From Bugula neritina (Eukaryota; Bryozoa; Gymnolaemata; Cheilostomatida; Bugulidae): 62,000 nt of DNA. The notes under the pieces are model-generated. The model saw only the letters and a program-made list of their open reading frames with translations, ran no database searches and was not told the origin of the DNA. A program made the translations under genes and the position numbers. Location of the stretch: the NCBI GenBank assembly GCA_964035545.1, contig OZ037767.1:175001-237000 (forward strand). Direction: 5' to 3'. Each line of letters starts with the position of its first letter. Position 1 is the stretch's first letter. Of this stretch, positions 1 to 62,000 are shown one piece after another.

Positions 1-16
1 TGACCTTAAACCAACT

Positions 17-193
17 GTGTGCCTGTGGTATTATGTATATTGCCTGTGGTATTATGTATATTGCCTGTGGTATTATGTATATTGCCTGTGGTATTATGTA
101 TATTGCCTGTGGTATTATGTATACTGCCTGTGGTATTATGTATACTGCCTGTGGTATTATGTATATTGCCTGTGGTATTATGTATATTGGCAG
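17..193 (+). repeat. 21-bp minisatellite in last intron of DEG/ENaC gene A
   Basis: About eight copies of a 21-bp unit (core TGCCTGTGGTATTATGTATA) run up to the 3' splice site of the gene A terminal exon, which lies in the final degenerate copy (TTGGCAG). The same unit fills the last intron of gene E near 47.3-47.6 kb on the other strand. Confidence 0.9.
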
Positions 194-369
194 CTAATTT
201 TGGAGGAACTCTGGGTCTGTGTATTGGAGCCAGTCTACTGACAATCTGTGAGTTTATACAGTTTGGAGTATCCAGTCTCATCAGATGTTTCAACAGGAAG
301 AGAGAACAGGAGAGTAGAAAGAATGTAATACACGTACAGGTGGAACCTACCAAGGCTAGAGTCGGATAA
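194..369 (+). CDS. DEG/ENaC channel gene A, terminal exon only
   Basis: This is the last coding exon of a degenerin/epithelial sodium channel family gene whose other exons lie left of the window. After the acceptor TTGGCAG it encodes the second membrane segment and the cytoplasmic tail: [19 protein letters not shown], then a basic stretch [11 protein letters not shown], ending ...EPTKARVG and TAA. GAS matches the G-x-S selectivity filter of the family, which forms trimeric sodium-permeable channels in the plasma membrane. Length (176 nt) and entry phase match the last exons of genes C and D. The DNA is almost identical to the last exon of gene D for about 165 nt and on into the 3' flank, although the two genes are 46 kb apart. 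The family assignment is firm; the ligand cannot be inferred. Confidence 0.85.
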
Positions 370-2700
370 CAACTTATACTCACCCTAATATGTTTGACGG
401 TGAAATTAGGAGTATTGAGTGTGAAGATTGTTGTGCTTGGGGTTGATATCACTTTCATATGCATATATTAGTGTCTGTTTTAGCACCATATCAACATAGA
501 GTGTAATATTATATGATATGACAATATATTATATACATATGATATGACAGTATATTATATACATATGATATGACAGTATATTATATACATATGATATGAC
601 AGTACATTATATACATATGATATGACAATATATTATATACATATGATATGATATACTGATAGTATATATGCTTCAAATTATATTTCTTTTTGTTGAACTA
701 CACTACGGTATATGTGGTGGTTATTTATTAAATAAATCAAAATAGAATGCTACTGTGTACTACATTGACTCTATAACTGTGTACTACATTGACTATATAA
801 CTGTGTACTACATTGACTATATAACTGAGTACTACATTGACTATATAACTGTGTACTACATTGACTATATAACTGTGTACTACATTGATTATATAACTGT
901 GTACTACATTGACTATATAACTGAGTACTACACTAACTATATAACTGAGTACTACATTGACTATATAACTGTGTACTACACTGACTATATAACTGTGTAC
1001 TACATTGACTATATAACTGTGTACTACATTGACTATATAACTGAGTACTACATTGACTATATAACTGAGTACTACATTGACTGTATAACTGAGTACTACA
1101 CTAACTTTATAACTGAGTACTACATTGACTATATAACTGAGTACTACACTAACTATATAACTGAGTACTACATTGACTATATAACTGTGTACTACATTGA
1201 CTATATAACTGTGTACTACATTGACTATATAACTGAGTACTACATTGACTATATAACTGAGTACTACATTGACTATATAACTGTGTACTACATTGACTAT
1301 ATAACTGTGTACTACATTGACTATATAACTGTGTACTACATTGACTCTATAACTGAGTACTCCTACATAAAAAAAGCAGTGAGCACCATTTTCCCTTTAT
1401 TCTAAAAGTATTAATTATTATTACAGGTATAGTTATTATGACAAAATTGTATAACACACACATATACGGTATAACACACATAAATTGTATAACACACACA
1501 TATATGGTATAACACACATATATGGTATGTGACTAAAAGCAATTATTATGCTCCATGAATATTGTATTACAGCATATAAATATAATGTGTAAACTCACTA
1601 ATGTAATGTAACATATTTTGTGTGTACTGTAGTATATACTGTAGTATATACTGCAGTATGTACTGTAGTATATACTACAGTATATACTGTAGTATATACT
1701 GTAGTATATACTGTAGTATATACTGTAGTATGTACTGTGGTATACTGTAGTATATACTACAGTACGTACTACAGTATATACTACAGTATATACTGTAGTA
1801 TATACTGTAGTATATACTGCAGTACATACTGTAATATATACTGTAGTACATACTGCAGTATATACTACAGTATGTAGTACAGTATATACTGTAGTACATA
1901 CTGTAATATATACTGTAGTACATACTGTATAGTATATTCATAAGACAGCTGCTCTGTGTAATGCTGTACAGGTCTGTATGTCCACTCACATTCTGAAATA
2001 GATCAACTTTTTTCTAGTTCTTACGTAACATAAACTATATAAGTGTGAGTGGTGACTAGCTCACAGTCACATATAAGTGTGAGTGGTGACTAGCTCACAG
2101 TCACATAGTTTGGTCTGTTTTCCTGGAATTGGAGCATGGAAGTTATTTCTGACTGACTCCAGATGGTACTAGCTGCTGTGACCTCAAAGGTCAGATGGTA
2201 CTAGCTGCTGTGACCTCAAAGGTCAGGTGTTACTAGCTGCTGTGACCTCAAAGGTCAGGTGGTACTAGCTGCTGTGACCTCAAAGGTCAGGTGGTACTAG
2301 CTGCTGTGACCTCAAAGGTCAGGTGGTACTAGCTGCTGTGACCTCAAAGGTCAGGTGGTACTAGCTGCTGTGACCTCAAAGGTCAGGTGGTACTAGCTGC
2401 TGTGACCTCAAAGGTCAGATGGTACTAGCTGCCGTGACCTCAAAGGTCAGATAGTACTAGCTGCTGTGACCTCAAAGGTCAGGTGGTACTAGCTGCTGTG
2501 ACCTCAAAGGTCAGGTGGTACTAGCTGCTGTGACCTCAAAGGTCAGGTGGTACTAGCTGCTGTGACCTCAAAGGTCAGGTGGTACTAGCTGCTGTGACCT
2601 CAAAGGTCAGGTGTTACTAGCTGTTGTGACCTCAAAGGTCAGGTGGTACTAGCTGCTGTGACCTCAAAGGTCAGGTGGTACTAGCTGCTGTTACTCTAGG
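370..2700. repeat. Spacer built of several minisatellites
   Basis: No gene is seen here. In order: five copies of a unit of about 28 bp near 520-650; a 24-bp array (TGTGTACTACATTGACTATA core) at 755-1360; a 12-bp array rich in TATACTGTAGTA at 1620-1935, whose unit is nearly self-complementary; a duplicated segment at 2035-2105; and a 32-bp array at 2155-2695, listed separately. Long open frames in the 24-bp and 12-bp arrays arise only because the unit length is a multiple of three. Confidence 0.85.
2155..2695. repeat. 32-bp array carrying nuclear-receptor-like palindromes
   Basis: About 17 near-perfect copies of a 32-bp unit. Almost every unit contains TGACCTCAAAGGTCA, two AGGTCA half-sites everted around a 3-bp spacer (ER3 geometry). 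Regulatory function is inference only. Confidence 0.85.
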
Positions 2701-3210
2701 TCAAGGTTGCTCTGCTTCGTCGTCAACTGGCTGAACAACTAAAAATCAAAGCTTGTTTTAGCGCCAAACTTGAGTACAAAGAAATTCATATCAATTGTAT
2801 TAACATGTTCACATTGTTGAGCTAGCTAGATGACATCATCTGGAGTTATGTGCTCCTGTATACTTACTCAGAGCAGATGATAGTCTGGTTAATCGGCGCT
2901 CCAACTCTATAAGAGAAACAGACATCCTCATAAATCAAAAGCCTGTAAAAATCTTATACGCAAAGTTGTAAGTTCATGCTTTTCAAAGTAAATAGTATAA
3001 ACTCTTAAAATGAGATTTTACATAAAAAGAACAATTTCAGTAAAAAATAGATTGATATTAATATAGCAATGACCATATTATATAACTTATGGTATATTGT
3101 AATGGTTCAGAATGTGAAGTATAGTATAGTACGTTACATAACTTACAAATTTTCAATTAAGCCTGTTCCATAAACATATTGCATTATAGGAAGAACATTT
3201 ATCAAAATAA

Positions 3211-3259
3211 ATTAACATATTATAATAAAAACTTAATGTTTTTATTATAATATGTTAAT
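3211..3259. repeat. Perfect 22-bp inverted repeat, 5-nt loop
   Basis: The arms at 3211-3232 and 3238-3259 are perfectly complementary (AT-rich), separated by TTAAT. It lies in non-coding DNA and could be the remnant of a small hairpin element or simply an AT palindrome. Confidence 0.8.
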
Positions 3260-3386
3260 TCGTCTTTAGTTCCAAATGTTTTTTGTTACAGACTATTGAA
3301 CATAGAATTTGTTATACAACTTTAAAATGCATTTTTTAAAAGCACTGAAAACATTGCTGTTCTAGTAGTTAATAAACTGCATGTTG

Positions 3387-3745
3387 CTATAATTCATGAA
3401 TACCATTTAATTCAGAATGCCATGTTCTCCATATGTCATGCAATTTTTGAAGCTCTTTTTGAAGTTTAGGCAATTTACTGCGGAGTTCATGTAATTCTTT
3501 TCGGAGTTCAGGCAATTCACTGCGGAGTTCATGTAATTCTTTTCGGAGTTCAGGCAATTCACTGCGGAGTTCATGTAATTCTTTTCGGAGTTCAGGCAAT
3601 TCACTGCGGAGTTCATATAATTCTTTTTGGAGTTCAGGCAATTCACTGCGGAGTTCATGTAATTCTTTTCGGAGTTCAGGCAATTCACTGCGGAGTTCAT
3701 GTAATTCTTTTTGTAGTTCAGGCAATTCACCACTTCTTTTCACTA
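3387..3745 (-). CDS. Possible terminal exon with 14-residue coiled-coil repeats
   Basis: On the minus strand an open frame follows an acceptor-like TTATTTTAG and ends at a stop at 3387. It encodes about seven copies of a 14-residue unit of the type SELPELRKELHELR, followed by a non-repeated tail ending NGIHEL. Leucines at heptad positions and the charge pattern predict a coiled coil, although a proline recurs in each unit. The DNA unit is 42 bp. Unlike the other arrays here, the repeat differences preserve the frame and mostly give similar residues, but a 42-bp minisatellite would stay open by chance. No upstream exon could be joined with matching phase. I do not recognise the protein; it may be a non-coding minisatellite. 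Confidence 0.3.
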
Positions 3746-4204
3746 AAATAAGTACAATAATTATATAGAGCTTGCTTGAATTTGTTACTAGTTTAGTGTT
3801 GGTATAGTTTAGTTTTAGTAGTTTAGTGTTAGCAGTTTAGCATTGGTAGTTTAGTGTTACTATAGTTTAATGTTGGTAGTTTAGTTTTAGTAGTTTAGTG
3901 TTAGGCCCAATCAAGAAAGTTACACCTTACACCCACTTTGAATAATAGCGAATCATGAATATCATATTGAATCATATGAAAATATGACTTTGTGACGTAG
4001 CAAGGTTGTAGTATTACTAATGTATGATAATCCAAAGCAAAATCTTAAATCCTTAGACACCATATAGCACTATATAGACAGTAGATTCTACAGTTGGGGA
4101 AGCCCAGTGGAAAACTTTAGGTAGGTTATGCCTAGTCCTTGTCAAGTTGAAAAGGCCACACACAAAAGCAACATTTTCTATTGTTTACTTTAGAGAGTTT
4201 CTTA

Positions 4205-4405
4205 TCACATCAGAATTGCGCAAATAGATTTCCTTTCTTTTTCTGGTGCCAAAAATAATTCTTTCCGGCTAATCAAATTACAAATATAACAGTGAACTTA
4301 ACAAATTTTGGATACCTTTTGGATAAATCATAATGTTCCAGAGGGTAACGGAAGTTTTCAATTTGTTCATATGTGCAATTTGGTAAATGAAGAAACCAAT
4401 TAACC
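4205..4405 (-). CDS. Two candidate exons of an unrecognised minus-strand gene
   Basis: Exon candidate 4316-4405 follows an acceptor GATTAAG and reads VNWFLHLPNCTYEQIENFRY then PLEHYDLSK, ending at a donor GTATCC. After a 47-nt intron, candidate 4205-4268 continues in the matching phase (RKELFLAPEKERKSIC...) to a TGA. The composition looks like protein and the phases agree (2 to 2), but the upstream acceptor has a poor pyrimidine tract and I could not extend the model 5'. It may be a decayed gene fragment or chance. Confidence 0.3.
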
Positions 4406-4642
4406 CTTAATCAAAAATTAATCTAAAAGAAGGAGAAATGATGCAGAAGTGTATTATATGCAACAATTTTACAACTGAATAACTCTCAATCATCATAACA
4501 GAGCATATAAGAGATGCCATGCCTAATTGTTACTCATACTTACCTTCCACAGGTTTATGTTTGAATTCAAGTCTTAAATTGGGTCTAAAATTGAACAGAA
4601 CTACTTGTGAGTAGTTTTAGGTGAGCTCTGTGTGGTAACTAT

Positions 4643-7600
4643 ATGCTGGGATATTATTATATGCTGAGATATTATTATATGCTGGGATATTATTGTATGC
4701 TGGGATATTATTGTATGCTGAGATATTATTATATGCTGGGATATTATTGTATGCTGGGATATTATTGTATGCTGGGATATTATTGTATGCTGGGATATTA
4801 TTATATGCTGGGATATTATTATATGCTGAGATATTATTATATGCTGGGATATTATTATATGCTGGGATATTATTGTATGCTGGGATATTATTATATGCTG
4901 GGATATTATTATATGCTGGGATATTATTATATGCTGGGATATTATTATATGCTGAGATATTATTATATGCTGGGATATTATTATATGCTGGGATATTATT
5001 ATATGCTGGGATATTATTGTATGCTGGGATATTATTATATGCTGGGATATTATTATATGCTGAGATATTATTATATGCTGGGATATTATTATATGCTGGG
5101 ATATTATTATATGTTGGGATATTATTATATGCTGGGATATTATTATATGTTGGGATATTATTATATGCTGGGATATTATTATATGCTGGGATATTATTGT
5201 ATGCTGGGATATTATTATATGCTGGGATATTATTATATGCTGAGATATTATTATATGCTGGGATATTATTATATGCTGGGATATTATTATATGCTGGGAT
5301 ATTATTATATGCTGAGATATTATTGTATGCTGGGATATTATTATATGCTGGGATATTATTATATGCTGGGATATTATTATATGCTGGGATATTATTATAT
5401 GCTGGGATATTATTATATGCTGGGATATTATTATATGCTGGGATATTATTATATGCTGGGATATTACTGTATGCTGGGATATTATTATATGCTGAGATAT
5501 TATTATATGCTGGGATATTATTATATGCTGGGATATTATTGTATGCTGGGATATTATTATATGCTGGGATATTATTGTATGCTGGGATATTATTATATGC
5601 TGGGATATTATTATATGCTGGGATATTATTGTATGCTGGGATATTATTATATGCTGGGATATTATTATATGCTGGGATATTATTATATGCTGGGATATTA
5701 TTATATGTTGGGATATTATTATATGCTGGGATATTATTATATGTTGGGATATTATTATATGCTGGGATATTATTATATGCTGGGATATTATTATATGCTG
5801 GGATATTATTGTATGCTGGGATATTATTATATGCTGGGATATTATTGTATGCTGGGATATTATTATATGCTGGGATATTATTATATGCTGAGATATTATT
5901 ATATGTTGGGATATTATTATATGCTGGGATATTATTATATGCTGGGATATTATTGTATGCTGGGATATTATTATATGCTGGGATATTATTATATGCTGGG
6001 ATATTATTATATGCTGGGATATTATTATATGCTGGGATATTATTATATGCTGGGATATTATTGTATGCTGGGATATTATTATATGCTGGGATATTATTGT
6101 ATGCTGGGATATTATTATATGCTGGGATATTATTATATGCTGGGATATTATTATATGCTGGGATATTATTATATGTTGGGATATTATTATATGCTGAGAT
6201 ATTATTGTATGCTGGGATATTATTATATGCTGGGATATTATTATATGCTGAGATATTATTATATGCTGGGATATTATTATATGCTGGGATATTATTATAT
6301 GCTGGGATATTATTATATGTTGGGATATTATTATATGCTGGGATATTACTGTATGCTGGGATATTATTATATGCTGAGATATTATTGTATGCTGGGATAT
6401 TATTATATGCTGGGATATTATTATATGCTGGGATATTATTATATGCTGGGATATTATTATATGCTGGGATATTATTATATGCTGAGATATTATTGTATGC
6501 TGGGATATTATTATATGCTGGGATATTATTATATGCTGGGATATTATTGTATGCTGGGATATTATTATATGCTGGGATATTATTATATGCTGGGATATTA
6601 TTATATGCTGGGATATTATTATATGCTGGGATATTATTGTATGCTGGGATATTATTATATGCTGGGATATTATTGTATGCTGGGATATTATTATATGCTG
6701 GGATATTATTATATGCTGGGATATTATTATATGCTGGGATATAATTATATGCTGGGATATTATTATATGCTGGGATATTATTGTATGCTGAGATATTATT
6801 ATATGCTGGGATATTATTATATGCTGGGATATTATTATATGCTGAGATATTATTATATGTTGGGATATTATTATATGCTGGGATATTATTATATGCTGGG
6901 ATATTATTATATGCTGGGATATTATTATATGCTGGGATATTATTATATGCTGGGATATTATTATATGCTGGGATATTATTGTATGCTGGGATATTATTAT
7001 ATGCTGGGATATTATTGTATGCTGGGATATTATTATATGCTGGGATATTATTATATGCTGGGATATTATTATATGCTGGGATATAATTATATGCTGGGAT
7101 ATTATTATATGCTGGGATATTATTGTATGCTGAGATATTATTATATGCTGGGATATTATTATATGCTGGGATATTATTATATGCTGAGATATTATTATAT
7201 GTTGGGATATTATTATATGCTGGGATATTATTATATGCTGGGATATTATTATATGTTGGGATATTATTATATGCTGGGATATTATTGTATGCTGAGATAT
7301 TATTGTATGCTGGGATATTATTATATGCTGAGATATTACTGTATGCTGGGATATTATTGTATGCTGGGATATTATTGTATGCTGGGATATTATTATATGC
7401 TGGGATATTATTGTATGCTGGGATATTATTATATGCTGAGATATTATTGTATGCTGGGATATTATTGTATGCTGGGATATTATTGTATGCTGGGATATTA
7501 TTATATGCTGGGATATTATTATATGCTGGGATATTATTATATGCTGGGATATTATTATATGTTGGGATATTATTATATGCTGGGATATTATTGTATGCTG

Positions 7601-7790
7601 AGATATTATTGTATGCTGGGATATTATTATATGCTGAGATATTACTGTATGCTGGGATATTATTATATGCTGGGATATTATTGTATGCTGGGATATTATT
7701 ATATGCTGGGATATTATTGTATGCTGGGATATTATTATATGCTGGGATATTATTATATGCTGGGATATTATTATATGCTGAGATATATAA
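4643..7790. repeat. 3.1-kb 15-bp satellite (about 210 units)
   Basis: Uninterrupted array of a 15-bp unit (TATTATATGCTGGGA) with only a few recurrent variant positions (A/G, GG/GA, TGC/TGT). Because 15 is divisible by three, two plus-strand frames stay open for hundreds of codons; these are not genes. It is followed at 7795-7990 by TA-rich microsatellite with TATAGGCCTATA palindromes. Confidence 0.95.
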
Positions 7791-8161
7791 CTATATGTTC
7801 ATATTATGTTTATGTATATATATATATATAATATTATGTATATGTATATAATATTATGTATATATATATAATATTATATAGGCCTATATGTATTTAATAT
7901 TATGCATATATATATATATATATATATAATATTATATAGGCCTATATGTATATAATATTATGTATATATTATGTATATATTGTGTATACAAACAGAAAGT
8001 GCTAGAGAACCCACTTCCTGTCTACATACAAGTCTGTGAATTTAGAACTAAAACTTTCAAATGCAGAATATCTCAAAATTCAGAAACATGTGATTAGAGA
8101 CTTATTGCACTGTTTGCTTAGTTACAGGAAGTGTAGAATCATCTCCTCTTACAGTACGGAG

Positions 8162-10457
8162 TCATGCTGCAAATGATATTTCTATTTTACTGCATAGTCT
8201 GCATAATCTAACACGGGTACTAAAACTAAGTTGGCCTTCTTTGACATTAACAACATTCATGTTGAGCCACGGAACTGGAAGAATTCTAAATAGAGAGAAA
8301 ACTGTCAATAGAAAATTTATGTTAATATGATAACTACAGTTGAATTTCCTGTTAAACTGTTGTTTGCATAAAGCAAATCAATTTTGCAAAGCAGCCCCTA
8401 TACTTTCTGAATCTTATTAATATGCAAAAGTTTATAATGGAGTCATAGCAACTGCATAGCAACTACATAGCAACCACGAAACAACTACATAGCAACCGCA
8501 TAGCAACCACACCTGTACATGATTTGCTGGTTAGCTGGAGTCTTCAAGTCTGGGTAGTGCAAGTATCTTCTAAGATGTCTTCCATCGGATATGTAGTTTT
8601 GTGAAGGAATAATAATAAAAGATGATAACTCCTTAAACCTGCAAAATAATATTATGTTTTGTTAAAATGTAAATCTTCATTTTTGGAGATGACAGTTGTT
8701 TCAATAACATTCTTAGTATTGTATTTTATTGATTGCAGTCTAATTAGAATAGAATATGGTTAGCTAGTGTGAAAGTGAAAGACCATTATTATTACAGGAA
8801 TATTACATAAAAGCTAGCTATCAGTTATTGTAGTAATGAGCCAATTAAAACAACCTTACATCTCTGCTACATTTTACTTTGATTTGGTTAGCGCGTGTGT
8901 ACTAGTTTGCTATAATGTATAAGATAGTATAAAACACTTCCCTTTACCTCCCTGGGTGAGTCCAGCTGCTCATGAATCTTCTTTGTGGAGAGACTTCCTC
9001 TGCATTCCGACTGCCACAAACAATAAGTTAATGTGAATAAATAATACATAGCACTTAGTATACACTGGGCTGGTAACACAGCTATTCTGCCAGCCAAATA
9101 GAATATTATATTTCACACAATAGGTTGAAGTATACAGGCCCTCCTAGTCAGCGTTTATCACCACATGATAAGATAGTGATGAAAGACACCACCACTTTCG
9201 TACTTAGACCTGGCGGTACAGTAGTTTCATTATAACAAGCTGATACGTGGTAAGGGCTCATATATCCACTATATGGTAGTTCCTTGTCATATGTAGCTTG
9301 TAGTTATACAAGCTTGTGGTTATACATTGTGTGAATGGTGGAACAGCTTTTAACACATTATCATGAATTATTATCCAACTTGAAAAGTACTTGAAGTTTT
9401 ACACTATACCTACTTATTCAGCATACTAATAGTGTTACTTTGTTAGTATGTTAGTATGTTACTATATTACTATATTACTATATTACTATATTACTATATT
9501 ATATTACGTTATATTGTAAACTCACAATCTCTTAGCATACTCTTCCAACACAAAGCCATTACTTCCCCATTCATTACTAGCACAGCCACTCCTTCTGTAC
9601 TCTCCCGTACGAATCTCTTCTTTCTCAAATATGGCTGCAGCTGATCCATCATTTGGTACCCCTGTGCCATTTCTTTGCTCTTCAAGTTTTCAACATCATA
9701 TATTATAATTGTTACAATGGTTATATAATATCATATATTAATGTAGTTATTAAAAGCTTATACCAAATTTACTGTCTCAAGTGACAAGTCTTCTTTTGTT
9801 ATGTCTGAGAAATACTAGACTCATTCTTGTTTAACATTCCCCCTCTTTGTGAGAACCCCAGCCTCCACCCCTGTGAGAACCCCCAATTGCTCTGCTGCAG
9901 CTCAAACCTAGCAATACTATATATATATATATATATATATAGTATTGCACTATTATAAATGTTTTAAATAGAATATGTATACTACTATATTACCACATAG
10001 ATATAGATGAATATTACTATACGTAGTATAATACTATTATATAATATAACACTACTATATACAGTACAGATATGATGTTATATATAGAAGATATATTACT
10101 ATATAGAAAGAAGATATATTACCATATAGAAAGAAGATATATTACTATATTATAGAAAGAAGATATATTACTATATAGAAAGAAGATATATTACCATATA
10201 GAAAGAAGATATATTACTATATTATAGAAAGAAGATATATTACTATATAGAAAGAAGATATATTACTATATAGAAAGAAGATATATTACTATATAGAAAG
10301 AAGATATATTACTATATTATAGAAAGAAGATTATTACTATATAGAAAGAAGATATATTACTATATTATAGAAAGAAGATATATTACTAACCTGAGAGCTG
10401 AGTAGAAGAAAGCTTTAACCTCAGAAACTTCAAAAGTTTACTCTTAATTTTATACAT
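8162..10457 (-). CDS. Unidentified five-exon gene, 177 aa (model)
   Basis: Five minus-strand exons join with consistent phases: 10391-10457 (ATG, MYKIKSKLLKFLRLK), 9526-9679 (GTGVPNDGSAAAIFEKEEIR, then SGCASNEWGSNGFVLEEYAK), 8948-9010 (VSPQRRFMSSWTHPG), 8513-8638 (FKELSSFIIIPSQNYISDGR, then YLHYPDLKTP) and 8162-8285 (ILPVPWLNMNVVNVKEG, then CRLCSKIEISFAA and TGA). Most junctions have good GT-AG signals; the acceptor of exon 2 lacks a pyrimidine tract. The total is 534 nt, or 177 residues, rich in Arg, Trp and aromatic residues, with no signal peptide or membrane segment seen. The agreement of phases over four introns supports a real gene, but I do not recognise the family. Introns hold arrays at 8440-8510 and 10080-10390. 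It lies tail-to-tail with gene A and downstream of gene B. Confidence 0.5.
9911..9948. repeat. 38-bp perfect AT palindrome
   Basis: GCAATACTA and TAGTATTGC flank an (AT)n core, making a perfect palindrome inside intron 1 of the unidentified minus-strand gene. It is probably a microsatellite hairpin. Confidence 0.8.
10080..10390. repeat. Array of AGAAAGAAGATATATTAC units
   Basis: About a dozen copies of a 21-26 bp unit with an optional TATT insertion, ending directly at the candidate donor of exon 1 of the unidentified gene. Confidence 0.85.
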
Positions 10458-10464
10458 CTTTCAG

Positions 10465-10647
10465 GTTCTACATGGACTAGCCGGACCAAACCTTAAAACT
10501 CTACACTCTAAACACTCTGTGATACGTAAGCAAATGATGGGCATTCAAATCCAGCTCAGAGAGATGCAGCAAATCATACAAAATATGGTTTTCTCAATCG
10601 AAAGCAAAAACGCCTCTCGAACTTTGTCCACAGTTAACGTCAACTGA
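10465..10647 (+). CDS. Possible plus-strand terminal exon, 61 codons
   Basis: After an acceptor-like ACATCTTTCAG the plus strand is open to a TGA and encodes VLHGLAGPNLKTLHSKHSVI then IQLREMQQIIQNMVFSIE, an amphipathic helix-like end. No upstream plus-strand exon was found, and it starts 8 bp from the proposed ATG of a minus-strand gene. It may be a chance open frame. Confidence 0.22.
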   Translation, partial: VLHGLAGPNLKTLHSKHSVIRKQMMGIQIQLREMQQIIQNMVFSIESKNASRTLSTVNVN

Positions 10648-11279
10648 AAGAGTCTCTATGAACTAACCTTATTGTCATTTGATTAGGCTAACAAAATGTA
10701 ATCAGCCGTTTCATAATATAGCAGTTTAATTTTCCAACTTCCTCAACGAATGCGTATATTATTAGTATATTATCAGTACATTATCAGTATATTTTCAGTA
10801 TATATGACTATGGTACCACTCTGTATTAAAGTGTACGTACTAACTTACTAATTTCTTATAACAAGTAGAACTCTGAAAAAGTACTGCATAGTGAAAGCTA
10901 GCAATTCTTTACAAAACACTTACATTGGGCTTCAGGGTCTTTAGTTAGAGTTATTCTCTTATGTTAATTTCAAAGTGAAAGACCAACGGAAAAGTATTCT
11001 TTCGTGAAACATGTTATTGTATTTGTTCATGTTGAAGCATATAAAAATAGGCAGCTTAGTAATAGTTATAACTTCTTTTATTATGGCAGTTATATTATTA
11101 GGATATAATATAGAAACATAATATTAATATATTAGCACAATGATACAATAACATAATAATATAATACTAACACACTGTATACATAATATATAATATAAAC
11201 AGTTGGGCGAGATTCCAAGTATGGCAAGTGATACATAAAACAGAATAGTCATATGACTTTATGTATATTTGTATTTAAA

Positions 11280-11340
11280 TAAGCTAGTTAAGCTACCCTA
11301 GCCCAGCTACCCTAGCCCAGCTACCCTAGCCCAGCTGTTT
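11280..11340. repeat. Short array of AGCTACCCTAGCCC
   Basis: Three to four copies of a 14-bp unit in the 3' flank of gene B. The wider spacer 10660-11391 is AT-rich with no other gene seen; an AATAAA lies on the minus strand at 11077-11082, about 310 bp past the gene B stop. Confidence 0.8.
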
Positions 11341-11391
11341 CGGCTTGGATTTCCTAGCTAGGTTGTCCTAGCCAAAGAAGATGAGGATAGT

Positions 11392-14300
11392 CTAATACCG
11401 GACAAAGTCATTTCTGGGCTGAATGTGGATGAGAGTGGAATTAGAAACCCTCTTCTTCTGTCTAAACCGATGTAGACTCCGCACTATGCTGTTCACTCCG
11501 AACTGTATGAACTCGCAGATTGTAAGTAGACTGGCTCCAATACAAACTCCTAGAGTTCCTCCCAGACTCGCTGTTACAATACAATATAATACAATACAAT
11601 GCAGTACAATACACACTTCTAGAGTTCCACCCAGACTCGCTGTTACAATACAATATAATACAATACAATGCAGTACAATACACATTCCTAGAGTTCCACC
11701 CAGACTCGCTGTTACAATACAATATCTCGATGGTAAGGAATAATCAACAAATGATGTCTAACTAGATATCACTAAGACTCTTATTAATTCTCACCAATGA
11801 TGTCAAATACTCCGTAAGCGATCTCTTCTTCTAGGAAGTCATAGCTGAGAGAGTTGAAGTATATCCCGGCTGTCATCATGTTCTTCTCCATGTAACCTTG
11901 ATATGTGTCTGCAACTACAAGAGAGTGTGACTACTCAGTGTGACTACTCAGTGTGACTACTCAGTGTGACTACTCAGTGTGACTACTCAGTGTGACTACT
12001 CAGTGTGACTACTCAGTGTGACTACTCAGTGTGACTGCTCAGTGTGACTGCTCAGTGTGACTGCTTAGTGTGACTACTCAGTGTGACTACTTAGTATGAG
12101 TACTTAGTGTGACTACTCAGTGTGACTACTCAGTATGACTACTCAGTGTGACTACTCAGTATGAGTACTTAGTGTGACTACTTAGTGTGACTACTAAGTG
12201 TGACTACTCAGTGTGACTACTTAGTGTGACTTACTTCCATCTCCGTAGATATCTCGGACGTACATAGGATTGGGGTACTTAGTGATGGCCGCATTGGCCT
12301 TGTAGTTATACTCAGTGCACGTGCTGTTACACTGACACACATCTTCCAGGTATTCATAGAATTCAGTTAGATCTACAACCATAATATGTTGTTACTATGT
12401 AATATAGTAGCGTATTACTATGTAATATAGTAGCGTATTACTACGTAATATAGTAGCGTATTACTACGTAATATAGTAGTGTATTACTATGTAATATATT
12501 AGCATATTACTATGTAATATAGTAGCGTATTACTATGTAATATAGTAGTGTATTACTATGTAATATAGTAGCATATTACTATGTAATATAGTAGCATATT
12601 ACTATGTAATATAGTAGTGTATTACTATGTAATATAGTAGCATATTACTATGTAATATAGTAGCGTATTACTATGTAATATAGTAGCGTATTACTATGTA
12701 ATATAGTAGCGTATTACTATGTAATATATTAGCGTATTACTATGTAATATATCAGTGTATTACTATGTAATATAGTAGCATATTACTATGTAATATAGTA
12801 GCGTATTACTACGTAATATAGTAGTGTATTACTATGTAATATAGTAGCGTATTACTACGTAATATATTAGCGTATTACTATGTAATATAGTAGTGTATTA
12901 CTATGTAATATAGTAGCGTATTACTATGTAATATAGTAGCGTATTACTACGTAATATAGTAGTGTATTACTATGTAATATAGTAGCGTATTACTACGTAA
13001 TATATTAGCGTATTACTATGTAATATAGTAGCGTATTACTATGTAATATAATAGCGTATAACTATGTAATATAGTAGCGTATTACTATGTAATATAGTAG
13101 TGTATTACTATGTAATATAATAGCGTATAACTATGTAATATAGTAGCGTATTACTACGTAATATATTAGTGTATTACTATGTAATATAGTAGCGTATTAC
13201 TACGTAATATAGTAGTGTATTACTACGTAATATATTAGTGTATTACTATGTAATATAGTAGCGTATTACTATGTAATATAGTAGCGTATTACTATGTAAT
13301 ATAGTAGCGTATTACTATGTAATATAGTAGCGTATTACTATGTAATATATTAGTGTATTACTATGTAATATAGTAGCGTATTACTATGTAATATAGTAGC
13401 GTATTACTATGTAATATATTAGTGTATTACTATGTAATATAGTAGTGTATTACTATGTAATATATTAGTGTATTACTATGTAATATAGTAGCGTATTATT
13501 ATGTAATATATTAGTGTATTACTATGTAATATAGTAGTGTATTACTATGTAATATATTAGTGTATTACTATGTAATATAGTAGCGTATTACTATGTAATA
13601 TATTAGTGTATTACTATGTAATATAGTAGCGTATTACTATGTAATATAGTAGCGTATTACTATGTAATATATTAGTGTATTACTATGTAATATAGTAGTG
13701 TATTACTATGTAATATATTAGTGTATTACTATGTAATATAGTAGCGTATTATTATGTAATATATTAGTGTATTACTATGTAATATAGTAGTGTATTACTA
13801 TGTAATATATTAGTGTATTACTATGTAATATAGTAGTGTATTACTACGTAATATAGTAGCGTATTACTACGTACGACTAAAATTTTATGGTCAACCAAGT
13901 AACATATTACAGCACATTATCAAACTTTGAACTTACTTGACTTTCCTAGTATGCAGGACATGAAAGTTTGAGGGTTGCATATGTCGGCTCCCCCAACAGC
14001 TGCAATATTACATTCGATAAACTTAGCCTATGTGTCACTAAAACAATATACTGGCTGCAGTAATAGCCCAATATAGCAGATGTATTCTAGCATACTAAGA
14101 TGTGCGAGTATAGATATAGTATAGACAGAGTATAGACAGAGTATAGACAGTGTATAGACAGAGTATAGACAGTGTATAGACAGAGTATAGACAGAGTGTA
14201 GACAGAGTATAGACAGAGTATAGAGAGAGTATAGAGAGAGTATAGACAGAGTATAGACAGAGTATAGAGAGAGTATAGACAGAGTATAAACAGAGTATAA

Positions 14301-17300
14301 ATAGTGTATAGATATGGTTGATGGCGTTACCAGGCTCAAAGAAGTGACGACAGCCACACTTTTCAATGGAGTAGTTGGCCTGACACTCTCTCACGCAGGC
14401 ATTGTAAGAGTACTCTGGGTAGAAGCTGAGGGGGTTGGGTTTAGTCTCAGTATCAAAACAGTCAGCAGTGTTGTTGTCAGCAGGGGGCGGCTGCCTCTTT
14501 ATCTGTGAGATAAAAGAATGTTATGTACGCGTACATGCAGTGTGTGATCCAAACTATTAGGTGTGATATACAGAGTACTGAGTATAAACTATTAGGTGTG
14601 ATATACAGAGTAATGAGTATAAACTATTAGGTGTGATATACAGAGTACTGAGTATAGACTATTAGGTGTGATATACAGAGTACTGAGTATAAACTATTAG
14701 GTGTGATATACAGAGTACTGAGTATAAACTATTAGGTGTGATATACAGAGTACTGAGTATAGACTATTAGGTGTGATATACAGAGTACTGAGTATAAACT
14801 ATTAGGTGTGATATACAGAGTACTGAGTATAAACTATTAGGTGTGATATACAGAGTACTGAGTATAAACTATTAGGTGTGATATACAGAGTAATGAGTAT
14901 AAACTATTAGGTGTGATATACAGAGTACTGAGTATAAACTATTAGGTGTGATATACAGAGTACTGAGTATAAACTATTGGGTGTGATATACAGAGTACTG
15001 AGTATAAACTATTAGGTGTGATATACAGAGTACTGAGTATAAACTATTAGGTGTGATATACAGAGTACTGAGTATAAACTATTAGGTGTGATATACAGAG
15101 TACTGAGTATAGACTATTAGGTGTGATATACAGAGTACTGAGTATAAACTATTAGGTGTGATATACAGAGTACTGAGTATAGACTATTAGGTGTGATATA
15201 CAGAGTACTGAGTATAAACTATTAGGTGTGATACCTTTCCTTGTTCAAACTTATAGAACACTTTAGAGACCACCAGATGCGCTGATTATAGTAAACTAAT
15301 GAGAGTTGCCCCTCCTTCATATTAAGCATATTTTACCCCTCAGCTCACCTTGAGTAAATCTAAGGCTACTTTAGAGTAGGTTCCAGGAGCTACTCCGATT
15401 ATTGAGTCAGTAACCATAACTCCGACTTCTCCTGGTTTATTAGCAGCCATCTGGTGGTACATACAGAGTAAGTAGTATATTATATATAGCTTGTAGTAAG
15501 TAGTAAGTAGCTAGTAGTAAGTAGCTAGTAGTGAGTAGTAAGTAGTAAGTAGCTAGTAGTAAGTAGCTAGTAGTGAGTAGTAAGTAGCTAGTAGTAAGTA
15601 GCTAGTAGTAAGTAGCTAGTAGTAAGTAGCTAGTAGTAAGTAGCTAGTAGTAAGTAGCTAGTAGTGAGTAGCTAGTAGTAAGTAGCTAGTAGTAAGTAGC
15701 TAGTAGTAAGTAGTAAGTAGCTAGTAGTAAGTAGCTGGTAGTAAGTAACTAGTAGTAAGTAACTAGTAGTAAGTAGTAAGTAGTAAGTAGCTAGTAGTAA
15801 GTAGCTAGTAGTAAGTAGCTAGTAGTAAATAGCTAGTAGTAAGTAGCTAGCAGTAAGTAGCTAGTAGTAAGTAGCTGGTAGTAAGTAGCTAGTAATAAGT
15901 AGTAAGTAGCTAGTAGTAAGTAGCTAGTAGTAAGTAGCTAGTAGTAAGTAGCTAGTAGTAAGTAGCTAGTAGTGAGTAGCTAGTAGTAAGTAGCTAGTAG
16001 TAAGTAGCTAGTAGTAAGTAGTAAGTAGCTAGTAGTAAGTAGCTGGTAGTAAGTAACTAGTAGTAAGTAACTAGTAGTAAGTAGTAAGTAGTAAGTAGCT
16101 AGTAGTAAGTAGCTAGTAGTAAGTAGCTAGTAGTAAATAGCTAGTAGTAAGTAGCTAGCAGTAAGTAGCTAGTAGTAAGTAGCTGGTAGTAAGTAGCTAG
16201 TAATAAGTAGTAAGTAGCTAGTAGTAAGTAGCTAGTAGTAAGTAGTAAGTAGTAAGTATCAAGAAGTAAGTAACAAAGACTTACAGAGAAGCCGCTGGAC
16301 AATGACTCAGGGCCAACATAGTAGGAGTCAACTTCTGCATCCAGAACCAGTAACAGACCTCCAAGTAGGCCTGGGTTCCTCACTTTGTGTCTCCCGTCCT
16401 CATTGAAGGAGTAGCACAACCCTGTGTGTAATATAATATACACAGTATACTGAGTATAATATACAGAGTACTGAGTATAATATACAGAGTACAGAGTATA
16501 ATATACAGAGTACTGAGTATAATATACAGAGTACTGAGTATAATATACAGAGTACTGAGTATAATATACAGAGTACTGAGTATAATATACAGAGTATATA
16601 GTATAATATACAGAGTACTGAGTATAATATACAGAGTACTGAGTATAATATACAGCGTATACTGAGTATAATATACAGAGTATATAGTATAATATACAGC
16701 GTATACTGAGTATAGTATACAGAGTATATAGTATAATATACAGAGTATACAGAGTATAATATACAGAGTACTGAGTATAATATACAGAGTATACAGAGTA
16801 TAATATACAGCGTATACTGAGTATTATAATATACAGCATATGCAGAGTATAATATACAGGGTATACAGAGTATAATATACAGCGTATACAGAGTATAATA
16901 TACAGCATATACAGAGTATAATATACACATATTAACCTACCAATATCTGTTAGCACTGGTTTGAACTCTGCCGTGATATTCAAGTCTTCAGAGCGAAAGG
17001 TTGCGTACTGAATGGTAGTAGTGACAGGGGGAGATAACTTGTACATAGCGTCTTGTAGTGTGTTGCTGTCCAAGTTAGCTAGGAGATGGTACTCTGGTGA
17101 GCTCCAGTTCCTTCAGTAAAGTTTATATATGTGTATATATACATGTATATATGTGTATATATACATGTATATATATACACATATATACATGTATATGTGT
17201 GTATATATACATGTATATATGTGTATATATACATGTATATATACACATATATACATGTATATGTGTGTATATATACATGTATATATATACACATATATAC

Positions 17301-18458
17301 ATGTATATATATACACATATATACATGTATATATTCAACTTAATAAATAAACAAAGAGGAGTAAAGAGAGACTCACACATGAGTTACAGACTGCCCGTAA
17401 GCGAACAAGTTTTTCAGCAAGATGTCGAGTCCGGTGACGTTGTAGGAGTAGACGGCCGACTCGACGTAGTGTCGGTTGAAGGCGTTGTTACTGCACACCA
17501 GGATGTTGGGAAATTGGAGCTCCTTGACTCGCACGTTTCTAAATTTGGTTGTCGTCTCTCTTTTGATGAAGGTGTTGAAAAACTCCCAGGAGGCGTATCC
17601 GGCGTAGAGCAGCATAATGAGTATAGTCACCACCCAGAGCACCCTGCAACACGTGTCAAATATACTGTTACCACCCAAAGCACCCTGCGACACGTGTCAA
17701 ATATACTGTTACCACCCAGAGCACCCTGCAACACGTGTCAAATATACTGTTACCACCCAGAGCACCCTGCAACACGTGTCAAATATACTGTTACCACCCA
17801 GAGCACCCTGCAACACTTGTCAAATATACTGTTACCACCCAGAGCACCCTGCGACACGTGTCAGGTGTACTGTCACCACCCAGAGCACCCTCCGGCATGG
17901 GTCAAATATACTGTCATATACTTACTTAGTCACAGGGTATAAGTTACTCTACTTACTTAGTCACAGGGTGTAAGTTAATCTACTTACTTAGTCACAAGGT
18001 GTAAGTTACTATACTTACTTAGTCACAGGGTGTAAGTTACTCTACTTACTTAGTCACAGGGTGTAAGATAATCTACTTACTTAGTCACAAGGTGTAAGTT
18101 ACTATACTTACTTAGTCACAGGGTGCAAGTTAATCTACTTACTTAGTCACAAGGTGTAAGTTACTATACTTACTTAGTCAGAGGGTGTAAGTTACTCTAC
18201 TTACTTAGTCACAGGGTGTAAGTTAATCTACTTACTTAGTCACAAGGTGTAAGTTACTATACTTACTTAGTCACAGGGTGTAAGTTACTATACTTACTTA
18301 GTCACAGGGTGTATTTTATTAAGGTGAACATAACGGATGCCGTGCATAGACACTTCCTGTGTAAACTCCGACCATGATGGTTCCTTTTCACTATCTTCTT
18401 CTGTCGGTTGTTCCTCCAAGACTTTCTTCTCATCGCATTTACAGTTTGAACATTCCAT
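11392..18458 (-). CDS. DEG/ENaC sodium channel subunit, gene B
   Basis: Degenerin/ENaC/ASIC family channel subunit, plasma membrane, 10 exons: 18298-18458, 17377-17643, 16941-17110, 16285-16421, 15349-15450, 14331-14502, 13937-13999, 12235-12372, 11795-11914, 11392-11570. They join without frame conflict into 502 aa. The cytoplasmic N-terminus has the family His-Gly gating motif ([12 protein letters not shown]). TM1 is [19 protein letters not shown]. The extracellular loop has [12 protein letters not shown] after TM1 and cysteine-rich blocks ([28 protein letters not shown]). The TM2 exon carries the GAS filter and a basic tail. Exon 2 equals exons 2+3 of gene D fused (267 nt in both), so one intron differs between paralogues. 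Length is normal for the family. The ligand (peptide, proton or other) cannot be told. Its last exon is the most divergent of the five genes. Confidence 0.9.
11571..11710 (-). repeat. Duplicated 3' splice junction, last intron of gene B
   Basis: Two extra copies, 69 bp apart, of the true acceptor GTAACAG plus the first ~20 bases of the terminal exon (CGAGTCTGGGTGGAACTCTA) precede the real exon start at 11570. Each copy is a plausible alternative acceptor. Confidence 0.85.
11926..12230. repeat. 13-bp array, intron 8 of gene B
   Basis: About 23 copies of GTGACTACTCAGT and variants fill the intron to within a few bases of the donor GTAAGTCACAC, which resembles one unit. Confidence 0.9.
12385..13870. 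repeat. 1.5-kb 23-bp array, intron 7 of gene B
   Basis: About 64 copies of a 23-bp unit (ATGTAATATAGTAGCGTATT core) with recurring GCG/GTG/GCA and TAG/TTAG variants in patterns that imply multi-unit block duplication. Confidence 0.95.
14100..14310. repeat. 11-bp array, intron 6 of gene B
   Basis: Copies of ACAGAGTATAG with single-base variants fill most of the intron next to exon 6. Confidence 0.9.
14540..15232. repeat. 33-bp array, intron 5 of gene B
   Basis: About 21 copies of a 33-bp unit (GTGATATACAGAGTACTGAG and TATAAACTATTAG), highly homogeneous. Confidence 0.95.
15470..16260. repeat. 14-bp array with higher-order duplication, intron 4 of gene B
   Basis: Copies of AGTAAGTAGCTAGT and shorter forms. 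A block of about 310 bp, recognisable by its rare variants (AGCTGGTAGTAAGTAACTAG, GTAAATAGC), occurs twice in tandem around 15.65-15.90 and 15.96-16.21 kb. Confidence 0.9.
16430..16930. repeat. Tandem array, intron 3 of gene B
   Basis: Copies of AGTATAATATACAGAGTACT and relatives fill the intron. Confidence 0.9.
17120..17335. repeat. ATATACATGTATATGTGT microsatellite, intron 2 of gene B
   Basis: Alternating purine-pyrimidine, largely self-complementary repeat. It is open in many frames on both strands but is not coding. Confidence 0.9.
17644..17905 (-). repeat. Acceptor-junction array, 3' half of gene B intron 1
   Basis: Seven copies of a 41-bp unit. On the minus strand each contains GTGTTGCAG followed by GGTGCTCTGGGTGGT, which is the authentic 3' splice site plus the start of exon 2. 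The real junction is at 17643/17644. Confidence 0.9.
17915..18297 (-). repeat. Donor-junction array, 5' half of gene B intron 1
   Basis: About 12 copies of a 31-bp unit which on the minus strand contains ACACCCTGTGACTAA followed by GTAAGT: the last 15 bases of exon 1 plus the 5' splice site. The real donor is at 18297. The same sequence is the exon 1/intron 1 boundary of gene D at 42.34 kb. Confidence 0.92.
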
Positions 18459-20717
18459 ATTACTAAACAATACTACAGCACATTCAAATAGAACTTCACA
18501 CAGTCAGATATAATAAATATACACCAGCTTAGCAACAGAGCACCTGCAGTCACTTACCAAGCTGACAAAGCTGTGTGATGGTGTTAGCAACAAAGCACTT
18601 GCACTCACTTGCCAAGCTGACAGAGCTGTGTGATAGAGTTAGCAAGAGAGAGACCTTCACGGATGCAACAATTGAAACATTGAAACATTAAGCTACACTT
18701 TTGAGTTTGTTAATCAAACTCCTTGAACGATGAAACCCACAAGTCAACACCTTGAAGTGACACCCTCAGGTGACATTCTGAGGTGACCTCAGTGTTCTGT
18801 TGACGAGTGCCGTAAAATGAGAGGCTAAGGGAAATGACATCCAGCGCAGGTGCTACTTCATTAAATTTCTATTCACTTACAAAGCAATGCAATTTAAAAT
18901 GCCACTTGGTCTCTACACTCCAAATCTTGAATTTAAATAAATCAATCAAATAAAATACTACAGCAAACACAAAGGACTAATGCATGCATACACATTATAC
19001 AGTATAAAAGACAGAATTTAAACCATATGTAAAAAAAACTTTCACGGTCTAACAAATTGAAAGTAAAAATTCCTATAAGGTAAGGAGAGTGTTTGAGAGT
19101 CATGGTGGCAAACTAACTAAATTAAACAACATATAAACCATTTATATAAACAGCAGGAAAATAATGTGCTTGTTTTAATGTCATTTGCTGTAGGCTTGTA
19201 CGACAAGACAAAATTTTCACCTATTGTAAGTTTGGTTGAGGTTGAGAAAAGCTTTCGATTTAAAAAAAATTAGATATTGTTAATTTCTCTTCCTCAGAAT
19301 AAAGTGTTACATTTGGTTACCTGGTGCGAGTGAATGGCTAAGAGTTTCGAGTATCTGGTGTCAGGCAGAAAGAGAGAGACAAAACCTTATCAGTCAGTGA
19401 ACGTCTAGAGAGTGGTTGAGATGATAATCACTAAGAAAGCTTCTTATTGATTCGCAACTCAAGGATGTAATTATGAGACAATACACCAATCAATAAATCA
19501 GAATGTCAATGTTTATTTTGCAGTCAGTTTGTCCACGCCATGTTTATCACAGGAACCTGCTCTGTCTTGTCATGTTCACTTGTATAGGAAATGGCATGTT
19601 ACGTGACAATCTGCACCTTTTGCAAGTGTGTAGAGTGTAGGCATTGCTGAATAGCATCAGTGCAGGTAATTTGAGATAAATCTATGTTTTCATATCACAT
19701 GTTTTTGATATCTGCCTATTGATGACTTTTTGTTTTTTGCTCTTGATTTGGCCCAAGTGTTTCGCAATTATTGAACGGTATAGAGGAATTGAAGGACACA
19801 CTTGTAATGATTTGTTTGCGTTGAGTGTATTCATCATACATTTCTGTAGAGTCTTTCTAAGGCAGCATCACAACATCTACGTCATCAAACATCCTGTTTC
19901 AATGACTCCCTTATAGTATATAATGTCTCCCTAGTATATAATGTCTCCCTAGTATATAATGTCTCCCTAGTATATAATGTCTCCCTAGTATATAATGTCT
20001 CCCCAGTATATAATGTCTCCCCAGTATATAATGTCTATACTAGTATATAATGTCTCTCTAGTATATAATGTCTCCCTAGTATATAATGTCTCCCTAGTAT
20101 ATAATGTCTCCCTAGTATATAATGTCTCCCTAGTATATAATGTCTCCCTAGTATATAATGTCTCCCTAGTATATAATGTCTCCCTAGTATATGTATTGTA
20201 CAGGTATTGTACAGGTATTGTACAGTCTATATTCATGAGAACTGAATTTATAAACAACTTCAATGAGTGCAGAAGCATTACATACTAAGCTGAAAAGAAA
20301 AATTACACAAGATGTATTTCCCACGCTTTCTGTGATTAAATCAATTAAAAGGAAAAGATGTTTACTCAGTGTTAATAATCAGGCCAAGTCTCTCTCAAAC
20401 TATACTTGACTACCATTAGACTTAATGAGGGCAGTTGTAGTTTTTCTAAGGCTGTAACACATTCTTTCAAACAAAACTTTGTTTGATTTACACACTATTT
20501 ATTTGCTACAACAACAAAAATATTTATCTTATAAATATAATATAGATATAAATATAATATATAGATATACGAGACATACAATGTTATAAATATAATATAT
20601 ATATATAGATATAATATAGATATAGGAGACATACAATATTATAGATATAATATAGATATATAAACATAATGTAGCTATATAGACATATGCCTAGAGAAGT
20701 AGTAACGCAGAGCTAGT
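18459..20717. other. Spacer between genes B and C; no gene seen
   Basis: Contains the presumed promoter of gene B, a 60-bp imperfect direct duplication at about 18535-18650, and an 18-bp array (TAGTATATAATGTCTCCC, about 15 copies) at 19915-20190, followed by AT-rich repeats at 20510-20690. No convincing exon was found. Confidence 0.6.
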
Positions 20718-25518
<4,801 letters not shown>

Positions 25519-26710
25519 TGTACGTCTGCAGAGTAGTGATACACAGACGTCTGCTGAGTAGCGATACACAGAGTAGTGATACACAGAGTAGTGATACACA
25601 GACGTCTGCTGAGTAGTGATACACAGAGTAGTGATACACAGACGTCTGCAGAGTAGTGATACACAGACGTCTGCAGAGTAGTGATACGGAGGTGTTAGGT
25701 AGGCCGAATGAGGCGTAAGGAAATATTTAACATGATTAAGCAAAATATTATCAGAGTTTATAACAAATCAATAGGTTTTTGAGATAAGCACTTCACTTAG
25801 CCCATTTAAATATTGATCAACAATGAATAATGTATGGAAATGTATTGGAATTTAAGTTGACTATAACAGAACAACTCTTTGGATTAATAAATAATTCAGA
25901 ACAAAAAAATCCCTGAATGAATTATTAAACGTTAATTCAACAAATCAGAAAAAAAAGATAAATACAAACAGCTAAAAATAATTCTTACTGTAAAATGAGT
26001 TGAGTAACAAGTATATCCAATGACATCAGATATTGCAGTTCGAACATAGACCTACAATATCTGTTGTTGTTGCTAAGATACGAATCTTGATGTCACATTT
26101 ACTGCGAACCATGTTTTCAATGACAAAACAACTTCATTGTAAGAAAATAAGGCATATATTTGACTAAAGGATAGCTTAAATACTGTCATTGTATCAGTCC
26201 TGATAATAGAGAGTGTACTTGAACTACCATCAGAGGTCAAGGTTACCATCAGAGGTGAAGGTTGTTATATGGCCAGAGAGATCTATTAGCTACTTTCATC
26301 ATCAGACTTGGGAATGACGCAATACTTCTGCAATATACTTACAGAGTGACACTAGGAAACATGTGACACTAGGAAACATGTGGCACTAGGGAACATGTGA
26401 CACTAGAGAGTATGTGACACTAGAGAACATGTGACACTAGGGGACATGTGACACTAGGGAACATGTGACACTAGAGAGTATGTGACACTAGAGAACATGT
26501 GACACTAGAGAACATGTGACACTAGGGGACATGTGACACTAGGGAACATGTGACACTAGAGAGTATGTGACAATAGAGAACATGTGACACTAGGGAACAT
26601 GTGACACTAGGGGACATGTGACACTAGGGAACATGCGACACTCGAGAACATGTGACACTCGAGAACATGTGACACTAGAGAACATGTGACACTAGAGAAC
26701 ATGTGACATA
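25519..26710. repeat. Spacer between gene C and RTEL1 with two arrays
   Basis: An array of GAGTAGTGATACACAGACGT at 25525-25690 lies immediately 5' of gene C, in its likely leader or promoter. A 17-bp array of CATGTGACACTAGAGAA (about 21 copies) at 26345-26705 lies immediately 3' of the RTEL1 stop. The AT-rich stretch between them shows no gene. Confidence 0.7.
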
Positions 26711-29700
26711 TTATATAGATACCTCAGGGTTACTGGCTGTTCGACAAGCTGAAGTATTTTTAGCAGAAATATTTTCTTTAAAGGAAGTAGTGGAAGTGTT
26801 ATCTGCAGTTGGAAGACTTGAAATATCTTCTGCAGGTGAGTCATCAGTCAGTCTAGAAGATTCCCCGGAAGTGAGCTCATCATACAGCAGTTTATCTTCC
26901 TCCTTCAGAGCACCTCTCAGCTCTGACAACAAGAGGAATCATCTAGAACCTTCAGCGAGTCCGTAGTGTACACACAGACAGACAGACAGACCGACGGACA
27001 GACAGACAGACGGACTTACTGCTGAATATCACAGAAGAAGCCTCAGCTCCAACACATCGTATTGCTGTCACTAGACTACGGACACCTCCTTTATTCTTGT
27101 AGGAGACAAGGGCTGATTTTACCACTTTGATCTCTGCAGGTTGCAGCTTTCTTTTGCACTAATAAAACATCAACAAGGGAATAGTCTCAGCGTACTAAAC
27201 TGAGTTGTGAAGAGTGAAAGAGTGGCAGCGTGTTTAGTAACTCACATATGTGAACAGTGAAAGAGTGGCAGCGTATTTAGTTTGAGAGAATTCATTGGGC
27301 ATCTCAGAACTGTCTCTGTCTTTTGAGGTTGATGAATTTAGGTTATCAGTCTTGAGCTTAGCCACTAATTCATCAAATTTGGCCAGTTGCTTGGAGTTTA
27401 TAAGCTCCCTAAAACCTGCAATAAATGGTTAAAATATCAGGGAGAGAGTAGGTGATGATGTCATCAGAGTGAGAGAGAGAGAGTAGATGATGACATCATA
27501 ACCCACATGATACGACATGGTGTGTGGCGTCTCTCTCCAGTAGAATATGAAGACACGCCTCCATGTCAGCCATCTCTCTACTCCGGTGGTACCTCAGAAC
27601 TGACTTCTTTACTGACAGCATTTCCTCCTTCGTCAGTAGCTGACGGCACTAAGTGTACACAACATTCTGTAGATATACACTGAGATAGTATTTTGTAGAT
27701 ATACACTGTTATACTGTAGATATACACTGTTATACTGTAGATATACACTGTTATACTGTAGATATACACTGTTATACTGTAGATATACACTGTTATACTG
27801 TAGATATACACTGTTATACTGTAGATATACTCTGTTATACTGTAGATATACACTGTTATACTGTAGATATACTCTGTTATACTGTAGATATACACTGTTA
27901 TACTGTAGATATACACTGTTATACTGTAGATATACTCTGTTATACTGTAGATATACACTGTTATACTGTAGATATACACTGTTATACTGTAGATATACAC
28001 TATACTATATACTGTAGATATACACTGTTATACTGTAGATATACTCTGTTATACTGTAGATATACACTGTTATACTGTAGATATACTCTGTTATACTGTA
28101 GATATACTCTGTTATACTGTAGATATACACTGTTATACTGTAGATATACACTGTTATACTGTAGATATACTCTGTTATACTGTAGATATACTCTGTTATA
28201 CTGTAGATATACACTGTTATACTGTAGATATACACTGTTATACTGTAGATATACACTGTTATACTGTAGATATACTCTGTTATACTGTAGATATATTGCA
28301 GGAACCTTATGCAAAGCTTCCACTGCAGATTCTACTTTCTTATTTGGTTTAGAGTTGGAGGTTAGGGTGGCTGTTGAGGAGCTCATTGGTGTAGAGCTCA
28401 GTGGTGTAGATCTCAGTGGTGTAGAGCTCAATGGTGTAGAGCTCAGTGGTGTAGAGGTGAGTGGTGTAGAGGTGAGTGGTGACTCATCCAATTGCGTACA
28501 AACCTAATAACAGATCATATGTATCAGTATATTATATGTATCAGTATATCATATGTATCAGTATATGTGTCAGTATATGTATCAGTATACAGTATGTATC
28601 ACTATATGTATCAGTATATCGTATGTATCAGTATATCGTATGTATCAGTATATCGTATGTATCAGTATATCGTATGTATCAGTATATCGTATGTATCAGT
28701 ATATCGTATGTATCAGTATACAGTATGTATCAGTATATCGTATGTATCAGTATATCGTATGTATCAGTATATGTATCAGTATATCATATGTATCAGTATA
28801 TCGTATGTATCAGTATATCATATGTATCAGTATATCATATGTATCAGTATATCATATGTATCAGTATATCGTATGTATCAGTATATCGTATGTATCAGTA
28901 TATCGTATGTATCAGTATATCGTATGTATCAGTATATTATATGTATCAGTATATCATATGTATCAGTATATGTGTCAGTATATGTATCAGTATACAGTAT
29001 GTATCACTATATGTATCAGTATATCGTATGTATCAGTATATCGTATGTATCAGTATATCGTATGTATCAGTATATCGTATGTATCAGTATATCGTATGTA
29101 TCAGTATATCGTATGTATCAGTATACAGTATGTATCAGTATATCGTATGTATCAGTATATCGTATGTATCAGTATATCGTATGTATCAGTATATGTATCA
29201 GTATATCATATGTATCAGTATATCGTATGTATCAGTATATCATATGTATCAGTATATCATATGTATCAGTATATCATATGTATCAGTATATCGTATGTAT
29301 CAGTATATCGTATGTATCAGTATATCGTATGTATCAGTATATCGTATGTATCAGTATATCGTATGCTAGATATGTCACCATTTGCATCTTGATTTTCTTC
29401 TTCACCGGTTGTGACGTAACGTCTTGGCTGCTGCTGGAGCAGACGTCTTGGTTTAGCTCTGGTCTCACGCCATCACAGTACACAGATCGGGCACTCAGCC
29501 CGCCACCCTCCTTCACACTGTCCGGGTACAAGGGCAGACGAGTCTCCTCAGATGGTAGAGTAGCAGAAGGAGGCTGGCTGTCGACTGCAAGCTCCGCCTT
29601 ACGTCTGCACACGACCGTCTGCACAGTGGAGAAGAAGCTGTTGAGAGATCTGATGACACTGGAGAACTTCTCGTGAACCACCAGCTGGGAGGAGACCCAC

Positions 29701-32700
29701 CCGGGGAGCTCACCTCTGGCACTGGAACTGGCGAACCTAGACATATATAGTATAGACACATGTATATATTATATACATGTCTATATACTATATATATAAT
29801 ATATACAGCACCATAGACATAGACACTCACCTTGTATCCAATAGTAATATAGCGCCATAGTCAAATCGATGTCTAATGACACGACCAATAGCCTGGTTGA
29901 CGGCTCTAGAGGCCTGTTGGTTGTACCACTGGCTCCCGGTTAGGGACTGTAAAACAGTGAATACGTGTGTATCTTATAGTGTGTATCTTATAGTGTGTAT
30001 CTTATAGTGTATATCTTATAGTGTGTATCTTATAGTGTGTATCTTATAGTGTATATCTTATAGTGTATATCTTATAGTGTGTATCTTATAGTGTATATCT
30101 TATAGTGTATATCTTATAGTGTGTATCTTATAGTGTGTATCTTATAGTGTATATCTTATAGTGTGTATCTTATAGTGTGTATCTTATAGTGTATATCTTA
30201 TAGTGTGTATCTTATAGTGTATATCTTATAGTGTATATCTTATAGTGTGTATCTTATAGTGTGTATCTTATAGTGTGTATCTTATAGTGTGTATCTTATA
30301 GTGTGTATCTTATAGTGTGTATCTTATAGTGTGTATCTTATAGTGTGTATCTTATAGTGTGTATCTTATAGTGTGTATCTTATAGTGTGTATCTTATAGT
30401 GTATATCTTATAGTGTGTATCTTATAGTGTGTATCTTATAGCATCGTATTCTGTGAGACAGACAGACATACTATAAAGACAGACAGACATACTATAAAGA
30501 CAGACAGACAGACGTACTAAAGACAGACAGACAGACGTACTATAAAGACAGACAGACAGATGTACTATAAAGACAGACAGACAGACGTACTATAGACAGA
30601 CAGACATACAGACAGACATACAGACAGACAGACAGACATACTAAAGACAGACAGACAGACATACTAAAGACAGACAGACAGACGTACTATAAAGACAGAC
30701 AGACGTACTAAAGACAGACAGACGTACTTACACCCTTGCAGTTGCTGGCCCTAAGTTGCTGGTCTAAGAAGCCCTTCTTCATCACTATCTTAGCATCCTT
30801 GGCAGGGGCGTAGGGGATTCCAGTGATGACAACAGCTCTGCCGTTCTTATCAACAAAGTCCACCCCTTCACTCACCTACCAACAGCTGTGTTCCATTATT
30901 CAGCCAATCACAGCTCTCTTTTGTTATGACTAACAACTCATGTCTAGTAGATTTACTCAAAGCAAACGGCATATAATTTATAGATAGGTTTTAACACAAG
31001 TGTATGAAAAATTCAGCAGAAACTAGAACACCTTTGACTGACCTTGCCTCTGCAGACGCCACAGAATATGGCACCATTTGCAGTGTTGTCATTGATCATA
31101 GTATAGTACTGCTCCATAGCCTGGTGAAACTCCTCTTTGTTAGTAGGTTCAATAAATACAGACTTGTATCTTTCTATGCACTGCATTATGTGACCACTCT
31201 GTAAGAATATCAGTCACTGTATAGTAACTTAGTCACTGTATAGTAACTCAGTCACTGTATAGTAACTCAGTCACTGTATAGTAACTCAGTCACTGTATAG
31301 CAACTCAGTCAGTTTATAATAACTCAGTCACTGTATAGTAACTCAGTCACTGTATAGTAACTCAGTCACTGTATAGTAACTCAGTCACTGTATAGTAACT
31401 CAGTCACTGTATAGTAACTCAGTCACTGTATAGTAACTGACTCAGAGTGATACTGACTCAGAGTGATAATGACTCAGAGTGATAATGACTCAGAGTGATA
31501 CTGACTCAGAGTGATACTGACCCAGAGAGATGAAGACTAAAAACAGACAGACTCACGGACAGACACACAGACAGACTCACAGACAGACTCACCCGCCAGC
31601 TCTCTATGATCATCTTCATGATGTAGTATGATGGGAAGAACACAAGCATGCCATTGGGTACTGCCTTTGCGATCTGCATGACAGCATAGCCGAGGGAGGT
31701 GTGGTACTTCGGGTCACTTCGGTTCTGATAGTTGGAGTTGAGAGTCACGCTCTCGGGGCCTTGCTTCACAACCGACACGCATATCTGACTGGGAATTATC
31801 ACATGGGGGTTCTCTATTCTCACAGGAAATGATCTGCAAATAGGTGAGTCTTGTGTTAGTATTATTCTGATAGTGGAGGAGTAACACGACAGCAGAACAC
31901 CAAAGTGAAAGTTGACTCACATCCCCAGTTCTAAGCTGAAAGAGTCGAGGGGTTTGAGTGTGCCACTGGTGAGGAGGACGCAGCGAACCCCCTGCTTCTG
32001 GAGGTCCATCATAGAGAAGGCGGGAGAAAAGCACCAGAAACACAGGACTCTCACTACAAAACAGTAGGGGTAGTAACTATACTAGGTATAGGAGTAGTAA
32101 CTATACTAGGTACAGGAGTAGTAACTATACCAGGTCTAGGAGTAGTAACTATACTAGGTATAGGACTAGCAACTATACCAGGTCTAGGAGTAGTAACTAT
32201 ACTAGGTATAGGAGTAGTAACTATACCAGGTATAGGGGTAGTAGCTATACCTGGTACAGGAGTAGTAACTATACCTGGTATAGGGGTAGCAACTATACCA
32301 GGTCTAGGAGTAGTAACTATACTAGGTATATGGTAGTATTTATATAGAGTACAGGAGCAATATTCAAACTGTATGAATGACGACTATTTTATGTATAAAT
32401 TCAATTCTATAGATGCTACCCCTTGTATAATAATGGACAAACCTTTCTGATTGGTGGCATCTTTCGATTCCCAGAATGACTTCTTGTGAGGTTTTGGGGG
32501 ATCTTTGTCATAGACATATACCTACATAGACATATACCTACATAGACATATACCTACATAGACATATACCTACATAGACATATACCTACAGACATATACC
32601 TACATAGACATATACCTACAGACATATACCTACATAGACATATACCTACATAGACATAGACCTACAGACATATACCTACATAGACATATACCTACATAGA

Positions 32701-35700
32701 CATATACCTACATAGACATATACCTACATAGACATATACCTACATAGACATATACTTACAGACGTATACCTACATAGTATAATATATTACACCATGGTAG
32801 TACTCACTCTATAGAACTTAGACACGTGAGCCGCGCGATATTCTGGTGGTTTGTCCAGGTTGTATGAGTCACTATCAAACACAACTTTTATAAACTGCAA
32901 GACTCGTCCCAACCCGTACGCTTTCTGATGTATGCCACTGTATCCTGGGTAATATTCAACACGTCAACATATTCAACACGTCAGCATATTCAACACACCA
33001 ACATATCAACACATAGTACATACATATATATAGATTTAGAGACACCCACCTCCACCTGTCAGGTAGCCGACACAGGCGTCTATGACATCATACATAGCCA
33101 GGTAAGTGTCAAACTTCAGCCGGGCTTTCTCCAGCAGAGTGTAGACGAACTGACCTTCCAACTTCCTCTCTCCCTCTTTACCCAAGTCAATGTCCATCAA
33201 CTCTTTCTCCACGTCCAGCAGAACACCTTATAACATCATATAACTTATACTCAGACTATCATATATCTTATACTCAGACTATCATATAACTTATACTCAG
33301 ACTATCATATAACTTATACTCAGACTATCATATATCATATATCTTATACTCAGACTATCATATAACTTATACTCAGACTATCATATATCTTATACTCAGA
33401 CTAACATATAACTTATACTCAGACTATCATATATTATATATCTTATACTCAGACTATCATATATCATATAACTTATACTCAGACTATCATATATCATATA
33501 ACTTATACTCAGACCATTATATATCATATAACTTATACTCAGACTATTATATATCATATAACTTATACTCAGACTATCATATAACTTATACTCAGACTAA
33601 TATATATCATATAACTTATACTCAGACTATCATATAACTTATACTCAGACTATCATATAACTTATACTCAGACTATTATATATCATATAACTTATACTCA
33701 GACTATCATATAACTTATACTCAGACTATCATATATCATATAACTTATACTCAGACTATCATATAACTTATACTCAGACTATCATATAACTTATACTCAG
33801 ACTATTATATATCATATAACTTATACTCAGACTATTATATATCATATAACTTATACTCAGACTATTATATATCATATAACTTATACTCAGACTAACAAGT
33901 TTGCACCTACTTTTCGCCCTCAGCACATTTTCAACTGTCAGCAACTCAAAGTTGACACCGTCCTCTCCCCCTGAAGATGAGAAGTTGTCCCCCTCCAACG
34001 CCTCCTTGCCGAACTCTTCCACAAACTGAACGACTACATCTACTTCCTGAAGAGCAGACGTTATCTCAGCAGCACTGATCTCTACAGACGAAGATTCCTC
34101 GGCAACTTGATTCTGTGAACACAGCGCGATATGAGATGAGTATGATATGAGTGCGTTATGAGTATATGATATGTGAGAGTATGATATGTGAGAGTATGAT
34201 ATGATATATCGCTCACCAAGTTATGGGCCTCGTCAAATATCACTATGGATCCCGTCAGCTCAATGCCATGTCTCTTGCGTATCTGAAGATGTAATAACAC
34301 AGCAGCTATACTGAACACTGCAGTAACATCTCTCTACACCAGACTGTCTCTACACTAGACTGTCTCTACACTAGACTGTCTCTACACTAGACTATCTCTA
34401 CACTAGACTATCTCTACACCAGACTATCTCTACACTAGACTATCTCTACACCAGACTGTCTCTACACTAGACTGTCTCTACACTAGACTATCTCTACACT
34501 AGACTATCTCTACACTAGACTATCTCTACACCAGACTATCTCTACACTAGACTATCTCTACACCAGACTGTCTCTACACTAGACTATCTCTACACTAGAC
34601 TATCTCTACACTAGACTATCTCTACACCAGACTGTCTCTACACTAGACTATCTCTACACTAGACTGTCTCTACACTAGACTGTCTCTACACTAGACTGTC
34701 TCTACACCAGACTATCTCTACACCAGACTATCTTTACACTAGACTATCTCTACACCAGACTATCTCTACACCAGACTTTCTCTACACTAGAGTATTGATA
34801 CATCTCACAGAGAGAGATAACTCCAAGAAACTCACTCTGGCATCAATCAGGTAGTTGTAGGGCATAAATATTATGTCAGCGTGATCTTTAGCTGCCGCTC
34901 TGGTCAAGAAATACGGGCAGCATCTGGTAATATACAAAATATATTCACTGTAGCGTATCTTACAACATACACAATATACACTGTAGTGTATTTTACAATA
35001 TAGACTGTAGTATATATCTGATGATAGACATGTTGAGGTAGTATATATCTGATGATAGACATGTTGAGGTAGTATATATCTGATGATAGACATGTTGAGG
35101 TAGTATATATCTGATGATAGACATGTTGAGGAAGTATATATTTGATGATAGACATGTTGAGGTAGTATATATCTGATGATAGACATATTGAGGTAGTATA
35201 TATCTGATGATAGACCTGTTGAGGTAGTATATATCTGATGATAGACATGTTAAGGTAGTATATATCTGATGATAGACCTGTTGAGGTAGTATATATCTGA
35301 TGATAGACCTGTTGAGGTAGGATATATCTGATGGTAGACATTTTGAGGTAGTATATATCTGATGAAAGACATGTTGAGGTAGTGTATATCTGATGAAAGA
35401 CCTGTTGAGGTAGGATATATCTGATGATAGACCTGTTGAGGTAGTATATATCTGATGAAAGACATGTTGAAGTGGTAAACTCAACACTTACTTGTGTTTA
35501 TTACCAAACTTCACCAAGTCTTCAATATCTAGAATATTGGAGCTTGCATCCTCGGGATTGTGAAATGCCTTTAAATCTTTCTTCTCTACAAAAGAAGGTA
35601 ATATATGATGACAGCTTCACGGCAACATGGCTGCATCTAATACCAGCATGTGAGGACATCTTCAGTCAGTGTAAATTGTGAACTTAGTGAATGACCCACT

Positions 35701-37381
35701 TTCGACATTATTATAGAAATGGCAGGTCCTGGTCTGCTTCTTGATCCGACAGGAAGCTTGTTTCACCTGATTACTCGTCTCCTTGGAAACCACAGGATGT
35801 ACACACAGCTGATCTCTGGATGCTATGATAGCACTACGAAATCTAGACAGAAAAATACATCATTACCTGTGATATGACACAGTACTTACCTGTGATATGA
35901 TACAGTACTTACCTGTGATATGATACAGTATTTACCTGTGATATGATACAGTATTTACCTGTGATATGATACTGTACTTACCTGTGATATGATACAGTAT
36001 TTACTTGTGATATGATACAGTATTTACCTGTGATATGATACAGTACTTACCTGTGATATGATACAGTATTTACCTGTGATATGAAACAGTACTTACCTGT
36101 GATATGATACAATACTTACCTGTGATATGATACAGTATTTACCTGTGATATGATACAGTACTTACCTATACTGTAATACAGTACCCAGTACCTACTACTT
36201 ACCTGCAGTAAGCTGTACGCTTGAGCTCCTTCATAACCTGAGACAGCTGGCTGTGGGTTCTGGAGGCGTAGATCACCCGAACTCTGGAGTTGCCAAACCC
36301 TGTAAGTAGGAGAGCCATTCGTGTCATCAGTTAGAGATCAGTTTGTAAAACATACCCTACCTAGTGAACTGACAAAGCTCCGCCTACCCACTCCAGTGAA
36401 CTGACAAAGCTCCGCCTACCCATTCCAGTGAACTGACTAAGCTCCGCCTACTCACTCCAGTGAACTGACTAAGCTCCGCCTACCCACTCCAGTGAACTGA
36501 CTAAGCTCCGCCTACCCACTCCAGTGAACTGACTAAGCTCCGCCTACCCACTCCAGAAATTTACAAAGCTCCGCCTACCCACTCCAGTGAACTGACAAAG
36601 CTCCGCCTACTCACTCCAGTGAACTGACTAAGCTCCGCCTACCCACTCCAGTGAACTGACTAAGCTCCGCCTACCCACTCCAGTGAACTGACTAAGCTCC
36701 GCCTACCCACTCCAGAAATTTACAAAGCTCCGCCTACCCACCCCAGTGAACTGACTAAGCTCCGCCTACTCACTCCAGTGAACTGACTAAGCTCCGCCTA
36801 CCCACTCCAGTGAACTGACTAAGCTCCACCTACCTGAAGGAAGTTGACAAAGCTCCACCTACCTGGAGGAAGTTGACAAAGCTCCACCTACCTGGAGGAA
36901 GTTGACAAAGCACCACCTACCTGGAGGGAGTTGACAAAGCACCACCTACCTGAAGGAAGTTGACAAAGCTCCACCTACCTGGAGGAAGTTGATCAGAAAC
37001 ATCTCCTCTCTTCAGTTGCTCCTCCAACAGCTGTGACTGCTGACTTGAAGAGAGACATTGAGCTCTGAGCATCTGCTGCTCCACCTGGTACCTCTCCAGC
37101 CAGGCTAGACTGGCACAGAGTAGACAGAGAGTCTTACCTGTACCTGTAGGGGACTCTAGCAGAGCGTTCTTATTCTACAAGTATATTATACTGAGTACTC
37201 AGTCTAACAGGAAACATCTACAACTCACTAATAAAGCTGTCTGTCAACTCATATTCTAAACATTCACAGATACGCTCACCTCTTGCAGAGCCTGCACAAC
37301 TTTAGACATAAAATCCCTTTGAGATTCATAAGGAGTGAAAGGGAAGTCAACGGCAACACCTCCAACGTCTATGAGCGGCAT
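26711..37381 (-). CDS. RTEL1: RTEL1, iron-sulfur DNA helicase (22 exons)
   Basis: Regulator of telomere elongation helicase, an XPD-type 5'-3' DNA helicase acting in the nucleus on T-loops, D-loops and G-quadruplexes. Exons: 37280-37381, 36979-37174, 36203-36299, 35700-35842, 35492-35585, 34836-34923, 34217-34282, 33911-34112, 33050-33226, 32808-32944, 32443-32521, 31921-32053, 31593-31833, 31043-31198, 30732-30875, 29831-29946, 29379-29736, 28306-28503, 27507-27639, 27246-27415, 27020-27158, 26711-26922; they join to 1126 aa. Visible motifs: N-terminus [13 protein letters not shown]; Walker A SPTGTGKT (42-49); 4Fe-4S cysteines at 145, 163, 172 and about 212; FDEAHNL (256-262); [23 protein letters not shown] (703-710). 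Two harmonin-like helical segments follow ([30 protein letters not shown]). A C-terminal PIP box or RING finger was not found, so the 3' end may be incomplete or truly shorter. Exon 19 uses a weak acceptor. Confidence 0.92.
27660..28300. repeat. 21-bp array, RTEL1 intron 18
   Basis: About 30 copies of TGTAGATATACACTGTTATAC fill the intron between the threonine/proline-rich exon and the first harmonin-like segment. Confidence 0.95.
28385..28485 (-). repeat. RTEL1: Coding 15-bp repeat in RTEL1 exon 18
   Basis: The exon encodes [20 protein letters not shown] and on through further STPL units, from a 15-bp DNA repeat (CTCAGTGGTGTAGAG on the plus strand). It is a low-complexity linker between the helicase core and the harmonin-like region. 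Confidence 0.85.
28515..29370. repeat. 17-bp array with ~400-bp higher-order repeat, RTEL1 intron 17
   Basis: Units of ATGTATCAGTATATCGT with variants. A marker cluster (GTGTCAGTATATGTATCAGT followed by a CACTAT variant) recurs about 405 bp apart, so a whole block was duplicated. Confidence 0.9.
29955..30728. repeat. 14-bp and ACAG-type arrays, RTEL1 intron 15
   Basis: About 34 copies of GTGTATCTTATAGT are followed by GACAGACAGACGTACTATAAA units up to the donor of exon 15. Confidence 0.9.
31205..31590. repeat. 19-bp and 15-bp arrays, RTEL1 intron 13
   Basis: GTAACTCAGTCACTGTATA (about 12 copies), then GACTCAGAGTGATAC units, then ACAGACTC units adjoining the donor of exon 13. Confidence 0.9.
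32060..32340. repeat. 24-bp array, RTEL1 intron 11
   Basis: Copies of GGAGTAGTAACTATACTAGG plus TATA with many single-base variants. Confidence 0.9.
32522..32770 (-). repeat. Acceptor-junction array, RTEL1 intron 10
   Basis: About 15 copies of a 16-bp unit, on the minus strand GTATATGTCTATGTAG. The unit start matches the start of exon 11 (GTATATGTCTATG) and its end supplies the TAG acceptor, so each unit is a copy of the 3' splice junction. Confidence 0.88.
33230..33905. repeat. ATAACTTATACTCAGACTAT array, RTEL1 intron 8
   Basis: About 25 copies of a 22-32 bp unit fill the intron. Confidence 0.9.
34325..34790. repeat. 16-bp array, RTEL1 intron 6
   Basis: About 28 copies of CTCTACACTAGACTGT with C/T variants. 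Confidence 0.9.
35010..35475. repeat. 31-bp array, RTEL1 intron 5
   Basis: About 15 copies of a unit containing ATATATCTGATGATAGACAT. It is open in all minus-strand frames for over 100 codons and is not coding. Confidence 0.9.
35870..36202 (-). repeat. Donor-like array, RTEL1 intron 3
   Basis: About 12 copies of a 23-bp unit which on the minus strand contains CACAGGTAAGTACTG, a full-consensus 5' splice site (CAG|GTAAGT) like the real exon 3 donor (TGCAG then GTAAGTAGT). Each unit starts GT and ends CAG. Confidence 0.85.
36360..36978 (-). repeat. Donor-junction arrays, RTEL1 intron 2
   Basis: About five 29-bp units next to exon 2 read, on the minus strand, CAACTTCCTCCAG then GTAGGTG: the exon end plus donor. 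They pass into about 15 units of 32 bp (GTAGGCGGAGCTTAGTCAGT core) that keep a GTAGG start. Confidence 0.9.
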
Positions 37382-38685
37382 TTCGATTTCACAGTCTAAA
37401 TCTCAGAGCAAAAACTTCCAACTCAAAATTTCTCACAATGCATAAAGAGGAAAACCATTTCAGTTATGGTTCCACTGTGTTACCGGTTTGTTATTATTTA
37501 ATTCAAGACTAAGCTTCACTTGCAGTATGAGTTTGAGCATCACTATTGGTATAATACTTTGTCTAACCCCGCTCTAATAACCAATATTAATATCAAAAAC
37601 TAGTCACTGTTACTGCTAAGTGTTATGCTTGCATCTATTACTTGGGGCAACACAATAAATACCCATACAAAAACAATTGATAAATTTAGATTAAAAATAT
37701 TAAAATACTGTCACTATAATTATTCTTATTACTACCGACTAATTTTAGAAAAACCAAGAGTAACACTAAATAGCAGTAGTAGTAGCACTGTACTAGTAAT
37801 AGACTAATAGTATAATATTTAATAAAATTATCAAGTTTCCTTTCTCACTTACTAGGACTAGGAGTATGACCATCATTACCATTATGTCTAAATTGCCTAT
37901 ACGGTGAGGGAATTCGTGAGTGAGTGAGTGAGTAAGTGAGTGAGTGAGTATACACTATTACTATACTAATACTCGTTTACTACGCATATCTAATAGTAAT
38001 ACTAACATCACATATATTGATATTACTATTTTGGAAAAAGCTATTAAATTTATTGTTTGTTTGATATTTCCATCAAAGAACAAAAATTTAAACTTTAGGT
38101 TTAAGAAACAGTGACTATAACATTAACTATAGTCTATAAGTATAACATTACCTAATAACTCTAAGTATAACTATAACTTATACTATGAGTATAACTATAA
38201 GAATAACTATAAGTATAAGTTACTCAGTTAGTAAAAGTAAAAAGTAAAACTAAAAGTAAAAGTAAATATTTTATTATTATTTAATTTAAATTATAATAAA
38301 ATGTAGTTATCATAACGAACAATAAAGTTGAAAAATACCAAACTAAATTACTAGAAAAGAAAAAGCAAAAATAATCAACCAGAAAACCATTTTAGTGTGC
38401 ATTCATGATAGCAGTCTAACAAAAAAATCATTAGATTTAGTGAATGGCTTTCTTTCATTAACAGCATTAGCACGCAGAATAAGATTTTGTAACAGCGGGT
38501 TTTCAATGACTGTGGTTTTACCACTTTGTGGCCTGTTTTAAGGGTTTTAATTGGCCACTTTTTAATTATGCAGATGCAAATTTTCAATAGCGTTAAAAAT
38601 TACCTTACGGTGGGTGATCTAAGTTCGTCCCCACAACGTCACTAGAATCTCTGGCGCTAATTAGGCTACAGATTTAGAGCAAAAC
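37382..38685. promoter_or_regulatory. Divergent RTEL1 / MRPS18A-like intergenic region
   Basis: The two genes point away from each other across 1.3 kb of AT-rich DNA, so shared promoter function is likely. No array dominates it apart from a short GAGTGAGT run at 37910-37950. No TATA box is obvious at either start. A short ORF at 38375-38587 (-) is not supported. Confidence 0.45.
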
Positions 38686-41249
38686 ATGGCTCTGATTCGC
38701 AATTCAAAGTTGATTTGTTACTGGACAAATGGTCAAGCTTTGGTCTCAAAATATAATTTTGCCGTTAAAAGAGTGTTAGATTGTAGCAGCTTAAGTATTT
38801 CACCTTATCATACACACCAATCAAGCACTATCAGCTTGAGAGAAAATGTCGACACACACACGAAAAAAAGTAAGAAATCGTCATCATGATCATGGATCAT
38901 CTTCATGATCATCTTGATTATCAACTTCTAGTAAATCAATTTGACGATGACAATCACAATGCCCAATGGCAAGCTTAAAACTTTTGGTAGTGCTTAGTAT
39001 CAGTAATAGTGCTAGTAGTGCAACTGTAAGTAGTGGTAAATAGTTACTAGTCATTATCATTATCATTATGATCATGGTTACTCATATTGTTAATCATTCA
39101 ATTGATCAACTAGTACTATTACTGATTTACTCTATTAGTATTAGTATTACTATAACTATAAGTGTTGGTATTTTGATTTTATTAACTAAGAGTAAAACTT
39201 ACTCTTAGACTAAGAATAATACTAATACTAATAGTAATAGTAATACTAATACTAATAGTAATAGTAATTTCCAATTACTATTACTATTAGTATTACTATG
39301 AGTATGAGTGTAAGTACTATTATTAGCATTAGTGATTAGTCTATTACTCTTAGTATTGCTCAATCAGTTTGCTAATTTTATTTCAGTTTAAAGGTGTACT
39401 ACTATTGCTACTACTGCTGCTACTAGTACTGCACCTACTTGATCTTGATCTACTACTGCTAAATTTTTAGTATACTATTTATATTAATAATTACATTTAA
39501 TAAATCTAAGAAAAGTCATAAGTGTGAATTACTTCAATATCAATAAGAATTGATTAAGCTTCAAGTTTAGGTTTGACATGTATCATATAGTTATATGATG
39601 AGGATGGAATATTAATACCAATAGCTACAAATTGGTATGAGTATGACTATCAATATCAGTATCATTGTGACTATAGCTTATGAGAAATTAAATTAAATAA
39701 CTATTCATGTTAGCTATTACTCCTTTTAGTTATTTGTTATTAGAATATCTGTTTAATTGAAAGAATAGTTCTATAATTGCTCAGTAGCTATTTCGAAGTA
39801 TGAGTTTTGGTCAGCACAAAACAGAGCCATGCCTCACGTCATCATCATGACTAATGCTTCTGTTTAGGTAAAAGAATTTGATATTACAACGAATAGAATG
39901 GTATAAGTTAGATATAATTCTAAAGTAGTTTTAGGTTGCTGTGGAAATTGATCTGTCAATCTAATTGGATTATCAGATTGAGTTTTAAAATTCTTAAGCA
40001 ATGCCCATTGTATTTTTCTGGTATCTAGTGACAGAGTTGGTATTGCATGTTACTTAAATTTTCTTTATTCTTGTAGTTGTGAGAACAACAAATGCAGATG
40101 GTCTTTTAACTGTAAGTTTTCTCTGTCCTTATTTTATTTGGATAAAATGATGAATCAAATAGTTATTATCCTGACCCAGTTTAAGTAGTATCTGTGAGTT
40201 TTACTACTTCTTAGTTTTCAATATTTTGCAGTAGCTGATGTTTGTACTAAGAAGTTAGTTGAGTTTATAGCAACAGGAGTTATGTTCTTGTTAAGCTACT
40301 CTTTGAACCAAGTGTTGAGCCTTTTCCTGTTTTCCTATTCTAATGACTCGTTTGTCAACTTATAACTTGTAGATTGAAGGCAAGGATGTGCCCAACACAC
40401 AGAAGGGTTTAGTTGTAGATAATGAGAAGGGAGCGTGCCCACTCTGTGCCTTAGACCTTGACATCAAGTATACAGTAAGTGAGCAACATAACATACATCT
40501 ATCAGTTTATATATCTCTACACCTGCACTATTCAGTGTATAGCATATTCTCATAATCTCTCCGTTTCTCTTCTTAGGATATCCTCATAATCTCTCTGTTT
40601 CTCTTCTTAGGACATCCTCATAATCTCTCCGTTTCTCTTCTTAGGATGTCCTCATAATCTCTCAGTTTCTCTTCTTAGGATATCCTCATAATCTCTCCGT
40701 TTCTCTTCTTAGGATATCCTCATAATCTCTCAGTTTCTCTTCTTAGGATATCTTCATAATCTCTCAGTTTCTCTTCTTAGGATATCCTCATAATCTCTCA
40801 GTTTCTCTTCTTAGCATATCCTCATAATCTCTCAGTTTCTCTTCTTAGGATATCCTCATAATCTCTCAGTTTCTCTTCTTAGGATATCCTCATAATCTCT
40901 CAGTTTCTCTTCTTAGGATATCCTCATAATCTCTCAGTTCCTCAGAAAAGATGGCCGTCTGTTGCCCCGCCGTGACACAGGACTCTGTGCTAAGCAGCAG
41001 AATAGAATGAGTAGACTGGTTCACATGGCACACAATTCAGGTACTTGTAAAGTGCTAGATAAATGTGTTCGGAGTTATTCCTCCCTTCTGTATATCTCCT
41101 GTCTCCTAACACAGTTTATATTTCCTGCTCCAGGTTTGCTGTCGAGCTTGCGTCCCCCTATGCGTGGCGGCCGACAGCGCCGGCCTGACAAAGAAAGCAA
41201 CTTCTCGTTCAGAGGACTGAATAGATACTTTACTGAGAACTACTCGTAG
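38686..41249 (+). CDS. MRPS18A: Mitochondrial ribosomal protein S18A-like (mL66)
   Basis: bS18-family protein of the mitochondrial large ribosomal subunit. Five exons, 38686-38869, 40077-40111, 40373-40474, 40917-41040 and 41134-41249, join in phase to 186 aa. The N-terminal ~60 residues are basic and hydroxyl-rich, fitting a mitochondrial presequence. The core shows VRTTNADGLLTIEGKDVPN, KGACPLCALDLDIKYTD, ILIISQFLRKDGRLLPRRDT, TGLCAKQQNRMSRLVHMAHN and AGLLSSLRPP-type S18 motifs, ending LNRYFTENYS and TAG. Order and spacing agree with animal MRPS18A. Intron 1 (1.2 kb) is AT-rich and includes an ACTAATAGTAATAGT microsatellite at 39180-39300. Confidence 0.85.
40500..40916 (+). repeat. Acceptor-junction array, MRPS18A intron 3
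   Basis: Eleven copies (34 bp each) of TTTCTCTTCTTAG then GATATCCTCATAATCTC: the 3' splice site plus the first ~19 bases of exon 4. Only the last copy (exon from 40917) continues into the coding exon. Confidence 0.92.
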
Positions 41250-42215
41250 CAATTCACTGCCAGTTCTGTTTCATAATACTGTACATCATGTTCACCTGTT
41301 CACCTGTTTACCTGTTCACCTGTTTACCTGTAAATTATTGTAAGCTCAAATAAAATCATTTGTTGCAGTGAAATCAGCTGCTAGTTTGAATGGAATCTGC
41401 TGCTTGTTGTGATAATAACAGTAAATCTTCACCTCATAATTCTGCAATACACTTCAGTTTAAGGCAGTCTGTGTTACCCTCCCCCCTCCCCAATGTCAAA
41501 GTTTAGCACCCCTGCAAACATGAAACATGAATCTACACTGAAGAAAAGGACAACTTACTCTTTGAGTTATATTTCTTTGCATTAAACTAAATAATATTTT
41601 CAGCATCGGTCTTGCACTCTGTAGGAGCAGACAACTTCTATTTTATTGAACTTTGCTACATGTAGTGTAACTTGTCAGATTTTATGTTGACTATTTCCTC
41701 TGAAATTAGATGTTCCAAATCAATTATTCTGCATTCATAATTGAGTCCCACATGGTAACCAATACCCTCTAATCAATAAGCTCAGGAAACTTACTTTACT
41801 TCAATAATAATACATAGCAGGTAATCTGGTGCTCCAGGGTCTATATACTGATGAGTATCTAGAGAAGTTCTCTATTCAGTTGACCCATGAGCAGACCAAC
41901 TCTCTAGCTAGCAGCTCTCTATTTTCTCTTCACTGTGCTTCTTGGTAAGTCTGTACACGTATTCTTTACCTGCAGCTACATGTATCTACCATTACGTTTT
42001 AGAAATAACAAATTATAAGTTTCTAAAGTCAGGTTGTTCTAGCAATAAGGAAGTACCCTGCTTAGGTTAAAAGTTAGACAAGTTCGGAATGCTACATCAT
42101 TGTTTACTGTATATTGTTTTATGCAAGACTTAGTGGAGAAAATTCTGTGGTTTCATAGTCACCTGTTTAGCTTGTTTATTTTGTTAGTAGCTTCCATCAA
42201 CTGAACATTGTCGTA
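41250..42215. other. Spacer between MRPS18A and gene D
   Basis: Holds a poly(A) signal AATAAA at 41349-41354, 100 bp after the MRPS18A stop, and a short CACCTGTTTACCTGTT repeat at 41288-41335. The rest should hold the gene D promoter; no other gene is seen. Confidence 0.6.
41349..41354 (+). terminator. Poly(A) signal of MRPS18A
   Basis: Canonical AATAAA 100 bp downstream of the TAG stop, followed by a T/G-rich stretch. Confidence 0.6.
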
Positions 42216-45200
42216 ATGGCTCAAAGTGACAATGGGCCCCGAATTGCGGCAACAGAAGAAAATAAGAAGTCAACATGGGCGGAATTTACACAGGAAGTTA
42301 CAATGCATGGTATCCGTTACGTACATCTAAGTAACTTACACCCTGTGACTAAGTAAGTATATCGCAATGCATGGTATACATGCATGCTAAGTAGGTGAAT
42401 ATTAGACATGTACATCTGACCAGCCTACATGCGAGTTGCTATGTAGCCGCATCACTCTCCAATGACATCACAGCGAGTGTGTGATGACATCACAGCGGGT
42501 GTGTGATGTCATCACAGCGAGTGTGTGATGACATCACAGGGAGTGTGTGATGACATCACAGCGAGTGTGTGATGACATCACAGCGGGTGTGTGATGACAT
42601 CACAGCGGGTGTGTGATGACATCACAGCGAGTGTGTGATGACATCACAGCGAGTGTGTGATGACATTACGGAGATCTCACAGTTATGTTGAACACTGTTG
42701 TAGAATTATTTGGCTGGCAGCAATTCTCGGAATGGTCTCCTACGCCGTTTTTGCATCCTGGGACGTGATTGATGCTTATAGTAGAATGACAACATTCGTG
42801 AAGTATAAGAATATCAAAGTTACGGAGCTGCAGGTCGTATTGAAACTCATTTCATGAGAGTATTTCTGTGTATTGTGACTCAGTCTCCACTCTGGTCATG
42901 TAAGTTATGTTAGTAAGTTATGTTATGTGTTTCAGTTACCCACCGTGCTTCTCTGTAACAACAATGCCTTCTCCAGGACATCTGTGAGAGATGCTATAGT
43001 AAAGCACAAGTTCACTGGTTTAGACGTCTATCTGAAGAACCTGTTTAGTCAGGGACAGTCAGTTACCTTAGTGTAAGTCACCTCAGTGTAAGTCACCTCA
43101 GTGTAAGTCACCTCAGTGTAAGTCACCTCAGTGTGAGTCACCTCAGTGTGAGTCACCTCAGTGTGAGTCACCTCAGTGTAAGTCACCTCAGTGTGAGTCA
43201 CCTCAGTGTGAGTCACCTCAGTGTGAGTCACCTCAGTGTGAGTCACCTCAGTGTAAGTCACCTCAGTGTAAGTCACCTCAGTGTAAGTCACCTCAGGGTA
43301 AGTCACCTCAGTGTAAGTCACCTCAGTGTGAGTCACCTCAGTGTGAGTCACCTCAGTGTGAGTCACCTCAGTGTGAGTCACCTCAGTGTGAGTCACCTCA
43401 GTGTAAGTCACCTCAGTGTGAGTCACCTCAGTGTAAGTCACCTCAGTGTGAGTCACCTCAGTGTGAGTCACCTCAGTGTGAGTCACCTCAGTGTGAGTCA
43501 CCTCAGTGTAAGTCATAGCTGATTCTGTATCTGCACATACCAACTCTGTATCAGCAGATGACCCATTATCTCCTCTCCACAGGAACTGGAGTGACCCAAA
43601 GTACCACAAGCTAAACTCTTTGTCCAGTCAGCAACTGGAACAGCTGATGTTTGACCTTTCACCTCCCGATATTTTCCTCTATGCCTCGTTTAAGTTTCAG
43701 CCAGTTTACGACTATCAGGCGACGAAGTATTTCACTAGAGTTATGACAGACATTGGTGAGACTTCTTTGCTACAGTGTATATCATATACTGTATTACAGT
43801 GTATATTATATACTGTATTACAGTGTATATTATATACTGTATTACATTGTATATTATACTGTATTACAGTGTATATTATACTGTATTACATTGTATATTA
43901 TATACTGTATTACAGTGTATATTATATACTGTATTACAGTGTATATTATACTGTATTACAGTGTATACTATACTGTATTACAGTGTATATTATACTGTAT
44001 TACAGTATATATTATACATGATGTACTTAGTACTACTGATTGTTAGGCGTCTGTCACCAGTTCAATGCAGACGGTAAGTATACGGCTCATTCTACCGGCA
44101 AACACGACCAGCTGGACTTGATTCTCACAGCCGGTGTGGACGCCTACTATGTCGGCCCCAACGCTATGTCAGATGGTTTCACGGTGGGTTCACAGTCTAA
44201 TACGTATCTATAGATAGTCATATACAAGTATATATTATATATAATACGTATCTATAGATAGTCATATACTAGTATATATTATATATAATACGTATCTATA
44301 GATAGTCATATACAAATATATATTATATATAATACGTATCTATAGATAGTCATATACAAGTATATATTATATATAATACTTATCTATAGATAGTCATATA
44401 CAAGTATATATTATATATAATACGTATCTATAGATAGCCATATACAAACCTGGAGAGGTGCCAGTTATAGATAAAGATGCTACCATAGGAGTCACTCCGG
44501 GAACAAGTACCAGGATATCCATGAGTTTGCAGCAGGTAACCTATATACCTACTATATACTTACTATATAATTACTATATACTTACTATATACTTACTACT
44601 TACTCTACTTACTACTTATTGAGTACATTAACCAGTTAGTTACACTAGTCTAAGTCTCAGTTTTGTCTCCCCAGAATCGAGGGACCACAGTTCTGGACGG
44701 CAGAAGGAAAGTCAAAAGATGCTTTGATATCTGACCAGTCATAACTTCTGTACTATTTGTTGATACTGCCCTTTGACTGGCTGTTGTAGATACAAAGGCA
44801 GCCGCCCCCTGCTGACAACAACACTGCTGACTGTTTTGATACTGAGACTAAACCCAACCCCCTCAGCTTCTACCCAGAGTACTCTTACAATGCCTGCGTG
44901 AGAGAGTGTCAGGCCAACTACTCCATTGAGAAGTGTGGCTGTCGTCACATATTTCATCCAGGTATTGCATCATATTTCATCCAGGTATTACATCATATTT
45001 CATCCAGGTATTACATCATATTTCATCTAGGTATTGCATCATATTTCATCTAGGTATTGCATCATATTTCATCCAGATATTGCATCATATTTCATCTAGG
45101 TATTGCATCATATTTCATCCAGGTATTACATCATATTTCATCCAGGTATTACATCATATTTCATCCAGGTATTACATCATATTTCATCCAGGTATTACAT

Positions 45201-46467
45201 CATATTTCATCCAGGTATTACATCATATTTCATCCAGGTATTACATCATAGCCATATGTCTGCCACTGTAGGTTATGTTTGTAGCTGTAGGAGGTGCAGA
45301 GATCTGTGATGCGCAGACACTGATGTCTTGCATCGTCTATTCCCCAGGTACGTGTGCATATAGTCGTCTATTCCCCAGGTACGTGTGCATATAGTCGTCT
45401 ATTCCCCAGGTACGTGTGCATATAGTCGTCTATTCCCCAGGTACGTGTGCATATAGTCGTCTATTCCCCAGGTACGTGTGCATATAGTAGGTTAGACCTA
45501 ATAATTACGAAATAATGGTAAGTAATATACTAAATAGTCCTAATGTATTTAGTCTTTCATTATATGACTATCAATATTCAGTAATATAATATCATTACAA
45601 TTGTATATATTATATATCATAATCATATCTCCTATGATAGATGCAGACGGAGCTCATCAATACCTCCACGACGTCTGCAATTGTAAGGAAACTTGTACTG
45701 AAACTTCCTACAACGTGCAGACAACTTCTTTCAATTTTCCTAATCGTCTGTACGCAGAGGATTTCTATGGAGATAGAAATGGTACCCCTTCTATATTCTA
45801 TAATATACTTACACGTTACTCTGTCTATATTCTATATTATGCTTATACGTTACTCTGTCTATATTCTATAATATGCTTATATGTTACACTGTCTATATTC
45901 TATAATATGCTTATACGTTATACTGTCTATATTCTATAATATGCTTATACGTTACACTGTCTATATTCTATAATATGCTTATACGTTGCGTCGTCTATAT
46001 TCTACTAAATTTTCATACATTTAAGTGTTTGTCTTATTCTAATATACTTTGGGTTGCAGTGACTTACGAATGGATAAAATCCAATATTCTACGAGTTGAA
46101 ATTAGTTACAAGTCACTCAGCATTGACTTCCATAAGGAACACTTTACCTACACTTGGAGAGACGTGATTGGTGGGTTGCTAGGCTATGATATGGCTATAA
46201 TATTCATCTCATACTATCTTCTTGTATACAGGTAATATCATGCAGGTAAACGTTCACTGTACTCTGCACCTAGTATCTTGTGTGTTGATAGGAAACCTGG
46301 GAGGAACTTTGGGTCTGTGTATTGGAGCCAGTCTACTGACAATCTGTGAGTTTATACAGTTTGGAGTATTCAGTCTCATCAGATGTATCAACAGGAAGAG
46401 AGAACAGGAGAGTAGAAAGAATGTAATACACGTACAGGTGGAACCTACCAAGGCTAGAGTCGGATAA
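42216..46467 (+). CDS. DEG/ENaC sodium channel subunit, gene D (intact)
   Basis: Complete degenerin/ENaC/ASIC-type subunit. Eleven exons: 42216-42352, 42704-42833, 42936-43072, 43583-43755, 44047-44183, 44434-44535, 44790-44961, 45285-45347, 45641-45781, 46060-46170, 46292-46467. They total 1479 nt, or 492 aa, with no frame break. The N-terminus MAQSDNGPRI leads to the His-Gly gating motif at 31-32 (EVTMHGIRYV). TM1 is about 47-67 (IIWLAAILGMVSYAVFASW). The extracellular domain has [45 protein letters not shown] and CNCKETCTETSY. The TM2 exon has GAS at 446-448, then a basic tail. It is the best-preserved member of the cluster and has an extra intron (exons 2/3) that B and C lack. It is convergent with gene E. 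Confidence 0.93.
42440..42670. repeat. 22-bp array, intron 1 of gene D
   Basis: About ten copies of GTGATGACATCACAGCGAGT plus GT, each with the palindrome TGATGACATCA (one copy TGATGTCATCA). Confidence 0.9.
43073..43520 (+). repeat. Donor-junction array, intron 3 of gene D
   Basis: About 30 copies of the 15-bp unit GTAAGTCACCTCAGT or GTGAGTCACCTCAGT, starting exactly at the exon 3 donor. Every unit supplies a strong 5' splice site and a CAG. Confidence 0.9.
43770..44030. repeat. Array of CAGTGTATATTATATACTGT, intron 4 of gene D
   Basis: Copies of a 19-24 bp unit with two length forms fill the intron. Confidence 0.9.
44190..44433 (+). repeat. Acceptor-junction array, intron 5 of gene D
   Basis: Five 44-bp copies that contain CTATAG then ATAGTCATATACAA, matching the real acceptor and start of exon 6 (CTATAG then ATAGCCATATACAA). 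Confidence 0.85.
44962..45250 (+). repeat. Donor-junction array, intron 7 of gene D
   Basis: About 12 copies of a 23-bp unit, GTATTGCATCAT then ATTTCATCCAG. Each repeats the last 11-13 bases of exon 7 (ATATTTCATCCAG) and the donor; each unit begins GT and ends AG. Confidence 0.93.
45348..45490 (+). repeat. Donor-junction array, intron 8 of gene D
   Basis: Four to five copies of a 31-bp unit starting GTACGTGTGCATATAG and ending TCGTCTATTCCCCAG. The latter is the end of exon 8, so each unit is a GT-AG bounded copy of the junction. Confidence 0.93.
45785..46000. repeat. Array of TATATTCTATAATATGCTTA, intron 9 of gene D
   Basis: About seven copies of a 29-bp unit. Confidence 0.9.
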
Positions 46468-47144
46468 CAACTTATACTCAATCAACAGATTCATGCAGTG
46501 ACAGTTTTAAATCACCATGACCTATTAGTAGATACAGGAGCATTAAGTGTATTTACTAAATTCAAAACTGTATAATGTATTGTGATATTATCTATTTACA
46601 TTGTAACAATACAATGTTTATTAACACTCTTTTCTAGCTATTCCATCAACATGTTCAGGATTATCCTAGAGTTAGACGACTCTGAGTATGACAGAACAGT
46701 GTGCAGTATTGGTACTGCTTTCAATAGCAATGTGCTTGAGTTTTATTATACCTACTTATGAATATACTATTGCTATATTTGTTATTCTGTATTATATTTA
46801 TTCTGTATTATATCTATTCCGTATTATATCTATTCCGTATTATATTACCAAGCAGATATACAAGAACAATATACATAATGGTATACATTAGATATTAATA
46901 ATACACTCTGAAGAGTTAAACAATTCATACAAATACTTACAACACTCCACTTTAACATACTTGTTAATCAATGCTGAATATAAATATGATAAACAATATT
47001 GGTTTGATGTCCAAAACTAGAGAGGCAGCATATTACACACACAATATGCAAATTTGGCAGCCCAGATATTGATCTGCTGTCCATTATCAGCTAACCAAAT
47101 ATTGGTGCTGGTACTTAGTCAGTGATGTATTGCCAATACGTCTG
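46468..47144. other. Convergent spacer between genes D and E
   Basis: AT-rich, with a short TATTCTGTATTATATCTATT repeat near 46790-46850; no gene seen. Confidence 0.6.
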
Positions 47145-50100
47145 CTAGTATTTCCTGTCAGGTTCCACCTGTACGTGTATTACATTCTTTCTACTCTCCT
47201 GTTCTCTCTTCCTGTTGAAACATCTGATGAGACTGAATACTTCAAACTGTATAAACTCACAGATTGTCAGTAGACTGGCTCCAATACACAGACCCAGAGT
47301 TCCTCCAAAATTAGCTGCCAATATACATAATACCACAGGCAATATACATAATACCACAGGCAATATACATAATACCACAGGCAATATACATAATACCACA
47401 GGCAATATACATAATACCACAGGCAATATACATAATACCACAGGCAATATACATAATACCACAGGCAATATACATAATACCACAGGCAATATACATAATA
47501 CCACAGGCAATATACATAATACCACAGGCAATATATATATAATATCACAGGCAATATATATATAATACCACAGGCAATATATATATAATATCACAGGCAA
47601 TGATTTGCAAACACCTGTACCTTCATTAATGCCTTTAAGATTCTCATCTCTCTACATCATTAAATTAATTCCTAACAAAATACTGTAAATATACTAATAT
47701 TATAGCACAAGACTTTGCACTAGCTTTAGCTATACCTTAGTTATGCAACAAATAGTATAGTATCATGTTACAGAAGGCTTTATAACAGGCACACACTAGA
47801 ATGAAGTGACAAATGAAACTCTACTATACATAAGTTTGCAAACTGACCAATCAAGTTAGCTGAGACAGAATAATTCTTAGAGACTAACCAATAGCATCGC
47901 TCCATGTGTATGGCAAGTATTCTTCAAGTAAGTTGTATGACATGGATTTGAAGTTGATAGTCAGTTGAATGAGGTTCTTCTTTAAGTCTTCCATAGTTGC
48001 TAAACACGAGAACACAACTTACAATAATATTATATAATATAGTATTCAGTGTATAATTATATTACAGTGTATATAATGTATATAGTGTATATATTATAGT
48101 GTATATAGTGTATATATTATAGTCATATAAACAAAACTCACTCTCACTATAGTTGAATGCTCGTCTGAAGAATTGTTCATTAGGAAATTTGAAGGTAGAC
48201 ACTTCTGTGGAGTAATATTCTTCGTCACAAGTATTTCTACATCTGCATGACTTCTTTAGAAACTCAATCTTCTCTGCGATGTCTTGAAAATACACATCAT
48301 CAGACTATGTGTCAGACTAGGTGTCAGACTAGGTATCAGACTATGTGTCAGGCTATGTATCAGACTATGTATCAGACTAGGTATCAGACTATGTATCAGA
48401 CTAGGTATCAGACTATGTACCAGACTAGATATCAGACTATGTGTCAGACTATGTATCAGACTATGCGTCATACTAGGTATCAGACTATGCGTCAGACTAT
48501 GTACCATACTAGGTATCAGACTATGTGTCAGGCTATGTATCAGACTAGGTATCATACTAGGTATCAGACTATGTATCAGACTAGGTATCATACTATGTGT
48601 CAGGCTAAACAAACCTCTCACCGACACTCTCAATACTTAAGTATAAAATACTTGACTCACCGCTAAATATCGTATCATGAGTTGAAGTGATCAGCTTATC
48701 CGGCTTACATATCTTGGCTCCATCAACAACTGTAAAATATTATTTTCATATGTTTATTTCTAATTGAATTCTTAACATGCTTTTAGAAAGATTGGTTAAA
48801 AGGTCATTTTTATCCACACTTGCATATTTTTATAAAATAATTAATTTGATTAAACACTTTCTAAATGTCAGTAAACAATTATTAGTTGAGTTTCTAACAA
48901 ATGATTTTAATATACACATACGAGGGTCATAAAAGTTTCTGCACCCAAACTTCTCAACGCTGTAGTTAGTAGAACATTCCCGATAACAGGCATTGTACGA
49001 GTAGTTAGGATAGAAGCTGAGGGGGTTGGACTCCATCTTAGTATCAAAACAGTCAGCAGTGTTGTCGTCAGCAGGGGGCGGCTGCCTCTTTATCTGTTAA
49101 CAAACGATATTTATTCAATTATTTTTCCCTATTCTGTTTTACCTGATATCTACCTTACCTGTTTTCCGTGATGTTCGAGAGTCATCATACCCTGTGCTGT
49201 TTAAGAGTTATCATACCTTGTGCTGTTCTAGAGTTATCATACCCTGTGCTGTTCAAGAGTTATCATACCCTGTGCTGTTCAAGAGTTATCATACCCTGTG
49301 CAGTTCAAGAGTTATCATACCTTGTGCAATTCGAGAGCTATGTTGACAAGAGTCCCGGGAGTAACGCCTACTATTCCATCGGCCATGATGTTTGGTATTT
49401 CTCCGGGCCTGTATATGGCAACCTAACAAGAAGCACTCAACTTTTAACTCAGTTATTCAGTTACACTATTAGCTACAAGTTTAGTCTGCCGAAACACTGA
49501 ACTGATAGAATATACCATTATAATTAGCTTGATTCACTGAGTAAAGTAGAGAGAAGGTAAATTATAGAGAAGGTAAAGTAGAGAGAAGGTAAAGTATAGA
49601 GAAGGTAAAGTAGAGAGAAGGTAAAGTAGAGAGAAGGTAAAGTATAGAGAAGGTAAAGTAGAGAGAAGGTAAAGTAGAGAGAAGGTAAAGTATTGTGATA
49701 GTTTTGTGGATTGTGAATGAAACTAGTGCTTTTACATGCTTGTATGAGAAACAAGGCGAGAAATAAGGTAGAAGGTAGATAATCTTTATTGTAGTATAGT
49801 CCGAGTGAATCAATGGTCTTTATCCAGCGAGCTCCAGTAGTAGACTGAACTATACTGGAACTCGCTGGCTTTTATATACATGCAGGACAAAGACATTCCT
49901 TTGTTTGCCGAGATCGGAGGCCCGAAATACCGAATATCGGCACTTTGGGAATCCGAAATGCCGAATCCGGCATTTCGGTACTTCGGTATTCCGATATGCC
50001 GAGAATCGGCATATTGGTGTTTCGGAGGACCGAAGTACCGATCTCGGCAACAAAGGACACACACACACAACATAATTTTACCACACACACCCCCCATCGG

Positions 50101-53100
50101 AAAGCATGCTTTCCGATAAAGAGGCGTACACAACACAAACACACAACAGGGAATGACACGACAATAAAACGCACAGTTGAAAGTAACACACGGAAAAGAA
50201 AAATATGGTAAACATGCAGTGACATTAATAATATAATGATAACAACAAAAAAAAACGGGGAAAATTTGTGCACACCAAGAAAAACAGAACATGAATAGGT
50301 ACATATATTACATGAAGAACTTACACACATATAATAAACAAACAAAGAAATAAGAATAGGAAAGAAAATACTATACAAATAGTCTCAGCGGCGGTCGCCA
50401 GATCGACCCCGCTCCAGGCGGCTAACTCGTCTCCGGAGTTGCCCCAGCTCCTCCTCATATCTGCGGAGCTGCCGGCGTAACTGGTGTACCTCCTCTGCCA
50501 ACTGAGCCGACGTCTGGTGCCTAGGGCGGTCGGTGGTACCACGGGCAGGACGTCGCTGGCGGTGCGTCTGCTTCTCGCCCGCCGCCGAGGGTCGGGGGCC
50601 CAGGTCCGATGAATCGGCCCTGGCACCTGGTCCGACCCGTGCCAGCATGACCCGAAGTGGCTGGGTGGCTGCCGGTTGGGGTGTCGCGGCGGGCTCCCCT
50701 TCTTCCTCCCGAACAGGCCTACACGCGGGGAATCCCAGGGCGAGAGCAGCCCGTTTGTGAGGATCCGCCACGTGTGGCAGCACCAGGTCCCGAAATTCGG
50801 GAAAGGAGGCCTGGTCTACAGCAAACGTGTAGCCCGTGTGGCAGTGAGCTATGCGTTGATGTCTCAACACATAGTCTCTCTGGTAGGAGAACTCCCCACA
50901 CGGGCAAAACACGTTGATGTAGTGCTGTGGGGCGTGTACGCGCAACCGCCGTGCAGAGGAGAATTTCCTCTTACACTCATGGCAGATGCGGTTGCCCGGC
51001 TCACCGCAAGCATCACCAATTTTCAGATTGGTGGGTCCAGTCACCCAATACTGGCGGGCGACCAGGGCCCGAGGCAGGGCCAGTATTGGGGAGTTGTCTT
51101 CTTCTGCTGGCAGGTGGTCGCCGTGTAGGATGCCCTGCTCCTCCCCGGCCGTGAGCTGAAGCTCGACCGGTTTGGGGTCAGGGCCACTAACGATGGCGGA
51201 ACACACCTCTGTGGAGGAGGTGGCGGCCTGCTGGCTGTTAGAAGCCAAAGCAAGGGCCGGTGGGAGAGGGGAGTCGGACTGACTGGCCTCCTCATTGTCC
51301 ATACGCTCCTCTAGAACAGATAGTAGAGGCTGTGAGAAGCCGGTTTCACTATCGCCGAAATTCGGCACAGGTGTGTATGGAGTTAAGTTAAAAACCGAGG
51401 GCCGAGGTGTATCGCAGAAATTGACTGAGCCTACATCATGATTTAACAAAGTATCAATGGCAGAGTCATCTCCAAGATCCATCTCGGCCTCCGGTTCTAA
51501 GAAATCAGAACCAAGTAAGTCTAGTAAAGACCAGTCTACTTTAGTTTGACTAGACTCCGCAACTGGAGGACCTAATCTAGAAGAAATACCTGATTGCGTA
51601 TCTGGTAAAGTAATTCCCATAGCTGCTGATAGCGTGTGGAGAACAGTGATAAAATCAAAATGAGTATTAGAATCAGAATTTAGCTTGAGCTGCAACTGCC
51701 GTGCGAGTTGTGTGAAATCAGAATGAGAAATGGCCGAACCTCGTGTTTCAGAAGTTTTACCTGCTGAAGCCCGAGTTGCGTGGCTCGTGGGAATTTCCCC
51801 CGGATTTCGAAAAGACAACTCGCGTGATCGAGTGTCTTCCGAAATTCGGTCGGCCATTTCTTCTTCTTGGTGGAATTCTCCGGGGTGATGGAGGGAATTT
51901 CCAACCAAGATGGGGTGGTAGTCAGTGTGGGGGGGGTCGTCCTCAGGAGGGGGCCCCTCCAGATGCCCTACAGCATAGTCTGCCAGGTACCTGGGAGGTC
52001 TTCTTGGCCGCTGGCTCCTCTCAAGTGGAACAGGCACTGGTGGTGTTGGTGGCTCCTGGGCTGCCCTAGTAGGGGGGTCCCCGTCTTCACCCCGTACGGG
52101 GGTGGGGGTGTCCTCCCCCGGGAAGGATTGTGATCCAAGGGCTTGCCGCTGTTCCTGCTCCCGCTCCGCTCTCTGCTGCCGCTCCAGCTGCTCTATCAGG
52201 GCGGCCTGCTCCTGGTCCGTCTCCCTGGGGACTATAATCTCCACCTCTCGGGGCTGGGTGGCCCGTCCACGACGGTTGGGCTGACGGTGGGGCTCCAGGA
52301 GGGGTGGAGCCTGACCCACCGCGTCTGGGCTGGCATGGTAAGGTTTGAGGCGCTGCTCGCTCTAGACAGAGATCTGTCCAGAGCGCTCCACACGGTATGT
52401 GTGGTTGGGCAGCACCTCCACTACACAGTAGGGGCCGACGAACTTAGGCTGAAGCTTAGCCGACTGTCCGCGTCGCCTACGGTAGCTCACCATCCAGACC
52501 CAGTCTCCCACTTGGTACAACGGGGGCTCCTCCGAGTCCTCTGTGCGGGTCTGCCACTGCTGGGTGCGCAGCGCATCATGAGCTTTGCCCATGATGTCCA
52601 TCAGACCCTCCACATATTCGTGTACCGGTGACTCGGGGGCAGGAACATGGTACGTCAGGTGTTCCGGGACCCGCGTCTCTCGACCTAGCATCAGGAAGTT
52701 TGGGGTCTCCTGCGTGGCGGAGTGTGGTGTGCTGCGGTAAGCCCGCATGATCTGCGGCAGCACCACGTCCCATTCTTCCTGACCTCGACCAAGCAGCAGG
52801 CTCCGGAGCGCGTCACCCAACATCCTGTTGTTCCGCTCGACGACTCCGTTCCCTTGCGGGTGATATGGGGTGGTCCGGCTCTGGTTCACCCCCCATATCC
52901 GGCAGAGGTCTCCCATGAGCTGGGACTGGAACTGGGCACCCTGGTCCGTATGTATCTGCTCGGGCAAACCGAGGTAACAGAACACATGTTGGTCCAGGGT
53001 CCGGGCCACCGTGGGGGCGGTGGCGTCTGGAATAGCCAGAGCATCCGCCCACCGGGTAAAGTGGTCCGTGAGCACCAGTATCCAGGTGTTCCCTCTGGCG

Positions 53101-56100
53101 GATAACGGCATAGGCCCGACGAGGTCTACCGCCACTACTTGCCACGGTCGACCAGCGTACAGCCGGCGTCGACCAGTGGTTTCCGTGGGGCGGCCATGCT
53201 TGCTAGCTTGGCAGACCTCGCATTGCCGTACCCGCAGTCGTACGTCCCGAGTCATTCCGGGCCAATACCAACGTAGCCGCAGACACCTGATGACCCGACT
53301 GACTCCAGCATGAGCCTGCTTATGGGTGTCCCAGATCAGTTCCCGCCGGAGGGCGCGTGGACAGATGACGCGGTCCCTCTTCTGCTGGCGGTTGTCTGCT
53401 GCTAACGTTATCATCAGGAGGCCATCAGGACTGACCTTGAGGGCATCCCAGCGACGACAGAGGAGTTGGAACTCAACGTCTCCCTGCCGCTGCTGTTCCT
53501 CGCTAGGCCGTCGGCCCTCCTTCATGGCCCGGAAGATGTCCGCTACCGCGCCGGGTAGCGTCTCCTGGAGTCGGCACAGCTCCTTGACGTTCTGGTGCAG
53601 AGTAGGGTTGGCGTGGAGCGCCTGGACACCGTCCTGGTGAGTTTCGGTCCGAAGATGGCCGTGCTCCCACTGGTAGGTGGTACCCTCCACTAGTCCTGCT
53701 TCCACGTCAAGGCGAGCGGGTCCCCCGTCCCGCTGTTCAATGTGCAGGCATTGCTTACAGTCCTCTACCGGCCGGCGGCTCATGCCGTCGGCGTTCCCAT
53801 GCTTCCGGCCTACACGGTGCTCTATCCGGTAAGAGAACTCGGCAAGAATCTCTAGCCAACGAGCCACCTGGCTCGAGGGCTCTGCACGTTTACACAGCCA
53901 TATCAGTGATGCATGGTCTGTTCGCAGACGGAACGATTTCCCATACAGATATGGCCGAAAGTGCTTGACCGCCTTGACTACTGCTAGGAGTTCCTTCCTA
54001 GTGGTGCAGTAGTTCTTCTCGGCGGCCGCGAGAGTCTTGCTATAGTAAGCCACGACCACCTCACTTCCACCCTGGACTTGAGACAAGACGGCTCCCACGC
54101 TGTGGTCGCTGGCGTCGGTGTCCAGGATGTACTCCTTGGCTGGATCAGGATACGCCAGGATTGGCGCTTCCATTAGCCGTTGCTTGAGGTGGTCGAATGC
54201 CTGCTGCTCCTCCTGTGTCCACTGCCACCGGACTCCCTTTGCGGTCAGCCGATTTAACGGTTGAGCCACTCCTGCGAACCTAGGTATGTACTGCCGGTAG
54301 TACCCTACTAGGCCCAGGAAAGCACGCAACTCAGGGAGGTCACGGGGGACAGTCCACTCCTTCACAGCTTGTACCTTCTCTGGATCGGTAGCGACCCCAT
54401 CACGGCCAACCACATGGCCCAGGTACGTGACTTCTGGCTGCAGGAGTGCACACTTGGAGGGCTTCAGCTTCAGTCCAGCAGCCCGGAGACGGTCAAAGAC
54501 CTCCCGCAGACGGCTGACATGAGTCGAGAAGTCTGGGGAGATGACAATGACATCGTCCAGATAGATGAGGAGGATTTTCCAGTGTAACCCACTGAGGACT
54601 TGCTCCATGAGTCGTTGGAATGTTGCCGGAGCGGACGACAGTCCGAATGGCAGTACTTTCCATTTCCAGAGCCCGTCGCGAGTAATGAATGCTGCTTTGT
54701 CCTGTGCATCAGGGCTGAGGGGCACTTGCCAGTACCCACTAAGCAGATCCAAAGTACTGAAGTACTTGCTACCCGCGAGGGCGTCTAGAGACTCATCTAT
54801 CCGGGGGAGAGGGTAGGCGTCCTGGATGGTAGCGTTGTTGAGTCTGCGGTAGTCCACGCAGAATCTCCAGCTACCATCCTTCTTCTTGACCAGGACCACT
54901 GGGGAGCTCTACGCACCGTGGGCAGGCTCAATCAGATCCCGGTCCAGAAGATCCTGTACCTGTCGGCTCACCTCCTTCTCCTTCTCCGGGCCTAGACGTC
55001 GGGTAGGCTGCCTGATGGGAGTGGTGCCGGCTGCCAGGGGTATCTCGTGGGAGATAACCTTAGTCAGCCCCATGTCTCCATCGCCACGACTGAAGACATC
55101 ACTGTACTCTGCGAGTGGTTGAGCCAGTACTTGGCGTTCAGTACTACTCGTACAGTTTCCGCATGCTCCGCCATACAGGTCAGCCAGGTGCTCCGGGACT
55201 GCTTCTCGTCTGGTGTGAGGGGGGTTTCCCTGGGTGTCGGCCACTGTCTCCAGTGCCGGACCCACATCTGCTTCCTGGATGGAGTGGTACTTCCCCACCA
55301 GCGCTCCAGCCGATAATTGGACAGGTTCCGTGAAGGGGTTGATGCACTGCACGAGGAGCTCTTGCCGACAATCTAGCCGATTCAGGCTGTTTGCTAGTCG
55401 GATGGCTCCGTGCGTTCCTTCAACCATCCCCAGGCCGGCGATCCCCTTGCAGTTGACTCTGCATCGGAGAGTCGCCTGGGACCTCCCCGGAACTGTGCAG
55501 TCCCGCACTACCTGGACTCCGCCCACCAAGGGCCTGCCAAACTTGTCAACACAGACAAGTTCCTTCCCAGCCATCACCACCACTGACTTCTGGAAACCCA
55601 TGTGACACTGGTGTTTCTCCAGGAAGGGCATTCCCAAGATGGCGTCCTCCTTCAGCTGGCTGACTATGAACGTCTCGTGAATTGCTTGATCACGGACGCG
55701 TCCAGGTAGTGAAATGACGCCGTAGAAAGGAATGCATGATCCGTCCGCCAACGTACCATGCGCACCTTCATACGGCTCGAGGCTCGCCCGCTCTCGTGCA
55801 CCAAGAGTGTCAAAGAGACGCCTACTCAGCAGGTTGGTAGTGCACCCAGTATCCAGTAGGAATGTGGCAGCTTTACCCGAAATCTTTCCGGGCAGGAAGT
55901 AGCTGCTTCCATACGGCTGGGTGCTCCTGGAGCGGTCAGTCTCTGGGGGAGACACAACTTGGGTCCGCACAGCGGGCCTCCTCTTCGTCTTAGAGACAAC
56001 GGGGGTTTTCTGAGGTCGGGAGGGTAGCTTGGGATACTCTTGCGAGTAAGCTGAATCCTCCTCCACAACCTCCTCGGGCAACCCCGCGAACCGGTTACGG

Positions 56101-59100
56101 AGTGGCCAGGCTGGAGGATCGGGTAGACCTTGCGGTCTCCGAGATCTCCGAGGTGCCTGCCATCCGGTTTCTTCTAGTTCCATCCGGGTATCGAGTGGCA
56201 GGGCAGGAGGATCGGGTAGGCCTTTCGGTCTCCGAGATCTCCGGTTTGCGTGCCACTCGATGTAGGTCGACTCTGGAGAGGTCTCTTCTGTTGTCTTCCG
56301 AGTCCTATCCCGGACCGGATTGGCGTGGGGCCCACGGGTGGCGGAATTCACCGTGAGCCTCGAGTGTTTAAAGGCTTCTGTCCCTTAGGGCAGTGCCTTC
56401 TCACATGTCCTGGCATCCCGCACTCCCAACAAGTGGGCGGAGGGGGGCGGACAGGGTCGTCCCGCGAGCGGGGAGCCCGCCTGTCCGTCTGGTTGCGCTG
56501 CAACTCCGCCACCGTAGCCTGCAGGCCTTTCATCATGCTCATCAGCATGTTGAGCTGCGTCTGCTCAGGCGACGGGGTAGCTGCTGCTGCCACTTGTGGG
56601 GTTGGGGGTACCTCTTCTGCATCTCCGGCCACCTGGCGAGCCGCGTAGTTCGCCCTCCGTGGTTCCTCCACTTGGAAGTAGGCCTTCCCCATCTCTAGTG
56701 CTTCGTCCAGGCTCTTGACCTTCGCGGCTAGCCAGTACCGCTGGAGGACCGGGTGGTTCACACTCCGGAAGAACGCGTTAAAAACGAGGCGCTTCCGATC
56801 TTCGCCAGTGGCGTGACCGAAAGCAGCCTGAGCCAGGCGCTCTACCTCGTTAGCATGATCTTCCAGAGGTGTCCTTCGGTCTCTCCTCATCACTTGTAGC
56901 TGGTCTGACGCCTCTTCCGTGGTCAAGCCGAACCGGGCCCTAAGAGCCCGCAGGATGTGGGCTTCGTCGGGTCCCAGTGCGAAGTTCCTGGCCCGGCCTG
57001 TCAGACAGGCCCGGAGTTGGAGGACGCGCACCCGTACTGGCCATTCAGCGGTGGTGGCCACGTCCTCGAACTCTTTGATGAACTGTTCCACGTCTCCATC
57101 TCCTCCGAAAGTCGGGGGCTGGAGGCGATACCTGTCACCAGGTGATGCCTGTCCTTGCCCCCGCAATCCCTGGAGGGCTGTGACCAGCGCCTCAACAGTG
57201 AAGGCTGGTGGTGCTGCTGCCTCAGGGGCTGGGTCCCCTGGGGCCATCCTATTTCTCTTAGCAACTAGCTATTCGTAGAATCCCACTGCTGCCACCAATG
57301 TGATAGTTTTGTGGATTGTGAATGAAACTAGTGCTTTTACATGCTTGTATGAGAAACAAGGCGAGAAATAAGGTAGAAGGTAGATAATCTTTATTGTAGT
57401 ATAGTCCGAGTGAATCAATGGTCTTTATCCAGCGAGCTCCAGTAGTAGACTGAACTATACTGGAACTCGCTGGCTTTTATATACATGCAGGACAAAGACA
57501 TTCCTTTGTTTGCCGAGATCGGAGGCCCGAAATACCGAATATCGGCACTTTGGGAATCCGAAATGCCGAATCCGGCATTTCGGTACTTCGGTATTCCGAT
57601 ATGCCGAGAATCGGCATATCGGTGTTTCGGAGGACCGAAGTACCGATCTCGGCAACAAAGGACACACACACACAACATAATTTTACCACAGTATAGAGAA
57701 GGTAAAGTAGAGAGAAGGTAAAGTATAGAGAAGGTAAAGTAGAGAGAAGGTAAAGTAGAGAGAAGGTAAAGTATAGAGAAGGTAAAGTAGAGAGAAGGTA
57801 AAGTAGAGAGAAGGTAAAGTATAGAGAAGGTAAAGTAGAGAGAAGGTAAAGTAGAGAGAAGGTAAAGTAGAGAGAAGGTAAAGTAGAGAGAAGGTAAAGT
57901 AGAGAGAAGGTAAAGTATAGAGAAGGTAAAGTAGAGAGAAGATAAAGTAGAGAGAAGGTAAAGTAGAGAGAAGGTAAAGTAGAGAGAAGGTAAAGTAGAG
58001 AGAAGGTAAAGTAGAGAGAAGGTAAAGTAGAGAGAAGGTAAAGTATAGAGAAGGTAAAGTAGAGAGAAGATAAAGTAAAGAGAAGGTAAAGTAGAGAGAA
58101 GGTAAAGTAGAGAGAAGGTAAAGTATAGAGAAGGTAAAGTAGAGAGAAGGTGTAGTAGAGAGAAGGTAAAGTATAGAGAAGGTAAAGTATAGAGAAGGTA
58201 AAGTAGAGAGAAGGTGTAGTAGAGAGAAGGTAAAGTAGAGAGAAGATAAAGTAGAGAGAAGGTAAAGTAGAGAGAAGGTAAAGTATAAAGAAGGTAAAGT
58301 AGAAAGAAGGTAAAGTAGAGAGAAGGTAAAGTATAAAGAAGGTAAAGTAGAGAGAAGGTAAAGTAGAGAGAAGGTAAAGTAGAGAGAAGGTAAAGTAGAG
58401 AGAAGGTAAAGTAGAGAGAAGGTAAAGTAGAGAGAAGGTAAAGTAGAGAGAAGGTAAAGTAGAGAGAAGGTAAAGTAGAGAGAAGGTAAAGTAGAGAGAA
58501 GGTAAAGTATAAAGAAGGTAAAGTAGAGAGAAGGTAAAGTATAAAGAAGGTAAAGTAGAGAGAAGGTAAAGTAGAGAGAAGATAAAGTAGAGAGAAGGTA
58601 AAGTAGAGAGAAGGTAAAGTAGAGAGAAGGTAAAGTAGAGAGAAGGTAAAGTAGAAAGTAGATAAAGTATAGAGTGGAATAACTTACATAGAACCCACTA
58701 GCCTCAGCCCCTGGGCCAATGTAGTACTCATCCACTGATGTATTCAGAGTAATTCTCAGTCCAGAATACAAGCTGGTAGAACGTGCCTTGAATTGACCTT
58801 CAGAGTTGAAAGCATAGCAATAGCCTGTATAATATAACCATAGTAGTATATAATACACAGTATACTATGCATATTACATAATATATAGAACACAGTATAC
58901 TATACATATTACACAATATATAGAACACAGTATACTATACATATTACACAATATATAGAACACAGTATACTATACATATTACATAATATATAGAACACAG
59001 TATACTATACATATTACATAATATATAGAACACATTATACTATACATATTACATAATATATAGAACACAGTATACTATACATATTACATAATATATAGAA

Positions 59101-62000
59101 CACATTATACTATACATATTACATAATATATAGAACACAGTATACTATACATATTACATAATATATAGAACACAGTATACTATACACAACATAGCAATCA
59201 GCTCACCAATGTCTGTCTTCACCTTTCTGTAGGCCTGAGAGAACTGGAGAACCTTGTTCTCGTATATAGTGTGTAGAATCATACTCTCAGGTGTTGGTGC
59301 GAGTTCACTGACTATTTCCTCCATCTGCTCGCTGCTCAAGTTGTATAAGTTCCTGTATTTAGGGGAGGTCCAGTCTCTGTAATACCCAAAATGTACTCTA
59401 TAAGTGTATTACTATAATATACTGTGTATTACTATACTGTGTATTACTATACTGTGTATTACTATACTGTGTATTACTATATACTCTGTATTAATATACT
59501 GTGTATAACTGTATACTGCATATACTATACTGTGTATTACTATACTGTGTATTACTATATACTGTGTATTACTATACTGTGTATTACTATACTGTGTATT
59601 ACTATACTGTGTATTACTATACTGTGTATTACTATACTGTGTATTACTATACTGTGTATTACTATATACTGTGTATTACTATATACTGTGTAGTGTGTAT
59701 TACTATACTGTGTATTACTATATACTGTGTATTACTATATACTGTGTATTACTATACTGTGTATTACTATATACTGTGTATAACTATATATACGGTGCAT
59801 ACTATACTGTGTATTACTATACTGTGTATTACTATATACTGTGTATTACTATACTGTGTATTACTATATACTGTGTATTACTATATACTGTGTATTACTA
59901 TACTGTGTATTACTATATACTGTGTATTACTATATACTGTGTATTACTATACTGTGTATTACTATATACTGTGTATTACTATATACTGTGTATTACTATA
60001 TACTGTGTATTACTATATACTGTGTGTTACTATACTGTGTATACTATACTGTGTATTACTATACTGTGTATTACTATATACTGTGTATTACTATACTGTG
60101 TATTACTATATACTGTGTATTACTATACTGTGTATTACTATACTGTGTATACTATACTGTGTATTACTATATACTGTGTATTACTATACTGTGTATTACT
60201 ATACTGTGTATTACTATACTGTGTATTACTATATACTGTGTATTACTATACTGTGTATTACTATACTGTGTATTACTATACTGTGTATTACTATATACTG
60301 TGTATTACTATATACTGTGTATTACTATATACTGTGTATTACTATACTGTGTATTACTATATACTGTGTATTACTATACTGTGTATTACTATATACTGTG
60401 TATTACTATACTGTGTATTACTATACTGTGTATTACTATACTGTGTATTACTATATACTGTGTATTACTATACTGTGTATTACTATACTGTGTATTACTA
60501 TACTGTGTATTACTATATACTGTGTATTACTATATACTGTGTATTACTATACTGTGTATTACTATATACTGTGTATTACTATACTGTGTATTACTATATA
60601 CTGTGTATTACTATACTGTGTATTACTATACTGTGTATTACTATATACTGTGTATTACTATATACTGTGTATTACTATATACTGTGTATTACTATATACT
60701 GTGTATTACTATACTGTGTATTACTATATACTGTGTATTACTATACTGTGTATTACTATATACTGTGCATTACTGTACTGTGTATACTATACTGTGTATT
60801 ACTATACTGTGTATTACTATACTGTGTATTACTATACTGTGTATTAATATACTGTGTATACTATACTGTGTATAACTATACTGTGTATTACTATACTGTG
60901 TATAACTATACTGTGTATTACTATATACTGTGTGTTACTATACTGTGTATACTATATACTGTGTATAACTATATATATGGTGCATACTATAATATATACG
61001 CGTTACATACATGTTCTCCTGGTTAGGATAGTACATGCTCTCAATCAGAGTTCCCAAACCAGTGAGATTCTTCTCTGCTGAGACTTTCTTGATGGCGTGT
61101 CTGGTGAAGGAGTTTCTGCTACATAACACCACCATCGGGAACTACAATCACATGACCTACATCACATGACCTACATCACATGACCTACATCACATGACCT
61201 ACATCACATGACCTACATCACGTGACCTGCATCACGTGACCTACATCACATGACCTGCATCACATGACCTACATCACATGACCTGCATCACATGACCTAC
61301 ATCACGTGACCTACATCACATGACCTACATCACATGACCTACATCACGTGACCTGCATCACGTGACCTACATCACATGACCTACATGAGCATATACTCTA
61401 CCTCTAAGCTGTGGACTCGGATATTTCTGAACCTGGCTGATGTTTCTCTCTTCCTGCACGCATCTATGAATTCGTGTGAAGCGTAAACTGAGTAGCCAAT
61501 CATCACCAGAATAATAGTGAACCAGAGAACTCTGCAAGTATCATGTGCAACTGTATACTTACTCTATATTATATAGTATACTTACTCTATATTATATAGT
61601 ATACTTACTCTATATTATATAGTATACTTACTCTGTATTATATAGTATACTTACTCTGTATTATATAGTATACTTACTCTATATTATATAGTATACTTAC
61701 TCTATATTATATAGTATACTTACTCTGTATTATATAGTATACTTACTCTGTATTATATAGTATACTTACTCTATGTTATATAGTATACTTACTCTGTATT
61801 ATATAGTATACTTACTCTATATTATATAGTATACTTACTCTATATTACATAGTATACTTACTCTATGTTATATAGTATACTTACTCTATGTTATATAGTA
61901 TACTTACTCTATATTATAAATAGTAACACTCACCTACTCGGCCAAGAAGTTGTTGACAAATGTACATATTTTATTCCATGCATGGTAACTTCTTGAGTGA
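47145..62000 (-). CDS. DEG/ENaC sodium channel subunit, gene E (5' end outside window)
   Basis: Minus-strand family member cut by the window edge. Exons: 61934-62000 (partial, [14 protein letters not shown]), 61402-61531 (TM1, [19 protein letters not shown]), 61011-61141, 59207-59376, 58688-58824, 49321-49422, 48922-49093, 48661-48729, 48142-48282, 47889-47999, 47145-47314. All phases match gene D and no stop was found in the exons, so it is probably functional. Features include [12 protein letters not shown] after TM1, [62 protein letters not shown] and the TM2/tail exon with GAS. Intron 5 is 9.3 kb because a sense-oriented LTR retrotransposon sits in it. The C-terminus (EPDRKY) differs from A and D, although the rest of that exon is nearly identical. 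Confidence 0.88.
47315..47600 (-). repeat. 21-bp minisatellite in last intron of gene E
   Basis: About 12 copies of the 21-bp unit (TGCCTGTGGTATTATGTATA on the minus strand), the same unit and same intron as in gene A; distal units change to TGATATTATATATA variants. Confidence 0.92.
48295..48610. repeat. 12-bp array, intron 8 of gene E
   Basis: About 26 copies of TATCAGACTAGG/TATGTATCAGAC type units fill the intron. Confidence 0.9.
49185..49320 (-). repeat. Donor-junction array, intron 6 of gene E
   Basis: Five to six 26-bp copies which on the minus strand read CTTGAACAGCACAGG then GTATGATAACT, resembling the exon 6 end (CTCGAATTGCACAAG) plus its donor GTATGATAACT. Confidence 0.88.
49545..49693. 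repeat. AAAGTAGAGAGAAGGT array, left of retrotransposon
   Basis: Part of a 16-bp array in gene E intron 5. It was split by the LTR element; the other part is at 57691-58675. Confidence 0.92.
49694..50085 (-). repeat. 3' LTR
   Basis: 392 bp. On the minus strand it has a TATA box (TATATAAAA, 49870-49878) and a poly(A) signal AATAAA (49785-49790), in that order, giving a normal U3-R-U5 arrangement. U3 holds a large foldback (49898-50056), and a 16-bp stem with one mismatch (49824-49839 with 49853-49868) sits around the likely transcript start. Confidence 0.95.
49898..50056 (-). repeat. Nested hairpin in LTR U3
   Basis: Outer arms 49898-49917 and 50038-50056 pair over 19 bp with one bulge. Inside are further stems: CCGAAATGCCG with CGGCATTTCGG, and CCGATATGCCG with CGGCATATCGG (one base changed in this copy). 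The corresponding structure in the 5' LTR is at 57503-57661. Confidence 0.85.
50086..50117 (-). other. Polypurine-like tract and 22-bp palindrome
   Basis: Just upstream of the 3' LTR on the element strand lies GGGGGGTGTG (50086-50095), the likely plus-strand primer. Next to it is a perfect palindrome of 22 bp at 50096-50117 (arms ATCGGAAAGC and GCTTTCCGAT around AT). The tract is G-rich rather than AG-rich, so the assignment is tentative. The remaining 50118-50384 is AT-rich untranslated sequence. Confidence 0.6.
50385..52361 (-). CDS. Pol C-terminal tail frame with C2H2 fingers
   Basis: This frame follows the TAG at 52362-52364 in the same reading frame as pol; no ATG is needed and none stands at its start. 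It opens with LKPYHASPD, typical of the end of an integrase GPY/F region, then a Pro/Arg-rich stretch with [13 protein letters not shown], as found in the pol tails of many animal Ty3 elements. The remainder, over 500 residues, is unusual. It is acidic and Ser-rich in the middle, has two C2H2-type fingers at about residues 446-491 counted from the GTG at 52319 (C-x2-C-x12-H-x3-H and C-x-C-x12-H-x4-H), and ends in a coiled coil ([20 protein letters not shown]). It might bind nucleic acid or chromatin. It shows no signal peptide or membrane segment, so it is not an env. Confidence 0.75.
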   Translation of the reverse strand, partial: SEQRLKPYHASPDAVGQAPPLLEPHRQPNRRGRATQPREVEIIVPRETDQEQAALIEQLERQQRAEREQEQRQALGSQSFPGEDTPTPVRGEDGDPPTRAAQEPPTPPVPVPLERSQRPRRPPRYLADYAVGHLEGPPPEDDPPHTDYHPILVGNSLHHPGEFHQEEEMADRISEDTRSRELSFRNPGEIPTSHATRASAGKTSETRGSAISHSDFTQLARQLQLKLNSDSNTHFDFITVLHTLSAAMGITLPDTQSGISSRLGPPVAESSQTKVDWSLLDLLGSDFLEPEAEMDLGDDSAIDTLLNHDVGSVNFCDTPRPSVFNLTPYTPVPNFGDSETGFSQPLLSVLEERMDNEEASQSDSPLPPALALASNSQQAATSSTEVCSAIVSGPDPKPVELQLTAGEEQGILHGDHLPAEEDNSPILALPRALVARQYWVTGPTNLKIGDACGEPGNRICHECKRKFSSARRLRVHAPQHYINVFCPCGEFSYQRDYVLRHQRIAHCHTGYTFAVDQASFPEFRDLVLPHVADPHKRAALALGFPACRPVREEEGEPAATPQPAATQPLRVMLARVGPGARADSSDLGPRPSAAGEKQTHRQRRPARGTTDRPRHQTSAQLAEEVHQLRRQLRRYEEELGQLRRRVSRLERGRSGDRR
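52362..54908 (-). CDS. pol: pol: reverse transcriptase, RNase H, integrase
   Basis: Continues the protease frame after the TAG at 54909-54911. Reverse transcriptase: [42 protein letters not shown], and the catalytic box YLDDVIV. RNase [41 protein letters not shown]. Integrase: an HHCC zinc finger (HKQAHAGV ... CEVCQ), a D,D-35-E core ([28 protein letters not shown]), and GPY/F-like [13 protein letters not shown] before the TAG at 52362. It copies element RNA into DNA and inserts it. All catalytic residues are present. Confidence 0.93.
54909..54911 (-). other. In-frame TAG inside reverse transcriptase
   Basis: Single amber codon in an otherwise open pol frame, followed by AGC. It lies in the conserved fingers region, so it probably inactivates this copy unless it is read through. 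Confidence 0.9.
54909..56366 (-). CDS. pol: pol: N-terminal part with aspartic protease
   Basis: In the -1 frame relative to gag, entered at the slippery site 56366-56372. It contains a retropepsin-type protease with the catalytic [12 protein letters not shown] and ends, in the start of the reverse transcriptase domain ([11 protein letters not shown]), at a TAG at 54909-54911. Downstream coding continues in the same frame. The stop separates protease from polymerase. Confidence 0.9.
   Translation of the reverse strand, partial: HSRLTVNSATRGPHANPVRDRTRKTTEETSPESTYIEWHANRRSRRPKGLPDPPALPLDTRMELEETGWQAPRRSRRPQGLPDPPAWPLRNRFAGLPEEVVEEDSAYSQEYPKLPSRPQKTPVVSKTKRRPAVRTQVVSPPETDRSRSTQPYGSSYFLPGKISGKAATFLLDTGCTTNLLSRRLFDTLGARERASLEPYEGAHGTLADGSCIPFYGVISLPGRVRDQAIHETFIVSQLKEDAILGMPFLEKHQCHMGFQKSVVVMAGKELVCVDKFGRPLVGGVQVVRDCTVPGRSQATLRCRVNCKGIAGLGMVEGTHGAIRLANSLNRLDCRQELLVQCINPFTEPVQLSAGALVGKYHSIQEADVGPALETVADTQGNPPHTRREAVPEHLADLYGGACGNCTSSTERQVLAQPLAEYSDVFSRGDGDMGLTKVISHEIPLAAGTTPIRQPTRRLGPEKEKEVSRQVQDLLDRDLIEPAHGA
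56329..56372 (-). promoter_or_regulatory. -1 ribosomal frameshift signal, gag/pol
   Basis: On the minus strand the gag frame reads CCT TTA AAC, containing the slippery heptamer T TTA AAC (56366-56372). A 6-nt spacer follows, then a 9-bp stem, GGCTCACGG (56351-56359) with CCGTGGGCC (56329-56337, one G-T pair), around a 13-nt loop. The pol frame is exactly -1 from gag and the gag stop is at 56348-56350. Confidence 0.88.
56348..57247 (-). CDS. gag: gag polyprotein
   Basis: 299 aa capsid/nucleocapsid protein of the retrotransposon. It starts [16 protein letters not shown] about 50 nt after the 5' LTR. It has a Ty3-type capsid region ([45 protein letters not shown]) and a C-terminal CCHC zinc knuckle ([15 protein letters not shown]-x2-C-x4-H-x4-C) near residues 275-290, ending NTRGSR and TGA. 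It packages element RNA; the final codons overlap the frameshift signal. The frame is intact. Confidence 0.92.
   Translation of the reverse strand: MAPGDPAPEAAAPPAFTVEALVTALQGLRGQGQASPGDRYRLQPPTFGGDGDVEQFIKEFEDVATTAEWPVRVRVLQLRACLTGRARNFALGPDEAHILRALRARFGLTTEEASDQLQVMRRDRRTPLEDHANEVERLAQAAFGHATGEDRKRLVFNAFFRSVNHPVLQRYWLAAKVKSLDEALEMGKAYFQVEEPRRANYAARQVAGDAEEVPPTPQVAAAATPSPEQTQLNMLMSMMKGLQATVAELQRNQTDRRAPRSRDDPVRPPPPTCWECGMPGHVRRHCPKGQKPLNTRGSR
57278..57297 (-). other. Primer binding site, tRNA-Leu type
   Basis: One base from the 5' LTR the element strand carries TGGTGGCAGCAGTGGGATTC, complementary to a tRNA 3' end AATCCCACTGCTGCCACCA, which closely resembles animal tRNA-Leu acceptor ends. 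Confidence 0.8.
57299..57690 (-). repeat. 5' LTR
   Basis: 392 bp, identical to the 3' LTR except at 57620 (C here, completing the inner hairpin stem). TATA box at 57475-57483, AATAAA at 57390-57395. Confidence 0.95.
57691..58675. repeat. AAAGTAGAGAGAAGGT array, right of retrotransposon
   Basis: About 62 copies of the 16-bp unit, with ATAG/AGAG/ATAA variants, running to the donor of gene E exon 5. Confidence 0.95.
58850..59190. repeat. ~36-bp array, intron 4 of gene E
   Basis: Nine copies containing ACAGTATACTATACATATTA and CATAATATATAGAAC fill the intron. Confidence 0.92.
59395..61000. repeat. 1.6-kb TGTATTACTATAC array, intron 3 of gene E
   Basis: Over 100 copies of a 13-bp unit (TGTATTACTATAC) and a 15-bp form (TGTATTACTATATAC) in mixed order. 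The long ORFs across it are artefacts. Confidence 0.95.
61142..61385. repeat. 14-bp array, intron 2 of gene E
   Basis: About 17 copies of CACATGACCTACAT with CACGTG variants (E-box-like). Confidence 0.92.
61550..61930. repeat. ~24-bp array, intron 1 of gene E
   Basis: About 15 copies of ATATAGTATACTTACTCTAT plus TAT. On the minus strand each unit contains AGAGTAAGTATAC, a donor-like motif. Confidence 0.9.

What the first reader, a model, noticed from the sequence alone, without database searches (positions are those of the whole stretch)
11392..49422. Minisatellites seeded by splice junctions across unrelated genes
In at least ten introns of five genes (B, C, D and E channels, RTEL1, MRPS18A) the intron-filling repeat unit is a copy of the local exon/intron junction: the last 11-15 exon bases plus the 5' splice site, or the 3' splice site plus the first 10-20 exon bases. 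In several arrays the unit boundary coincides with the splice site, so each unit starts GT and ends AG. This suggests a general process in this genome in which tandem amplification of AG|GT-containing junctions lengthens (or created) introns. It also floods the pre-mRNA with near-identical competing splice sites. Tandem duplication spanning AGGT is a known hypothesis for intron gain; repeated use at this scale in one locus is what looks new.
Basis: partly seen in the sequence, partly recalled or inferred. Interest (0 to 1): 0.92.

Follow-up and report, generated by a model that had tools for sequence, protein, structure and literature searches.

The report
Splice-junction minisatellites in bryozoan introns
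Near one chromosome end of a bryozoan, most introns of the genes examined are swollen by short tandem repeats, and in about a dozen cases the repeated unit includes the gene's own splice junction, apparently because repeats start at random places in very short introns rather than being seeded by the junction.

Summary
In gene models for four ENaC/ASIC-type channels, RTEL1 and MRPS18A, 46 of 56 introns carry tandem arrays. Twelve of 55 arrays, in 11 introns of all six genes, run at least 5 bases into the flanking exon (7 at donors, 5 at acceptors). Exon-to-intron similarity far exceeds shuffled pairs.

The proposed seeding is not supported. If the founding duplication fell at random in a compact intron (median 93 bp once extra copies are removed), 17.1 arrays would reach 5 exon bases and 10.0 would reach 12; observed 12 and 10. 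Start positions fit a uniform distribution (KS p=0.45). Only 3 of 12 junction units contain AGGT. Channel intron positions recur in array-poor paralogues, so arrays lengthened old introns.

It is not shown to be genome-wide. The genome matches Bugula neritina; the window lies 175-237 kb from a telomere, and repeat coverage has a median of 0.45 within 0.6 Mb of contig ends and 0.03 at 1 Mb or more.

The closest known kind is the amphioxus 'mirage'. Occurrence in Bryozoa, density and about 106 near-identical decoy splice sites look new; the kind is not. Which copies are spliced is untested: no RNA was available.

The parts
43061..43515 (+). E channel intron 3: 15-bp array, 30.3 copies; 12 bases lie in the end of exon 3 (donor junction; 10 of 12 identical by eye)
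44198..44447 (+). E channel intron 5: 44-bp array, 5.7 copies; runs 14 bases into the next exon (acceptor junction)
44948..45250 (+). E channel intron 7: 23-bp array, 13.2 copies, units ...CCAG|GTATTA...; 14 exon bases (donor); 11 donor copies with at most 1 mismatch in the intron, none exact
45333..45488 (+). E channel intron 8: 31-bp array, 5.0 copies, 100% matches; 15 exon bases (donor), each unit CCCCAG|GTACGT
17919..18313 (-). B channel intron 1, donor array: 31 bp, 12.7 copies; 16 exon bases; 12 exact donor 9-mers inside the intron
17629..17914 (-). B channel intron 1, acceptor array: 41 bp, 7.0 copies; 36 exon bases; the same intron is built from both of its junctions
11538..11725 (-). 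B channel intron 9, acceptor array: 69 bp, 2.7 copies; 33 exon bases; both inner acceptors are in frame and open
21636..22088 (-). C channel intron 7: 37-bp array; 7 exon bases (weak donor case)
61553..61918 (-). D channel intron 1: 23-bp array; 9 exon bases (weak acceptor case; splice sites of this intron uncertain)
49168..49341 (-). D channel intron 6: 26-bp array, 6.7 copies; 21 exon bases (donor, 17 of 21 identical by the score)
36816..36992 (-). RTEL1 intron 2: 29-bp array, 6.1 copies, CCTCCAG|GTAGGTGG; 14 exon bases (donor); next to a related 32-bp array at 36363-36834
40540..40943 (+). MRPS18A intron 1: 34-bp array, 11.9 copies, TTCTTAG|GATATCC...; 27 exon bases (acceptor)
42216..46464 (+). 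E channel gene model, 11 exons, 502 aa without stop; PF00858 family; 40% identical to a Watersipora subatra ASIC-1-like protein
11419..18395 (-). B channel gene model, 10 exons (start not resolved)
20739..25452 (-). C channel gene model, 10 exons (start not resolved)
47154..61998 (-). D channel gene model, 11 exons (start not resolved); intron 5 holds a Gypsy-like LTR element
29619..37381 (-). RTEL1 gene model (helicase part, 17 exons, 756 aa without stop)
40373..41234 (+). MRPS18A gene model (3 exons, partial; name from a recalled human sequence)

Best explanation
These are minisatellites of the 'mirage' type produced by non-selective tandem duplication in a repeat-prone subtelomeric zone. 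A segment of about 10-70 bp is duplicated at a random place (inferred: replication slippage or repair) and then grows by unequal exchange (inferred). Coding exons cannot tolerate this, but the introns underneath are only about 90 bp long, so a random 20-40 bp segment that touches the intron often also takes in an exon edge. Such a duplication is invisible in the mRNA as long as the outermost, exon-proximal splice site is used. Junction-derived units are therefore a by-product of short introns plus a high duplication rate, without a preference for AG|GT. Shown: the arrays, the junction overlaps, their agreement with random placement, recurrence of the channel intron positions, and the decline of repeats away from contig ends. 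Inferred: the duplication mechanism and use of the outermost sites.
For: Random-placement expectation vs observation over 55 arrays: 17.1 vs 12 (>=5 exon bases), 14.0 vs 11 (>=8), 12.0 vs 10 (>=10), 10.0 vs 10 (>=12). Founding starts in 39 single-array introns fit uniform, KS p=0.45; the expectation at >=8 runs from 18.1 to 9.7 when the assumed ancestral intron length is scaled by 0.7 to 1.6. Donor and acceptor sides are both hit (7 and 5). AGGT in 7 of 55 units vs ACCT in 6 of 55 and a shuffled mean of 4.0 (maximum 12 in 500 shuffles). Repeat coverage against distance to contig end over 38 stretches: Spearman -0.69, p=1.8e-6; without the five window stretches -0.59, p=3e-4. Chromosome 3 starts with (CCCCAAA)n and ends with TTTGGGG-type repeats. 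Alignment of E with a Watersipora protein is ungapped at the junction-array positions 248, 340 and 361, with a one-residue gap next to 145.
Against: No RNA was available, so splice sites are inferred and several were set by hand. Ancestral intron length is estimated by removing extra copies, and TRF edges are approximate. One count leans towards the sense strand of donors: GGTA is in 11 of 55 units, its complement TACC in 5. Outside the window the less reliable full intron set has slightly more junction arrays than expected (7 vs 3.6 at >=8; P=0.056), although the 54 introns at conserved positions show none (expected 1.65). The subtelomere trend rests mostly on stretches chosen for ENaC genes (27 of 38; 6 samples on C3 were chosen by distance, 5 are the window); telomere repeats were seen at both ends of chromosome 3 and at the right end of chromosome 1 only.
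Confidence: 0.77

Rival explanations
1. AG|GT junctions actively seed tandem amplification: splice junctions are hot spots for duplication.
For: Ten of 55 arrays have >=12 exon bases, E7, E8 and RTEL1-2 units are CCAG|GT repeats, and GGTA is commoner in units than TACC (11 vs 5 of 55).
Against: No excess over random placement, uniform starts, 9 of 12 junction units lack AGGT, and acceptor junctions are hit nearly as often as donors (5 vs 7).
Confidence: 0.08
2. The arrays created the introns by the Rogers/AGGT tandem-duplication route of intron gain.
For: The literature treats this route as real elsewhere (PMC3443670, passages seen), and some units are GT...AG.
Against: ENaC junction-array positions also have introns in paralogues, mostly on chromosome 2, that carry few arrays (54 introns at exactly conserved positions, 9 with arrays). 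The presence/absence case (intron after E residue 99, also in D, absent in B and C) is present in C2d, and at the matching position of the C query (by my count) in C2e, C2f and C2h, so loss in B and C is simpler. RTEL1-2 and MRPS18A-1 were not tested for age.
Confidence: 0.04
3. The duplicated sites are used: alternative donors or acceptors in the arrays make variant channel proteins.
For: B intron 9 units are 69 bp, in frame and open, so inner acceptors would add 23 or 46 residues at the start of the last exon.
Against: Ten of the 12 junction units are not multiples of 3, so two of every three inner copies shift the frame there, and in E3 the inner donors read into TAA. [quoted passage not shown]
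Confidence: 0.06
4. Gene models are wrong and the repeats lie inside ordinary introns or exons elsewhere.
For: No RNA; some models had to be corrected by hand (RTEL1 introns 2 and 10, C introns 1 and 7, spurious tiny exons). Watersipora lacks about ten residues next to E intron 1.
Against: All six models translate without stops, channel intron positions recur across paralogues, and E aligns with Watersipora over most of its length.
Confidence: 0.05

Closest known systems
'Mirage' minisatellites of amphioxus (Adh3, globin and other genes)
   Same: Minisatellite-like tandem copies spanning an exon-intron boundary; both 5' and 3' boundaries affected; many but not all units carry AG/GT signals; Adh3 units of 10-72 bp cover the range here (15-69 bp) (PMC3087553, passages).
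   Different: Another phylum (Bryozoa); 46 of 56 introns carry arrays and both junctions of a single intron can be amplified; here the frequency is tested against random placement and tied to a subtelomeric zone.
Intron gain by tandem genomic duplication of AGGT (Rogers model)
   Same: Tandem duplication of a segment with AGGT makes splice-site copies on either side (PMC3443670, passages).
   Different: Here old introns grow; no new intron was found.
Minisatellites in the first intron of earthworm metallothionein genes
   Same: Tandem minisatellite monomers filling part of an intron (PMC12783039, passages).
   Different: The passages seen do not describe units that include the splice junction.
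Subtelomeric minisatellite clustering (e.g. human; recalled)
   Same: Minisatellites concentrated near chromosome ends.
   Different: Here they fill the introns of coding genes to the exon edge.

Membership tests
Mirage (exon-intron boundary minisatellite) | Tandem unit spans an exon-intron boundary | tested here: met
   12 of 55 arrays, 7-36 exon bases; 8 of 112 junctions vs 8 of 6160 shuffled pairs at score >=10
Mirage (exon-intron boundary minisatellite) | Both 5' and 3' boundaries affected | tested here: met
   7 donor, 5 acceptor arrays
Mirage (exon-intron boundary minisatellite) | Many units retain splice signals | tested here: met
   69 donor-like and 37 acceptor-like copies with at most 1 mismatch (sums)
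Mirage (exon-intron boundary minisatellite) | Normal splicing not disturbed | not testable with these tools
   no RNA
Mirage (exon-intron boundary minisatellite) | Length polymorphism or somatic instability | not testable with these tools
   one haplotype only
Intron gain by tandem AGGT duplication | Intron absent in relatives without the duplication | tested here: not met
   ENaC positions occupied by introns in paralogues (E3 position within one residue); RTEL1 and MRPS18A not tested
Intron gain by tandem AGGT duplication | Duplicated segment contains AGGT used at both ends | tested here: not met
   AGGT in 3 of 12 junction units; use at both ends could not be tested without RNA

The most novel reading that the evidence does not exclude
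In bryozoan subtelomeres the duplication rate is so high, and the spliceosome so strictly exon-proximal (exon definition), that duplicating a splice site is effectively neutral: junction duplications survive at about the rate expected without selection. Each chromosome end would then be a natural library of genes with 2 to 29 near-identical competing splice sites per junction, and in-frame cases such as B intron 9 could occasionally be used to lengthen a channel.
Probability: 0.25. Interest if true: 0.72.

Novelty: new member of a known kind. Interest (0 to 1): 0.5.

Why it matters
How the splicing machinery picks one of several near-identical sites is usually studied with engineered constructs (recalled). 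Here one short region offers about a dozen natural cases at both donors and acceptors. It also gives a caution: junction-like repeat units look like evidence for splice-site-driven intron evolution, yet a simple random-placement model predicts them whenever introns are short and duplication is frequent.

Tried and rejected
Genome-wide AGGT pattern search: the pattern was too specific, 0 hits. Telomere search with TTAGGG x5: 0 hits; the motif TTTGGGG turned up by reading the contig ends. The ENaC locus at C9 10.81 Mb gave no usable model. One search gave 14 gene models outside the window (138 introns); the low-scoring ones (C1a, C3a, C3b, C6a) contain doubtful exons, so introns off the conserved positions are kept only in the 'all' set, not in the 54. 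The extra models were looked at but enter no count. Considered and rejected: a special GT...AG unit rule (AGGT in 3 of 12 junction units); AGGT enrichment in units (7 of 55 vs 6 of 55 ACCT); array units as transposed introners (by inspection the units differ from intron to intron; no dedicated test). Non-ENaC interior genes as controls were planned but not obtained.

Literature: searches of the open PMC library for precedent; I saw the listings (1 of 1, 20 of 65, 8 of 8, 20 of 28, 3 of 3 and 7 of 7 papers) and passages of five papers (PMC3087553, PMC3443670, PMC11480708, PMC13326412, PMC12783039). Only amphioxus mirages came up as a direct precedent. The original Adh3 paper (Canestro et al. 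2002) was not read; it is cited through PMC3087553. For the telomere motif, passages of PMC9498494 and PMC6410037 were seen.
Full report
What the window is. The window is G000:C3:175001-237000 of a genome of 215,847,546 bases in 295 contigs. The contig lengths seen (C1 35.64, C2 33.58, C3 32.42, C4 24.80, C5 17.72, C6 16.05, C8 13.35 and C9 10.88 Mb; C7 not seen) match the published table for the bryozoan Bugula neritina, assembly tzBugNeri2.1 (PMC11480708, passages). The total and scaffold number differ slightly (216.00 Mb in 320 scaffolds there). The six best channel homologues are from the bryozoan Watersipora subatra. It is not amphioxus: RTEL1 is 44% identical to Branchiostoma RTEL1.

Gene models. 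Several junctions were corrected by hand after inspection. MRPS18A, RTEL1 and the N-termini of B, C and D are partial. Alignment of E with a Watersipora protein (40% identity) shows no insert at junction-array positions 248, 340 and 361, a one-residue gap next to 145, and about ten residues missing in Watersipora next to intron 1.

The observation. Of 56 introns, 46 carry arrays (TRF score >=50, period >=8, at least 1.9 copies), 55 arrays in all; median intron length is 322 bp but 93 bp after removing extra copies. Twelve arrays reach at least 5 bases into an exon. The clearest are E intron 8 (TCGTCTATTCCCCAG|GTACGTG, five identical units), E intron 7 (CATATTTCATCCAG|GTATT), MRPS18A intron 1 (TTCTTAG|GATATCCTCATAATCTCTCAG) and B intron 1, where one intron has a donor-derived array and a separate acceptor-derived array. 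Exon ends matched their own intron far better than other exon ends did: scores of at least 10 in 8 of 112 junctions versus 8 of 6160 shuffled pairs, some of the latter probably being paralogous exons. Four of the twelve (E3, C7, D1, D6) score below that cut-off.

Seeding or chance? If a p-bp segment is duplicated at a random place that touches the intron, the chance that it includes at least K bases of a given exon is (p-K)/(L0+p-1), where L0 is the intron length without extra copies. Summed over 55 arrays and both sides this gives 17.1, 14.0, 12.0 and 10.0 for K = 5, 8, 10 and 12; observed 12, 11, 10 and 10. The founding starts in 39 single-array introns are compatible with uniform (KS p=0.45), and scaling L0 by 0.7 to 1.6 moves the K=8 expectation from 18.1 to 9.7. 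AGGT occurs in 7 of 55 units, its complement ACCT in 6, shuffled mean 4.0; GGTA is less even, 11 against 5 for TACC. Only 3 of 12 junction units contain AGGT. So the junctions need no special role. The slight deficit at K=5 (P=0.07) may reflect detection limits or weak selection against decoys.

Lengthening, not creation. Intron positions of the channel genes recur in paralogues elsewhere. Among 138 modelled introns outside the window (14 models), 54 lie at exactly conserved positions, and 9 of these have arrays, none overlapping a junction (expected 1.65 at K=8). The position of E intron 3 recurs only within one residue. In the less reliable full set 7 of 138 introns have junction-overlapping arrays (expected 3.6 at K=8, P=0.056), including two donor cases on C6 about 0.52 Mb from the contig end. 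One intron (after E residue 99) is present in E and D and absent in B and C; it also occurs in C2d, and at the matching position in C2e, C2f and C2h, which points to loss in B and C. RTEL1 and MRPS18A introns were not dated.

Location. C3 begins with (CCCCAAA)n and ends with TTTGGGG-type repeats. The same motif has 6539 forward and 6687 reverse exact four-unit matches in the genome; of the 100 places listed, 98 lie at the right end of C1 and 2 inside it. Coverage by repeats of period at least 8 has a median of 0.45 in 15 stretches within 0.6 Mb of a contig end (0.44 in the 10 that are not the window) and 0.03 in 23 stretches at 1 Mb or more; exceptions are 0.05 at 0.06 Mb on C3 and 0.32 at 1.54 Mb on C2 (medians taken from that list). 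The 38 stretches leave out the two C3 end samples, the last 12 kb of the window and loci contained in larger stretches. Most were chosen because they hold ENaC genes, so this is a trend, not a random survey.

Consequences for splicing. The 11 introns hold 69 donor-like and 37 acceptor-like 9-mers within one mismatch of the true site, 2 to 29 per junction, so site strength alone is unlikely to single out the right copy. Ten of 12 units are not multiples of three, so two of every three inner copies would shift the frame there. Exclusive use of the exon-proximal copy is therefore inferred, most simply by exon definition. B intron 9 is an exception in which both inner acceptors stay in frame and open.

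Relation to known systems. Minisatellite-like copies of exon-intron boundaries were named 'mirages' in amphioxus; [quoted passage not shown] The present arrays meet the sequence features of that kind; splicing and instability could not be tested. My searches of the open library (listings, partly capped) showed no junction-derived arrays outside amphioxus, which does not prove there are none; an earthworm paper describes intronic minisatellites without, in the passages seen, a junction origin.

Noticed in passing
G000:C3:1-1500 (L051), C3 right end (L058), C1:35629184 onward: The chromosome-end repeat is TTTGGGG, a 7-mer, with 0 exact TTAGGG x5 hits. I know of no animal with this motif (recalled). 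Of 290 papers holding the letters and 'telomer', 20 listings were seen and one more; passages of two reviews mention it only inside the ciliate TTTTGGGG.
   Followed up: partly
49423-58687: A Gypsy-like LTR element (about 50.0-57.6 kb, GC 0.53-0.62; called by eye from its open frames) sits in D intron 5; the same 16-bp minisatellite flanks it on both sides (49541-49692 and 57690-58674), so it appears to have inserted into an array.
   Followed up: no
11538-11725: B intron 9: the 69-bp acceptor-derived repeats are in frame and open and would add 23 or 46 residues at the start of the last exon if inner acceptors were used.
   Followed up: partly
29619-37381: RTEL1, named for regulating telomere length, itself lies in the repeat-rich subtelomere; possibly coincidence.
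   Followed up: no
1-366 and 47154-47601: A channel last exon with a 21-bp array (unit CCTGTGGTATTATGTATATTG or a rotation) occurs twice, at the left window edge and in gene D, suggesting a recent duplication.
   Followed up: no
about 22476-22680: A run of unknown bases (X in translation) inside a GA-rich repeat in C intron 6: gap or withheld stretch.
   Followed up: no
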